Of a stretch of DNA of 52,749 bases, positions 1 to 52,749 are shown piece after piece. Source of the stretch: Desulfuromonadales bacterium (GTDB lineage: Bacteria; Desulfobacterota; Desulfuromonadia; Geobacterales; Pseudopelobacteraceae). Each line of letters begins with the position of its first letter. Within the stretch, counting starts at the first letter, position 1. The stretch is from assembly GCA_016650295.1 (NCBI GenBank), contig JAENWA010000106.1:1-52749 (forward strand), given 5' to 3'. Position numbers and translations under genes: made by a program. The notes beneath the pieces were generated by a model. It was not told the DNA's origin, searched no databases, and saw nothing but the letters and a program-made list of their open reading frames with translations.

Positions 1-124
1 CCTTGCCGTCCGGCTAATGGTTCCCACCATCAGGGTCCATAGAGGACTTTCACCTCCAAGTCACTGCTTGACCACCACAATCAAGCAGACGGCGCTTACG
101 CGCCACGCGCCATGCTGGGCGCAC
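1..124 (-). mobile_element. 5' end of a group II intron (domain I), cut by the window edge
   Basis: On the minus strand, position 124 begins GTGCGCCCAGCATGG, which fits the GTGYG 5' splice boundary of bacterial group II introns. Downstream come GGAGGTGAAAGTCC and then GGGAACCATTAGCC and ACGGCAAGG, the arrangement typical of intron domain I. The intron continues leftward out of the window, so no reverse transcriptase can be seen. Just 5' of the boundary (about 128-160) is a stem-loop (AGC-AGCGG / CCGCT-GT-GCT), which fits the habit of some group II introns of inserting after a hairpin. The class is not assigned. The call rests on motif recognition, not on a folded model. Confidence 0.7.
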
Positions 125-194
125 ACGGCTGAGAGCACAGCGGGTTCGCCGCTGCTGCGCTTGGTTGAATATTTTGGCTTCTCATGATCGTAAT

Positions 195-237
195 TTAAAA
201 AAGAGGGGAATGGAGAGTTGATCCTCTATTCCCCTCT
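195..237 (-). terminator. Rho-independent terminator of the NrfJ-like gene
   Basis: Perfect 10-bp arms AGAGGGGAAT (202-211) and ATTCCCCTCT (228-237) with a small inner AGAG/CTCT stem. On the minus strand the hairpin is followed by TTTTTTAAATTA. It lies about 35 bp after the stop of the gene at 273-911, so it most likely ends that transcript. Confidence 0.8.
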
Positions 238-272
238 GTGTTGCAATGACTCGCGTCACTAATATTCTGAAG

Positions 273-911
273 TTACTTTATTAATATTACACGTATTTCT
301 GGTGCAAAAACGATTTTATCAAATGTCATCATTAATGATTTGCTTTCAAAGTTAAGTAATGGTGAACTTTTACTAAATTCAATCATATCGCCTACTTTAA
401 CTTTAATTTCAGGACAAGCAACCCACAATCCCTCACCATTTTCTTCAATTTTGACATAAGTATAGCCTCCTTTGTTCATTGTAATCAATACTCGCCCATT
501 ACTAATAGTTTCATTTTGAGGCTCAATTACAGCCTCACTCATTTCTGATTTTTGGCTTGTTAATCCCATGAAAGCCTCTGGGTTAGTGCAACCGAGATAA
601 CAACCTGTCTTAAGCTCAGCGATTGAGGCCGATTTTTTTTTAAGTAATTGGGTGCCTGACATGTAGAAAAGTTCAAAACCCTTATCGACACCCGTAGTAA
701 TCATAACTTTATCAAGCTTCTTATTATTACGGATCATTTGCTGTTTTATCTTAGCGGGTTTTGAACCTTTTGTAGCGGAGACATAAGAGTCCCAGATAAT
801 TTTATTCATTGACTCACAAAATTTATGACACGATTCTGGTGACTCGCTTTTAGCTATTCCTCCAGCAATAATTATCCACACAATCAAAGTGGTACAGATC
901 AAAGAACGCAT
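273..911 (-). CDS. NrfJ-like secreted protein
   Basis: A 212-residue exported protein with an N-terminal signal peptide (about residues 1-20, hydrophobic core ICTTLIVWIIIAGGIA). Four cysteines in the N-terminal half (SCHKFC, GCYLGC) could form disulfides or bind a metal or haem; no CXXCH is present. The C-terminal part (residues about 137-212: GRVLITMNKGGYTYVKI, GLWVACPEIKVKVGDMIEFS, then SKSLMMTFDKIVF) matches the pattern of the small NrfJ-type domain found near cytochrome c nitrite reductases, but no nrf gene is in view. GGAGAG sits 5 nt before the ATG and fixes the start. The gene is much more AT-rich than the genes after 4700 and has its own promoter-proximal gap and terminator, so it is probably an acquired stand-alone unit. 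The role is unknown; the domain assignment is moderately secure. Confidence 0.7.
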   Translation of the reverse strand: MRSLICTTLIVWIIIAGGIAKSESPESCHKFCESMNKIIWDSYVSATKGSKPAKIKQQMIRNNKKLDKVMITTGVDKGFELFYMSGTQLLKKKSASIAELKTGCYLGCTNPEAFMGLTSQKSEMSEAVIEPQNETISNGRVLITMNKGGYTYVKIEENGEGLWVACPEIKVKVGDMIEFSKSSPLLNFESKSLMMTFDKIVFAPEIRVILIK

Positions 912-1023
912 AATCTCTCCATATTTGTATCATTATATTTTTCATAAGAACATTACCACCAACAAAACAGAGTGCAAACATTTTAATAATTACGCAGAGT
1001 GTCGGACCCGCGTATTAGATGTC

Positions 1024-2325
1024 TTACAAAGTCCATATCTTTCCTTCTATTAATGCACTTGGAATATCAAAGTCTTGGGCTTCGCATTTGGGGTGCGAAC
1101 CTAGTGCATGGCGCAGGATTGCTAAGGCCTCATATGCCTCTTTCATCAATTCTCTTTGCATGTGGATATATTTGGGTTCAAACTTGTTTTCAATTATGGA
1201 ATGTGCCGGAGGGCTCCTCTGGGCTCTAATTTTTTTGAAAACACTAATAGCAAAATCCCATGGCTCCCAGTTGCTAGCCCTATAAACTTTACGTAGCCAT
1301 TCATCCAAAAGGAGAATAGTTCCCTTTTGACCGACAATGATTTTTCCATCCTTTCTCTCGGTTTCCACTTCTAATGCAAGTTCCCCTTTGAAAAATTTCT
1401 TATCAATATTATCTGAAAACAGCTTGTCCAATAAATGCACAAAATCATGATATTCTTTTGCAGTTGGCCTGATCATAAAAGAGAAATCATTTGGTTTTTC
1501 TTCAAGATACCGACCAAATACCCTTTTAAAAAGAGGTGGCTTGCCTATCGCACAAACCATATCATTTATTATTCGCTGTTCGTGAAGTACGGCATCAAAT
1601 ATTGAAATGTGTTGTGCCCATTGCCCCAAAATCTGCGAGCCATAAAAGTCAGGATTGACCTTAAGCTTGCTATTTACAATCTTTGATTGCCATATTTTTT
1701 GATGCTCAGGACTCAGGTTAGCTAAATCCCCTATGAAAGCGGCAATATACCTGTTTCCATCGTTATCATATGCTAAGCCGAATGCTTCTAATAATACTTT
1801 GTCTCTTTCATCTAAAGTTGAGTCTTTATAGTGCTCGTCTTTGATACAGATACTACCGCCAATATCGTTGCACTTATAGTAATACCTTGGGTCGTTACGA
1901 TACAATTCTAGCAACATGAGTTCAAAAAAACAGAGCTCAAGTTGCCCCCTTCCTAGTGCCAGCTCGCGGCGAAACGGTTGATCTGTCAAATATTCAGATG
2001 AAGTTTTTCTCTTTAGGATTTCAATTCCGGGATATATGCAAGTATGATTTTCATTATTCTTTCTGAGCGATATTAATTGTGTTTCTATGTTTTGAAAACC
2101 AGTGCGGATGATATGAGGGTTAAGTTCATTGTCAGAAGAAAGGATACGTAAGTCACCATCTTTAACTTTATTTGACAAGTAACTCTCTATTTTTTCAAAT
2201 TTAACATGAATTTGACTCAATAGGAATGAAAGGGGAATCCCGTTGAAGTCTCCTGAAGTCAAATAAAAATCAATCACTATATCGATAATTTCACGATCTA
2301 TATTTCTTTTCATGCGATCCTTCAT
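1024..2325 (-). CDS. Hypothetical protein of a probable integron cassette
   Basis: A 433-residue soluble protein I do not recognise; no signal peptide, no membrane segments, rich in Lys, Asn, Ile and Glu. An open frame extends upstream to 2355, but those first ten residues are read through the attC-like site at 2335-2397. The likely start is the ATG at 2325 (MKDRMKRNIDREIIDIVIDF), about 10 nt after the GTTGAAC core, the usual geometry of a cassette gene. No good Shine-Dalgarno is seen, which is also common in cassettes. Base composition is strongly AT-rich, unlike the resident genes. The N-terminal 60 residues may form a small winged-helix-like fold (IDFYLTSGDFNGIPLSFLLSQIHVKFEKIESYLSNKVKDGDL), but this is a guess from the helix/strand pattern. 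Confidence 0.65.
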   Translation of the reverse strand: MKDRMKRNIDREIIDIVIDFYLTSGDFNGIPLSFLLSQIHVKFEKIESYLSNKVKDGDLRILSSDNELNPHIIRTGFQNIETQLISLRKNNENHTCIYPGIEILKRKTSSEYLTDQPFRRELALGRGQLELCFFELMLLELYRNDPRYYYKCNDIGGSICIKDEHYKDSTLDERDKVLLEAFGLAYDNDGNRYIAAFIGDLANLSPEHQKIWQSKIVNSKLKVNPDFYGSQILGQWAQHISIFDAVLHEQRIINDMVCAIGKPPLFKRVFGRYLEEKPNDFSFMIRPTAKEYHDFVHLLDKLFSDNIDKKFFKGELALEVETERKDGKIIVGQKGTILLLDEWLRKVYRASNWEPWDFAISVFKKIRAQRSPPAHSIIENKFEPKYIHMQRELMKEAYEALAILRHALGSHPKCEAQDFDIPSALIEGKIWTL

Positions 2326-2334
2326 TTTATTTGC

Positions 2335-2397
2335 GTTCAACGTGGTGAGGCGCACCGGCGGAGCGTAGCGAAGACCGTGTGCCGCCGATGGTTAAGG
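2335..2397 (-). other. attC-like recombination site
   Basis: Read on the minus strand, the site starts CCTTAAC (one mismatch to RYYYAAC) and ends GTTGAAC (perfect GTTRRRY). Between them GGC-g-GCAC-a-CGG pairs with CCG-GTGC-GCC, a 10-bp stem with two extrahelical bases on one strand, the asymmetry that makes attC strands recombinogenic. AAC/GTT close the outer stem, and a 16-nt variable loop fills the middle. The AT-rich gene at 1024-2325 starts right after it. Length is about 63 bp, normal for attC. Confidence 0.55.
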
Positions 2398-2504
2398 CTT
2401 GCCGGAGTAAATTCGGGGGACACAATACTTAATTCAGAGTCAATCATTTTCCAACCACTCCATACCGCTCACCCTTCTCCGGGAAAAGCATATAAGGGTC
2501 AGAC

Positions 2505-2858
2505 CTACGCAATTGACAAAACATTCCTAATTTCGGTCACCATTTTCCTGATGCCTTCGTCACTCTCGACCTTCATTTCAAATCGCTGACTCGCTCGCGT
2601 TACACCCGATTCGGTCAGGTGAAAGATCGCGCCGATGTTTTTCAACTTTTCCCCACTGTAGCGATGACACATATAGATACTGGCTTTTTTTACCAAATCT
2701 GCATCATCGACAAACACCCTTTTGACGATCTTTGCTATTTCATCCAGAGTTGGTCTGACGGTAAGTTCCCGCAGGGACGGCAGATCCCGATCCGCCTCCA
2801 TGCTGCTGAGATGACGCTCTTGTATCTCGGCGACAAATTCCGCACTTCCCAAAATCAA
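2505..2858 (-). pseudogene. REP-associated tyrosine transposase (RAYT), C-terminal remnant
   Basis: 117 codons that match only the C-terminal part of Y1/IS200-like RAYT proteins: the GSAEFVAEI segment, then PTLDEIAKIVKRVF, then a DnaA-C-like helix-turn-helix (GEKLKNIGAIFHLTESGVT, ASQRFEMKVESDEGIRKMV). The catalytic N-terminal domain (HUH motif and tyrosine) is absent, since upstream sequence goes straight into a palindrome and non-coding DNA. RAYT proteins are normally about 200-330 residues. The GGGTCAGACCTACGCAATTG and GGGGACACAATACTT stretches beside its 3' end look like the usual terminal flanks of such units. It is probably inactive. Confidence 0.7.
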
Positions 2859-2867
2859 GCCTCTGAG

Positions 2868-2924
2868 GGGACGCTGCTTGTTATTTTTCTATTGAATGAT
2901 TAAGAAAATAGCAGGCAGCGTCCC
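2868..2924. repeat. REP-like hairpin at the RAYT remnant
   Basis: Arms GGGACGCTGC (2868-2877) and GCAGCGTCCC (2915-2924) are perfect inverted repeats. The interior pairs further as TATTTT-TCT / AGAAAATA with one bulge. It sits directly upstream of the truncated RAYT frame, where these transposases usually carry their cognate REP palindromes. Confidence 0.65.
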
Positions 2925-3004
2925 GCCAAGCCTTCCCATTCCTCATTCTTTTAAACCCCACGCTTCCCATCCCTGTTTCCATCCTGCCGGAACGCTGAAA
3001 ATCC

Positions 3005-3030
3005 CATAATTCCCGCCGGCGGGAATTATG
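3005..3030. repeat. Perfect 26-bp palindrome downstream of parB
   Basis: CATAATTCCCGCC is followed directly by its reverse complement, with no spacer and no mismatch. A spacer-less palindrome is a poor transcription terminator and a good dimeric protein-binding site. It lies 105 bp after the stop of the broken parB, so a centromere-like (parS-like) or operator role is possible. It does not match the chromosomal parS TGTTTCACGTGAAACA. Confidence 0.8.
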
Positions 3031-3134
3031 CTGTAACTGACTGATTTATAATCGCAAACCCAGAAAAGACCCCTGGATTTTTGCCGACCTCATTTTGTAG
3101 CTTTTTACGTGCAACAAACTGATATGACAGGCTT

Positions 3135-3927
3135 TTATTTCTTCAACTGTTTCAACTTCTGATACTCCATGCTGCGAAGCTGAACCAGGGTGGTCGTGAG
3201 CGCCGTTTTCTGATCGGCACTCAACGTGACAACATCCAGCAGATAGAGCCGGTCATAAAACTGGTCAACAAACGTCAGGTCTATGGGTGCATCCGCCGGT
3301 TTTTTCTTGGCGATCTGTTTCCGGATTTCACCTCGGGTCAAGCCGCTGGCCTTATATTTGGTGTAGAGGGCAATCATCTTTTTCGGAGTGTTCAATTTGG
3401 CAATTTCGGCAAGGATACTCCGCCCCGCCTTGGGATCGTTGCGGCAATCGTCCTTGACCTCGGCGGGCAACCTGTTGAGGGAAAGGATTTCGGAAAGAGT
3501 CGAACCGGGTTTACCCAGGGAAACGGCCAGATCTCCCAAACCGCGCCCGCAGCCGCTCAATCGCCTCGGCCTCCTCAATAGCGGTCAGATTCTCCCGCAA
3601 CAGGTTTTCGATGATGGATATCTCGGCCGGTTCGCCGTCGGTGATGATGGCAGGGATAGTCGCCAACCCGGCGTTCCTGGCCGCCTGATAGCGCCGCTCC
3701 CCGGAGACGATGATAAACACCCCGTCCCCGTCCGCCCCCTGCCGCACCAGGATCGGCTGCAAGACCCCATGACCGGCGATGGAAGCCGACAATTCGGCCA
3801 GCGCCTGTTCGTCAAAAAACTTGCGCGGCTGCTCCGGGTCCGGCTGGACCGAACTCAACGGCAGTTGGTACAGCTTTCCTTTTTCATACGCAACCGGCGG
3901 AGTGTTGAACGGGTTCAGTTCATCCAT
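3135..3927 (-). pseudogene. parB: ParB/RepB/Spo0J-family partition protein, frameshifted
   Basis: Two overlapping frames together give one ParB-type protein. The N-terminal frame starts at the ATG at 3927 (MDELNPFNTPP, with AGGGAG 6 nt upstream) and holds the ParB nuclease-like fold: LSSVQPDPEQPRKFF, GHGVLQPILVR, the GERRYQAARNAGL box and ENLLRENLTAIEEAEAIERL. Near 3535-3560 the frame breaks. The second frame resumes at GLGDLAVSLGKPGSTLSEIL, the helix-turn-helix, and runs to the C-terminal helices. The join RLRAR / GLGDLA is what an intact homologue would read, so this is a single indel (true mutation or sequence error). Plasmid- or island-type ParB rather than the chromosomal one; no parA is nearby. 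The hairpin at 3944-3996 lies just before the ribosome-binding site. Confidence 0.8.
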
Positions 3928-3936
3928 GAATGTCTC

Positions 3937-4123
3937 CCTAAAAAGTAACAAAGCCGCTGAATCAGCAGAAATACTGATTACAGCGGCTTTGTTACTCTTT
4001 ATGATGTTGGAAACAGGCTGTCATTTCGCCCTCATTAAAATATCAGTGCAGTATTCAAAAACCTCCAAAGGTACGAAGAGTTAGTAAACTATTACCGCAT
4101 TAAAGTCAATCAACACGTCATAT
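3937..4123 (+). repeat. Left copy of a ~187-bp inverted element (IR-L)
   Basis: This segment is repeated in inverted orientation at 51372-51559. The distal 121 bp (4003-4123, from GATG to CATAT) aligns with the other copy without gaps at roughly 87% identity. The proximal part is a hairpin: AGTAACAAAGCCGCTG (3944-3959) pairs perfectly with 3981-3996, and ATCAG/CTGAT continues the stem inside. Mismatches fall on all three codon positions and one copy has in-frame stops, so the element is not coding. It replaces the leader of parB: the parB ribosome-binding site begins where the repeat ends. Confidence 0.85.
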
Positions 4124-4205
4124 GGATCTGACGGATGCGGGATTATCGCGTAGATTCATGCATGATGGTGTCGAGAAGGAAGCAAACACAAATCAACTAC
4201 GTTAG

Positions 4206-4406
4206 CCCCTTGTCGAACAGTCGCAAGGTTGTGCGTTGTGTCAGGTTCTTCAAAACCAGGAAAGCCTGAATGAGTTTGTGGTCATTGAAGTGTGGGACTC
4301 TGTCTCTGCGCATCAAGCATCTGTGAAGAACATTCCTCCTGAAAAAATCGGGATAGTGATGCCCTTGTTGGCAGGCCCACCGAGCGGTTCGTACTACGCT
4401 TCGTAG
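4206..4406 (+). pseudogene. Antibiotic-biosynthesis-monooxygenase (ABM) domain remnant
   Basis: An open stretch of 66 codons ending in TAG reads PLVEQSQGCALCQVLQ, then NEFVVIEVWDSVSAHQASVK, then IPPEKIGIVMPLL and PPSGSYYAS. This matches the second half of small ABM/YgiN-like monooxygenases (GC..Y.VLQ, EFV.IE.W, AHQAS, MPLL). A stop codon precedes it and no start or N-terminal half is present. It looks like the 3' remainder of a gene cut when the left inverted element arrived. Confidence 0.6.
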
Positions 4407-4593
4407 ATCTGCCCGCAACAATGTGACCCACGCAGACTGACACCACACCCCTTCAAAGCAGCCTGCAACATGTTGTGGTTCCACCAAATAGTGTGGCTAC
4501 ATGATCATTTCTTACCTCTCTGATGTTTCCTTCTATTGCCTAATGCCCTGTTATGTAAGGCCGAATCCAACCTTCTGCACTCTTATCGCTTTG

Positions 4594-4608
4594 TGGCATG
4601 CCACTTGC
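4594..4608 (+). promoter_or_regulatory. Sigma-54 (-24/-12) promoter of the cytochrome gene
   Basis: TGGCATG-CCAC-TTGC has the GG and GC doublets exactly 12 bp apart, matching the TGGCACG-N4-TTGC consensus at nearly every fixed base. It lies 124 bp upstream of the TTG start at 4732. Unlike the five other -24/-12 sites in this window, no CATATATG-type upstream motif is seen around 4470. Confidence 0.65.
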
Positions 4609-4731
4609 GTTACAGACAAAAGAGATCGGTAAAAATAAATAGGTAAGGTGTCCCTGTATACCCAGGGCTATGGATTCTCAGATATAATCCCTTCTGAAAT
4701 CGCCCGGGCAGCTGGTGTAAGGAGATTTACA

Positions 4732-6075
4732 TTGAAAACTCCCGAACAAATCGCACTGCATTCCCGTCTGGCTGCTGTGGTCATTACCGTTGTGTTCGCT
4801 GCCTTGATGATCGCGTTCTGCACGATGGCGCAGGCCGCACCCGCCTCGCAGGAACTTGTGCAGCGCGGCGCTTATCTTGCACGAGCCGGAGATTGCATCG
4901 CCTGTCATACCGCGCGGGAAGGACAACCGTTCGCTGGAGGACTGCCGCTCAACACGCCGATCGGAATAATCTATTCGACCAACATCACGCCGGACCTGGA
5001 AACAGGGATCGGTCGCTACAGCAGGGATGATTTCGAGAAGGTCATGCGCGAAGGCGTGGCAAAAGACGGGCACCACCTCTATCCGGCCATGCCCTATACG
5101 TCCTACGCCAGGCTGACACAGGAAGACCTGTCGGCGCTCTATGCCTGGTTCACACAGGGCGTGGAGCCGGTACACAATCCCAATCGCCGGACGCGATTGA
5201 GCTGGCCGCTCAGTATGCGCTCCCTGATGGCGGTCTGGAATGGGCTCTATTTCAAAAAGGGGGAATATGCCGTTGATCCGGATAAAAGCGCTGAGTGGAA
5301 CCGCGGCGCCTATCTCGTGCAGGGTCTGGGGCATTGCGGCGACTGTCATACACCGCGAGGCATTGCCGGCCAGGTGAAAGCGGTCAGCGAGCGGGACGGC
5401 GGTCGATATCTCGCCGGCGCCACGCTGGACAACTGGTATGCATCCCCCCTGGCGGGGGATCTCGAAACCGGGCTGAAGGCCTGGCCGAAAGACGAAATAG
5501 TCGAATTCCTCAGAACCGGCCGCACCGCGCGCGTTGCGGCGATAGGTATCATGTCGGAAGTGGTCGGCAAGAGTACCCAGTATCTGACCGATCCGGACCT
5601 GATGGCGATTGCCGAATACCTTAAATCGCTGCCTCCCTCCTTTAACGAAGGGCAGGGCAATGCGGATTCGGCCATGCAAGCGAGCGAAGAGTCCGCGGCA
5701 ACTCGAGCGCTGCGGGCGGGCGATACCGGGATACCTGGTTCGCGCGACTATCTGGACAACTGCAACGCCTGCCATCGCTCGGACGGGTCAGGTGCAAAGC
5801 GGACCTTCCCGAACCTGGTGAAAAACGAAGTGGTCAACGCCAGCGACCCGACCTCACTGATTCACCTGGTGTTGGCTGGATCATCCATGCCGTCAACGCA
5901 AACCGCGCCGTCTGCGCTCGCCATGCCTGACTTCGGGTGGCGTTTGAGCGATGAGGAAGTGGCGGATGTGCTCAGCTTTGTCCGAGGCAGCTGGGGTAAT
6001 CATGCGGCCGGGGTCAGCCGCGACGAGGTCGGCCGTGTTCGCAAATCCCTTGCAATCCAAAAGACAGTGCGGTAA
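4732..6075 (+). CDS. Triheme cytochrome c subunit of a membrane alcohol/sugar-acid dehydrogenase
   Basis: A 447-residue exported c-type cytochrome with three CXXCH haem sites (CIACH near residue 55, CGDCH near 202, CNACH near 344). The order and spacing are those of the cytochrome subunit of quinoprotein or flavoprotein alcohol, gluconate and sorbitol dehydrogenases, which pass electrons from a periplasmic dehydrogenase to quinone. Met ligands are plausible in GHHLYPAMPYTSY and MPDFGWRLSD. The start is placed at TTG 4732 because AAGGAG lies 8 nt before it and a signal peptide (LAAVVITVVFAALMIAF...AQA) follows; a GTG at 4648 has no ribosome-binding site. No dehydrogenase subunit is present, so this is an orphan. 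This kind of cytochrome is commoner in alpha-, beta- and gammaproteobacteria, so transfer is possible. Confidence 0.85.
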   Translation: MKTPEQIALHSRLAAVVITVVFAALMIAFCTMAQAAPASQELVQRGAYLARAGDCIACHTAREGQPFAGGLPLNTPIGIIYSTNITPDLETGIGRYSRDDFEKVMREGVAKDGHHLYPAMPYTSYARLTQEDLSALYAWFTQGVEPVHNPNRRTRLSWPLSMRSLMAVWNGLYFKKGEYAVDPDKSAEWNRGAYLVQGLGHCGDCHTPRGIAGQVKAVSERDGGRYLAGATLDNWYASPLAGDLETGLKAWPKDEIVEFLRTGRTARVAAIGIMSEVVGKSTQYLTDPDLMAIAEYLKSLPPSFNEGQGNADSAMQASEESAATRALRAGDTGIPGSRDYLDNCNACHRSDGSGAKRTFPNLVKNEVVNASDPTSLIHLVLAGSSMPSTQTAPSALAMPDFGWRLSDEEVADVLSFVRGSWGNHAAGVSRDEVGRVRKSLAIQKTVR

Positions 6076-6158
6076 CCCTGCAGTCACTGCTGACTACTGT
6101 CCGTAGCTAATCCCGTCGATTCCATGCGCCTGTAACCGCTGATTCTGCCTGCATCTTG

Positions 6159-9100
6159 TCAAGAGCAGCGGCATTCCCTCAAGAGCATCTCGATTCCCCG
6201 CAAGGAAAGGTCGGCACATTCAGGACGGTTGTTCAATTCGTACCCCAACTCGTGGACCACTTTCTGAATCAGGAAACAGCGCAGCATGATCGCCAGATCG
6301 GTTCTGTTCGCCGGAATAAGCGGGGAGTTCTTCATCTCATGCAGGTAGGCTTTCAGGTACGAGCCGCTGACGTAGATGGACCACGCCTCCAGCCAGGGTT
6401 CCAGCAGGGGGATGTCTTCAGGATGGCTGGCGCCGTGATGAACCAGAGTGGTCATGGCAGCATAATGGAAAGAGTGGATCATACCGGCCACATCCAGCAG
6501 TGGAGAGCGTTTCAGTCTGCGTTCGCTCAGGGAATTGACCGGTTCTCCTTCGAAATCAATGAAGATGAAATCCTTGCCGGTAAAAAGCGCCTGGCCTAGG
6601 TGTAAATCCCCGTGGATCCTGCTCTTCATGGCGGAAAGTCGCCGGCCGGTAATTTTATGCAGGCAGGCAATAATCTCCTTTTCGGCGGCCAGTATCAGCA
6701 AAGCCCGCTGGTGTACGTCATCAGGCAGACGCGGCAGGTTTGCCGACAATATCTGGAAGTTTCTCCGCACGTGACTTTGCATGGTCTGGAAGACGGAACG
6801 CTGGTATAGGGTGGAAAACTCTTCCATCTTCCAGGCGCTTTCCGTTGAATTGCAGGCCAGCGCCCGGTGCATCTCCGCAGTACGCTGGCCAAGCAGCAGT
6901 GCCATTTCCAGATGAAGTCCGCGTACGAGTTCTCCGAACTGGATCGGGATGCCGCTGTCAACGACTTCCAGGAGTGTCAGAAGCTGGGCCGGAAGTTTTG
7001 GCAGCTTATGTTTGTGTGACAGCAGATGTTCTACGAATTGTGTCAGGCTTGTCAGGGTGTTCCCCCAGGCATCGCCGTGACATGAAATGTAGGTTTGCAG
7101 AACACCGAGATCATATACCCGGCCTCCGGTCGCACGGTATTCGATCCCTCCCGCATATGCAGGCACATTACCGAATCTGTTTTCCCCGGCCAGATAGCGG
7201 AGGGTTTCAGGTTCCGGATTGATTCCCTCCTGCAGCTTGCGGTACATTTTGAACAGCAGCTGCTCACCAAACATAATGCTGGTGTTGTTCTGCTCGACAG
7301 CCGCAACCCGGCTGGGAAATAATTCCGCCCTGGGCGGAGAAATCTTGGTAACACTTCCGCCCCGCATGCCCACCAGTTCAGAACCATTGGCACTGTGCAC
7401 CTTCGCGCGACCGCTGATCAGTTCATAGAGCAGCTCCCGGAACTCCTCGAAGTAGACCGCATCGCACAGAACCCCTTCAACATCTCCCAGTGTGAGCCCA
7501 GTAATGGTTGCCAGCGGATGCAGGTCCGTCATTGCTTTTTCCCGTTCGTTGGAAAACCAGGCCATTGGAATCTGATAGATCTCGGGATCACGCTCGGTGT
7601 AGGTGACCTGGAGAAAGGCCAACAGAAACAGCTGATCATCCAGTTTCAGCTGGCAGCTGTCGATCACGCTGATCTGGCTGATGATCCGGCCTTTGCCGCA
7701 AAACCAGAAGACGCGCTGCAGATAGTGGGGCATGACGGTGCTGCATAAACGTTCTCCGACCTTGCCTTTCAGCACGTCCCACCAGGGATGCCCCTCCCTC
7801 AGTTTCAGCTTCTGGATCTCCTCGCCGGGTTCTGACTGCGCCTCACTGCTCTTCAGCACAAACCAGAAATAGTCATATGGTCCCATGGTAAAGTGGTACC
7901 GGGACTCCTGGATTATGGGGAAGCGGTTGCGGCTGAAGAGCTCTTCGGGGATCATGCCTGCGTAGTGTGAAAGATCGACGGTGACCGTTTGTGAGAAGCG
8001 TGAGAGATTGATGACAACCAGAATTTTTTCATCCTCAAAGCTGCGGATGAAGGTCAGTACCTTCGGGTTGTCTGACGACAGTATTTCCAGGCTGCCGCAG
8101 CCGAAGGCCTTGAAGCGCTTGCGCATGGCGATCGTACGGCGCATCCACCAGAGCAGGGACGACGGATTGAGTTCCTGATTCTCAACGTTGATCGATTCGT
8201 AGTGATATTCCGCTTCGATTATGACCGGCATAAACAGCTTCTGGGGGCTCGACGCGGAGAAGCCGGCGTTCCGGTCAGGATTCCACTGCATCGGGGTACG
8301 GACTCCGTTTCGATCGCCCAGGAAGTAGTTGTCGCCCATGCCGATTTCATCGCCGTAGTAGATGATGGGTGTTCCCGGCAGGGAGAAGAGCAACATGTTC
8401 ATCAGTTCGATCTTGCGGCGATTGTTGCCCATCAGGGGGGCCAGACGGCGGCGGATGCCGAGATTGATGCGGGCCTGCGGATCGGAGGCATAGACCCGGT
8501 ACATATAATCCCGCTCCTCGTCGGTCACCATCTCCAGGGTCAGCTCATCATGGTTGCGCAGGAATATGGCCCACTGGCACCCCTCCGGGATGGCCGGCGT
8601 CTGATCGAGGATGTCAACGATCGGGAAGCGATCTTCCATCTCGATGGCCATGAAGAGGCGCGGCATGAGCGGGAAATGAAAGGCCATGTTGCTTTCGTCT
8701 CCGTCACCGAAATAGGCGGCGGCATCTTCCGGCCACTGGTTGGCCTCTGAAAGCAGAATGCGGTTTTTGAAGGAGCTGTCCAGATGGGAGCGCAGCTTCT
8801 TGAGGAAGGCATGGGTTTCGGGAAGATTTTCGCAATTGGTCCCCTCCCGCTCGAACAGGTAGGGAACGGCGTCGAGACGGACTCCGTCCACCCCCAGACG
8901 CATCCAGAAGTCAATCACCCGCAGCATTTCGGACTGTACCTTCGGGTTGTCGAAGTTGAGGTCCGGCTGATGGGAGTAGAAACGGTGCCAGAAGTAGGCC
9001 TTGGCCAGCGGGTCATAGGTCCAGTTGGAAATTTCGAAGTCCTGAAAGATGATGCGCGCTTCGTGGTACTTCTCGGGCGTGTCGCTCCAGACATAGAAGT

Positions 9101-9500
9101 CTCGAAACGCGGAGCCCGGCTTGGCCCGGCGGGCACGCTGGAACCAGGGGTGCTGGTCCGAGGTGTGATTGAGCACCAGTTCGGTGATCACCCGGATGCC
9201 GTGATTGTGAGCGGCGCGAAGCAACTGCTTGAATTCGCGGAGGGTGTTGTACATGGGGTTGACGTTATAGTAGTCGGCGATGTCGTAGCCGTCATCCCGC
9301 TGCGGAGAGGGATAGAAGGGGAGTATCCAGAGCGCCGTAACTCCGAGTTGCTGCAGGTAGTCAAGCTTGCCGATCAGTCCACGGAAATCACCAATGCCGT
9401 CTGCGTCGGAGTCGACGAAGGCCTTGATGTGCACCTGGTAAATGATGGCATCCCTGTACCAGAAAGGATTGTCCTCAAGGACAGAATCTTCATGTCGCAT
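6159..9500 (-). CDS. treS: Maltose alpha-D-glucosyltransferase/maltokinase fusion
   Basis: A two-domain cytoplasmic enzyme of 1113-1118 residues. The N-terminal part (to about residue 550) is a GH13 trehalose synthase that interconverts maltose and trehalose: QRDDGYDIADY, the nucleophile Asp in DGVRLDAVP (about 215), the acid Glu in LLSEANQ (about 257) and the Asp in NHDELT (about 323). The C-terminal part (about 580-1118) is a maltokinase (Mak) that makes maltose 1-phosphate, with the kinase loop IHGDLHLGQ and IDFEGEP near residue 965. Two starts are possible: ATG 9515, or ATG 9500, which has GGAG 9 nt upstream and is preferred. Either overlaps the end of malQ, so translation is probably coupled. 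It is the last gene of the minus-strand operon. No glgE is visible to use maltose 1-phosphate. Confidence 0.95.
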   Translation of the reverse strand: MRHEDSVLEDNPFWYRDAIIYQVHIKAFVDSDADGIGDFRGLIGKLDYLQQLGVTALWILPFYPSPQRDDGYDIADYYNVNPMYNTLREFKQLLRAAHNHGIRVITELVLNHTSDQHPWFQRARRAKPGSAFRDFYVWSDTPEKYHEARIIFQDFEISNWTYDPLAKAYFWHRFYSHQPDLNFDNPKVQSEMLRVIDFWMRLGVDGVRLDAVPYLFEREGTNCENLPETHAFLKKLRSHLDSSFKNRILLSEANQWPEDAAAYFGDGDESNMAFHFPLMPRLFMAIEMEDRFPIVDILDQTPAIPEGCQWAIFLRNHDELTLEMVTDEERDYMYRVYASDPQARINLGIRRRLAPLMGNNRRKIELMNMLLFSLPGTPIIYYGDEIGMGDNYFLGDRNGVRTPMQWNPDRNAGFSASSPQKLFMPVIIEAEYHYESINVENQELNPSSLLWWMRRTIAMRKRFKAFGCGSLEILSSDNPKVLTFIRSFEDEKILVVINLSRFSQTVTVDLSHYAGMIPEELFSRNRFPIIQESRYHFTMGPYDYFWFVLKSSEAQSEPGEEIQKLKLREGHPWWDVLKGKVGERLCSTVMPHYLQRVFWFCGKGRIISQISVIDSCQLKLDDQLFLLAFLQVTYTERDPEIYQIPMAWFSNEREKAMTDLHPLATITGLTLGDVEGVLCDAVYFEEFRELLYELISGRAKVHSANGSELVGMRGGSVTKISPPRAELFPSRVAAVEQNNTSIMFGEQLLFKMYRKLQEGINPEPETLRYLAGENRFGNVPAYAGGIEYRATGGRVYDLGVLQTYISCHGDAWGNTLTSLTQFVEHLLSHKHKLPKLPAQLLTLLEVVDSGIPIQFGELVRGLHLEMALLLGQRTAEMHRALACNSTESAWKMEEFSTLYQRSVFQTMQSHVRRNFQILSANLPRLPDDVHQRALLILAAEKEIIACLHKITGRRLSAMKSRIHGDLHLGQALFTGKDFIFIDFEGEPVNSLSERRLKRSPLLDVAGMIHSFHYAAMTTLVHHGASHPEDIPLLEPWLEAWSIYVSGSYLKAYLHEMKNSPLIPANRTDLAIMLRCFLIQKVVHELGYELNNRPECADLSLRGIEMLLRECRCS

Positions 9501-10998
9501 ACGTTTTTTCTCCATACTGTGCCCTGTCGTAACGCTCCACCTGGCTCCGTACCGAAGCGGCCAGGTCTCGCGGAAGCATGTCCCAGGTAAAGCGCCACTC
9601 CCAGTTGCCGAAGGGGGTGCCGGGAATATTCATGCGCGCCTCGCTTCCCAGTTTCATAATGTCCTGAAACGGTATGATAACCGTGTCAGCAACAGACATC
9701 AGTGCGGCGCGCATCAGGTCGCCGACGCAGTCTGCACCAGAAGTGCACAGATATACATTCATCCCGTTTCGAACTGAATCCGAAACGGAATCATACCACC
9801 CTCTGGTGGTGTCGTTATCGTGGGTGCCGGTATAGACGACCCCATGTTTGACATGATTGTGCGGAAGTTCCGGATTGGACGGTCCGGAGTCAAAGGCAAA
9901 CTGCAGGATCTTCATGCCGGGGAAGTCGTAGCGGTCCCGCAGCGCCACCACTTCGGGTGTGATCACCCCCAGATCCTCTGCAATTATCGGAAGCGGGCCC
10001 AGAGCCGTCTGAAGGGCATCAAAGAGCTTCTCACCCGGCCCTTTTACCCAGATGCCTTCCCGGGCAGTCCTTGACTTCACAGACACCTGCCAGGCTGCCT
10101 CGAATCCGCGGAAGTGGTCAACCCGGACAATGTCAAAAACCTCAAACATCGTCTTGAAGCGTTCGATCCACCAGCGATAGCCACCCTGTTCCATAGCATC
10201 CCAGTCGTAGTGCGGATTGCCCCACAGCTGACCGGTGGCACTGAAATAGTCGGGCGGAACGCCGGCCACGACCGTCTGATTGCCCTTTGAATCCAGGAGG
10301 AAAAGTTCGCGATGGCTCCAGACATCGGCAGAGTCATGGGCTACAAAGATGGGAATATCCCCGATAACGGCGATACCCCGCTGGTTCGCATACGTGCGCA
10401 GTTCATGCCATTGCCGTGAAAATTGCCACTGCAGGTATTTCTGCACCCCGATTTCCTGACCGAGTTCCTCTGAATACTTCTGATATTTCTCCGGAGTGAT
10501 GCGCGACGCCTCTGCCGGCCAGCGGTTCCAGCTCTTACCGTGAAAAAGTCGTTTCAGCGCCATGAACAGGGCAAAATCATGCAGCCAGGGGGTCGTGTCG
10601 CAGAAATGATGAAATTCATGCGTGCGCGGTGTTGCGTTGTGAGCCAGAAAGGCTGAGCCGGCCTGATACAGCAGTTCCATTTTGGACCCGGCGACGGTTG
10701 CGAAATCGACCCGCTCTTCGGGATAACTGTCGCTGCAGGCAGCCTGGGACAGGTCACCCTCGTTCACGATCCGCTCCAGATCAATCAGGAGCGGATTACC
10801 CCCGAAGGCGGTAAAGGCGGAATAGGGGGAATTGCCGCAGGCCGGGGGTGTCAGCGGGAGCACCTGCCAGTACGACATGCCCATTGCGTACAGCAGATCT
10901 ATAAAACGGCGGGCATCCGCCCCCAGCGAGCCAATCCCGCCGGGACCCGGCAGTGACGTCGGGTGCAGCAGGATTCCGCAGCCACGTTTGTTGAGCAT
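9490..10998 (-). CDS. malQ: 4-alpha-glucanotransferase (amylomaltase)
   Basis: A 502-residue GH77 enzyme, full length for the bacterial type (KRGCGILLHPTSLPGPGGIG at the N-terminus). It transfers maltosyl and longer units between alpha-1,4-glucans and releases glucose. Catalytic residues are visible: nucleophile Asp in VRVDHFRGFEAAW (near 296), acid Glu in IIAEDLGV (near 340), and Asp in THDNDTTRGW (near 392). It lies between treY and treS-mak in the same direction. The malQ-treY gap contains a palindromic repeat (11053-11101). In context it recycles short maltodextrins left by TreY/TreZ or feeds maltose to TreS. Confidence 0.95.
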   Translation of the reverse strand: MLNKRGCGILLHPTSLPGPGGIGSLGADARRFIDLLYAMGMSYWQVLPLTPPACGNSPYSAFTAFGGNPLLIDLERIVNEGDLSQAACSDSYPEERVDFATVAGSKMELLYQAGSAFLAHNATPRTHEFHHFCDTTPWLHDFALFMALKRLFHGKSWNRWPAEASRITPEKYQKYSEELGQEIGVQKYLQWQFSRQWHELRTYANQRGIAVIGDIPIFVAHDSADVWSHRELFLLDSKGNQTVVAGVPPDYFSATGQLWGNPHYDWDAMEQGGYRWWIERFKTMFEVFDIVRVDHFRGFEAAWQVSVKSRTAREGIWVKGPGEKLFDALQTALGPLPIIAEDLGVITPEVVALRDRYDFPGMKILQFAFDSGPSNPELPHNHVKHGVVYTGTHDNDTTRGWYDSVSDSVRNGMNVYLCTSGADCVGDLMRAALMSVADTVIIPFQDIMKLGSEARMNIPGTPFGNWEWRFTWDMLPRDLAASVRSQVERYDRAQYGEKTYAT

Positions 10999-11052
10999 CA
11001 GGACTCCAATGGGTAATTTAGTTCTATCAGATTCAAAAACAACCCCTCCCCG

Positions 11053-11101
11053 CTCCCCTTATCAGGGGAGAGCCTTAAAATCTCCCCCCTGATAAGGGGA
11101 G
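11053..11101. repeat. Palindromic repeat overlapping the 3' end of treY
   Basis: CTCCCCTTATCAGGGG (from 11053) is answered by CCCCTGATAAGGGGAG (to 11101), a long hairpin with a short A/T-rich loop. The last treY codons (about ISPYQGGDFKALP) and its stop are read from this repeat, so the element probably replaced the original end of the gene. G+C-rich short palindromes of this kind are common between genes in this group. Confidence 0.6.
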
Positions 11102-14097
11102 ATTAAGGGGGGTTGGTTTTGCCGTTCCAGCAAAGCCACCGGAAATACCGCGAGTATGTCCCGAACTGCAAGGCTCAACTGGCCATCCTGCTGATCGAGG
11201 TTCAGGACTTCCCCCGTAATAAGGTTGCGATAGCAACTTTCTGCCGTATCGAATGGTTGAATTATCCGGGTGTCCTGCCAGACTTCCGGCCCCAGCGGCA
11301 GACCGCTGCCGTCCTGTATCAGGCGGCTGCAAAAACGGGGCACCACCACCATGACCGAGCTGTCGTTGACTGATCGTTCAAATGCGCAGACATGCTCCTG
11401 GCAGGCGCCTTCCACCGTCAGCGGCAGGTATCTTCCGGATTCGAACAATTCACGGTTTTCGCGGCGAAAGATGAGTGCCTTGCTGGTCAGGAGCAGCTTT
11501 ATGCGGCCGTCGTATCGGGTCGCCACCACCTGGCGGGCCGTTTCCAGGAGCCCGGACGTCGCTTCCAGCTGCTGCAGTTCATTCAACAGGTTTTTCCGTG
11601 TACGGTAATCGACCGGACGGCGGTTGTCGGGGTCGACCAGGCTGAAATCCCACAACTCATTCCCCTGGTAGAAATCAGGGATCCCCGGCGAGGCGATCTT
11701 GAGCAGGGTTTGGGAAAGGGAATTAAATATGCCGCAGGCAGCGGTCAGTCTCTGGAATGAAATGAAATCATGCAGAAAATTGTTGTGGCGGGATTCTTTC
11801 AGGATCGAGTCGATGAAACACATCACCGCCTCCTCGTGCTGTGAGTTGGGGTTGATCCAGCTCGTATGCACCTTGGCCTCCCGCATGGCCTTCAACATGT
11901 ACTCCCTGATCCGGGCACGGAATACTGCAAACTCGTCCGCGTCCGGATTGCAGAAGGGCCAGGTTCCCACCAGGGTCTGGTAGAGCAGGTACTCCTCATT
12001 GCGGTTCGGGGCGGGCTTGCCATCGACCATTATTTTGAGCTTACGGTTCTGGCGGCTCCAGCGGGAAAGCCCCTTGCGCCATTGTTCGGGAATCTCCGAA
12101 AGCACGTTGATCCTGGCACGGACATCCTCACTGCGCTTGGTATCATGGGTTGAGGTGGCCAGCATGGCCAATGGACGGCTCTTGCACCGTTCAATATTCT
12201 GGCCATGGAATGCATCCAGGGAGATGCCGAACCGCTCCGGGCTCCCACCCACCTCGTTCAGGGAAACAAGCCGGTTGTAGACGTAAAAAGCGGTGTCTTC
12301 GACCCCCTTGGCCATGACCGGGCCGGTGATCTGCTGAAACCGCTTCACAAAATCAAGCCAGGCCGGTTTGTGTTCCTCGTGCATGTTGTCAGGAAAACAG
12401 AGCAGCAGAACATCCCGGATGAAATCGAAAACCGAGGTGCTGATGGCCGGATTCTGGCGTTTTGCCCGGCTGATGGCCGATTCAATGTACTGACTGTCCC
12501 GCTCCGCGACTTCAAAACTGTTGATGTAGGTGCGGTACACCGGAAAATATGCAATCACGTCCACTATCGACCTGATCAAGCTGTTGAGGGTGAAATCCCG
12601 TGTATGCCGGTTCTGTTCGGATATCCTGTTCAGGTGGTAGCCCAGCGTATTGATTTCGCTCGACATGGCCACCTGCATGACGAGTTTCTTCTTCTCGTAG
12701 ACCACATCATGGAAGTCGATGCGGTGCTGCAGGAAGCGCGTATAGAGGGTTTCAAACTCCCTGGCATTCGCGGTGTCCACAAACAGGCCGTTTACCTGAT
12801 TGGCGAAATCGTAGCCGGTGGTATTGAATACCGGCCAGCTGTCCGGAAGCTTCTCGGCTTTGAGGAGAATTTTTTCTCCGATGATGTAGAACGGCTTGTA
12901 GGAAGGGTCTGCGCCAATAATCCGGTCATACTTTTCCCGGACCGCTGCTTCAGTGTCCTCATCTGCGTTGCCCTCAGTCCGCTGCACAGCCAGGGTACCG
13001 CCATACATCCGAATGAAACAGGCCTCTTGAAGTCTCCGGAAATAATCTTCCGGATCCTGCAATCCGTCGGCGTGGTCAATACGCAAGCCGCTGATCTTTC
13101 CCGATGCCACAAGCGAGAAGACCAGCTGGTGCGTTTTTTCGAATACAACCGGATCCTCCACCCTGAGGGCGCCGAGGGAATTGATATCGAAGAACCTGCG
13201 GTAGTTGATCTCCTCGGTAGCGACGCGCCAATGGGAAATACGATAGACCTGCTCCCGAAGAAGACCGTCCAGCAGATCAAAACTGCGCGGGTCGCCCTTT
13301 GTTCCGTTGAAGGCGGCCACATTCGTGTCAATGAATTCCCTGATTGCGCTGCTGTTTTGGTAGAGGTTCCACAGACGCCGCTTGACGACCACTTTTTCCC
13401 GGTCACGCTCGGCGATCAACCCGGGATTCTGCACCGTGGTGGGAGGCAGGTGCCTGAGAGCTGTTATGATGCTCATAAGTTCCTGAAGACGGGGGTCGGC
13501 TTCGGTGCGTTCCCGCTCCAGATCATCGATGCGCAGCGCCAGGATGGTGCTGTAGGTCTTGGGAATGATCGGCAGTTTGTTGTCGTAATAGGAGATAAAA
13601 AAAGAGCCCTCTTCAAAGGAGAGACGCAACTCCCCGTTTTCGAGCACCGTACCGTACTGGTCGCCCAGGATCGGGATCAGGATCTTGTTTTCCAGCTCTT
13701 TCTTGACCGGGTGCCAGTCGATATCGAAAAAACCCGCATAGGGGGAACTGGGACCATTTTCCAGCACATCCATCCAGAAGGCATTCCCTTGTCCCTCGAT
13801 GCACATATGATTCGGGACGATATCCAGGATCTGTCCCATACCCGATTGTTCCAGTTCGCCGATCAGTGCCTCGTACTCGTCCGCAGAGCCGATTTCCGGA
13901 TTCAGGCTGTTCTGATCCAGTATGTCGTAACCGTGAAGGCTCCCCGTGCGTGCCTTGAAGTAAGGGGATGCATAGATGTCGCTGATACCGAGGGTATGCA
14001 GATACGGGACGATCTCCCGGGCATCGCTGAAGCGGAAATGTGCGTTGAACTGCAGCCGGTAGGTTGATACCGGGATTCTGAGTTCCTTAGCGTTCAT
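11062..14097 (-). CDS. treY: Malto-oligosyltrehalose synthase
   Basis: A 1011-residue GH13 isomerase that converts the reducing-end alpha-1,4 bond of a maltodextrin to the alpha,alpha-1,1 bond of trehalose. The N-terminus PVSTYRLQFNAHFRFSDA is characteristic. Active-site segments include SGLRIDHADGLQDPEDYF (near 339), YIIGEKIL (near 407) and STHDTKRSEDVRARI (near 650). It is somewhat longer than the usual 700-950 residues, with a linker around residues 340-375 and a C-terminal tail that runs into a repeat. Its ATG overlaps the stop of the GH57 gene (ATGA), so the two are translationally coupled. Its product is the substrate of TreZ, encoded two genes upstream. Confidence 0.95.
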   Translation of the reverse strand: MNAKELRIPVSTYRLQFNAHFRFSDAREIVPYLHTLGISDIYASPYFKARTGSLHGYDILDQNSLNPEIGSADEYEALIGELEQSGMGQILDIVPNHMCIEGQGNAFWMDVLENGPSSPYAGFFDIDWHPVKKELENKILIPILGDQYGTVLENGELRLSFEEGSFFISYYDNKLPIIPKTYSTILALRIDDLERERTEADPRLQELMSIITALRHLPPTTVQNPGLIAERDREKVVVKRRLWNLYQNSSAIREFIDTNVAAFNGTKGDPRSFDLLDGLLREQVYRISHWRVATEEINYRRFFDINSLGALRVEDPVVFEKTHQLVFSLVASGKISGLRIDHADGLQDPEDYFRRLQEACFIRMYGGTLAVQRTEGNADEDTEAAVREKYDRIIGADPSYKPFYIIGEKILLKAEKLPDSWPVFNTTGYDFANQVNGLFVDTANAREFETLYTRFLQHRIDFHDVVYEKKKLVMQVAMSSEINTLGYHLNRISEQNRHTRDFTLNSLIRSIVDVIAYFPVYRTYINSFEVAERDSQYIESAISRAKRQNPAISTSVFDFIRDVLLLCFPDNMHEEHKPAWLDFVKRFQQITGPVMAKGVEDTAFYVYNRLVSLNEVGGSPERFGISLDAFHGQNIERCKSRPLAMLATSTHDTKRSEDVRARINVLSEIPEQWRKGLSRWSRQNRKLKIMVDGKPAPNRNEEYLLYQTLVGTWPFCNPDADEFAVFRARIREYMLKAMREAKVHTSWINPNSQHEEAVMCFIDSILKESRHNNFLHDFISFQRLTAACGIFNSLSQTLLKIASPGIPDFYQGNELWDFSLVDPDNRRPVDYRTRKNLLNELQQLEATSGLLETARQVVATRYDGRIKLLLTSKALIFRRENRELFESGRYLPLTVEGACQEHVCAFERSVNDSSVMVVVPRFCSRLIQDGSGLPLGPEVWQDTRIIQPFDTAESCYRNLITGEVLNLDQQDGQLSLAVRDILAVFPVALLERQNQPPLISPYQGGDFKALP

Positions 14098-16547
14098 AGG
14101 TCTCTCTTTGCCGATGCCAATACATCTGGAACATTGAAAAAGAGCAGCTGTCCCAGATTTTTGACCGTTTCGCTCCAGGATCTTCTTTCGCTTGTCCCGC
14201 CTTCATCGGAGCGGAGATCGGAAGCGCGGGATTGCAGCATGGTCCAGTACATGTTCTGAGCCTGCCAGAGATTCACCTCAAGCGGTAGTAACGCTTGCGC
14301 CTCGACCAGCAGAAGGAGTTCGGATAAGATCTGGTCATTTTCAGGTTCCTCCAGCAGAGCGGCCATCGACCCTTCAATCCTGCGGCGAATGATGAATTCC
14401 AGTGCTACCTTATCCAGACCGACATCCCAGCTTCCGATCTCGTTGACATCCTCCTTCAGTCTGTCCAGGTCGGCCGTTTCCGAGGTGAACATCTTTTGCA
14501 GCTTGAGATTGAGGGCGGTCCCGGCAGTGGTCATAAAATAGTTCGGCACCGGCATGCCGGTATCCCTTACGAATCCCATCAGACTTTTGCTATTTTCGTA
14601 CAGGGTTATGAACTTGTCTTCAAACTCCTGGAGCGTGCCGGAGATGATCAGGCGCAGGATATGACGTTGTTCATCCCGAAACAGGTCTTTGAGAGAGAAG
14701 TTGTGCATGCCGAAATGGGTGTCGATCAACCTGATTACCGCAGCGAAATCACCCTCATTGAAAGCGGATATGACCTCCTGCTTCATGGTCAGGTAGGCTT
14801 CCTCGCCGACAAAGGAGCAGACACCGCAGTTCAAGGTATGGCCGCCGAAATACAGATTGCAGAAACTGATCCGGTCGGTTTTGCGGGTGATGGACGAGCG
14901 GATGAATATTTTGCCTACCGCAAGTCTCATCTGTCCGGCATGGAATATCTGATGATCCTCCCTGTAGGCGCGATAGCTGAAAATATCGGTTTCCTCTCCG
15001 TATTCCTCGAAGACAAAGCTGACGGCGTAGTGAGCGCCGACCTTGAGCAGGTCGATCATGGCCGAGTTGACGTAGTTTGCGTATATTTCAGCCCCGTTGC
15101 CCTGTTCGGGCAGATTGCTCCCGGCCAGTGCCAGCCGTTCCAGATACTGGGTTTCGATACCCTGAATGCAGTATATCTCAGCCAACTGCATTGCCCGTCC
15201 GGCATACTGAATGATCTGAACCGTTTCCATCCCTGAGAGGTCGTCAAAAAACCATCCGCAACTGGTGTACATGAGCATGGCGTGCCGCTGCATCTCCAGC
15301 AGGCTGAGTACGGCTACCGATGCATCTTCATCCAGGGGATAGCGGGAATGCCTGAGCAGGAAGGCGGCGACGTTTTCCTCGGAGCGATCAAGCATGACCT
15401 CGATATAGTCATTGCGCGCCTCCCAGGAGTCTTTCACGTAATCTGCCAGGCCATCCTCATAACCGGCAGCCAGCTGTCCGCTGAGCCAGTCCATGGACTC
15501 CCGCAGCTGCCGCCGCCATTGCTGGTTCCAGCCGCTGTGACCGCCCGAGTTGCAGCCGCAGTCATTCCTCCAGCGCTCGATGCCGTGCACGCAGCTCCAG
15601 GAACTGTTTTCAATAATCTGCACCTCATGGGTGGCCGGATGCAGCTCCAAGTATTCGCCATAGTTGGTCAGGCGCGCCAGGTTGTTTATCTCAATGTAAT
15701 TCAGTGCATGCCCCAGCGCCATCTCGCCGAAGGCATGGTGGTGGCCGTAGGTTTCTCCATCCGTGGCGATATGTACCAGCTGGGGGTGCTTGTCATGATC
15801 CGAATAACCGGACATCAGGCGGTCGGCAAACCGTTCTCCGCTGCTGAGCAGCTTCTCGAACGCCACTGCCTGGGAAATGGGGCCGTCGTAAAAGAAGATA
15901 GTGATGCTTCGACCTGAGGGAAGCCGGCAGAGATAGGCCTGTGTAGGGTCGATCCGTGAGCCGCTTACGTCCTTCCACCGGCCGGTTCCGATCCTGCGAA
16001 CACGGGCCGCCTGGTGAGGTGCGAGGATCGTGAAGTGGATACCCTCCTCGGCCAGCACCTCCAATGTTTCCAGGTCCACGGCGGTTTCAGCCAGCCACAT
16101 CCCCTCGGGGAAGCGCTGGAAGCGATGCTCGAAATCCCTGATTCCCCACCGCACCTGAGTCCGTTTATCGGCCAGGCTGGCCAGGGGCATGATGATATGG
16201 TTATACACCTGGGCCAGGGCGGCCCCATGGCCGGAGCGCCAGGTGATGCTCTGCCGGTCGGCCGCCTGGATTGCATGATAGGTGTCGGGAGCGAATTTTT
16301 CCATCCAGGAGAGCAGGGTCGGTCCGAAATTGAAGCTGATACGGGCATAGTTGCTGACGATCCCCATGATGCGGCCATCGTTGTCCAGATTCCGTGTGGC
16401 TGTATTGGGAGCATAACACTCGGCGGTGATCCGTTCATTCCAGTCATGGTAGGGATAAGCCGAATCCTGGATCTCAACGGTCTCCAGCCAGGGGTTTTCG
16501 CGGGGCGGCTGGTAGAAATGGCCATGAATGCAGAGGAATTTTTGCAT
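14094..16547 (-). CDS. GH57-family glycoside hydrolase with DUF3536 domain
   Basis: An 817-residue cytoplasmic protein with the GH57 signature near the N-terminus (CIHGHFYQPPREN, residues 5-17; ECYAPNTATRNLD near 45-58; ISFNFGPTLLSWM near 70-82). The barrel runs to about residue 350 (WSCVHGIERWRNDCGC), and the rest is the C-terminal DUF3536-like helical region. GH57 enzymes act on alpha-1,4-glucans as amylases, 4-alpha-glucanotransferases or branching enzymes; the exact activity cannot be read from sequence. It overlaps treZ by one base and treY by four, inside the trehalose operon, so a role in preparing maltodextrin substrate for TreY is likely. Confidence 0.85.
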   Translation of the reverse strand: MQKFLCIHGHFYQPPRENPWLETVEIQDSAYPYHDWNERITAECYAPNTATRNLDNDGRIMGIVSNYARISFNFGPTLLSWMEKFAPDTYHAIQAADRQSITWRSGHGAALAQVYNHIIMPLASLADKRTQVRWGIRDFEHRFQRFPEGMWLAETAVDLETLEVLAEEGIHFTILAPHQAARVRRIGTGRWKDVSGSRIDPTQAYLCRLPSGRSITIFFYDGPISQAVAFEKLLSSGERFADRLMSGYSDHDKHPQLVHIATDGETYGHHHAFGEMALGHALNYIEINNLARLTNYGEYLELHPATHEVQIIENSSWSCVHGIERWRNDCGCNSGGHSGWNQQWRRQLRESMDWLSGQLAAGYEDGLADYVKDSWEARNDYIEVMLDRSEENVAAFLLRHSRYPLDEDASVAVLSLLEMQRHAMLMYTSCGWFFDDLSGMETVQIIQYAGRAMQLAEIYCIQGIETQYLERLALAGSNLPEQGNGAEIYANYVNSAMIDLLKVGAHYAVSFVFEEYGEETDIFSYRAYREDHQIFHAGQMRLAVGKIFIRSSITRKTDRISFCNLYFGGHTLNCGVCSFVGEEAYLTMKQEVISAFNEGDFAAVIRLIDTHFGMHNFSLKDLFRDEQRHILRLIISGTLQEFEDKFITLYENSKSLMGFVRDTGMPVPNYFMTTAGTALNLKLQKMFTSETADLDRLKEDVNEIGSWDVGLDKVALEFIIRRRIEGSMAALLEEPENDQILSELLLLVEAQALLPLEVNLWQAQNMYWTMLQSRASDLRSDEGGTSERRSWSETVKNLGQLLFFNVPDVLASAKRDL

Positions 16548-18424
16548 CAGGAAGTCCTTTCGGTTCGATAGACGATGACGCCGAAAGGGGCCAGCGTCGG
16601 GAATGTTTTGGGCCGGGTGGAATACACGGTTATGCAGCTGCCTGACGGATAGTTACCCGTAGAATCGAGCAGGACGCGCAGGGTGCCGCTTGCCAGCTTA
16701 GTGGGGATTACTCGGTTTTGGTCACTATAGTTGAACAGGCAGAACACCTGATCGTCACCGGCCGTTCGGATGATCGCCAGTATCTGTTCCTCCTCGCCGG
16801 AAACCACCTGCATGTCCGCTCTGCTGAGTCTGGCAAGCGGGGCGCATTTCTTGCGCAGCCTTATCAGTTCACGATAGAACTCGAAAAGGGTCTGATGATC
16901 ACCGGCCAGGTGCTTTACCTGATCAAGTTTTGCTGAAAGAAAGGTCTCCTCCGCCTGAGGGTCAGGCGGGGTTCCCTGATTTCCTAAAGCGGCGAATTCC
17001 TCCAGTCGTCCCCGCCTGACCGATTCGATCAGTTCCGCATCCCCATGACTCACAAAATAGGGAAAGGGCGCCGATTCGGCATACTCCTCCCCCATGAAGA
17101 GCAGCGGCAGGTAAGGGGAGAGCAACACCGTAGCTGCGGCCAGCTTGAGTTGTTGCAGCGAAAGATGTTCGCCCGGTCGTTCTCCGCGCATGCGGTTGCC
17201 CACCTGGTCATGGTTCTGGGAAAACACCACCAATTGGCAGGGGGGGTGCTGGGCCGAGGAACTGCCATGCCGCCGTCTTCTGAAGGCGGAATACCCGCCG
17301 GTGAGGACAAAGCCCTCACGGAAGCCCTTGACCAGATCCGGGAACCGGCCGAAGTCTCCGTAGTAACCTGAACGATCACCGGTCAGGAGGGCCCGCAGGG
17401 CATGGTGAAAATCGTCGTTCCACTGGGCATCCAGGCCGTAGCCGCCTGACTCCGGGGGATTGATCACCCGCACGTCGTTCAGATCGCTTTCCGCAATAAT
17501 ATGGACCCGGCGGCCGAGCGTCTCGCCCTGCCGGTGGACAGCTTCGGCCAGCTCCTGAAGGATATGCAGGGCGCTGAAATCGTAGATGCCGTGGATGGCG
17601 TCCAGCCGCAGGGTATCAATGTGGTATTCGGTTATCCAGTAGAGTGCATTGGAGATGAAGTAGTGGCGGACCGGATCACTGTCGGGGCCGTCGAAATTGA
17701 CGGCGTCTCCCCAGGGGGTACGGTGGCGGTCGGTAAAGTAGGGACCGAAGCCATGCAGGTAGTTCCCTTCCGGCCCCAGGTGATTGTAGACCACATCCAG
17801 GATCACGGCCAGCCCCCTTGCGTGGCATGCGTCAACCAGCCGTTTCAGACCGTCCGGGCCGCCATAGCTGTTCTGGGGAGCAAAGGGGTAGGTGCCGTCA
17901 TAGCCCCAGTTGCGCTCACCGGGGAACTGGGCCACCGGCATCAGTTCCACGGCGGTTATGCCCAGTTCGCACAGGTAATCGAGACGTGAAACCGCTCCGT
18001 CAAAGGTGCCCTGCGGAGTAAAGGTTCCCACATGCAGTTCGTAGATGATGTATTCATCCAGCGGGATGCCTTTCCAGCCTTTGTCACTCCGGATAGAGCC
18101 GTCCGATGCGACCACCTGGGACGGTCCATGCACCCCTTCCGGCTGGAAGCGCGAGGCCGGATCAGGCCGGGCAGTCTCTCCATCCAGCAGGTAGAGATAG
18201 TGCTCGCCCTCGCTGATGCCCGCGACAACCCCGCTGAAATACCCGTTCCCTTCAGCAGCCAGCGACACGGGGTTCCCTTCCCGATGCGGCAGAACCACCG
18301 ACAACTCCCGAACCAGTGGCGCCCAGACCCGGAAACGGACCGTACCGTCCTGAAGAAGGGTTGCGCCGAGGTTGAGCTTCCAGTCGAATCCGGTTACGAT
18401 TGAACACATATCATTTTCAGTCAT
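16547..18424 (-). CDS. treZ: Malto-oligosyltrehalose trehalohydrolase
   Basis: A 625-residue GH13 enzyme that cuts trehalose from the end of malto-oligosyltrehalose. A CBM48-like N-terminal domain (DGTVRFRVWAPLVRELSVVL) is followed by the barrel with ELMPVAQFPGERNWGYDGTY, nucleophile Asp in IDTLRLDAIHGIYD (near 273), acid Glu in HIIAESDLND (near 308) and Asp in FSQNHDQVGNR (near 403). It is the first gene of the five-gene minus-strand operon; AAGGAGAG precedes the ATG by about 5 nt. TreY and TreZ together make free trehalose from glycogen-like glucan. Confidence 0.95.
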   Translation of the reverse strand: MTENDMCSIVTGFDWKLNLGATLLQDGTVRFRVWAPLVRELSVVLPHREGNPVSLAAEGNGYFSGVVAGISEGEHYLYLLDGETARPDPASRFQPEGVHGPSQVVASDGSIRSDKGWKGIPLDEYIIYELHVGTFTPQGTFDGAVSRLDYLCELGITAVELMPVAQFPGERNWGYDGTYPFAPQNSYGGPDGLKRLVDACHARGLAVILDVVYNHLGPEGNYLHGFGPYFTDRHRTPWGDAVNFDGPDSDPVRHYFISNALYWITEYHIDTLRLDAIHGIYDFSALHILQELAEAVHRQGETLGRRVHIIAESDLNDVRVINPPESGGYGLDAQWNDDFHHALRALLTGDRSGYYGDFGRFPDLVKGFREGFVLTGGYSAFRRRRHGSSSAQHPPCQLVVFSQNHDQVGNRMRGERPGEHLSLQQLKLAAATVLLSPYLPLLFMGEEYAESAPFPYFVSHGDAELIESVRRGRLEEFAALGNQGTPPDPQAEETFLSAKLDQVKHLAGDHQTLFEFYRELIRLRKKCAPLARLSRADMQVVSGEEEQILAIIRTAGDDQVFCLFNYSDQNRVIPTKLASGTLRVLLDSTGNYPSGSCITVYSTRPKTFPTLAPFGVIVYRTERTS

Positions 18425-18453
18425 TTCTCTCCTTTGTTTTGGTCCTGTTTATA

Positions 18454-18481
18454 TGGATACCACATGTTGATTGGTTGTCAA
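18454..18481 (-). promoter_or_regulatory. treZ: Possible sigma-70 promoter of the trehalose operon
   Basis: On the minus strand TTGACA (18476-18481) is a perfect -35 box. A -10-like TATCCA (18454-18459) follows after 16 bp, about 30 bp before the treZ start. The -10 is only half matched, so this is tentative. No -24/-12 element is seen for this operon. Confidence 0.35.
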
Positions 18482-18584
18482 TTGGACCCCGCAGCAAAGC
18501 TCAAGTGCGGAAATCCGGCATCCTCCATCAATGACGGATCTGAATGCAATAACATACGCACATGCTGGTTTTAAAGTTGTCCAT

Positions 18585-18617
18585 CATATATGACAGTTAT
18601 GTTAAACATGACGGATT
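18585..18617 (+). promoter_or_regulatory. Upstream activating motif, copy 1
   Basis: CATATATG at offset 1, ACAGTTATGTTA at 9-20, TGACGG at 25-30, then ATT. The same pattern lies before four other sigma-54 promoters. It starts 124 bp upstream of the -24 box at 18709, a normal distance for a bound enhancer-binding protein. The CATATATG core is itself palindromic. Confidence 0.75.
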
Positions 18618-18708
18618 CTGATGTTGACTTTCCCTTCATCCCGCCGGTCTCTCACCAATTTTACTTTTAATATCATACAGTTGCACTCTCAGATTCCGCA
18701 GGTTTCTC

Positions 18709-18723
18709 TGGCACGCTAGTTGC
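18709..18723 (+). promoter_or_regulatory. Sigma-54 promoter of the BON/CoADR operon
   Basis: TGGCACG-CTAG-TTGC followed by GA is a perfect -24/-12 match. The predicted start of transcription is near 18735, which gives a ~300-nt leader before the first clear gene at 19035. The leader (18735-19034) shows only a tiny frame, MRNQNLQ, at 18912-18935, behind a strong AGGAGG; whether it is translated is unknown. Confidence 0.8.
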
Positions 18724-19034
18724 GATTTACATTTTGGAGAACATGAGCACTGCTAAAACAGAGAGGGAGGCGGGTCATGTCTTAACGAGTTCCTGTGACC
18801 CAGGCTGCGGTTGCAGAATCCATCACAACCGGTATCCGAAAGGTATGATGCCTTCGAAGTAATAGGGTTCAAATCTGGTTGAGACGACACGTTAAAAGAC
18901 AGGAGGTGCGAATGAGGAATCAAAATTTACAATAACATTGGCGGCTGTTGAATAGAGCCATCAAGTGGCCGAGGACCTGAATCACATAAAGTTCAGGGAT
19001 TAATTTTAGCAGTTATCTAGAAAGGAGAAATAGT

Positions 19035-19226
19035 ATGCCATTAATTCAATTAGTAATAGTTTTGGTTGTTGTCGGACTGATTCTATGGGTGATTAACAGC
19101 TACATACCGATGCAGTCTACCATAAAGAGAATCTTGAATGTGGTAGTTGTTATCGTTGTGATTATATGGCTGTTGAGTGTCTTCGGACTCATAGGAAATC
19201 TCACATCGATTCGAATCGGGAAGTGA
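19035..19226 (+). CDS. Small membrane protein (Thivi_2564-like)
   Basis: A 63-residue protein of two hydrophobic segments (residues about 2-22 and 34-54) separated by YIPMQSTIKR. It matches the pattern of short Thivi_2564-family membrane proteins: a conserved LILWVINSYIPM stretch and a second Val/Ile-rich helix. AAGGAG lies 8 nt before the ATG. It is the first gene after the sigma-54 promoter at 18709 and is followed by a BON-domain protein, which suggests an envelope-stress role. No biochemical function is known. Confidence 0.8.
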   Translation: MPLIQLVIVLVVVGLILWVINSYIPMQSTIKRILNVVVVIVVIIWLLSVFGLIGNLTSIRIGK

Positions 19227-19385
19227 ATAGTCTGAAAATACTCTCGATTGGGTGAAGAGAGGGCACGTGTGTCTGTTGAACCAATTGAGCAGGCTTTTCT
19301 TTCTGTTATCTCTTGAAGTTACTTATCTAATTTGGAATCCAGGATGTTTTTTGTCACAACCAACAACACTAAAAGGAGAACGTGC

Positions 19386-20141
19386 ATGAAAGTACTATAT
19401 TCCATATCTCTCATGATGGCAGCGGCGGTTCTGATGGCTCTCAGCGTGCCTGTGCATGCGTCTACGATGGACGACCGCATTGAACTGTCTGCCAAGCAGT
19501 CGTATGTGTTCAAGACCTATCTTCAGGGTGATGATATCAAAATTCAGTCTAAAGATGGCGCTGTCACCTTGACGGGAACTGTCTCCGAAAATTCCCACAA
19601 ATCATTGGCCCACGAGACCATAGCAGGCCTTCCCGGTGTCAAGAGCGTGGACAACAAGCTGGAAATCAAAGGTGCGCCCCCCACTGCGAACTCGGATGCG
19701 TGGCTCCGTGATAAAGTGAAAGTCACACTCCTGTTTCATCGCAGCGTAAGCGCCGGCACAACCAGCGTTGATGTCAAAGACGGCATTGTGACCCTGCGAG
19801 GAGATGCTGCCAGTAAGGCTCAAAAGGACCTGACGACTGAATACGCCATGGAAGTCGAAGGGGTTAAAGGCGTAAAGAATGAGATGACCGTGACAAAGGC
19901 CCCGGAAAAGACGCGAACGGTAGGCGAAATTATTGATGACGCCTCCATAACCGCCCAAGTCAAAATGACGCTGCTCTATCACCGCTCGACCAGTGCCATT
20001 AATACCAAGGTCGAGACGAAGGGCGGCGCGGTCACATTGTATGGCAAGGCCAGAAGTGCAGCAGAATTGAGCCTGGCCACCAAACTCGCCAACGACGTAG
20101 ATGGCGTAAAGGAAGTAAATAACCGCATGACCATCGAGTAA
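19386..20141 (+). CDS. Periplasmic protein with three BON domains (OsmY-like), copy 1
   Basis: A 251-residue exported protein: signal peptide (MKVLYSISLMMAAAVLMALS...VHA) then three BON domains at about residues 30-95, 105-175 and 185-251. Each has a G-x-V-T-L-x-G turn (DGAVTLTGTV, DGIVTLRGDA, GGAVTLYGKA) and a GVKSV/GVKEV-N-x-hydrophobic end. BON domains are thought to hold proteins at membrane or lipid surfaces; OsmY is the osmotic and stress-induced example. AAGGAG before 19386 decides the start. A close paralogue lies at 29853-30611 behind an identical type of promoter. Only five bases separate it from the next gene. Confidence 0.9.
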   Translation: MKVLYSISLMMAAAVLMALSVPVHASTMDDRIELSAKQSYVFKTYLQGDDIKIQSKDGAVTLTGTVSENSHKSLAHETIAGLPGVKSVDNKLEIKGAPPTANSDAWLRDKVKVTLLFHRSVSAGTTSVDVKDGIVTLRGDAASKAQKDLTTEYAMEVEGVKGVKNEMTVTKAPEKTRTVGEIIDDASITAQVKMTLLYHRSTSAINTKVETKGGAVTLYGKARSAAELSLATKLANDVDGVKEVNNRMTIE

Positions 20142-20146
20142 ATATC

Positions 20147-21502
20147 ATGTCCAAAGAAAAACTGGTCGTCATCGGCGGCGATGCCGCGGGGATGAGTGCC
20201 GCCTCCCAGGCAAAGCGCCGTCGGCCTGAGTTGGCAATCGTTGTCATCGAACGGAGTCCGCACACATCCTTTTCCGCCTGCGGGATCCCTTATTACGTCG
20301 GCCGGGTCGTTGATGCGGAAGAAAAGCTCATTATCCGCACCCCGGAAAAATTCCGGGAGCTGGATGGAATAGACGTGAGAGTTCTGCACGAGGTGGAGAA
20401 GATCGATGTGCCGGGGAAAAAGGTGCATGTCCGCAACCTGAAAACCGGCAGATCGGCATGGGAGCCATATGACCAGCTCCTGATCGCCACCGGAGCGGTA
20501 CCGTTCTGCCCGCAGCTCCCGGGGGCGGATGCCGTCGATATCTTCGGAGTAAGCACCCTCGAAAGCGGTCTGGAGATTCGCAGGCGTCTCGACAAAGGCG
20601 GAATCAAAAAGGCGGTTGTGGTCGGCGGTGGCTACATCGGGCTGGAAATGGCTGAAGCCCTGGTGATGAACGGCCTGGAGGTCTCCCTGATCAGCAGGCC
20701 CCCTCAGGTGATGGGAACCCTCGATGATGATATGGGGGCACTGGTATCCCAGGCACTGCGGGATGTCGGCGTTACCCTCTACCTGGAGGAGGAACTCACC
20801 TCGTTTAAGAAAAAGGCCGGAAAGGTTACCGGTATCGTCACCGACAAACGCACCCTGTTGACCGACATCGTGATCCTTGGCCTCGGGGTACGCCCCAACA
20901 CGGCGCTTGCCGCGGCGGCCGGAATCCCCTTGGGAGAGAAAGGGTCGATCCGGGTGAACGAGCGGATGGAAACCGGAATTGCCGGTATCTGGGCAGCAGG
21001 TGATTGCGCAGAATCTTTCCATCTGGTGAGCCGCAAACCGTTCTACGTAGCACTCGGCACCGTTGCCAATCGCCAGGGAAGGGTCGCGGGCATCAACCTG
21101 GGAGGCGGCTACGCCACGTTTCCCGGGGTAGTTGGAACAGCTGTCACGAAAATATGTACCATGGAAGTCGCGCGTACCGGTCTCCAGGAAAAAGAACTCA
21201 GAAAGCTGGGCATCGAGTGGGTCAGCGCCGTAATCAAGAGTCGCACCAAGGCCGGCTACTATCCCGATGCGGGAGAAATAACCGTAAAGGTGCTGGCGGA
21301 AAGAGGCAGCGGCCGCCTGCTGGGAGGCCAGATCGTCGGGATGGAAGGATCGGCCAAGCGCATCGACACCCTGGCAACCGCCCTTCATGCCGGCTTTACG
21401 GTGGAGGAGATGATTAATCTGGACCTTGGCTACGCTCCTCCCTTTTCACCGGTCTGGGACCCGGTCGTGATTGCTGCCCGTGAAGCAGCCAAGAAGCTCT
21501 GA
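20147..21502 (+). CDS. FAD-dependent CoA-disulfide reductase / NAD(P)H oxidase-like enzyme
   Basis: A 451-residue flavoprotein of the single-cysteine pyridine nucleotide-disulfide oxidoreductase group. The N-terminal FAD site is LVVIGGDAAGMSAASQAKR; the redox Cys is Cys45 in SFSACGIPYY; the NAD(P)H site is VVGGGYIGLEMAE (about 157-170); the second FAD motif is GIWAAGDCAE (near 285). The C-terminal dimer domain ends LGYAPPFSPVWDPVVIAA. Members reduce CoA disulfide, persulfides or polysulfide, or act as NADH oxidases; sequence alone does not separate these. There is no rhodanese extension. It lies 5 nt after the BON gene without a clear ribosome-binding site, so it is probably co-translated. 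Confidence 0.88.
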   Translation: MSKEKLVVIGGDAAGMSAASQAKRRRPELAIVVIERSPHTSFSACGIPYYVGRVVDAEEKLIIRTPEKFRELDGIDVRVLHEVEKIDVPGKKVHVRNLKTGRSAWEPYDQLLIATGAVPFCPQLPGADAVDIFGVSTLESGLEIRRRLDKGGIKKAVVVGGGYIGLEMAEALVMNGLEVSLISRPPQVMGTLDDDMGALVSQALRDVGVTLYLEEELTSFKKKAGKVTGIVTDKRTLLTDIVILGLGVRPNTALAAAAGIPLGEKGSIRVNERMETGIAGIWAAGDCAESFHLVSRKPFYVALGTVANRQGRVAGINLGGGYATFPGVVGTAVTKICTMEVARTGLQEKELRKLGIEWVSAVIKSRTKAGYYPDAGEITVKVLAERGSGRLLGGQIVGMEGSAKRIDTLATALHAGFTVEEMINLDLGYAPPFSPVWDPVVIAAREAAKKL

Positions 21503-21540
21503 CTGTTTTCTTTAAAATAGGAGTCAAGGGGATATCAGCC

Positions 21541-22521
21541 ATGCGATATTTTGTGATAGCAATTCTCTTCAATATGTTCACGTTTCTGGCGTGGCCGGCT
21601 TTTGCCGGTGAAATCAGCCTGCTCGGCGGTTATGGGTGGACAGGTAAACAAATTGAAAAATCAGATGAGAGAACTTACGCCTGGCAGATTCAGTATATGG
21701 AGGGGCTTGGGGACAATTTCGCCTACTCACTGTCATATCTGAACCAGGGGCACTTTGTCTCGCACCACCGTGACGGTAATGCCGCCAATCTCTGGGTTCG
21801 GACCAATCTGCTCGACCGGCAGCTTTCGCTGGGGGCCGGCGTCGGCGGAGTGTTCTATTACGACACCAAACAGCCGGTCAGCGGCGGACCCGCCACTGAC
21901 GTCCATGGCTGGGGAACCATGGTCAACGTGGCGGCCACCTGGTATACGAAGAGCCGTCTGTTTTACCAGCTGCAGGGCTACTGGGTCAGGGGGGGCAATA
22001 GTTTCGATACCTTAACGACTCTGGCAGGCATCGGCTACCAACTCGATGCTCCTCCTTCAAAAGGGCCTGACGTAAGAGGAACTCATCAAAGCGAAAGAAC
22101 CACCGATAACGAATTGACGGTTTTTGGAGGTGCAACGGTCGTTAATATTCCCGGAGACGGACATTCAAGTGCCATAGCACTCGAATACCGGCGCGGCCTC
22201 TGGCGTTACCTGGAATGGACCGCCGGGGCGCTTTACGAGGGTAAAAGCTCCCTGATTGATCGATACGGTCTGACAACAGAGCTTTGGCTGGCAAAATCCT
22301 TCCTGGATGAACGCCTCTCCCTGGGGGTCGGAGCTGGACCATATTTCGCCATTGACCAGCGTCGCACCGACCATAAGGAGCGAGTTCCGATAATCTTCTC
22401 AACGACGGGCAGCTACCGGATGGGTGAGAACTGGCTGGTCCGGGCAACCTGGGACCGGATCATTACCACGTACGACCGCGACACGGACATATTCCTCGGC
22501 GGTATTGGTTACCGCTTCTGA
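21541..22521 (+). CDS. Outer-membrane beta-barrel protein with internal duplication
   Basis: A 326-residue protein with signal peptide (ends WPAFA) and alternating amphipathic strands ending in a C-terminal Phe (GGIGYRF), as expected for BAM-assembled barrels. The two halves resemble each other: NLWVRTNLLDRQLSLGAGVG in the first and ELWLAKSFLDERLSLGVGAG in the second, each followed by an aromatic strand (VFYYD, PYFAID). This suggests duplication of a half-barrel unit. I do not recognise the family. It is probably the last gene of the operon driven from 18709. Confidence 0.75.
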   Translation: MRYFVIAILFNMFTFLAWPAFAGEISLLGGYGWTGKQIEKSDERTYAWQIQYMEGLGDNFAYSLSYLNQGHFVSHHRDGNAANLWVRTNLLDRQLSLGAGVGGVFYYDTKQPVSGGPATDVHGWGTMVNVAATWYTKSRLFYQLQGYWVRGGNSFDTLTTLAGIGYQLDAPPSKGPDVRGTHQSERTTDNELTVFGGATVVNIPGDGHSSAIALEYRRGLWRYLEWTAGALYEGKSSLIDRYGLTTELWLAKSFLDERLSLGVGAGPYFAIDQRRTDHKERVPIIFSTTGSYRMGENWLVRATWDRIITTYDRDTDIFLGGIGYRF

Positions 22522-22527
22522 GGCGGG

Positions 22528-22573
22528 CTTCGACCCCGCTCAACGGACGCATGTTCCCTGGGCGGGGTCGAAG
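22528..22573 (+). terminator. Hairpin after the beta-barrel gene
   Basis: CTTCGACCCCGC (22528-22539) and GCGGGGTCGAAG (22562-22573) are perfect 12-bp inverted repeats separated by 22 nt, starting 7 nt after the stop. No T-run follows, so it is either a weak terminator or an mRNA 3'-end stabiliser. Confidence 0.5.
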
Positions 22574-22600
22574 GAAATTATACAGTTTACCATGTCCCGC

Positions 22601-22633
22601 CATATATGCCGGTAATGCCAAAAATGACGGATT
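22601..22633 (+). promoter_or_regulatory. Upstream activating motif, copy 2
   Basis: CATATATG, CCGGTAATGCCA, then TGACGG at offset 25, then ATT. It starts 126 bp upstream of the -24 box at 22727. It differs from copy 1 mainly inside the middle block. Confidence 0.72.
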
Positions 22634-22726
22634 TCTCTGGTGGCTCCTCCTCCTCCCCCCAAATTCTTTTCCAATTATCCCATTAAAAATCAAATAGATC
22701 CGCCTGCGGTTTCCGCCGGCTTACTC

Positions 22727-22741
22727 TGGCACGCTAGTTGC
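22727..22741 (+). promoter_or_regulatory. Sigma-54 promoter of the Spy/CpxP-like operon
   Basis: TGGCACG-CTAG-TTGC, identical over all 15 bases to the promoter at 18709 and again followed by GAT. It lies 115 bp before the start at 22856. Confidence 0.82.
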
Positions 22742-22855
22742 GATATACCTTCCTGACTGAAAAAGAGCACTGGCGGTTTACTGATAGCAATCCAGCCTTG
22801 GCGTAAAGACAGCCGGAGAAAATAACAAAAATAAAAAATATGAGGAGAGTGTGAA

Positions 22856-23386
22856 ATGAAAACAAATTCTATCTGTAAAATTCTGGCAGTCGTATCCCTG
22901 TTGGCTCTCAGTGTGCCTGTGACCGCATTTTCAGAGATGAAGGGTATGCCCATGATGGAACATGGGGAAGGCCATGGCCATATGATGGACATGGGTAATA
23001 TGGACAAGATGGGCGATATGATGGGCATGTGTATTGAACATGCAGACAAGATGGGACTGAGCGATGCCCAGACCGCGAAAATGAAGCCGACACATCGCGA
23101 AATGCAAAAGAAACAGGTCCGGTTCAAGGCCGATCTGAAGATTGCAGAGATCGAATTGATGGAAATAATGGAAGTGAAAGATTTTGACCTGGAGAAGGCC
23201 GGTGCCGCGGTCAAAAAGATTGCAGAGATAAAAACCGCCCATCACCTGGAAATGTTGAAAGCCATGAAAGAAATGCGGGCAGTTTTGACTGACGAGCAGT
23301 TCAAGAACATGAAGAAGATGATGCCCATGAAGGATGACAAAAAGCCGGGCAAGCGAATGATGAAGAAACATGATAATCAGCACTAG
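22856..23386 (+). CDS. Met/His-rich periplasmic Spy/CpxP-like protein
   Basis: A 176-residue exported protein. The signal peptide ends near residue 25, then comes a Met/His-rich stretch (MPMMEHGEGHGHMMDM) able to bind copper or other soft metals. The rest is helical with two LTxxQ-type motifs (LSDAQTAKM, LTDEQFKNM), the mark of the Spy/CpxP/ZraP group, and a basic C-terminus. Members act as periplasmic chaperones or metal-stress proteins. The gene follows the sigma-54 promoter at 22727. Its stop codon TAG is the first three bases of the palindromic element at 23384. Confidence 0.8.
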   Translation: MKTNSICKILAVVSLLALSVPVTAFSEMKGMPMMEHGEGHGHMMDMGNMDKMGDMMGMCIEHADKMGLSDAQTAKMKPTHREMQKKQVRFKADLKIAEIELMEIMEVKDFDLEKAGAAVKKIAEIKTAHHLEMLKAMKEMRAVLTDEQFKNMKKMMPMKDDKKPGKRMMKKHDNQH

Positions 23387-23527
23387 TACCTTGTAACACT
23401 TATTTCTTCGTAGGCCGGATCAAACGAAGTGGATCCGGCATTGTTGCCATAGCCAGCACCATTGCCGGATGCGCTACGCTTCATCCGGCCTACATTATTA
23501 CGTAGTTTAAAGTGTTACACGGTACTA
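23384..23527. repeat. 144-bp nested palindromic element (REP/MITE-like)
   Basis: Outer arms TAGTACC-nnn-TAACACTT (left) and AAGTGTTA-nnn-GGTACTA (right) enclose inner arms GTAGGCCGGAT and ATCCGGCCTAC, with a further TGCCGGATGCGCTACGC block. The centre resembles enterobacterial REP consensus (GCCGGATGCGCTACGC...). It inserts exactly at the stop codon of the preceding gene and separates it from the gene at 23638. Confidence 0.75.
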
Positions 23528-23637
23528 GGATCGTAATTGAGTGGACACACCCCACCGCGCGAAGGCCGGGTGATCCGGCGCATCGCCTTCCCGGCGCTTG
23601 AATGCGCTTGCGAATTTAACCCATAAGGAGACAGATC

Positions 23638-24120
23638 ATGAAAAGAAAGTCTTATCAGGTTGCTTTTCCAGCTTCACTCGTTGTTGTATTGGTAGCGTTT
23701 CTATCCATTATCTTTTTAGCCAATGCAAATCCGTCGTTTGCTGCCTCAGCCAAGAAGAAAGCGCCGGCAGTTGCCAAAACCACGGCCGTCGAACATACCG
23801 AGGCCCGCATCAAAGAGCTTCAAGGCGCGCTGAAGATCACCGAGGACCAGGAACCGTTATGGAGTAACCTTACCCTTGTGATGCGGGATAATGCAAAAAA
23901 CATGGACGCCCTTACCAAGGACAGGCATGAAGCCACCAAAACCATGAACGCTGTCGATCGTATGAAATTCCACAGTCAAATTACCGAAGCCCGGTTAGAT
24001 CAACTCAAGAAGTTCATCCCGCCTTTCGAGGCGCTCTACGCCAGTTTGTCGGATGAACAGAAGAAGATTACCGATGCCATATTCCAGACGGGGAGACATG
24101 GAAAACACAAGATAAAATGA
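23638..24120 (+). CDS. Spy/CpxP-family LTxxQ protein
   Basis: A 160-residue exported helical protein. The N-terminal hydrophobic segment (about 10-35, ending NPSFAAS) could be a cleaved signal or an anchor. Two LTxxQ-like repeats are seen (LKITEDQEPLW and LSDEQKKITD), flanking a central helix. Role as for other periplasmic LTxxQ proteins: protein protection under envelope stress. AAGGAG lies 9 nt before the ATG. It follows the Met/His-rich paralogue, probably in the same sigma-54 transcript unless the palindromic element ends it. Confidence 0.78.
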   Translation: MKRKSYQVAFPASLVVVLVAFLSIIFLANANPSFAASAKKKAPAVAKTTAVEHTEARIKELQGALKITEDQEPLWSNLTLVMRDNAKNMDALTKDRHEATKTMNAVDRMKFHSQITEARLDQLKKFIPPFEALYASLSDEQKKITDAIFQTGRHGKHKIK

Positions 24121-24236
24121 CCGGGAATTACTATGCAGATGAAACCCGCCGTCCAAGTGCCGCGGGATTCATCCGACTGGATTAAGAGTAGAAGCCAAAC
24201 AGGCGATTGGAATCGATCCAAGAATGGAGTGAATAT

Positions 24237-24614
24237 ATGAAAACACCAAGTACGTGGAATTTCGGATCTATTGCGGGCAAGGTTGTGATGGTGCTTGTGT
24301 TAGCCGTCATGACCGGCGGTATGAACGTCGTGCCGTCCTTCGCCGATGATTATCGTGACCGTGATGGAAGACATGACAACGGCCGTTACGAGAAGAGAGG
24401 ACGCGGGCATGACCGCGGCAACTATTATTACGAGGATGGACGGCGATATTATTACGAGGGTGGACGGCGATATTATTACGAGGGTGGACGGCGATATTAT
24501 CGTCAACCTGTCTACCGGGAGCGAGTGTATGTTGCCCCCCCGCCGGTCGTCTATGCGCCACCTGAACCGATGGGGATCAGAATATTTTTACCGCCCATCA
24601 TTTTTGGCCGCTGA
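24237..24614 (+). CDS. Exported Tyr/Arg/Gly-rich repeat protein
   Basis: A 125-residue protein with a long signal peptide (to about residue 37, SFA) then a charged Asp/Arg/His region and a repeat YYYEGGRR (three copies) followed by PVYRERVYVAPPPVVYAPP and a C-terminal hydrophobic tail (GIRIFLPPIIFG). The DNA repeats are 24 bp long (24423-24494). GGAG 7 nt before 24237 sets the start; an upstream frame to 24207 has none. The proline/tyrosine C-terminus resembles small outer-surface proteins seen beside BON and Spy-like genes. Function unknown. Confidence 0.7.
   Translation: MKTPSTWNFGSIAGKVVMVLVLAVMTGGMNVVPSFADDYRDRDGRHDNGRYEKRGRGHDRGNYYYEDGRRYYYEGGRRYYYEGGRRYYRQPVYRERVYVAPPPVVYAPPEPMGIRIFLPPIIFGR
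24423..24494 (+). repeat. Three 24-bp in-frame tandem repeats
   Basis: Unit TATTATTACGAG then G(A/G)TGGACGGCGA, repeated three times with a single A/G change in the first copy. It encodes YYYEGGRR. Near-identity at silent positions points to recent slippage or gene-conversion growth. Confidence 0.85.
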
Positions 24615-24626
24615 ATAACGTAGTAT

Positions 24627-24660
24627 AATAAGGCCGCATCTTCGGATGCGGCCTTATTCC
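24627..24660. terminator. Bidirectional terminator
   Basis: AATAAGGCCGCATC-TTCG-GATGCGGCCTTATT: a perfect 14-bp stem closed by a TTCG tetraloop, with A/T tracts on both sides. It lies between the plus-strand gene ending at 24614 and the minus-strand kup ending at 24793 and can serve both. Confidence 0.85.
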
Positions 24661-24792
24661 AATTCCAAATCAAAGCGCCTTCTTCGTTAGCTCGTCTTCG
24701 GCTCCTCAACATACTCATTGTATGCCTTCGTCGCCTCAATCCTCGCCGCCTTGAATGCATTTTTGATTTGAAATCGGAATTATTCATTTATT

Positions 24793-26724
24793 TCAAATCT
24801 CGATCCGAATGCCCAGTTCAACGACCCGCTCGGGCGGTATCCTGAAGAAATCAGTTGCCGGCAGGGCATTGCGGGTCATGAACGAGAACAGCTTCTCCCG
24901 CCAGAGCATCATGCCGGGACGCTCCGAAGATGGAATCAGGGTTTCGCGGGCGAGGTAGAAGGTAGTGGTGTCCAGATCCACCTTCAGGCCGAATGATTCA
25001 CATCCCCGCAAGGCAACCGGCACATTGGGGTTTTGCATGAAGCCGTAGTTGACGATCACCCGGGAGAACCCCTGTTCCAACATGCTGACCTCAAGCCGAT
25101 TCTCGGCCGTTATCCGGGGGACTTCCTTGGTAACGACACTGAGAAGTACCACCTGCTCATGAAGGACCTGGTTATGGGCGAGATGATGGAGCAGTTGGGG
25201 AGGTGTACCGGGAATCGGCTTGATCAGGAATACTGCCGTACCAGGGACGCGCAACGGGGGTTTTGCGGCGATCCGTTGCAGGAAAAGTTCGAGTGGTTCC
25301 TTGGTTTCTTCGAGTCGTTGGGCGAGGATTTCCCTGCCCCGGCTCCAAGTCGCCATCATGGTGAAGACGATTAGGCCCGCTACCAGGGGAAACCACCCGC
25401 CGGACTCTATCTTCAGCATGTTCGCCCCGAAAAATGACAGATCCACGACCAGGAACATGAGCGTGATCAGAGCGACTGTGACGGGATGCCACCGCCATTT
25501 GTCAATGGCCACAAAAAATGCCAGCAGCATCGTGATCACCATGGTGGTCGTAACCGCCACACCGTACGCACCTGCGAGTTTGCTGGAAGAGCCGAATCCA
25601 AAGACCAGGGAGATCGTCACGATCATGAGCAGCCAATTGACACTGGGGATGTAGATCTGCCCGATTTCTGCCTGGGAGGTCTGGACAATGTGGACATGCG
25701 GGCACTGCCCGAGCTGCACGGCCTGGCGGGTAAGGGAAAAGGCCCCGGAGATGACCGCCTGTGAGGCAATCACGGTGGCAACGGTAGAGAGTAGAACAAG
25801 TGGGTAGAGCGCCCAGCCCGGTGCCAGATTGAAGAACGGCTGCTGCGCCAGCACCGGATGGAGCAGGATCAGGGCCCCCTGGCCAAAATAGTTGAGCAGG
25901 AGAGCCGGGAGCACCAGGACGAACCAGGCCAGCCGGATGGGAAATCGCCCGAAATGCCCCATGTCGGCGTACAGGGCCTCCCCGCCGGTCACCACCAGGA
26001 AGACGGCCCCCAGGACAACGAAGCCCCGCCAGCCGTTGTTGATAAAGAAATCGAGGGCATACCCAGGGTTGATGGCGGTAAGCACCTTCGGAGCACGGAT
26101 AATCCAGCTGATACCGAGGGTGGCAATGGTTGCGAACCAGAGCAGCATGACGGGGCCGAAAACGTTGCCGATCCGGGATGTGCCGCTCTTCTGGAAGCGG
26201 AAGAGGAGCACCAGAACCGCGGTCGTGATCGGCAGCACGAACGGTTTCAGCCCCGGAGCCGCGATCTCCAGCCCTTCGACAGCCGATAGGACCGAAATTG
26301 CCGGAGTAATTGCCCCATCACCATACAGGAGTGCCGCGCCGAACAACCCGGTAAAAAGCAGCGCCCGACTCTTCCGGGAGCGGTTGTGCCAAGGCGCGAG
26401 CAACGCCAGGAGCGCCAGAATGCCCCCTTCGCCGTGGTTGTCGGCCCTCATCACGAAGATCAGGTATTTGAGCGAAATAATGATCATCAGCGCCCAGAAG
26501 ATGAGCGACAGTACGCCAAAAACGTTTGTCTCCGTCGGCGGAAACGGATGTGATCCATGAAAACATTCACGCAGGGCATAGATCGGGCTCGTCCCGATAT
26601 CGCCGTAGACGACCCCCAGGGCCGACAGACCAAGCAATAGAATGCGGCGGTCTGATCTGCGTTGACCGTCTTTATGGGCAACGGGCGGCAAGGGGGGGAT
26701 TTCACGTCTCGAATTGCTGTTCAC
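24793..26724 (-). CDS. kup: KUP-family low-affinity potassium uptake protein
   Basis: A 643-residue K+/H+ symporter of the inner membrane. It has about 12 membrane helices and the family hallmarks LGVVYGDIGTSPIYALRE, LLYGDGAITPAISVLSAVEG and GGEALYADMGHFG, plus the cytosolic C-terminal domain ending in RIPPERVVELGIRIEI. The start is placed at GTG 26724 (VNSNSRREIPPL), with GGAG 5 nt upstream, which gives the usual family length; the frame stays open to 26844 but that extension is atypical. K+ uptake is the first response to osmotic upshift, which fits the trehalose, BON and cyclic glucan genes around it. It lies 131 bp after the PAP2 gene in the same direction. Confidence 0.95.
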   Translation of the reverse strand: MNSNSRREIPPLPPVAHKDGQRRSDRRILLLGLSALGVVYGDIGTSPIYALRECFHGSHPFPPTETNVFGVLSLIFWALMIIISLKYLIFVMRADNHGEGGILALLALLAPWHNRSRKSRALLFTGLFGAALLYGDGAITPAISVLSAVEGLEIAAPGLKPFVLPITTAVLVLLFRFQKSGTSRIGNVFGPVMLLWFATIATLGISWIIRAPKVLTAINPGYALDFFINNGWRGFVVLGAVFLVVTGGEALYADMGHFGRFPIRLAWFVLVLPALLLNYFGQGALILLHPVLAQQPFFNLAPGWALYPLVLLSTVATVIASQAVISGAFSLTRQAVQLGQCPHVHIVQTSQAEIGQIYIPSVNWLLMIVTISLVFGFGSSSKLAGAYGVAVTTTMVITMLLAFFVAIDKWRWHPVTVALITLMFLVVDLSFFGANMLKIESGGWFPLVAGLIVFTMMATWSRGREILAQRLEETKEPLELFLQRIAAKPPLRVPGTAVFLIKPIPGTPPQLLHHLAHNQVLHEQVVLLSVVTKEVPRITAENRLEVSMLEQGFSRVIVNYGFMQNPNVPVALRGCESFGLKVDLDTTTFYLARETLIPSSERPGMMLWREKLFSFMTRNALPATDFFRIPPERVVELGIRIEI

Positions 26725-26855
26725 TGGCTCTCCGGCGCGGATACTATCGGGCAGTGGTAAGGACGTATATAACTTACCTAGCCCTGATAAACAGGATAAG
26801 TGCGTTAACGAAGTTATTTTCTGCCAGAAAATTGCAGAAAACAACGTCTAACTTA

Positions 26856-27665
26856 CTAATAATTCCCTTTTACGCTCAAAATAAATCCATTTTTGGAAAT
26901 TTCTGCATCCGGAACAATACCCCGTGAATTATCAAGACCGAGAAAAGCATCATTCACAAATGAACTGATAAAATGTCCGATCGCCATACCCGCCAGTATA
27001 TCCGCCGGAAAATGCCTTTTCGCCTCCACCCGTGCCCAGGCAGTGCTTGCGGTAATAAGAATGAGGCCGCCATCGGCAGCCAGTTCCGCACTCCCGGGGA
27101 GGTTCATTGCGGCTATGTTTTTTGACGCCAGGGTGGAAAATGATGCCGCTGCCGTAGCGTGGCCGGAGGGAAAGCTTTGAGGACTCCTGTCAGGTCGTTC
27201 CCTGCCCAGAGCCGGCTGGAGTATTCCGACGATCCCCTCGGATAAACCGATTGCAGCACCGCCGACAACAAATCCCTTCATCTTGTCTGTAAGCCATTCA
27301 GCGGCCTGATTTCCGCTCGGGGTAAGCAATACGGTAGTACCATATATGGCTCCCGATGTGTATAACAGATAATTACTCCAGTTATTCGCGTTATCCCGAG
27401 AACCGAAAACGGGCGTCTTGTCAGTCGCCCATCGGGATATTTTATGGTCCCAGTTGTCTATTTGCAGGAGAGCTGCACCTGCAATGGGTCCCCAGGTAAA
27501 TGGAGACAGCACCGCGTTGTAAGCCGCTGTGCCCATTTTATCCCAACCGGGGAGCATGGTTGCATCTTCTCCCCAGCCTCTCCCGTTAGGCAGCGTGCCA
27601 CAGCCGCAGAGAAGGGATAAACAAAAGATCATTACAGACAGCCGGACAACAGTAACCGGTTTCAT
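26856..27665 (-). CDS. PAP2-family phosphatase, probable lipoprotein
   Basis: A 269-residue protein with signal peptide and lipobox-like LLCGC near residue 20, then a PAP2 (type 2 phosphatidic acid phosphatase) fold: GRERPDRSPQSFPSGHATAA holds the first two active-site motifs (the RP pair and SGH) and SRVEAKRHFPADILAG-like (ARVEAKRHFPADILAG) the third. Such enzymes remove phosphate from lipid phosphates or undecaprenyl pyrophosphate in the periplasm. The ATG at 27665 has AAGGAA upstream; the open frame to 27731 lacks a ribosome-binding site. It follows the DUF3943-like gene by 41 bp, so both are probably under the sigma-54 promoter at 29506. Confidence 0.88.
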   Translation of the reverse strand: MKPVTVVRLSVMIFCLSLLCGCGTLPNGRGWGEDATMLPGWDKMGTAAYNAVLSPFTWGPIAGAALLQIDNWDHKISRWATDKTPVFGSRDNANNWSNYLLYTSGAIYGTTVLLTPSGNQAAEWLTDKMKGFVVGGAAIGLSEGIVGILQPALGRERPDRSPQSFPSGHATAAASFSTLASKNIAAMNLPGSAELAADGGLILITASTAWARVEAKRHFPADILAGMAIGHFISSFVNDAFLGLDNSRGIVPDAEISKNGFILSVKGNY

Positions 27666-27706
27666 GGTGCAGTTTCCTTCCCGACAGGCAATCAAATTAA
27701 TATCAA

Positions 27707-29350
27707 TCAGCGACCTGCTTCGTCGCGCCACTCGACTGCGCCGAAGTGCGAGTCACCCACGAACGTATAGACCAGGCTTACGGTCCCGTCACGTTGATGT
27801 CTGCCGGGCTGACTACCATATTGCGAATCACGGATCGACTCTACGTATTGAAGCCCGAGACCGTGGCGACCGTAAACCCTGATATTGAAACCGGTCTTGA
27901 CGCGGACAATCGTCTCCGAGCCCCCTGCGCTATCGACAGGGTTGCTGCTGGTGCTGAGGCTGTTGAATTGGCCCGAGCCGGTGACATAGTAGCCGCGCGC
28001 ATCCAATTCAAGTGCGGCTCTGTGGCCAAAGAGCAGACGAAGGGCGAGCAGCGCCTGCGGGGCAACGCCGTAGTGGTAGTCCCGATCACCTTCCGAGACC
28101 GGGGTCGTCCCGGCAGCACCGAAGCCGACACCTCCCAGGAGAGAGCCCTGCAGCGCTATATCCGGTGACAACCAGTACTGCCCGGTCGTGCCAAGCGAGA
28201 TGGCCGTAGTTGAAACGCGGAATGCGGTTGGCGACAGGTAGTCGTAGCTTCCATAGAGTCCCCAGATGCCGCGATAATCATTTCCGGCATGATAATCCCT
28301 GCCGTACAGCAGTCCGCGCAAAAGGACGTTGCCAACTGGATTGTTCGCTCTGGCCTGGCCGCTTATCTCAAAGTCGAAGTAGTCCAGGGGACGCTTGTAG
28401 GTATAACCCGATTTCCCGGGCAGACCGTAGGACATGCCAAAGTCCAGGGTCGCATTCAGTTTGGCAAGGGTGTCGTAGCTGGAGCCGAGTTGAAAACGCC
28501 AGAAGGTGGCCGGATTGTGGCTGGGGAAAACGGTCTTGAACCGGTCGCCGAAGGCCAGACGGTTGACAGCGGTAGTTGGCGATACTATCGCCGCGCCGAG
28601 CTCGTGCCAGACATCGGGCTTGTCACCACCTCCCTCGAGCACCAGACCCGCCATCCGGAACAGCGCCTCGCCGAGAAGGCTGCCCGCGTTGCCGGTCGTG
28701 ATCTGGTCATTGATGGAGGGTGGATCGGTCTCGCCGGCCATCTTCCACAGGAAACTCCCCACATTGCTGTAGGCCAGCGACTCCCAGAAGTTGAGGCCGG
28801 AGGAGCGCGCCAATCCGTACATGGTTGCCCCCTGGTAGGGATGCGAAAACTGATTGATGTTGAAAGGATCCTGGTCGAAGACCCAGTTCTGTTTTCTCAG
28901 GTGATCCCAGGTGCTGGAAAAGGTTGAACTGTATACCTTTTTTCCGTCCTGGGTCTGGTCGGGATAGACAATCCGGTCGTAGACATTGAGCAGACCAAGA
29001 AACCCCGGCACCTCTAAGGCAGGGATAAGATAGCTTCTGTTGGCCCCGGTCTCCCAGGAGTGGACTTTTTTCGGCGCAATGCCAGCTTCTGTCGGTGCCG
29101 CGCCCGGTTCGGCCGAGTCAACGGCGTTGGGTTCCGGGTCCTTGTCGCGCCGCCAGTTGAATTTTGAGTCGTCAGCCTCGGGAGCTGTCGGCGGCGGAGA
29201 CTGCAGTTCGGGAGCAGGAATGATTTCCCGGGCAGTTTCAGCGGCGGACGCAGGCACTGCGCTACCTGTTCCGCTAATAATTGACAACAACATGGCAAAG
29301 GTCAGTAATCTGATCATGAGTCGTTGTGCCGGTCCGGGTATCTGGTACAT
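27707..29350 (-). CDS. DUF3943-like outer-membrane-associated protein
   Basis: A 547-residue exported protein. The signal peptide ends about ASA, then comes a Pro/Glu-rich linker (to about 100) and the conserved region (NPFNINQFSHPYQGATMYGLARSSG in pieces: DPFNINQFSHPY, GATMYGLARSSGLNFWESL, then GSLLGEALFRMAG). This agrees with DUF3943 proteins, usually paired with a PAP2 enzyme. The C-terminal half has strand-like segments typical of a barrel (LGLQYVESIRDSQYG). GGAGG lies 4 nt before the ATG at 29350. It is preceded by a ~130-nt leader starting with a 13-bp hairpin and by the minus-strand sigma-54 promoter at 29492-29506. The PAP2 gene follows. Confidence 0.8.
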   Translation of the reverse strand: MYQIPGPAQRLMIRLLTFAMLLSIISGTGSAVPASAAETAREIIPAPELQSPPPTAPEADDSKFNWRRDKDPEPNAVDSAEPGAAPTEAGIAPKKVHSWETGANRSYLIPALEVPGFLGLLNVYDRIVYPDQTQDGKKVYSSTFSSTWDHLRKQNWVFDQDPFNINQFSHPYQGATMYGLARSSGLNFWESLAYSNVGSFLWKMAGETDPPSINDQITTGNAGSLLGEALFRMAGLVLEGGGDKPDVWHELGAAIVSPTTAVNRLAFGDRFKTVFPSHNPATFWRFQLGSSYDTLAKLNATLDFGMSYGLPGKSGYTYKRPLDYFDFEISGQARANNPVGNVLLRGLLYGRDYHAGNDYRGIWGLYGSYDYLSPTAFRVSTTAISLGTTGQYWLSPDIALQGSLLGGVGFGAAGTTPVSEGDRDYHYGVAPQALLALRLLFGHRAALELDARGYYVTGSGQFNSLSTSSNPVDSAGGSETIVRVKTGFNIRVYGRHGLGLQYVESIRDSQYGSQPGRHQRDGTVSLVYTFVGDSHFGAVEWRDEAGR

Positions 29351-29455
29351 ATAACCTCCGATTTTTTCAATAATTATCTGGAACCGTCTGATTCAGTGGC
29401 ATGCTATTTACGTGGCCGAGGAGATTGGTTAGCAACTCGATCCATGTCCATAAAC

Positions 29456-29486
29456 AGTTTTCATCCGGAGTTCCCGGATGAAAACT
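29456..29486 (-). repeat. Hairpin at the 5' end of the DUF3943 transcript
   Basis: AGTTTTCATCCGG (29456-29468) and CCGGATGAAAACT (29474-29486) form a perfect 13-bp stem with a 5-nt loop. The predicted start of the minus-strand sigma-54 transcript (near 29481) falls inside it, so it would be the first structure of the mRNA or overlap the start site. Confidence 0.7.
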
Positions 29487-29491
29487 AAATA

Positions 29492-29506
29492 GCAACTAGC
29501 GCACCA
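29492..29506 (-). promoter_or_regulatory. Sigma-54 promoter of the DUF3943-PAP2 operon
   Basis: On the minus strand TGGTGCG-CTAG-TTGC has correct GG/GC spacing and shares the CTAGTTGC block with the promoters at 18709 and 22727. The -24 side differs at two bases (TGGTGCG). It lies 127 bp from the left half of the palindromic activator site. Confidence 0.65.
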
Positions 29507-29600
29507 AAGAATATCCTAGGATGCTGCAAGCGTAAGGATCTGATTGTACATGGTAAAATAGAATCAAATGGTCCGGAGTCAAGGGGGAAACTGTCCACCG

Positions 29601-29658
29601 CATGCGTCACATATAACATAACTGCCATATATGACAGTTATGTTATGCGTGACGGTTT
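29601..29658. promoter_or_regulatory. Palindromic activating site shared by two divergent sigma-54 promoters
   Basis: Around the central CATATATG (29626-29633), the right arm reads ACAGTTATGTTA then TGACGG, and the left arm, on the minus strand, reads GCAGTTATGTTA then TGACGC. This makes a 58-bp inverted repeat with two full motif copies sharing one core. The right copy starts 126 bp before the plus promoter at 29752; the left copy starts 127 bp before the minus promoter at 29506. Copies 1, 2 and 4 elsewhere have a strong right arm only. Confidence 0.78.
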
Positions 29659-29751
29659 AATCTGATGCCTTTCACCTCGCTCCGCAGATCCTCTTTCCGT
29701 ATTACCCAGTACAATCAGCCTGTTGAACTCACTGTGTCCTGAGGGCCTCTC

Positions 29752-29766
29752 CGGCACGTTAGTTGC
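29752..29766 (+). promoter_or_regulatory. Sigma-54 promoter of the second BON gene
   Basis: CGGCACG-TTAG-TTGC followed by GA: the GG/GC doublets are 12 bp apart; only the first base departs from the TGGCACG consensus. It lies 87 bp before the ATG at 29853. Confidence 0.75.
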
Positions 29767-29852
29767 GATGTACTTTCCCGACAGGAAATGAACACTGGCG
29801 GCTTACTGCAGATTTCGGATTCTGATACAAACAATATGACAGGAGAACAAGC

Positions 29853-30611
29853 ATGAAAGCACTACATTCAATACCTGTAATAATGGCGGCAGTGGTTCTA
29901 CTGGCGTTCATCGTACCTGTCCACGCTTCACAGACGGACAGCCGCATTGAATCATCCGCCAGGCAGTCTTATGTGTTCCAGACCTACCTTCAGGCTGATA
30001 ATATCAAAATCCGGTCAAGTGACGGTGCCGTCACCCTGACAGGCATCGTTTTAGAAAACTTCCATAAATCGTTGGCCCAGGAGACAGTAGCCGGCCTCCC
30101 CGGCGTCAAGAGTGTGGACAACAGGCTGGTAATAAAAGGCGCCGCCCCCACTGTAAACTCGGATGCCTGGCTTCGTGATAAAGTGAAAGTCGCGCTCCTG
30201 TTTCATTCGAGCGTCAGCTCAGCAACATCCGAGGTTACCGTAAAAGACGGCATCATAACCGTGCGGGGAAATGCCGCCACTCAGGCGCAAAAGGAATTGA
30301 CAACCGAATATGCCAAGGATGTCGATGGGGTCAAAGACGTCAAAAACGAGATGACCGTGTCTATGACTTCAAAAAAAGCACCCCGAACAGTCGGTGAAAA
30401 GATCGATGACGCTTCCATCAGCGCCCAGGTCAATATGACGCTGCTGAACCATCGTTCGACGAGTGCCATCAACACCACGGTCAAGACAAACCGCGGCATT
30501 GTCACGGTGGGTGGCAAGGCCGGCACTATCGCTGAAAAGAATCTGGTCACCAGGCTTGTCCGAGATATACACGGTGTAACGAGTGTAACGAACAGCATGA
30601 CCATCGAATAA
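29853..30611 (+). CDS. Periplasmic protein with three BON domains (OsmY-like), copy 2
   Basis: A 252-residue paralogue of the protein at 19386-20141, alignable over the whole length: QSYVFQTYLQADNIKIRS versus QSYVFKTYLQGDDIKIQS, and SDAWLRDKVKVALLFHSSVS versus SDAWLRDKVKVTLLFHRSVS. Signal peptide (ends VHA), then three BON domains with DGAVTLTGIV, DGIITVRGNA and RGIVTVGGKA turns. AGGAG lies 7 nt before the ATG. It is the first gene after the sigma-54 promoter at 29752, so both paralogues share one regulatory signal. The duplicated promoters and genes suggest operon duplication. Confidence 0.9.
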   Translation: MKALHSIPVIMAAVVLLAFIVPVHASQTDSRIESSARQSYVFQTYLQADNIKIRSSDGAVTLTGIVLENFHKSLAQETVAGLPGVKSVDNRLVIKGAAPTVNSDAWLRDKVKVALLFHSSVSSATSEVTVKDGIITVRGNAATQAQKELTTEYAKDVDGVKDVKNEMTVSMTSKKAPRTVGEKIDDASISAQVNMTLLNHRSTSAINTTVKTNRGIVTVGGKAGTIAEKNLVTRLVRDIHGVTSVTNSMTIE

Positions 30612-30664
30612 TAAAAGCTGAGTTCATTATATGTGACGTATCGTTTTGAGCGAGATACGCGAAA

Positions 30665-30686
30665 AGGGCGCATCACGGTGCGCTCT
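30665..30686 (+). terminator. Weak terminator-like hairpin between bon and ndvB
   Basis: AGGGCGCA (30665-30672) pairs with TGCGCTCT (30679-30686) and TTAT follows. Wider arms AGTTCAT (about 30620) and ATATGAACT (about 30690) can enclose it, with a CGTATC/GATACG stem inside. It could reduce read-through from the BON gene into ndvB. Confidence 0.4.
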
Positions 30687-30767
30687 TTATATGAACTGAT
30701 CTGTACCGGGTCGGGATTTCGCAGGTAAGCAACATTCGAAAAACGCAGAATCGTAAAGGATAACATA

Positions 30768-33700
30768 GTGGACGTTGGCATTCTAATCGGTTACTTCGCA
30801 CAACAAGATGAAGCCCGCAAAGCACTCCTGAAACTCGCGCGGCAAGGTTTCCGCCGCACCGCACTGCTGCATAAGGATACGGCCGGAACTGTTCATATTA
30901 CTTACCCATCCCTCGTGCGCCGCTCCCTCGGGATAATCCTGGCTGCCATCCTGTCCGGGGGGATTGGCGGCAGTGCCGCCCTGTCCCTGAACTGGCCGAA
31001 GCTGCTGCCACTCTGGAACATATCCACCGCATTGTCGGTGTCCCTGGCATGTGCCGCAATCGGCGCCCTGGCAACGTCACTCTGGCTGCGTCACTTCAGA
31101 TACGGCGTCAAGCCGGGGGTCCTGCACGATCACGCCCGCTGGCTCGCGTCCGGGGAAACGGTCCTGCTTCTTCAGGCAACTGTTGAATTGTTACAGCATC
31201 CGGTGGCCATGCTGCGGGAAAGCGGCGATCCGCCTCCGGCGCTGTTCATCATGTATCCCAGGCGCGAGCGACGGACCGAGACACGAGCCCCCGAGGCAAA
31301 GCTTTCACCGGCACAGATTCAGGAGCATGCCCGGCGCCATGCCACAGAGCAGCGGGTGGACCCGAGGCATCAACACACTACCGAATTGCTTAAACGCCTC
31401 AAACAGTCCCGCCAATGGGTCCATCAGGTCTGCGCGGATCTCACCGTTGCCAGCCGCCTGGAGCAGAAAGCCACACCGGCCGCCGACTGGATACTGGATA
31501 ACGAGTACATTCTGGAGGGGAACGCCCGCGATGTCCTGCGGAATCTTCCCCGGCGCTTTTACCGGCAACTGCCCACACTGGCCTCTGATCCCTACCGGGG
31601 GCTGCCCTGCATCTACGCGCTGGCCAAGGATCTCGTCACCCATACGGAACTGCAACTGGAGCGGGAGAATATTCAGGCGTTTATCGAGGCCCACCAATTC
31701 GTCCGCACATTGACGATCGGCGAACTCTGGGCAATACCCCAGATGCTGCGCATCGCGCTTATCGAAAGTATCCAGAGTCTGGCCGTCACCGCACTGGCAG
31801 ACCTGCGCGAACGCCAGTTGGCTGAATTCTGGGCCAACCGCCTGATCGCCGCCAATCGCCGCGATTCCAACCAGCTCTTCGCCATTCTGGCGGAACTCGC
31901 CAAAACGGAGCCGGTTCCCACTCCCTATTTCGCTGTGCAGCTGGTCGGCCTGCTCTACGACGAGGAGGCCGCATCGGCGCCGGTTCAGAGCTGGCTTGAG
32001 CGCACGCTCAAAACCCCTCTGATTGAGATCACTCTGAGTGAACAGAACCGGCAGACCAGGGAACAGTTGTCCTGCGGCAATGCCTTTACCAGCCTGCGCC
32101 AGCTGGCCCTGCTGGACTGGCGGGAGATTTTCGAGCAGCTCAACCGGGTGGAGCAGGTCTTGCGCCGTGATCCGTCCGGGATTTATGGCAGGATGGATTT
32201 TGCAACCCGTGACCGCTGCCGTCAGGCGATTGAAGAACTCGCCCGCGCTGCCGACCAGAGCGAGGAGCGGGTCGCGGAGCGTGTTATCACGCTGGCACAG
32301 CAGGCCGGGCGTGAAGCAACCGGTGATGAACGACGCGGCCACGTCGGCGCCTGGCTGGTGGGGCAGGGGCGGGCTGAACTGGCCCGACTGCTGGCATGCC
32401 GGGAAAAGCTCCGCTACCGTACCCTGGAATGGATCTATCGTCATCACGAAGTTGTCTATGCCGCCGGCGTTGGCGGGTTCACGGCTTTGTTTTTATTACT
32501 GGCCGGATACGTCGAATCGGTCCGATCAGTCGGATTAATCGGATTTATCGGATTTATCGGACTTGCACTGCTACTGCTGATTCCGGTCAGTCAGCTGGCG
32601 ATCGAGGTACTCAACTATCTGGTCACACGGTTTTTGCCGCCCCGTCCCCTGCCCAAGATGGATTTTGAGGATGTGGGGATTCCCGATGCCTTCCGCACCC
32701 TGGTGGTCGTGCCGATGATGCTGGTGAATGCGGAGACGGTACGGGGCGAGGTGGAGAAACTGGAGATCCGCTACCTGGCCAACAAGGAAAACAATCTGCT
32801 CTTCAGCCTGTTCACGGACTATACCGATTCTGCCACACGTACCCATGAAGACGACAAGCTGCTGCTCCAGAGCGCCATTGAATGCCTGACCGAACTCAAT
32901 CAGCGCCATCACGGCGAGCGTTTTTTCCTGTTCCATCGGGAGCGAACATGGAGTGAATCCGAGCAGAAATTCATCGGCTGGGAGCGCAAACGGGGCAAGC
33001 TGGAGGAGTTGAACAGGCTGATTGAGGGCACGCGGCCTGAAACTGAAGAACGCCTGCTCTACGTGGGCGATCCGGGTCATCTTACAGACATCCGCTTCAT
33101 TATCACCCTGGACAGCGACACGCAGCTGCCCCACGGCACGGCCCGCAGGATGGTCGAGACCCTGGCGCACCCCCTCAATCAGCCCCGTTTCGATGGGGCC
33201 GGCAACATCATGGCCGGCTCCTACACCATCATCCAGCCGCGGGTGAGCCCGACCCTGCCGAGCACGAACGCCTCGATCTTCAGCCGGCTTTTCAGCGATG
33301 CGGTCGGCATCGACCCCTATACCCAGGCGGTCTCGGATGTGTATCAGGACCTGAGTGGTGAAGGATCGTACCATGGCAAGGGGATCTACGACGTACGCGC
33401 CTTCAGCCGCGTGTTGTCGGGCAGGTTCCCGGAAGAGTGGATCTTGAGCCACGACCTGATCGAAGGGGCTCATGTCCGGGTGGGGCTGGCCAGTGATATC
33501 GAGCTCTACGATGAATTCCCGCAAGGGTACCAGAGTTACAGCAGCCGGGCCCATCGCTGGATTCGCGGCGACTGGCAGATTGCCGGGTGGATTTTTCCCC
33601 GCGTTCCGCAGGCATTAGGCGGTCGCGGGGCCAACCCGCTCACCCTGCTCAGTCGCTGGAAGATCCTTGACAACTTGCGCCGCAGCCTTTTGCCTGCCAC

Positions 33701-36700
33701 GAGCCTGGCCCTGCTGATGGCCTCCTGGTTTATTTCACCGAGAATCGGCGGGATCGCCACGCTGGTGGTCGGCATGCAGCTGCTCTTTCACCCCCTGGCG
33801 CAGCCCTTTACCATGGCAACCACCCGCAAGGGATTAAAGTTCTTCTCCCCGACCAAGCTGTTGCATGATCTGTTGCGGGCGACCGCCGACGCCGCCCTTC
33901 TGCCGCACCAGGCAGCGGTGGCCCTGGACGCCATTGCCCGGGTCTGGTACCGCCGCCTGATCTCCCGGCGCGACCTGCTTGAATGGACGGCCCAGGCCAC
34001 CCATTGGAGCGCTTCCCGCCGGCAGCCGCTCTTCGTAGCAAGCCTGGCCCTGGGAAGCCTCTTCAGTATCGTTACGGGCTGTGCAATCCTGCTCAGCCTG
34101 CCGTCCAGCCTGCCGCAGGCCGCTCCCTGGCTTTGTTTGTGGTTTTTCTCCCCGCTGCTGGCCTGGCTGCTGAATCTGCGACCGTCCGGGCAGCAGGTTC
34201 AACCGCTGGCGGAAACGGACCGCCGCTTCCTCAGGCAGGTAGCCCGGCGCACCTGGCGCTATTTCTCGACCTTTGTCAACGCCGATACCTCCTGGCTGCC
34301 CCCCGATAACTACCAGCTCGCCCACCAGAATCGTCTGGCCATGCGAACCAGTCCGACCAACATCGGCCTCTGGATGACGGGCGTCCTGGGAGCCCATGAT
34401 TGCGGCTACCTGACGGTTGATCAGGTCGTCGAGAAACTGACCTTCAGTATGGAGAGCATCAGCCGTCTGGAACGCCATCAGGGGCATCTCCTGAACTGGT
34501 ACGATATCCGGAGACTGGTTCCGCTGGAACCGCGCTATGTCTCCACCGTTGACAGCGGCAACCTGCTGGGCGCCCTGTGGGCACTGGAGCAGGGGCTTGA
34601 CGAGCTGCTGCATGCCCCGCTCCTGGATGACACGACCTTTGCCGGTCTGGCGGACCTCGGAGAAATCCTGAAACAGGCCGCCGTCTTGGAAGGAATTACC
34701 TGTCTGTATCGCCAGCCTCTCAACCAGCTTCTGGCAGAGTGGCAGGCCCCGTTGTCCGGGATCGTCGACCTCCTTCGACTGCAGCGCCGGATGGCGATAA
34801 ACGTCAGGTCTGTTGTTGTCGCAGCGGGCGCCACACCCTGGGGCGCAGAGTTGGAACAGCAGGTTTCGGCCTGGGTTCACAACAGCGACCGTTATCTCAC
34901 CTGGATCGAGATCCTGGCGGAAAAAACCGAAGCAGAGCTGGTCCTGTTCGGGCCGGAAGTCCTGCTCGCCATCCGTCGGGACCTGTCCAGGGCGCCATCG
35001 CTCTTCGATCTTGCCCATGACCGGATCGGATCGATCCGGATACTTCAAACATTCCGCGAGGAGTCCCCCCAAATGGTTGCCACGCTCGGGCAGTGGCTCG
35101 ACCGGCTAATGGAGGCCTTCGCCGCTGCCAAGTGGCTGGCCGGTGAAACCCTGGGGATGACCCAGCGGCTGATCGGCAATGTCCGTGAGCTGTCGGACGG
35201 GATGAACATGCGCTTTCTCTATGACCCCAAGCGCAAGTTGTTCGCCATCGGCTACAACGTTTCCTCGGGTCGTCTGGACATTTCAAGTTACGATCTGCTG
35301 GCCAGTGAGGCGCGTCTGGGAAGTTTCGTCGCCATTGCCCGGGGAGACGTACCCCTGGAACACTGGTTTTCCCTGGGTCGCCCCTACGGCGCCATCGGCC
35401 GGCAGCGGGTTCTGCTCAGCTGGACCGGAACCATGTTCGAATATCTGATGCCGCTCCTGTTCCAGTGTACCTACGGCAACTCACTCCTGGACAAGGCGTC
35501 CCGCGAAGCGGTAACGGTCCAGATCGCCTATGGCCGCAAGCGGCATGTGCCATGGGGTATTTCCGAGTGCGCATATGGCAATCTGGACCTGGAAAAAACC
35601 TATCAATACAAGGCCTTCGGCGTACCGGCGCTCGGTTTGAAGCGCGGCCTGGAGGAACAGCTGGTCGTGGCTCCCTATGCCACCCTGCTGGCGCTGAACG
35701 TGGCGCCCGGCGAGACCGTCAAGAATCTGAAACAACTGGACAGGCTGGGGCTTTTGGCTGATTACGGCTATTACGAGGCCATGGATTTCAGTCGTCACCC
35801 ACAGCGTGTGGGGAGACGCGGGGTGATTATCGAGGCCTATATGGCCCATCACCAGGGCATGGCGTTTCTGGCGTTGACCAACTTTCTCCATGGTAACCCG
35901 TTCCCGCGCCGTTTCCATAGCGATCCACGGGTACGCGCCTTCGAGGCCCTGCTTCAGGAGCGCATCCCGACCCTGCCGCCGTTGCACCTGATCTCGACCC
36001 GGCCGAGTGAGCCGACGCTGCCGGGAGAAGACCGGGTGGCGCCGGCAGGAATCACCTTTACCACTCCCCACACTGCCACACCCAGGAGTCTCTTGCTCAG
36101 CAACGGCCGCTATGGCCTGATGATTACCAACAGCGGTGGCGGTTACAGTCAGTGGGGCGGGCAGGAACTTACCCGCTGGCGGTCGGACCAGACCTGTGAC
36201 AGCCAGGGGATTTTCTGCTACATCCACGAGTCCGATTCGGATCGGGTCTGGTCCAACACCTGGCACCCGGTCGGTGGAAAGGTAAAAAGGTATTCCGTTC
36301 ATTTTGCCCTCGACCGGGCCGTGTTCCGCCGCGGCGATTACGGAGTTCAGACGGAAACAGAGGTGGTTGTATCGCCGGAAGATGATGTGGAGGTGCGCCG
36401 GATTACCCTGATCAATCGTTCCTCCCGTTCCCGGTGCCTCAACCTGACCAGCTACGTTGAGCTATCCATGGCGCCCCACAACGCGGACCGCCAGCACCCG
36501 GCCTTCAACAAGCTGTTCATCCAGACCGAGGCGGTCCCGGAGCAGCAGGCGCTGCTCGCCTATCGGCGACCACGGAGTGAAAGCGAACTTCCGTTGTTTG
36601 TGGCCCACTGCCTGACACTAGAGCATTCGGACAAGTCAGACAAGTCGGACCGGTCCGACCAGTCAGACAATGCAACCTTCCAGTTTGAAACCGACCGCAG

Positions 36701-39700
36701 CCGCTTCATCGGCCGCGGCCGGACCCTGGCCAACCCCATGGGAGCCGTGCAGGAACTCGGCAACAGTCAGGGTTTTGTCCTTGATCCGATACTGGCCACG
36801 CGGCGAAGTCTGGTCCTGGAGCCGGGTCAGCGCGCCCAGCTTTCTCTGGTGCTGGCTGCCGGGGCATCCCGTGAGCAGGTCCTGTTGCTGATAGACAAAT
36901 ACTGCGACCTCCACGCAACCGAGCGGGCCTTGGATTTTGCTTGGGGTGCGGCCCAGCAGCAGTTGCAACTGCTGCACATCCAGCCTGATGAGGCGCGTCG
37001 TTTTCAGCAACTGGCAAGTCACCTGCTGTTTCCCAATCAGCTGCTGCGAGCACCGGCCGAACGCCTGGATGACAACCGTAAGGGGCAGGCGGGATTGTGG
37101 CCCTACGCCATTTCGGGCGACCTGCCGCTGATCCTGATCACCATAGGCGAGGTGCGGGAGATCGGCCTGATCCGCCAGATGCTCCAGGCCCACACCTATT
37201 GGCGGATACATGGATTGTCCACTGACCTGGTGATCCTTAACGAGGAGGCCGGCAGCTATGAGCGGCCGCTCCAGGAAAAACTGGAACAGCTGGTCCAGGC
37301 CCATACGGTCTCTGCGGCCACTGATCGGGCGGGCGGGATCTTCCTGAAGAGCTCGGCGCAGATCCCGGGGGAGGATCTGAATCTCCTCAAGGCCGCAGCC
37401 AGCGTCGTTCTGGTGGCGTCACGCGGCACACTGGCCCAGCAATTGGGGGTACCGGTAGAAGCGCCCGAACTGCTGGAGAGGCTGGTTCGAAAACGCGCCC
37501 CCCGGGAGCCATCGGCCCCGCTCCCTTTCATGGAGCTGAACTACTTCAACAGCCTGGGCGGATTTACACATGATGGACGCGAATACGTGATCTATCTCGG
37601 TCCGGGCACCAATACCCCGGCGCCTTGGGTGAATGTCATTGCCAACTCGACCTTCGGCACTATGGTCAGTGAAACCGGGTCCGGTTTTACCTGGTTTGGC
37701 AACAGCCAGCGTAATCGTCTGACCGGCTGGTCCAACGATCCGGTGCTGGACCCGGCCTCTGAAGCGCTCTATATCCGCGACGAGGAGAGCGGTCTCTTCT
37801 GGTCGCCGACCGCAACGCCGATCCGTGAGGAAACCGCCTATCGGGCCCGGCACGGGGCCGGCTTTACTGTCTTCGAGCATAACAGTAACGGCATCGAGCA
37901 GGAGCTGACTGTCTTCGTCCCGGTGGATGGCAGCGGAGGCAGTCCGATCAAACTGCAGCGCCTGAGGCTGACCAATGCCTCCGCCAGAAAGCGCCGTCTC
38001 TCGGTCACCTATTATGTGGAACTCACGCTTGGAGAGAACCGTGAAACCTCCCAGATGCATATCAACACCACATGGGACGACGAATCCCGTGCCCTCTTGG
38101 CGTATAACCGCTATCACCCCGAGTATGGAGAGCGGGTTACCTTCGTTGCCATAACCCCCACGGCCGACTCATTCGGCGGCGACCGCAGCGCCTTCATCGG
38201 ACGCAACCGCACGCTGGCCAACCCGGCAGCCATGGAGTTGACCCGGCTGTCACAACGGAGCGGAGCAGGGCTGGACCCGTGCGGGGTACTCCGGGTTACG
38301 CTGCAGATGGCTCCCGGCGAACAACGTGATATCACCTGTATGCTGGGACAGGCCGGTTCCGTGGCTGAAGCCCGGAAGCTGGTGCTCGGCTATCGCTTGG
38401 ATCGGGCATTTGAGGACGAGTTTGACCGGACCAGGGCTTGGTGGGATGAGATACTCGGAACAATCGAGGTGCATACCCCCGACCTGTCCGCCGACCTGCT
38501 GATCAACCGCTGGCTTCAGTACCAGTCCCTGAGCTGCCGCATCTGGGGGCGCTCCGCATTTTATCAGTCAGGCGGCGCCTTCGGTTTTCGCGACCAGTTG
38601 CAGGATGTCATGGCGTTCCTTTACTCCAGGCCGGAACTGGCACGCGACCAGATCCTGCTGGCCGCCGGCCGGCAGTTCAAGGAGGGGGATGTCCAGCATT
38701 GGTGGCATCCGCCAAGCGGCGCCGGTATCCGCTCGCGTATCTCCGACGACCTGCTCTGGCTCCCCTGCGTAGTCGCTCACTACGTCCGGACGACCGGCGA
38801 TGTGGATATCCTGCAGGCAGAGATACCCTTTCTCAATGCCCCGCTGTTGGCGTACGATCAGCATGAGCTGTTTTCCATGCCGGAGGTCACCTTTGAACGC
38901 GCCACTCTCTTTGAACACTGCCAGCGCACGGTGGAGTGCGGCCTGACGATCGGACCCCATGGTCTGCCATTGATCGGGACGGGGGACTGGAACGACGGAA
39001 TGAACCTGGTGGGCGCCGAGGGCAAGGGTGAGAGCGTCTGGCTGGCCTGGTTCCTCTGCACAGTGTTGCAGGGGATGGCTGAACTGTCGAGTCTGTTGAA
39101 ACAGCCGGAGCTGGAACGAACCTATCTAAATGACCGCTATGCCCTGATCCAGCGTGTCGAAAAGGCCGGTTGGGACGGAGAGTGGTATCTGCGCGGAACC
39201 TTCGATGATGGCTCACCCCTCGGTTCCGCAGCAAATAATGAGGCGCGGATCGATTCCCTGCCCCAGTCGTGGGCCTGGCTTTCCGGCGCAGCCGACCCGG
39301 CACGGGCGGAGCAGGCACTGGAATCGGCCTGGCAGCACCTCGTCCTCAAAGATGAAGGTCTGGTGCTGCTCTTTGAGCCCCCCTTCGACACATCGGAACC
39401 CTCTCCCGGCTACATCAAGGGTTATCCCCCCGGGGTGCGGGAGAACGGCGGCCAGTATACCCACGCCGCCCTCTGGATGGCCATGGCCATGGCCCGCAAG
39501 GGTGACGGGGAACGGGCGGTGCAGCTCTTGCGCATGCTCAACCCGATCGAGCATGCCCGCGATGCGGCGGCGGTCTGGCACTACGGGGTCGAACCCTACG
39601 TGGTCGCAGCCGACGTGTACCGGTTACCCGGCCGGACAGGCCGGGGCGGCTGGTCCTGGTATACCGGTTCGGCGTCCTGGATGTACCGGGCTTGGGTTGA

Positions 39701-39971
39701 AGAGGTCCTCGGCCTGCGGATACAGGGCGGACAGCTGCGAATTGATCCGGTCATCCCCGCATCGTGGCCGGGCTTCAGCATCACCTATCGGCACGCTGAA
39801 ACAGTTTACGCGATCCAGGTGGAGAATCCGGACGGCTTCCAGCGTGGAGTCGCCTGGGTGTTGATGGATGGCCGGCGCGTAACCGGTGGCGCCATTTCCC
39901 TGGAACAGGGCCTGGTCAAGCACCAGGTTGTGGTGAGGATGGGGAGGCCTGAAGAGGCCGGTGTCGAGTGA
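30768..39971 (+). CDS. ndvB: Cyclic beta-1,2-glucan synthase
   Basis: A 3067-residue inner-membrane enzyme, slightly longer than the usual ~2800-2870. It makes and cyclises beta-1,2-glucan for the periplasm. Order: short N-terminal domain and two helices (about 52-110); large cytosolic region; helices near 570-615; GT84 glycosyltransferase with the DSD motif in ITLDSDTQLPHG (about 781), LSHDLIEGAHVRVG and RAHRWIRGDW; helices to about 1140; glycoamylase-like domain (PPDNYQLAHQNRLAMRTSP); two GH94 N-terminal sugar-binding repeats (SNGRYGLMITNSGGGYSQWG; NSTFGTMVSETGSGFTWFG); and the GH94 phosphorylase barrel with IGTGDWNDGMN (near 2739). Start is GTG with AAAGGA upstream. Two 9-nt tandem-repeat blocks sit in frame (32517-32561, 36627-36671). 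Cyclic glucans act in low-osmolarity adaptation, which suits the stress context. Confidence 0.93.
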   Translation: MDVGILIGYFAQQDEARKALLKLARQGFRRTALLHKDTAGTVHITYPSLVRRSLGIILAAILSGGIGGSAALSLNWPKLLPLWNISTALSVSLACAAIGALATSLWLRHFRYGVKPGVLHDHARWLASGETVLLLQATVELLQHPVAMLRESGDPPPALFIMYPRRERRTETRAPEAKLSPAQIQEHARRHATEQRVDPRHQHTTELLKRLKQSRQWVHQVCADLTVASRLEQKATPAADWILDNEYILEGNARDVLRNLPRRFYRQLPTLASDPYRGLPCIYALAKDLVTHTELQLERENIQAFIEAHQFVRTLTIGELWAIPQMLRIALIESIQSLAVTALADLRERQLAEFWANRLIAANRRDSNQLFAILAELAKTEPVPTPYFAVQLVGLLYDEEAASAPVQSWLERTLKTPLIEITLSEQNRQTREQLSCGNAFTSLRQLALLDWREIFEQLNRVEQVLRRDPSGIYGRMDFATRDRCRQAIEELARAADQSEERVAERVITLAQQAGREATGDERRGHVGAWLVGQGRAELARLLACREKLRYRTLEWIYRHHEVVYAAGVGGFTALFLLLAGYVESVRSVGLIGFIGFIGLALLLLIPVSQLAIEVLNYLVTRFLPPRPLPKMDFEDVGIPDAFRTLVVVPMMLVNAETVRGEVEKLEIRYLANKENNLLFSLFTDYTDSATRTHEDDKLLLQSAIECLTELNQRHHGERFFLFHRERTWSESEQKFIGWERKRGKLEELNRLIEGTRPETEERLLYVGDPGHLTDIRFIITLDSDTQLPHGTARRMVETLAHPLNQPRFDGAGNIMAGSYTIIQPRVSPTLPSTNASIFSRLFSDAVGIDPYTQAVSDVYQDLSGEGSYHGKGIYDVRAFSRVLSGRFPEEWILSHDLIEGAHVRVGLASDIELYDEFPQGYQSYSSRAHRWIRGDWQIAGWIFPRVPQALGGRGANPLTLLSRWKILDNLRRSLLPATSLALLMASWFISPRIGGIATLVVGMQLLFHPLAQPFTMATTRKGLKFFSPTKLLHDLLRATADAALLPHQAAVALDAIARVWYRRLISRRDLLEWTAQATHWSASRRQPLFVASLALGSLFSIVTGCAILLSLPSSLPQAAPWLCLWFFSPLLAWLLNLRPSGQQVQPLAETDRRFLRQVARRTWRYFSTFVNADTSWLPPDNYQLAHQNRLAMRTSPTNIGLWMTGVLGAHDCGYLTVDQVVEKLTFSMESISRLERHQGHLLNWYDIRRLVPLEPRYVSTVDSGNLLGALWALEQGLDELLHAPLLDDTTFAGLADLGEILKQAAVLEGITCLYRQPLNQLLAEWQAPLSGIVDLLRLQRRMAINVRSVVVAAGATPWGAELEQQVSAWVHNSDRYLTWIEILAEKTEAELVLFGPEVLLAIRRDLSRAPSLFDLAHDRIGSIRILQTFREESPQMVATLGQWLDRLMEAFAAAKWLAGETLGMTQRLIGNVRELSDGMNMRFLYDPKRKLFAIGYNVSSGRLDISSYDLLASEARLGSFVAIARGDVPLEHWFSLGRPYGAIGRQRVLLSWTGTMFEYLMPLLFQCTYGNSLLDKASREAVTVQIAYGRKRHVPWGISECAYGNLDLEKTYQYKAFGVPALGLKRGLEEQLVVAPYATLLALNVAPGETVKNLKQLDRLGLLADYGYYEAMDFSRHPQRVGRRGVIIEAYMAHHQGMAFLALTNFLHGNPFPRRFHSDPRVRAFEALLQERIPTLPPLHLISTRPSEPTLPGEDRVAPAGITFTTPHTATPRSLLLSNGRYGLMITNSGGGYSQWGGQELTRWRSDQTCDSQGIFCYIHESDSDRVWSNTWHPVGGKVKRYSVHFALDRAVFRRGDYGVQTETEVVVSPEDDVEVRRITLINRSSRSRCLNLTSYVELSMAPHNADRQHPAFNKLFIQTEAVPEQQALLAYRRPRSESELPLFVAHCLTLEHSDKSDKSDRSDQSDNATFQFETDRSRFIGRGRTLANPMGAVQELGNSQGFVLDPILATRRSLVLEPGQRAQLSLVLAAGASREQVLLLIDKYCDLHATERALDFAWGAAQQQLQLLHIQPDEARRFQQLASHLLFPNQLLRAPAERLDDNRKGQAGLWPYAISGDLPLILITIGEVREIGLIRQMLQAHTYWRIHGLSTDLVILNEEAGSYERPLQEKLEQLVQAHTVSAATDRAGGIFLKSSAQIPGEDLNLLKAAASVVLVASRGTLAQQLGVPVEAPELLERLVRKRAPREPSAPLPFMELNYFNSLGGFTHDGREYVIYLGPGTNTPAPWVNVIANSTFGTMVSETGSGFTWFGNSQRNRLTGWSNDPVLDPASEALYIRDEESGLFWSPTATPIREETAYRARHGAGFTVFEHNSNGIEQELTVFVPVDGSGGSPIKLQRLRLTNASARKRRLSVTYYVELTLGENRETSQMHINTTWDDESRALLAYNRYHPEYGERVTFVAITPTADSFGGDRSAFIGRNRTLANPAAMELTRLSQRSGAGLDPCGVLRVTLQMAPGEQRDITCMLGQAGSVAEARKLVLGYRLDRAFEDEFDRTRAWWDEILGTIEVHTPDLSADLLINRWLQYQSLSCRIWGRSAFYQSGGAFGFRDQLQDVMAFLYSRPELARDQILLAAGRQFKEGDVQHWWHPPSGAGIRSRISDDLLWLPCVVAHYVRTTGDVDILQAEIPFLNAPLLAYDQHELFSMPEVTFERATLFEHCQRTVECGLTIGPHGLPLIGTGDWNDGMNLVGAEGKGESVWLAWFLCTVLQGMAELSSLLKQPELERTYLNDRYALIQRVEKAGWDGEWYLRGTFDDGSPLGSAANNEARIDSLPQSWAWLSGAADPARAEQALESAWQHLVLKDEGLVLLFEPPFDTSEPSPGYIKGYPPGVRENGGQYTHAALWMAMAMARKGDGERAVQLLRMLNPIEHARDAAAVWHYGVEPYVVAADVYRLPGRTGRGGWSWYTGSASWMYRAWVEEVLGLRIQGGQLRIDPVIPASWPGFSITYRHAETVYAIQVENPDGFQRGVAWVLMDGRRVTGGAISLEQGLVKHQVVVRMGRPEEAGVE
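32517..32561 (+). repeat. Five 9-nt tandem repeats in ndvB (block 1)
   Basis: Units TCGGTCCGA, TCAGTCGGA, TTAATCGGA, TTTATCGGA, TTTATCGGA. They are read as part of a membrane helix (GLIGFIGFIG). The reverse complement of the unit (TCCGACTGA type) matches the style of block 2, so the two blocks look like opposite orientations of the same repeat family. Confidence 0.75.
36627..36671 (+). repeat. Five 9-nt tandem repeats in ndvB (block 2)
   Basis: Units TCGGACAAG, TCAGACAAG, TCGGACCGG, TCCGACCAG, TCAGACAAT, read as SDKSDKSDRSDQSDN near residue 1955. This is a hydrophilic linker between conserved GH94 segments, hence tolerable. Confidence 0.8.
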
Positions 39972-40006
39972 AATCTTCTTACAGCTCTTAACCTTTAAAC
40001 GGAAGT

Positions 40007-40084
40007 TTAACCGCAGAGGACGCAGAGGAAACCAAAAATAACAGCCTGTTTTTCCTCTGCGATCCTCTGCGTACTCTGCGGTAA
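40007..40084. repeat. Intergenic hairpin repeat after ndvB
   Basis: TTAACCGCAGAGGACGCAGAGGA on the left is answered by TCCTCTGCG...TCTGCGGTAA on the right, with a second CTCTGCG copy inside, followed by TTTTTATT. It may also act as the ndvB terminator. CGCAGAGG-type repeats of this kind recur between genes in many bacteria. Confidence 0.65.
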
Positions 40085-40136
40085 CTGTTTTTATTAGGCT
40101 AATTATGTTTGTCCGCTTGTTGTACGTAAACCCGCT

Positions 40137-40169
40137 ATATATGGCGGTTATGTCAAACCTGACGGATTA
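40137..40169 (+). promoter_or_regulatory. Upstream activating motif, copy 4
   Basis: TATATATG, GCGGTTATGTCA, then TGACGG at offset 25, then ATT; starts 125 bp before the -24 box at 40262. The left side (ACGTAAACCCGC) is a degenerate inverted copy of GCGGTTATGT, so a partial palindrome is present here too. Confidence 0.72.
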
Positions 40170-40261
40170 AGCAGACGGTTTTCCCTTCAGCGTGCCTCTC
40201 CATCTTAAATTTAACCTGCCATTTCAGGTCATTACATCCTCAATACCCGCAGATATTCTCC

Positions 40262-40276
40262 GGCACGTTAGTTGCG
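40262..40276 (+). promoter_or_regulatory. Sigma-54 promoter of the lipoprotein/CsbD operon
   Basis: CGGCACG-TTAG-TTGC followed by GA, identical to the promoter at 29752 over 15 bases. The predicted transcript starts near 40288, ahead of the 52-residue lipoprotein gene at 40425. Confidence 0.75.
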
Positions 40277-40424
40277 ACATACCAGTAAGATAGTCCATGA
40301 GCTGCGCCGGCTTTCTTTTGCAGATGAATTGTCAGGCGCACGTTCCGGACAAGCAACACGCGGAATTTCAGGAACCATGGAACAGGAACAAAGTTTCCGG
40401 TTTCACACAAGGGAGGTGTGATAT

Positions 40425-40583
40425 ATGGAAAAATCATTGTTGGTCAGACTGGCGATACTGCTGATGACACTGTTTACGCTGGCGGGATGTCTCCTGGTGC
40501 CGGTGGATGACGGGTATAACGGTGGCGGTCATCATGAAAGGCATCATGATGAGCATCGCGGAGAAGGGCATGAACGTCGTTAA
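40425..40583 (+). CDS. Small His-rich lipoprotein (52 aa)
   Basis: Very short gene: MEKSLLVRLAILLMTLFTLAGC is a signal peptide ending in a clear lipobox (LAGC, Cys22). The mature 31-residue chain is short and rich in His, Glu and Gly (GGGHHERHHDEHRGEGHERR), a likely metal-binding or buffering tail at the outer membrane. GGGAGG lies about 8 nt before the ATG. It is the first gene after the sigma-54 promoter at 40262 and precedes csbD by 70-150 bp. No family recognised. Confidence 0.7.
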   Translation: MEKSLLVRLAILLMTLFTLAGCLLVPVDDGYNGGGHHERHHDEHRGEGHERR

Positions 40584-40735
40584 GGTCATGGTTGTCATGG
40601 CTTATCGAAATATAACGCAGGGAAAAGAAAGACTGTATTTCAAGGGGGCAGGTTATGGAAAAACAGAAAAGTGACTGTAACACGCCGGAAAAGTGCTGTT
40701 GTGAAAAAGGCGATCATCATACAAAGGAGAACACC

Positions 40736-40915
40736 ATGAATTCGAGTATCAAAGACAAGGCTGAAGGAACGTTTCACGAAATGAAGGGTAAGATCAAGGA
40801 GGTCGCCGGGAAACTGAGCGATAATCCAAAGCTGCGTGCTGAAGGTACCGTTGAAAAGCTTGCCGGCAGGTTTCAGGAAAAGGTCGGCCAGGTCAAGCAG
40901 GTTTTCGGTAAGTAA
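40736..40915 (+). CDS. CsbD-family stress protein
   Basis: A 59-residue hydrophilic helical protein: MNSSIKDKAEGTFHEMKGKI, KEVAGKLSDNPKLRAEGTVE, then KLAGRFQEKVGQVKQVFGK, full length for CsbD, a general-stress family of unknown biochemistry. AAGGAG 6 nt before 40736 is an excellent ribosome-binding site. The frame is also open upstream to an ATG at 40655 with a GGGGG-type site; that would add 27 residues including SDCNTPEKCCCEKGDHH. Both starts may be used. Lies in the sigma-54 operon from 40262. Confidence 0.88.
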   Translation: MNSSIKDKAEGTFHEMKGKIKEVAGKLSDNPKLRAEGTVEKLAGRFQEKVGQVKQVFGK

Positions 40916-41001
40916 GTTGATGTGAACGCGTTATTGCTTCTCTGGCTGCGAGTGACTATGAGTTGAGTCATACTCAGCGGAGGAGCAGGATCTGATTGAT
41001 T

Positions 41002-41056
41002 TTTTGGGGTAGAGTAAATGAGCAGGTTTCAATCTGCCCTCTGCTCTACCCCAAAA
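41002..41056. terminator. Long hairpin after csbD
   Basis: TTTTGGGGTAGAG (41002-41014) and CTCTACCCCAAAA (41044-41056), a perfect 13-bp stem, with GCAG/CTGC pairing inside the loop. The rest of the 40916-41223 gap shows no gene. It probably ends the CsbD transcript, though no long T-run follows on the plus strand. Confidence 0.55.
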
Positions 41057-41223
41057 TCATACGAGGAAAAGCCGGAAACGTGGTGAATGGAACGGCACCA
41101 TTCCGGCGGTTCACCAGCATGGCGGAGGTCAGTTTTCAAACAGTTCCGGAGTCCGGGCGCTGGCGGTGAAATACGTGAGGAGAATTCACGACGTAAGCTT
41201 ATGAATGATACTGGAGGGCAGCA

Positions 41224-42684
41224 ATGGGTATCGATACAGACAGGGACATGACAACAGGAGCCGGACTGCGTCGTCGGGCGGAAGACCAGCTGAAAATGAA
41301 TGCGACTGATGCGGACAATCCCCGGACGGACGATGAGACGCAGCGACTCCTGCATGAGCTCCAGGTCCATCAGGTCGAACTGGAGATGCAGAACGTGGAG
41401 CTACGCCAGGCCAGGGACGAGGCGGAGACGGTGTTGGGAAAGTACACCGACCTCTATGATTTCGCACCAGTCGGATACTTCACTCTCGGACGTAGCGGGG
41501 ATATCATAGCCGTAAACCTCGCCGGCGCCAGTCTCATCGGGGGGGTACGCTCCCGATTGATCGGCCGGCGATTCGGTCTGTTTGTCGCCGTTTCGAATCG
41601 CCCCAACTTCACAGGTTTTCTCGACAAGGTCCTTTCCAGCCGGATCAAGGAGTCGTGTGAAGTTATGTTATTGAACAAGGGAAAACAACCGGTCGTCGTG
41701 CAGATAGAAGCCATGGCCACCGCTTCGGGTCAGGAGTTTCGCCTCGCCTTGATTGACATCACCGGGCGTAAGAATCTGGAAAATCATCTTCTGCAGGCGG
41801 AGAAGATGGAGACTGTCGTTCTTCTGGCCGAGGGAATTGCTCAGGACATCAATAATATCCTCCACATGATCGTAGGGTACGCTGGCTGTTCGAAAATGAA
41901 CATGAAGGATAACGATTCCCTGCGTGTTAGCTTGGACTATATTATCGCGGCAGCTGACAGGGGTGCCAATTTAACCGGGAGTCTGCTCAGCTTCAGCAGG
42001 ATGCAGCCCGTCAACCCTATGCCGGTCGATGTCAATGAGATCATCAGGAGGGTGGAAACGTTCCTGAAAATGGTAATCGGCGAGGATATCCATCTTGAAA
42101 CGGCCTGCAGTAAAGAAGGCCTGAAGGTAACCGCGGACAACAGCCAGGTGGAACAGATACTTATCAGTTTGGCCACCAATGCCCGCCATGCCATGCCTGA
42201 CGGCGGCAAACTGTCGATAATCACGGAAGCTATCGACATCGACCAGGAATTCATCAGGCTCCAAGGTTTCGGCGAACCGGGTAAATACGCTCTCATCTCG
42301 ATGACTGACACAGGGGTCGGTATGGACAGGGATACTGCCCGGAGAATTTTCGAGCCGTTCTTTACCGCCAGGGTCCACGGGAAAAGCTCGGGACTCGGAC
42401 TTTCGATCGTATACGGCGTCATCAGGCGACACAACGGTTTTATCGATGTTGTCAGCGAGCCGGATAAAGGAACAACCTTCATGATTTATCTGCCGTTGAC
42501 TGAGTTGATTGGAGACCGGCAGATATCGTCGGGGAAACATTTGAAAAAATTTATCCGTACTTCGCTGGAGCAAACAACCAGAGCTGAATCTGTTTTTATC
42601 CATGCTGGCCGCAATTCAGGCTCCGATAATCCTCATGTCCCAGAACCGGCAGGCCTACAAGGATCGCAAGAGTGCGGAACATGA
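41224..42684 (+). CDS. PAS-domain histidine-kinase homologue lacking the phospho-acceptor His
   Basis: A 486-residue cytosolic sensor: N-terminal coiled coil (HELQVHQVELEMQNVELRQA, residues 44-63), a PAS domain (about 75-185; DFAPVGYFTLGRSGDIIAVN), a linker, a dimerisation helix (190-260) and an HATPase domain (about 285-430) with N box LATNARHAMPDGG, G1 DTGVGMD and G2 GKSSGLGLSIV. Where kinases read GIAHDFNN, this one has EGIAQDINN: the phosphorylatable His is Gln (CAG near 41842). It therefore cannot autophosphorylate in the usual way and may be a pseudokinase partner or decayed. The C-terminal ~65 residues are not kinase-like and overlap the DUF1003 remnant, so the 3' end looks like a deletion junction. 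GGAGGG lies 7 nt before the ATG. Confidence 0.85.
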   Translation: MGIDTDRDMTTGAGLRRRAEDQLKMNATDADNPRTDDETQRLLHELQVHQVELEMQNVELRQARDEAETVLGKYTDLYDFAPVGYFTLGRSGDIIAVNLAGASLIGGVRSRLIGRRFGLFVAVSNRPNFTGFLDKVLSSRIKESCEVMLLNKGKQPVVVQIEAMATASGQEFRLALIDITGRKNLENHLLQAEKMETVVLLAEGIAQDINNILHMIVGYAGCSKMNMKDNDSLRVSLDYIIAAADRGANLTGSLLSFSRMQPVNPMPVDVNEIIRRVETFLKMVIGEDIHLETACSKEGLKVTADNSQVEQILISLATNARHAMPDGGKLSIITEAIDIDQEFIRLQGFGEPGKYALISMTDTGVGMDRDTARRIFEPFFTARVHGKSSGLGLSIVYGVIRRHNGFIDVVSEPDKGTTFMIYLPLTELIGDRQISSGKHLKKFIRTSLEQTTRAESVFIHAGRNSGSDNPHVPEPAGLQGSQECGT

Positions 42685-42841
42685 TTACGAAGTCAACTTG
42701 AAGGCAGAGCTTGAAATAATGACGCTCCATGATAAAATCGATGAACTGAGGGATAAGAAATGGAGTGAATTGATTTCTATACAGCAGGAGCAGCTCGCTC
42801 TGCTCAGCCAATTAATCAAGGATCCGAAGAATACCAAGTGA
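42585..42841 (+). pseudogene. DUF1003-family membrane protein, C-terminal remnant
   Basis: From about 42585 this frame reads LNLFLSMLAAIQAPIILMSQ, then NRQAYKDRKSAEHDYEVNLK and a helix ending EQLALLSQLIKDPKN. This is the second membrane helix and cytosolic tail of DUF1003 proteins. The first helix and the N-terminal half are missing; upstream bases belong to the kinase reading frame. The recognisable homology starts before the first ATG (42602), so a deletion has fused the two genes. Confidence 0.75.
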
Positions 42842-42921
42842 TTCTCGAATATTCCAGCAACGTTTCACGTCTTGCATGACCGCGCTCCCACATCTGATAC
42901 AGTGATACAGAAGTGGAATTC

Positions 42922-43815
42922 ATGAACAATCAGCAGAAGATATATCACATGGCCGGGCGTGTCTTCAGCTTCCTGCTGCGGGTAGTGCGTGGATTCATAC
43001 GCAACCAGGGTCTGCTGCTGTCAGGAGCCGTCGCCTATTATACCCTGCTGTCAATCGTGCCGTTGTCGATCATTGCCCTGATTGTACTGACCCATTTTAT
43101 TGAAGAGCAGCAATTGGTTCTGACCTTGTCAATGTACCTGGAAATGCTGATCCCCGGCTATGCGGCGACGTTGACCGAACAGGTGCTGTCATTCCTTGAA
43201 CATCGAAAAGTAGTCGGTATCATAGGTTTTATCGGCATGCTGTTTTTCAGTTCCACAGCCTTTTCCATGCTTGAAAACGCCATGTCGGTGATATTTTTGC
43301 AACGGGTCAGTATCCAGCGCCGCCACTTTTTCGTCTCCGCATTCATTCCCTATCTGTATATCGTTGTGATGGGATTGGGAATCGTATTTGTGTCGTTTGT
43401 TGTGGGTGTGATCGAGGCGCTGGAAAGCAGCCAGATGACGATTTTCGGCTGGAGCCTGAACCCTGGAGTCGCCACATGGGTGGCGCTGTATATCCTTGGG
43501 ATAGTTGGCGAGGTTCTGATGTTTACCTCCATCTATATGGTGATGCCCGTAGTGCGGGTCAGGTTTCGTCACGCTCTTATCGGCGGGTTAACTGCCGCAG
43601 TTTTGTGGGAGATCACCCGCCGGGCGCTGACTTGGTATTACGCGACAGCATCCATGGTAAATGTCATTTACGGTTCCATCACCATGACAGTGGTAGCCCT
43701 GATCAGCATAGAGGTGGTAGCCATCATCCTGCTGCTTGGCGCCCAGGTTATAGCAGAGCTTGGGCACCCGCAGGATTACGCGGCAGGAGAAGAACCAGCC
43801 GGGTTTAAAACCTGA
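42922..43815 (+). CDS. YihY/BrkB-family inner-membrane protein
   Basis: A 297-residue protein with about six to seven membrane helices. Family marks are GLLLSGAVAYYTLLSIVPL (residues about 29-47), a long helical hairpin, FSSTAFSMLENAMSVIF, and the C-terminal GSITMTVVALISIEVVAIILLLGAQVIAEL. The family was once called RNase BN; its true function (possibly transport or envelope maintenance) is unsettled. Start ATG 42922 is preferred to GTG 42913; neither has a strong ribosome-binding site. It lies 80 bp after the DUF1003 remnant in the same direction. Confidence 0.9.
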   Translation: MNNQQKIYHMAGRVFSFLLRVVRGFIRNQGLLLSGAVAYYTLLSIVPLSIIALIVLTHFIEEQQLVLTLSMYLEMLIPGYAATLTEQVLSFLEHRKVVGIIGFIGMLFFSSTAFSMLENAMSVIFLQRVSIQRRHFFVSAFIPYLYIVVMGLGIVFVSFVVGVIEALESSQMTIFGWSLNPGVATWVALYILGIVGEVLMFTSIYMVMPVVRVRFRHALIGGLTAAVLWEITRRALTWYYATASMVNVIYGSITMTVVALISIEVVAIILLLGAQVIAELGHPQDYAAGEEPAGFKT

Positions 43816-43902
43816 TGATGTCAGTGCGGATCATGCAACAAAGTGTACCGGCCTGACGGCCGGAGTCGATCAACAGATAAAGATTGAAGAATTGAGGAAG
43901 CC

Positions 43903-44460
43903 ATGCCCCTGATAAGAATAGTTGCAGGAATTGCTGTATTATTTTGTATGTACTCACCTGCACATGCAGCAATGTATGTTTTACAGAATCCAGCCGCGAA
44001 GATAAGCAACCCGGCGGACAAAATGTATAATCCGGCAACAAAAGTTGATAACCCGGTGTCTGGCATTTACACCCCATCCGCCGGGATGAATAATCCGAAG
44101 CCGGTATCGTCACCCCCTCAACGTGAGTCCCAACCATCAAAAACAGAAGTCAAAGCTGCGGCAGTGCCTGAAATACAGATAAAAAAACAGCCACTGCTCA
44201 AGCCCAAGCCGGTTATCCCTCAAAAAAACTATACGTATAAAACAACCGGAGCGTATATTACCGCAGCAAAAAAATCATTTGCGCAAGATGACTATGTAGA
44301 ATTTCTTTCGATCATTGAAGACGCTTTGCGGCGAATTAACGCCGGAACGCTAAAAGCTTCCGTGAAAACAAAGCAAAAGCTGGTCAAGTTCAAGGCGACA
44401 GGATATAAACTTCTGAATGACAGAGAAGGACTATTAAGCGAAATAGAGACTGATAAATAA
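43903..44460 (+). CDS. Exported NP-repeat protein
   Basis: A 185-residue secreted protein with signal peptide (ends AHA, about 22). Then a 9-11-residue repeat with Asn-Pro at each start: NPAAKIS, NPADKMY, NPATKVD, NPVSGIY, TPSAGMN, NPKPVSS. Next a Pro/Lys linker and a helical C-terminal domain (TTGAYITAAKKSFAQDDYVE onward, about 115-185). GAGGAAG precedes the ATG. Similar NPAxxIxNP repeat proteins occur in related genomes from memory, without a known role. It is followed 11 nt later by a membrane protein gene. Confidence 0.75.
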   Translation: MPLIRIVAGIAVLFCMYSPAHAAMYVLQNPAAKISNPADKMYNPATKVDNPVSGIYTPSAGMNNPKPVSSPPQRESQPSKTEVKAAAVPEIQIKKQPLLKPKPVIPQKNYTYKTTGAYITAAKKSFAQDDYVEFLSIIEDALRRINAGTLKASVKTKQKLVKFKATGYKLLNDREGLLSEIETDK

Positions 44461-44471
44461 AAAGGAAGAAA

Positions 44472-44993
44472 ATGGATCGAGTACATATCGGCGGCAACTA
44501 CAAACGACAACCCTTCTGGAAAGTGATCCTTGGAGTCCCGCTCATCTATCTGCCGATAATTACCACCGTACCGTTCGTGATTATGGGGGTTATTCTGATA
44601 AGAACCCATCTGAAATATGTCGGCGGCATGAACATCAAATCCTATTGGGATTTTGTCCCTGCCCGGGTTTCTCATCGCTATACAAACGAGGAACAGCCAA
44701 CCATCAACATAACCCCTTTTCATGTGGCGCACTACCGGTTCTTCTGGATCTTCAACTGCAGGCACTATTGTCCGATGAGTGTCGCGCTCTTCAGGTACGC
44801 CGTGTATCTGGTAATGATTGTGGAAAACTGGTGGTGTCCGTTTGCCCATGACCAGAAGCCGGAATACGCTGAAGGCGCCATCGACGGGTCCTTTTGGCAT
44901 GTATTTCCGGAAGAGCTTGAAAAGCTGCATCCTGATGATATAAAAAACCCGATCTGGAATGAAAATGGAAAAGAGTCTGACACCACAAGGTAG
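44472..44993 (+). CDS. Conserved membrane protein of unknown function
   Basis: A 173-residue protein with one or two N-terminal membrane helices (FWKVILGVPLIYLPIITTVP and VIMGVILIRTHL), a middle part with conserved-looking aromatic and Cys/His residues (ARVSHRYTNEEQPTI, FWIFNCRHYCPMSVALFRYA) and a C-terminal WWCPFAHDQK segment. The CRHYCP and WWCPFAH clusters suggest a metal or haem site but no known motif fits. AAGGAAG lies 4 nt before the ATG. Same-strand neighbours upstream (11 nt) and downstream (21 nt) suggest one operon. Confidence 0.7.
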   Translation: MDRVHIGGNYKRQPFWKVILGVPLIYLPIITTVPFVIMGVILIRTHLKYVGGMNIKSYWDFVPARVSHRYTNEEQPTINITPFHVAHYRFFWIFNCRHYCPMSVALFRYAVYLVMIVENWWCPFAHDQKPEYAEGAIDGSFWHVFPEELEKLHPDDIKNPIWNENGKESDTTR

Positions 44994-45014
44994 CATTACA
45001 AAAAGGAGGATTGT

Positions 45015-45431
45015 ATGAAGAACATCATTTTTGTGCTGAGTATCATATTCATAATCACTGTTGGTACATGTACGGCCGGTGATCAATCGATCTGCCTTCC
45101 CGGTTCTGAAATCACCTATTTCTCCAATGGCCAGGTGAAGTCATGCACACTCAAGGAATCTTATTCAGCCAATGGCGTCAAATGCAATCAGAATACGCTG
45201 ATCAACCAATACGAAACCGGAAAGCTCAGAAGCTGCATATCAAGCGGCTTTTTCAATTATGGCACTATCACGTGCAATCCGTCCAGCGAGGTCAGTTTCT
45301 ATTCCACGGGGAAACTGAATGCCTGCGAGCTTTCCAAGACGATCCAGATCGACGGCAAAACCTGTGAGCAACTGGAGCAGATCTCTCTCTTTGAAGATGG
45401 AAAACTGAAGTCCTGCAGCAAGCCTCAGTAA
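45015..45431 (+). CDS. Exported protein with MORN-like Cys repeats
   Basis: A 138-residue secreted protein with signal peptide (ends about TCTAG) and four repeats of about 25-28 residues with the core aromatic-x-x-G-(K/Q)-hydrophobic-x-(S/A)-C: YFSNGQVKSCTL, YETGKLRSCIS, YSTGKLNACEL, FEDGKLKSCS. These resemble MORN/YwqK-type hairpins, each adding a Cys; a further Cys occurs in each linker (VKCNQN, ITCNPS, KTCEQL), so paired disulfides are likely. AGGAGG 5 nt before the ATG is strong. Function unknown. Confidence 0.75.
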   Translation: MKNIIFVLSIIFIITVGTCTAGDQSICLPGSEITYFSNGQVKSCTLKESYSANGVKCNQNTLINQYETGKLRSCISSGFFNYGTITCNPSSEVSFYSTGKLNACELSKTIQIDGKTCEQLEQISLFEDGKLKSCSKPQ

Positions 45432-45452
45432 GTGCGGAAGGTATAATCGTCT

Positions 45453-45480
45453 GGTTGAAGGTTGAAGGTTGAAGGTTGAA
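45453..45480 (+). repeat. Four GGTTGAA heptanucleotide repeats before tamA
   Basis: GGTTGAA x 4 directly upstream of tamA. Since seven is not a multiple of three and the repeats contain TTG codons that can open into the tamA frame (the last one at 45475-45477 region), copy-number change would alter which upstream start is in frame. Confidence 0.75.
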
Positions 45481-45492
45481 AAGAAATACATC

Positions 45493-47292
45493 ATGTCTGA
45501 TTCTCCATCACCATACACACGTTCGTGTGCCGCGCTCCACCACGGCCTAATTCTTGCCGTTCTGGCGTGTCTGCTGATCCTCTCTCCGGATGCGCCGCTG
45601 CATGCCGCTGAACCGGTCGCAATCATCGTGAGCGGCATTGAGGGTGATGCGCTTAAAAACGTGCAGGAATCGCTGGTTCTCCCGGCCGGACTGGTGCGCG
45701 AGGGAACAGTGGATAAACTCTGGCTGGATCGTTTCGCACATCAGGCGGTTGAGACCGCCAAAACCGCACTGGAGCCGTTCGGCTACTACAATGCCGTGGT
45801 CACGGTTCTGGTCGAACCGGCCGGAGAACATTATCGCCTGCGGGTCACGGTTGAAGCGGGAGAGCCGGTGAAACTGACCGGGGTCCGGGTGACCCTGGCC
45901 GGTGCCGGCAACGGGGAAGCCAGCCTGCACAAGCTGGTTGCATCGTTCCCCCTGAACAAGGGCGACGTGCTGCAGCAGCAGAGGTACGAAGAGGCCAAGG
46001 CGGGGCTCCAGTCACAAGCCCGGGATCTCGGTTATCTGGATGCGGATTTCTCACGGCATGAAATCCGTATCTCGCCGTCCGCCACAACCGCCACCATCGA
46101 ACTGGTCCTGGATACGGGCGGGATGTATTATTTCGGCGCTACGCGCATCCAGGGAGCACCCGACTATCCGGAAAGTTTCCTGCGCCGTCATCTGACCTAC
46201 ACATCCGGAGAGGTCTTTTCCTATCCCCGTCTCGGCGAAACCCAGCGCAACTTCACCAACTCCGAGCGCTTCAAAGAGGTCATCATCACACCGGAAAAAC
46301 AGGATGCCGAAGCATTCAGGGTGCCGGTAAACATACAACTGAAAGCCGGGCCGCGCTTCAGCGTGCGCCCCGGCATAGGCTACGGCACGGACACGGGTGC
46401 GCGCTTCACCATCCGTTACCGCGACCTGAACATGTTTCACCTGGGGCATGAACTGTTTTCAAATCTGTATGTTGCCGAGCGGCTCCAGGGGCTGGTGACC
46501 GGCTATATCCTGCCCAGCCCGAGGGATGTCAGAACCTCCACAACGCTGCAGCTGAACCTGCAGCGGGAGGAGACGTCCGTCTATTTCAGCCGGATACTGG
46601 CCCTGGAGCTGGATCGCAACCGGAGTCTCGGCACCGGCAAGCTGGGCACAGCCTATGTAAAGCTCCAATACGAAGACTACACCGTGGGCGTCGAGAACTC
46701 CACCGCACGACTCCTGCTGCCGGGCCTGCGCTTTACCGATGATCATTACGACAACCCGATCCGTCCCCAACGCGGCTTTCGCTACGCCCTTGAACTGCGC
46801 GGCACCCATCAGTTTCTTGGCTCGGATACGGCCCTGGTCCAGGCCCTGGCCGCGGGGAGTCACATCCAGCCGCTCCCCTGGCGACTTTCCCTGCATACGC
46901 GCGCAAATGCCGCTACAACCATGCTGAGCGATCCTCTCAAAGACATCCCGCCTTCCTTGCGGTTTTTTACCGGTGGCGACCAGAGTGTGCGCGGCTATTC
47001 CTACAAATCCCTCGGTCCCCGCGATGCATCCGGCAGGGTCGTGGGGGGCAAGCAACTCCTGACCGCCAGTGTTGAGCTGGAACGGGCGCTTTTCAATAAA
47101 TGGGGCATATCTGTGTTTTACGATGTCGGCAACAGCTTCAACACATTTTCCGATGTCAAGCTGTTCCAGGGAGCGGGCGTCGGTCTGCACTACTATACCA
47201 CGGTCGGAGGCTTGAACTTTTCCGTGGCCCGGCCGCTGGGGGTGGACAACCCGTCGTTCCATTTCCACTTCACCGTGGGATTTGAACTGTGA
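45493..47292 (+). CDS. tamA: TamA, Omp85-family outer-membrane assembly protein
   Basis: A 599-residue Omp85 barrel. Signal peptide to about residue 40 (LILAVLACLLILS...LHA), three POTRA-type domains (about 42-285) and a 16-strand barrel. The L6 motif GGDQSVRGYSYKSLGP (near 500) and the last strand SFHFHFTVGFEL fit BamA/TamA. TamA works with TamB to insert or deliver outer-membrane proteins and phospholipids. Start ATG 45493 is preferred; the frame reaches TTG 45469 within the heptanucleotide repeats. Its stop overlaps the tamB start (GTGA). Confidence 0.92.
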   Translation: MSDSPSPYTRSCAALHHGLILAVLACLLILSPDAPLHAAEPVAIIVSGIEGDALKNVQESLVLPAGLVREGTVDKLWLDRFAHQAVETAKTALEPFGYYNAVVTVLVEPAGEHYRLRVTVEAGEPVKLTGVRVTLAGAGNGEASLHKLVASFPLNKGDVLQQQRYEEAKAGLQSQARDLGYLDADFSRHEIRISPSATTATIELVLDTGGMYYFGATRIQGAPDYPESFLRRHLTYTSGEVFSYPRLGETQRNFTNSERFKEVIITPEKQDAEAFRVPVNIQLKAGPRFSVRPGIGYGTDTGARFTIRYRDLNMFHLGHELFSNLYVAERLQGLVTGYILPSPRDVRTSTTLQLNLQREETSVYFSRILALELDRNRSLGTGKLGTAYVKLQYEDYTVGVENSTARLLLPGLRFTDDHYDNPIRPQRGFRYALELRGTHQFLGSDTALVQALAAGSHIQPLPWRLSLHTRANAATTMLSDPLKDIPPSLRFFTGGDQSVRGYSYKSLGPRDASGRVVGGKQLLTASVELERALFNKWGISVFYDVGNSFNTFSDVKLFQGAGVGLHYYTTVGGLNFSVARPLGVDNPSFHFHFTVGFEL

Positions 47293-50200
47293 AACGGATG
47301 ACCAAAAAGAGACTTGCGGCAGCGGCGTTTATTACGCTGACAGGCATGGCAATTGCGCTCATTGTCTGGCTTACCGCCACGACCCAGGGCGCCCGCTGGC
47401 TGCTGTCGCCGGCCATACCTCTGAGCGGTATCAGCTTCTCCACTGAAAAGGTCGAGGGGCGGATCATCGATCATCTGCTCCTCAGGGGTGTGCGGGTAGG
47501 TCTGGCACATCAGAAACTGGAACTTGACACCCTTGAGCTGCGCTGGAAGCCGCTGCTTCTGCTGACGGGCACTATCGCTGCCCAGGAACTGCTCATCAAC
47601 GGGGTGCGGATTCAGGACGATGCCCCACCTGACAACAAGCCGCCGGATCTATCCTGGCCGCGAGTGCCCAAAGCCGGGCAGCTGTTTGACGGCAGGATCA
47701 TGAAACTGCGGGTGACAAACCTCAGTTATCGCCACTTGCAGGAACAACCGTTGCAGATTACGTCCATGGCCGGTTCCGTCACCTGGCAGGACGACCACCT
47801 GTCTGTCACTGATCTTACGGCTGAATCCCCCTTGGGACGGATAGCCGGCAGCGCCTCGGCCGGCTTCAGGTACCCCTCCCTCACGTCCGACCTTGACGTT
47901 ATCCTGACGCAGCCCCTGGCGCAGATGAACCGTTTCTCACTGAAGACGAGTCCCGACCGCTCTGCGGGTCCGGAGCCGTTTGCCGGAAGCATCACGCTGG
48001 CCGGGGGTAGCGGCACACGGAAGCTGCTGGAGCTGAGCGGCGATGTGGGTCTGGCAAAGAATGCCCTCAACCTGCGCAGCCTGCGCCTGACCATGTCCGG
48101 CCGCAAAGGGGTGCTGACCGGCGATGGTTCGCTGGCGTTCACGGCCCGGGATTCGCTCCTGTCGCTGAAGATCAAGGCGGCCGGCCTCGATCTGGCCCCC
48201 GAGCTGAACATGGCGACGGACATCTCCGGCACCCTGACAGTCGCGGGAACACTGGACAGCTACCGGGGTGATTTCACCCTGGTCAACCAGGGGCAGGGCT
48301 GGCGGCAGACGACGGTTACCGCTGTCTGTCAGGGCACCCGGGACGGGATGAGAATTGCCCCCCTGAATGCCAGGCTCCTCGACGGAACCCTGGCGGGAAA
48401 CCTGGATATGGAGTGGCGCGACGGTTTTGTGATGCACGGGGTGCTCAACGGCCGGGACCTCAATCCGGCCAGGCTGGCCGCCGACTGGAAGGGTGTGGCG
48501 AATTTCAATGCCGCCGGTAATCTGGCCTGGTCCGCACAAACAGCGCTCTCGGGAAGTGTCAGCGCCACCCTCCTGGAAAGCCGCCTGCATGGGCAGGAGC
48601 TGACCGGTGATCTGCAGGCGGACTTTGCCGGCGACAACCTCTCCCTGACACGGCTGGCGCTGCACGGCAAAGGCTTTGACCTGCACGCCTCGGGGGAACT
48701 GGATCAGCGGCTGGCCCTGACGGCACGGGTCAGCGACTTTTCCCGACTGATCCCGGGGGCGGCCGGGACGCTGCAGAGCGAAGGCTGGCTGCGCTGGCAC
48801 GACCGACAACTCAGCGGAGCCATAGTTGGAACGGGGAGCAGGCTGGCCTACGCCGGAACGCGGATCGCCGCCGCCAATCTGAACGCCCGGCTTGATCCGG
48901 GACCCGGTTATCCCATGCATGTCGCCGCAACCCTGCGGGATGTGCTGTATCAAGGCTATTCGCTGAATGCCGTGACCCTTGCGGCGGACGGAACCCTGGA
49001 GCGGCACACACTGAACGCAACGCTCCGTTCCGGCGATGCCGAGGCGCGGCTGAACCTGGCCGCCGGGTACACGGGCGGTGTCTGGCAGGGCGAACTCTCC
49101 CGCCTGGCGGGCAGGGACGTCAACGGTCCCTGGACCATGACGGCTCCGGCGGCATTCGCCGTCAGCTCCGGAAAGCTTTCCCTGTCTCCTCTGGCCCTGA
49201 CTGCCGGTACAGCGGAGCATCTCGACGTTGCCGTCGATCTGACACTGAATCCGCTGCTCGGCCAGGTCCGGGCGAACTGGTCCGGCCTGAACCTGGCCCG
49301 GGCCAATCCCTGGCTGAAGGATATGCGGATCACGGGCAAGAGCCACGGTTCGGTCCGCATGGGCTTCCTGCCCGACAAGCGGCTGACACTGGCAGGCAGC
49401 GCCGACGGCAGCGGCACGTTCAGCGGGCAGGGGCGCAGCATTACAATCCAGCGCAGCCTGCTGAACTTTGACGGCAGCGAACAGGGTCTGCGGGTCACTG
49501 TAGAACTCGCGACCACGGATGGCGGCAGGGCGAAAGGGACATTTACCTCGAAGGTCCCGTTCCGTCTGGTTGTGCCCGAGAAGGGGGAACTGGCCGCTGA
49601 GGTGAGCGGAATCGATATGGCGCTGCTCAAGCCCTGGCTCCCCGCCGACACCGGGCTGGAAGGGCACATCAGCGGCCGGGCCAGCGGGAGCATGCTCCCT
49701 GAACAACGCTTTGAGCTGAACGGCACCGCCCAGCTTTCCGGGGGAACGTTCCACCAGCAACGGCCTGACGGCGAGCTGCTGCTGGCCTTTTCATCGGCCA
49801 ACGCCTCATGGGAGTGGCGGCGGGAAGCGCTTAGCGGCACCCTTTCCCTGACTACGGTTGATCACGGTCAGCTCCGGGCCAGCTTCCAACTGCCGCTGGC
49901 GGCCCGTTTTCCGGTGGCTGTCAATCCCGGGGGGCCTCTCCAGGCATCACTGGTCGGGCAGGTCCAGGAAAAGGGGATTATCACCACCCTGTTCCCGGGG
50001 CTGGTCCAGGAAAGTTCCGGAGCGCTTGATACCGATCTGGTTGTCAACGGAACCTGGGAAACGCCGCAGATCACCGGAAAGCTGCGGCTATCAAAAGCGG
50101 GCGCTTTCCTGCCCACCGCCGGCATTCACCTGAAGGACGTCCAGCTGGAGGCCCGTCTGGAAAAGAATCTAATCTTCATAGATTCTTTTAAAGCGCTCTC

Positions 50201-51293
50201 CGGAGCGGGACATGTCGAGGGAACGGCGCTGCTGACCCTGGACGGCTGGCGGGTGACGAAATACCAGGGAACCGTAAGCGGTGAAAACTTCCAGACCGTC
50301 AATTTTCCCGAACTCCAGATCAGGAGCTCCCCGAAGCTCCGCTTTGAAGGAACGCCTCAAAAACTTGTTGTGCGCGGTGAACTGAGCCTGCCGGAACTGA
50401 ATATCGTCGGGACTCAGTCGCGCACGGTTATCGCGCCCAGCAGCGACGTCATCCGCGAGGGAAGGGTCGCGCCGCCTGCCGGGAGATCAGGGAGTTCACC
50501 CCTGGCTCTGGATGTTCAGATCCGGCTGGTGCTCGGCGACAAGGTCTATGTCAAGGCTTCGGGCATCGACGCCCAACTGGGCGGAGCCCTGGATCTGTCA
50601 TTTAACAGTCTCGACCGGATCACCAGCGCCGGCGAGGTCAAGGTGGTCAAAGGGAAATACCGGACCTATGGGGTGAATCTTGATATTGTCCGCGGACGCC
50701 TGTTCTTCGCCGGCGGCCCCATAGAACGACCGGCCCTGGATTTTCTGGCCCTGCGCACTATTGGCGACGTGCGGGCCGGTGTGACGGTGACAGGCACTCT
50801 CAAAAAACCGATCACCAAACTCTACTCCGAGCCGGCCATGCCGGACGTGGATGTCCTGGCCTATATCGTCCTCGGCCATCCGCTCGGCAGCAGCACCGCA
50901 CAGGCCAGCCTCCTGGTCCAGGCCGCCGGCGCACTGCTCACCTCCAGCCAGGCCGGGACTCTACAGGAAAAAATAAAAAATCAACTTGGTTTGAGTACTC
51001 TGGAGATCAAGGGTGGGGTCGGGGGAACCCCCAGTGTCATGGGGTACAAGCCGCTCCAGGTAACCGCTCCGGGAGCCATACCAACAACACAGCAGCCCGG
51101 CATCACCGAGACGGTGCTGACTGTGGGCAAGTATTTGACCCCGCAGTTCTATGTCAGTTACGGCAAGTCGCTGTTTACCGGAAGCAGTCTGTTCATGCTG
51201 CGGTATGATATTTTCAAACATTGGCAGATCGAAACCCAGACCGGCATCGACGAGAGCGGCGCGGATCTCTACTACAAGATTGAGTTTAAGTAG
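47289..51293 (+). CDS. tamB: TamB, inner-membrane-anchored intermembrane transport protein
   Basis: A 1334-residue protein with an N-terminal anchor helix (FITLTGMAIALIVWLTA) and then a very long run of beta-strands (AsmA/TamB type) expected to form a hydrophobic groove across the periplasm. The C-terminal DUF490/TamB domain (about 1030-1334) includes LGDKVYVKASGIDAQLGG, the GKYRTYGVNLDIVRGRLFF stretch, PDVDVLAYIVLGHPL and a final barrel-like region (QFYVSYGKSLF; DLYYKIEFK). It starts GTG at 47289, overlapping tamA by 4 nt; the pair is the standard tamAB operon. The gene is followed by the right copy of the inverted element. Confidence 0.93.
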   Translation: MKRMTKKRLAAAAFITLTGMAIALIVWLTATTQGARWLLSPAIPLSGISFSTEKVEGRIIDHLLLRGVRVGLAHQKLELDTLELRWKPLLLLTGTIAAQELLINGVRIQDDAPPDNKPPDLSWPRVPKAGQLFDGRIMKLRVTNLSYRHLQEQPLQITSMAGSVTWQDDHLSVTDLTAESPLGRIAGSASAGFRYPSLTSDLDVILTQPLAQMNRFSLKTSPDRSAGPEPFAGSITLAGGSGTRKLLELSGDVGLAKNALNLRSLRLTMSGRKGVLTGDGSLAFTARDSLLSLKIKAAGLDLAPELNMATDISGTLTVAGTLDSYRGDFTLVNQGQGWRQTTVTAVCQGTRDGMRIAPLNARLLDGTLAGNLDMEWRDGFVMHGVLNGRDLNPARLAADWKGVANFNAAGNLAWSAQTALSGSVSATLLESRLHGQELTGDLQADFAGDNLSLTRLALHGKGFDLHASGELDQRLALTARVSDFSRLIPGAAGTLQSEGWLRWHDRQLSGAIVGTGSRLAYAGTRIAAANLNARLDPGPGYPMHVAATLRDVLYQGYSLNAVTLAADGTLERHTLNATLRSGDAEARLNLAAGYTGGVWQGELSRLAGRDVNGPWTMTAPAAFAVSSGKLSLSPLALTAGTAEHLDVAVDLTLNPLLGQVRANWSGLNLARANPWLKDMRITGKSHGSVRMGFLPDKRLTLAGSADGSGTFSGQGRSITIQRSLLNFDGSEQGLRVTVELATTDGGRAKGTFTSKVPFRLVVPEKGELAAEVSGIDMALLKPWLPADTGLEGHISGRASGSMLPEQRFELNGTAQLSGGTFHQQRPDGELLLAFSSANASWEWRREALSGTLSLTTVDHGQLRASFQLPLAARFPVAVNPGGPLQASLVGQVQEKGIITTLFPGLVQESSGALDTDLVVNGTWETPQITGKLRLSKAGAFLPTAGIHLKDVQLEARLEKNLIFIDSFKALSGAGHVEGTALLTLDGWRVTKYQGTVSGENFQTVNFPELQIRSSPKLRFEGTPQKLVVRGELSLPELNIVGTQSRTVIAPSSDVIREGRVAPPAGRSGSSPLALDVQIRLVLGDKVYVKASGIDAQLGGALDLSFNSLDRITSAGEVKVVKGKYRTYGVNLDIVRGRLFFAGGPIERPALDFLALRTIGDVRAGVTVTGTLKKPITKLYSEPAMPDVDVLAYIVLGHPLGSSTAQASLLVQAAGALLTSSQAGTLQEKIKNQLGLSTLEIKGGVGGTPSVMGYKPLQVTAPGAIPTTQQPGITETVLTVGKYLTPQFYVSYGKSLFTGSSLFMLRYDIFKHWQIETQTGIDESGADLYYKIEFK

Positions 51294-51371
51294 GGGGAAA
51301 AAGGATGAGGGATGAGGGATGAACAGAAGCGAGAAAGACTAACCAGACCACGGGCAGTGCAGTCGGAACGA

Positions 51372-51559
51372 TATGACTTGCTGTTTGACTTTAATGCGGT
51401 AATAGTTTAGTAACTCTTTGTACCTTCGGAGGTTTTTCAATTCTGTATTGATATTTTCATGAGGGCGAAATGGCAGTCTGTTTCCAGCATCCCTGTGATG
51501 ATCAAAAGCCGCTGTGATCAGTATTTCTGCTGATTCAGCGGCTTTTTTATTTTTTACGG
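51372..51559 (-). repeat. Right copy of the ~187-bp inverted element (IR-R)
   Basis: Inverted partner of 3937-4123: the minus strand from 51492 down to 51372 aligns with 4003-4123 without gaps at roughly 87% identity, and the hairpin part (51504-51548) matches over CAGCGGC, ATCAG/CTGAT and the loop CAGAAATA. A ~15-bp patch between the two parts has diverged. The repeat ends at both copies near a CGG/GGG, after which the sequences are unrelated. Confidence 0.85.
51504..51550 (+). terminator. Terminator downstream of tamB (inside IR-R)
   Basis: AAAAGCCGCTG-tg-ATCAG, 8-nt loop, CTGAT-t-CAGCGGCTTTTTTATTTTTT on the plus strand: a G+C-rich stem followed by a long T-run, a standard rho-independent terminator. 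It would stop tamAB transcripts 210 bp after the gene. Confidence 0.8.
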
Positions 51560-51663
51560 TCGGCGCCGGAATTTTTGGTTTTTCAGCATTCCTGCGGGGT
51601 GGAAACAGAGAGGGGTAAAAGGATGAATTATGAGAGATGAGTTTCAACCTTCATAATTTTTTT

Positions 51664-52596
51664 TCACAGATCCAGCGGACTTCTTGGTTCCTTCACCGTC
51701 CTGATCGGGACGCAATGGGTATAGATCATGGTGGTCTTGAGGCTGGAATGTCCCAGCTTTGTCTGAATGGTGCGGATGTCATAGTTGGCCTGTACAAGTG
51801 GGTTGCGTACGAATGCCTGAAGGTGTGCGCGGTGACCCGCTTAGGGATTTTCGCCTTGCGGACAGCCCGGTTGAGCGCCCGCTGAAAATCTGATTCATGG
51901 AGGTGGTAACGCCGCAGTTCGCCGGTTTCCGCTGCAACCGTCAGATTCCTTTGCGGGAAAACCCACTGGTAGCTGAAATCCTTCGGCGCTTTCGGATATT
52001 TCTTCTCTCTATCGTCATCCAGAAATACCCCGGCATACCCTGCTGCCAAATCCTTTTCGTGCAGCTCGCCAACCATCCGGATCTGCTCTTTCAATTCCGG
52101 TGTAATCAATTCAGGGATCGGCAGAGTCCGGTCCTTTTTCTCCTTGCCGTGTGCCAGAAGCACCCCGGCGGCGAAGTTGAAATCTCCCATCCGGATTTGC
52201 AGACATTCAAACAGCCTTAAACCGCAACCGAACAGCACTTGTACAAAGAGATAGTACGGGTAATACAACTGCGCCACGATGGCTTCGATCTCCTCCATAG
52301 AGAGCACCATCGGAATGTAGAGCGACTTCTTCGCCCTCGGTATATCCCACATGCCTGCCGAAATCTATCTTCAAAGCATGGCGGTAAAGAAACAGCAATG
52401 CGTTGAATGCTTGATTTTGTGTCGAAGCCGCCACTTTGCACTTAACCGCCAGAAACGTCAGGTACTCTTTGACATCGGCTGCTGATAGTTCCTGGGGCGG
52501 TTTGCTTTTCAGAAAGCGTTGGAATTGCCGAGACCATAGCGCATACGTCTTGAGAGTCCCCTCTGTGCCAATATAGCTGAGACATTTACCTCCCAT
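51664..52596 (-). pseudogene. intI: Integron integrase (IntI), two frameshifts
   Basis: Three frame segments join into one IntI-type tyrosine recombinase. N-terminal segment: TLKTYALWSRQFQRFLKSK to LFLYRHALKIDFGRH. After a frameshift near 52345: PRAKKSLYIPMVLSMEEIEA, the first Arg in FGCGLRLFECLQIRMGDF, then the integron-specific extra helix region (AGVFLDDDREKKYPKAPKDF, SYQWVFPQRNLTV, RRYHLHESDFQRALNRAV) and [12 protein letters not shown] second frameshift near 51800 leads to [20 protein letters not shown] and TMIYTHCVP with the nucleophile Tyr, ending TGA at 51664. All catalytic residues are encoded but not in one frame. The N-terminus may also be short: an in-frame stop precedes the ATG at 52596. 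Confidence 0.85.
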
Positions 52597-52630
52597 TTAA
52601 TTAGAGTAGAAGGCGGGGAGGTTTTAGACT

Positions 52631-52749
52631 ATGGCCGTACGTATTGTTAAGCCCGTTTCAGAGAGAGAGGGAGCCCGGAGGGCGAGCGCGCTCTCTGAAA
52701 CGGAAGCAGCGGAATCACAAACCAAGTCGCCGGTGATTCCTGATCCCGA
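52631..52749 (+). CDS. Unknown protein, N-terminal fragment at the window edge
   Basis: Open for 39 codons to the window end from ATG 52631, with GGGGAGG 9 nt upstream: MAVRIVKPVSEREGARRASA then LSETEAAESQTKSPVIPDP. Too short to name; hydrophilic. It diverges from the broken intI. The segment 52653-52703 contains perfect 13-bp arms CCGTTTCAGAGAG / CTCTCTGAAACGG with an inner GCCC-GGA-GGGC stem, either chance within coding sequence or a structured recombination site. Confidence 0.4.
   Translation, partial: MAVRIVKPVSEREGARRASALSETEAAESQTKSPVIPDP

Follow-up and report, generated by a model that had tools for sequence, protein, structure and literature searches.

We examined a window of 52,749 nucleotides, a contig stretch from a Desulfuromonadales bacterium, in which five predicted sigma-54 (-24/-12) promoters stand before genes for triple-BON, LTXXQ, CsbD, DUF3943, PAP2 and K+ transporter proteins (Table 1). 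Each promoter is preceded by a conserved upstream motif, and all five pairs are as the initial annotation had described them. Motif start and the GG of the -24 box are a nearly constant 125-128 bp apart; the 124-127 bp reported earlier reflects a small difference in the bases taken as end points. In four of the five cases an IHF-type site stands between the two at the usual distance, and the promoter at 22728 has no good match at that place, its best (7/9) falling elsewhere, at 22673. Two of the sites, within 29590-29669, are divergent and have one CATATATG palindrome in common.

Table 1. Predicted regulatory features and putative target genes in the window (UAS, enhancer-type upstream site; IHF scores are consensus positions matched).
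Feature	Coordinates	Strand	Details
UAS 1	18582..18628	+	CATATATG palindrome module with GTTATG and TGACGG modules; motif start 18585, 125 bp to GG at 18710
IHF-type site	18671..18683	+	8/9
-24/-12 promoter	18710..18723	+	GGCACGCTAGTTGC; predicted start ~18734; then 63-aa peptide (Pfam: no match), triple-BON protein, Pyr_redox_2 enzyme
Triple-BON protein	19386..20138	+	putative target of 18710 promoter
UAS 2	22598..22644	+	motif start 22601, 127 bp to GG at 22728
-24/-12 promoter	22728..22741	+	predicted start ~22752; then two LTXXQ (Spy/CpxP-like) proteins
LTXXQ protein	22856-23383	+	putative target; under Pfam cut-off
LTXXQ protein	23638-24117	+	putative target
UAS of leftward promoter	29590..29636	-	palindrome 29626-29633 common to rightward UAS; motif start 29633, 128 bp to GG at 29505
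IHF-type site	29533..29545	-	9/9
-24/-12 promoter	29492..29505	-	GGTGCGCTAGTTGC; predicted start ~29481; then DUF3943, PAP2, K+ transporter genes
DUF3943 protein	27710..29350	-	putative target
UAS 3, rightward	29623..29669	+	motif start 29626, 127 bp to GG at 29753
IHF-type site	29713..29725	+	9/9
-24/-12 promoter	29753..29766	+	predicted start ~29777
Triple-BON protein	29853..30608	+	putative target of 29753 promoter
UAS 4	40133..40179	+	motif start 40136, 126 bp to GG at 40262
IHF-type site	40222..40234	+	8/9
-24/-12 promoter	40262..40275	+	predicted start ~40286; then 52-aa lipoprotein-like peptide (Pfam: no match), CsbD
CsbD protein	40736..40912	+	putative target
PAS histidine kinase gene	41224-42681		after CsbD

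Layout and spacing of the sites

At up to three mismatches the motif occurs 21 times in this 4.07-Mb genome and not once for a reversed control, and the promoter string, at up to one mismatch, occurs 21 times against 2, which puts the initial observation far beyond chance. The own-genome stretches that we examined hold 27 sites, 25 of them with a promoter; one of the two without, C36, is a perfect motif. Thus, a regulon of five promoters was an undercount, and the regulon probably comprises about 25 in this genome.

Across all loci examined, mostly retrieved through their motif match, a strong -24/-12 box stands in range of the motif at 139 of the 149 distinct sites, compared with 6 in shuffled sequence. 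The motif is thus not scattered without promoters, the pattern that the initial annotation had set against a regulon. Motif start to GG measures 126.7 +- 1.98 bp over the 139 sites with a promoter, 134 of which fall at 123-129 bp, and the strays are displaced by about one helical turn; the promoter core GGCACG-YTAG-TTGC accordingly lies ~127 bp downstream of motif start. The IHF consensus is matched at 9/9 in 58 of the 139 sites (shuffle mean 0.55) and at 8/9 or better in 110 (shuffle mean 9.15), and in 107 of these 110 the IHF site lies 39-41 bp before the GG.

Most of the conservation falls on four parts of the layout: the block that contains the motif, a T tract, the promoter and the IHF columns. 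The block spans about -3 to +43, and two modules, a palindrome (CYGYCATATATGRCRG) and an imperfect palindrome (CAGTTATGTTAAACATGACGG), together with a third TGACGG at 38-43, fit it better than a single perfect palindrome, which we rejected as the binding site; comparison of sites gave no clear compensation at positions 0/9 and -2/11. The motif and promoter described initially therefore stand as parts of a layout that also includes the IHF-type site and the third TGACGG.

Five of the ten sites without a strong box (L081, L091, L105, L128, L199) have one at 125-128 bp with a score of 17, one step below the threshold, and in L186 the sole box lies 215 bp from the motif. No box was found in range at C36, C95, L093 and L165. 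The last, from a metagenome-assembled genome labelled Lachnospiraceae, matched the motif pattern, with a promoter score of only 14 at 166; we rejected it as a true site and treat the match as chance.

A candidate clade of activators

The likely regulator of these sites is a clade of enhancer-binding proteins (bEBPs), monophyletic at 100/99 support, in which a PAS or receiver domain is followed by a coiled coil, an AAA+ domain and a Fis-type helix-turn-helix (HTH). PF00158, AAA_lid_14 and HTH_8 score above cut-off in all three full-length members scanned, the sigma-54 interaction loop carries the GAFTGS variant of GAFTGA, and the genome has one rpoN gene (Sigma54_DBD, E 2.7e-64). The recognition helix, LN[AP]STLRARMRK, is strongly conserved, with 19 of 28 clade rows matching it exactly. 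An own-genome paralog, C120 (LKASTLRYKIQK), has the largest helix deviation and may read another site. Beside a PAS-type bEBP gene lies one for a CheB-CheR-PAS fusion.

Clade and motif tend to occur together. Among 277 genomes of the class, 57 have both, 30 the clade only (that is, no motif at two mismatches), 10 the motif only and 180 neither. The corresponding counts were 20, 6, 5 and 26 in the first 57 genomes, and 39, 22, 6 and 153 in 220 genomes not used before; as the genomes are related, Fisher p-values for this co-occurrence overstate independence. Five of the ten motif-only genomes are at least 97% complete, the other five 52-88% complete. Sites are also present in Geomesophilobacter sediminis, a cultivable relative.

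The two are also neighbours. A same-strand motif lies within 1 kb downstream of 13 of 42 clade HTH places, and of at least 13 of 98 further ones. Taking the best clade locus per genome, block and promoter stand just downstream in 12 of 26, against none of four non-clade (sister) loci; a clear block just downstream is absent at the other 14. Of the 30 genomes with the clade only, 19 supplied 20 held-out clade loci, eight others were in the best-locus comparison, and G206, G262 and G267 were left out. With a combined profile trained on the 139 sites, including ones beside other clade genes, 14 of the 20 carry block and promoter; none of 25 control loci with other bEBPs does. These controls come from the genome of the window and the held-out loci from other genomes. 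Joint scores for block, IHF region and promoter at the 14 run from 43.7 to 95.2, whereas the null maximum was -6.3 in 500; two of these sites stand ~1.1 kb off, and at one the IHF region has a negative score. The profile found no site at the remaining six, and three of the 20 stretches (G128, G134, G153) were shortened by contig ends. The bEBP gene that the initial annotation suggested looking for beside the site thus has a good candidate in this clade, although the site, where linked, usually lies just downstream of the gene and not upstream of it.

Targets, mechanism and alternative readings

All five CsbD genes of the genome above the Pfam cut-off, and four of its five BON genes, lie under motif-promoter sites. 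Other target families include DUF3309, DUF5670, Spy/LTXXQ, Cu/Zn SOD, OmpA/DUF4398 and PPK2, and OMP_b-brl, PAP2 and DUF3943 are also represented. Of CsbD, BON, Cu/Zn SOD, PPK2, DUF3309 and DUF5670, several are stress-linked elsewhere. With the 25 own-genome sites excluded, 114 sites in relatives remained, of which 14 had no usable gene; the 100 first target genes of the others include five CsbD, five DUF3309 and four BON genes, and most are not of classic stress families. The gene families support a stress-like core to the predicted target set, and the 'envelope/osmotic' label proposed earlier derives from gene families only.

Taken with the promoter at 139 of 149 sites and the linkage to one clade, this supports the initial reading of an enhancer-binding-protein/sigma-54 regulon. 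We consider it very probable that the five window promoters belong to a sigma-54-dependent regulon that has a stress-type core and is run by the bEBP clade through block, IHF site and promoter. We infer a mechanism in which a clade bEBP would bind the conserved block (CCGTCATATATGGCAGTTATGTTAAACATGACGGATT), IHF would bend the DNA at its site (WATCARNNNNTTR) between block and promoter, and the bend would carry the bound activator onto sigma-54 polymerase ~127 bp downstream, where ATP hydrolysis would open the promoter, presumably under stress. As the paralogs appear to combine different sensors with nearly one DNA-reading helix, a single target set could respond to several inputs.

Could another, unlinked transcription factor read the block, the bEBP clade being only a frequent neighbour or target? 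The motif does occur without the clade in ten genomes, five of them nearly complete, and a Sigma54_activat protein is itself among the targets in 3 of the 100 first genes of relatives, so that the neighbourhood could reflect autoregulation. Yet a -24/-12 promoter requires a bEBP, only this clade was linked among the bEBPs tested (held-out, other and sister loci alike), and the overall co-occurrence runs the other way, half of the motif-only genomes being incomplete; we regard this explanation as very improbable. Hardly credible is a mobile or repeated promoter-carrying element whose copies spread by copying rather than by selection. Some relatives have clusters of sites (in G020, eight within 34 kb) and the motif is patchily distributed (67 of 277 genomes), but conservation is confined mainly to block, T tract, IHF columns and promoter and holds across a class, and one palindrome in the window serves two divergent promoters.

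A genuine bEBP regulon could instead serve envelope or surface remodelling rather than general stress, as OmpA/DUF4398, OMP_b-brl, LTXXQ, PAP2 and DUF3943 targets, and two PEP-CTERM proteins among the targets in relatives, would suggest. The inclusion of every confident CsbD gene and nearly every BON gene, along with Cu/Zn SOD, PPK2, DUF3309 and DUF5670, argues against this, and we think it unlikely, if plausible; because it has the mechanism of the stress-core regulon and differs only in trigger, our confidence in the two overlaps. Building on the stress-core regulon, we tentatively suggest, as a possibility that we ourselves find somewhat doubtful, that in Desulfuromonadia sigma-54, in place of a dedicated stress sigma factor, runs a general stress response. 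Its parallel inputs would be duplicated bEBPs that keep one helix but exchange sensors (PAS, receiver), all acting on a single rigid module of enhancer, IHF site and promoter. Given the CheB-CheR-PAS fusion gene beside a PAS-type bEBP, reversible methylation might set the response, and a conserved 30-nt 5' element would form a second layer. The sigma-S, sigma-B and EcfG general stress responses likewise place CsbD, BON/OsmY-type, SOD and small membrane stress proteins under one switch, but use an alternative sigma-70-class factor, whereas sigma-54 with ATP-driven activators is predicted here.

Although sigma-54/bEBP regulons are a known kind, this one is apparently undescribed: we found no description in the open-access literature searched, the accessible text of PMC7962754, PMC2700814 and PMC2996986 included, and supplementary multicopy-sequence lists of two Geobacter genome papers may hold related entries. 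As far as the accessible text goes, the PrsK/PrsR regulon of PEP-CTERM proteins resembles it in having a conserved motif and -24/-12 promoter upstream of many genes and a Fis-family bEBP, found there through matching phylogenetic profiles (PMC1569441). The spacing between its motifs is smaller and varies more (32-92, s.d. 10.6 nt) than the ~127 bp from motif start to GG here (s.d. 1.98), its targets differ, and we rejected PrsR identity for the clade members (313.5, 346.7 and, for a cut protein, 300.4 bits against a TIGR02915 cut-off of 502.6). FhlA, the formate hydrogenlyase activator, is the best-scoring NCBIfam model over AAA+ and HTH (404 bits, PAS-type member), but its sensor domain and targets differ from those of the clade, and scores of 404.1, 398.3 and, for the cut protein, 353 bits against the NF011958 cut-off of 830 led us to reject identity.

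In Desulfovibrio vulgaris, many bEBP genes likewise lie beside the promoters that they activate, some bEBPs share one motif, and the general-stress regulator DVU3305 has membrane and hypothetical proteins, some UspA-type, as targets, with a Lon-type regulator (PMC4641369, PMC3333781, accessible text). Those regulons mostly cover one to four operons, compared with about 25 sites here, and the words BON and CsbD are absent from the accessible main texts; it is by its targets and regulator description that we set the DVU3305 regulon apart. The RpoN regulon of the related Geobacter sulfurreducens also has -24/-12 promoters upstream of many genes, spanning metabolism, nitrogen, flagella and pili, and the accessible main text uses 'stress' twice and contains no BON, CsbD, osmotic or CATATATG (PMC2725144).

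For Desulfuromonadia, the class of the metal-reducing Geobacter relatives, these data provide a candidate regulator clade, a precise putative site and a target list for stress survival. With the five confident CsbD and four of five BON genes under one predicted switch, they also offer a route to the function of these proteins. The 139 sites, with their rigid 127-bp geometry and strays of about one turn, form a data set for the phasing of enhancer, IHF bend and sigma-54 promoter. The rigid layout recurs across a class and is apparently switched on by one small activator family with interchangeable sensors. Several activators reading one site through different sensors, as seems to be the case here, would lend themselves well to the study of how sigma-54 promoters integrate signals.

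Rfam at gathering threshold, run on the window and on five loci, returned only one tRNA. The YjbJ RNA motif of Streptococcus, as given in the accessible text of PMC11109978, was considered as an explanation and rejected. Mean folding energy of the predicted leaders over 0-45 was -7.31, only slightly lower than the -6.74 of shuffles (sd of means 0.19), RNAalifold predicted no pair in 26 leaders chosen by eye from 138, and two hand-drawn hairpins had pair counts not above shuffles, though above slid versions in cells paired; together these results do not support a structured RNA. The sequence element itself, 30 nt long and conserved at the extreme 5' end of many predicted target messages, is supported.

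Geometry of the sites and their promoters

The five window promoters and their upstream motifs were all present, on re-examination of the sequence, where the initial annotation had placed them, and the near-constant distance it reported was recovered at 125, 127, 127, 126 and 128 bp from motif start to the GG of the -24 box. Across the bacterium's own genome (G000; 4.07 Mb in 123 contigs, the window being the entire contig C106), CATATATGNCNGTTATGTNANNNNTGACGG at up to three mismatches gave 21 matches versus 0 for a reversed control, and the promoter string GGCACGYTAGTTGC at up to one mismatch gave 21 versus 2. At 20 of these 21 promoter-string places the block (up to four mismatches) lies 125-135 bp upstream, and the sole exception is on C98. 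When degenerate sites, identified through their promoters or in retrieved stretches, were added to the motif matches, the total rose to 27 own-genome sites at up to four mismatches, and 25 had a strong promoter in range. Sites without a promoter at the usual distance, proposed as a check on the regulon, numbered two of the 27, on C36 and C95. The C36 motif is perfect; its promoter may have decayed, or the site may serve another role. In the window, the palindrome CATATATG is common to two divergent sites, with their remaining modules on opposite sides.

This architecture recurs across the loci compared. A promoter (score at least 18/21, with 115-138 bp from motif start to GG) was called at 139 of 149 distinct sites versus 6 of 149 in shuffled sequence, where the shuffles covered a wider range; one more site has a score-18 box, but at 215 bp. 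Spacing from motif start to GG is 126.7 bp (sd 1.98, 139 sites), with 134 values within 123-129 bp; the remaining five are about one helical turn away, at 117, 118, 134, 135 and 137. Block conservation spans -3 to about +43 and takes in two palindromic modules, CYGYCATATATGRCRG and the imperfect CAGTTATGTTAAACATGACGG, as well as an additional TGACGG. The promoter spacer YTAG is conserved too, which is unusual among -24/-12 boxes. The stretch that separates block from promoter contains an IHF-type site: the consensus WATCARNNNNTTR, quoted in PMC7962754, is matched at 9/9 in 58 of the 139 sites (0.55 expected by shuffling, 1 on the opposite strand) and at 8/9 or better in 110 (9.15 expected, 7 on the opposite strand). 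In 107 of the 110 its first base is 39-41 bp upstream of the GG, and a T tract lies about 10 bp farther upstream.

Coordinates of features in the window, other own-genome contigs and relatives' loci
Feature	Sequence	Position	Strand
Site (motif start; GG of -24 box)	window	18585; 18710	+
Site (motif start; GG)	window	22601; 22728	+
Site (motif start; GG)	window	29626; 29753	+
Site (motif start; GG)	window	40136; 40262	+
Site (motif start; GG)	window	29633; 29505	-
Two divergent sites sharing a palindrome	window	29590-29669	
Single 3067-aa open frame, just downstream of second triple-BON gene	window	30768-39971	+
PAS histidine kinase gene after CsbD, downstream of 40262 promoter	window	41224-42681	+
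Leader element, partial copies	window	near 18738 and 22760	
Leader element, own-genome examples	C55; C46	871; 6245	
Perfect block copy without -24/-12 box at usual distance	C36	7099-7128	-
Promoter string without upstream block	C98	47674-47687	
CheB-CheR-PAS fusion and PAS-type bEBP pair	L106 (own C65)	3468-6095 and 6149-7975	
CheB-CheR-PAS fusion beside PAS-type bEBP	L114, L109, L119 (relatives)		
76-aa protein under regulon site, Fis-type HTH its only match	L079 (relative G036)	1084-1311	-

A candidate clade of enhancer-binding proteins

The sigma-54 interaction domain is matched 32 times in the own genome, and four genes for bacterial enhancer-binding proteins (bEBPs), on C9, C107, C65 and C120, share a near-identical AAA+ domain and HTH. 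Contigs C9, C65 and C107 terminate within such genes, probably because the assembler left the near-identical AAA+ domains unresolved: the C9 and C107 genes are both truncated at contig ends, and C65 additionally carries the truncated start of another, receiver-type gene. The C65 product combines PAS, a coiled coil (read from the sequence), AAA+ and HTH_8; a receiver domain begins the C120 gene and the truncated C65 gene. In a tree of 54 bEBP domains, 28 clade members group together (support 100/99). The helix LN[AP]STLRARMRK is exact in 19 of the 28 and off by one or two residues in most others; that of C120, LKASTLRYKIQK, differs at five. Four proteins of the sister group have LKPTTL or MKPTTL at this position.

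Clade and motif co-occur, with p-values that are only a guide because the genomes are related: 57 relatives (HTH at least 74 bits; motif up to three mismatches) comprise 20 with both, 6 with the clade only, 5 with the motif only and 26 with neither (Fisher p 4e-6); 277 genomes of the class (clade at E <=1e-14; motif up to two mismatches) give 57, 30, 10 and 180 (p 1e-26), and the class minus the first 57 genomes gives 39, 22, 6 and 153 (p 3e-21). Proximity was also seen. For C9 and C107, 245 and 53 bp separate the end of the HTH match from a site downstream, and the motif lies within 1 kb downstream of 13 of 42 clade HTH places and downstream of at least 13 of 98 further ones. At the best clade locus of each of 26 genomes, a block (at least 18 of 23 positions matched) with promoter stands just downstream in 12 and is absent in 14, and none of four sister loci has this pair just downstream.

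The sharpest test of this link is a held-out set of 20 stretches (three shortened) downstream of clade genes, from genomes without the motif at two mismatches. A profile that combines the block, the IHF region and the promoter scored 43.7-95.2 in 14 of the 20, with spacings of 124-128 bp, where the maximum over 500 random sequences was -6.3 and 25 other own-genome bEBP loci gave no candidate. Among the 14, the site is about 1.1 kb away in G159 and G241, and the IHF region scores below zero in G070; the profile found no site in the remaining six (G082, G132, G134, G191, G216 and G261).

A sigma-54 promoter stays silent until an upstream-bound bEBP contacts it through a DNA loop and hydrolyses ATP, and the anatomy of the sites (block, bend site, promoter, fixed phase) fits each of these steps. 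A clade bEBP would bind the block, IHF would bend the DNA between block and promoter, and stress would be the trigger.

Targets, distribution and possible inputs

Pfam families among first and second genes in the own genome are BON, CsbD, LTXXQ, DUF3943, PAP2/VTT, Cu/Zn SOD, DUF5670, DUF3309, DUF4398/OmpA, PRC-barrel, PPK2, amino oxidase and CHRD, and several of these genes had no Pfam match. All five CsbD genes over cut-off sit under sites (a sixth match, on C94, is weak), as do four of five BON genes, the exception being on C58. In relatives, 100 first genes fall into 75 families, including DUF3309 (5), CsbD (5), BON (4), response regulators (4), OMP_b-brl (4), HTH_8 (4) and sigma-54 activators (3). 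Thus, a stress-like core of the regulon is surrounded by a wide fringe, and some regulators of its own kind are among the targets. The small Fis-type HTH protein of G036 could compete with activators for the site.

The exact pattern occurs in 44 stretches from named genomes, 34 of them titled Desulfuromonadales, Desulfuromonadaceae, Geobacteraceae, Geobacter, Geomesophilobacter or Oryzomonas, with the rest titled Deltaproteobacteria (7), Proteobacteria (2) and Lachnospiraceae (1); the last matches the pattern but lacks a promoter and was rejected. Within the class the distribution is patchy, with sites often found in clusters. Literature searches found no description of this regulon, nor do the available parts of a Desulfovibrio regulome paper (PMC4641369) and a G. 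sulfurreducens RpoN study (PMC2725144) describe it. Nearest in kind is the PrsR/PEP-CTERM regulon (PMC1569441), whose spacer is shorter and less constant and whose activator is different. We class the present system as a sigma-54/bEBP regulon of large size, whose geometry is unusually fixed and whose core targets are of a stress type. It may serve these bacteria as their general stress response.

A conserved imperfect inverted repeat of about 30 nt, about GCAGAACATGAGCACTGTCGTGCTTTCTGC, stands at the extreme 5' end of many target messages, starting at about +2 to +6 of regulon promoters. A profile built from seven own leaders gave hits above the 99% threshold set by shuffling in 29 of the 113 leaders from relatives versus 1.1 expected, at positions all within five bases of each other; a comparison stretch about 80-140 nt in gave 4 matches. 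Covariation gives no support for RNA pairing in this element.

A CheB-CheR-PAS fusion gene adjoins the PAS-type bEBP gene in own C65 and in relatives G008, G020 and G025 (clipped by the stretch end in G025), which suggests input via reversible methylation in these four genomes. The fusion is near, not directly beside, the bEBP gene in G054; in G052 a PAS_10 piece is near it, and in G013 it is followed by a gene with CheB only. The remaining three of the nine relatives' loci surveyed pair otherwise: in G036 the receiver-type gene is preceded by a hybrid histidine kinase, a KaiC-type ATPase adjoins a second G013 gene, and G002 has neither pairing. The PAS histidine kinase encoded in the window may serve as the partner kinase for one of the receiver-type proteins of the clade.
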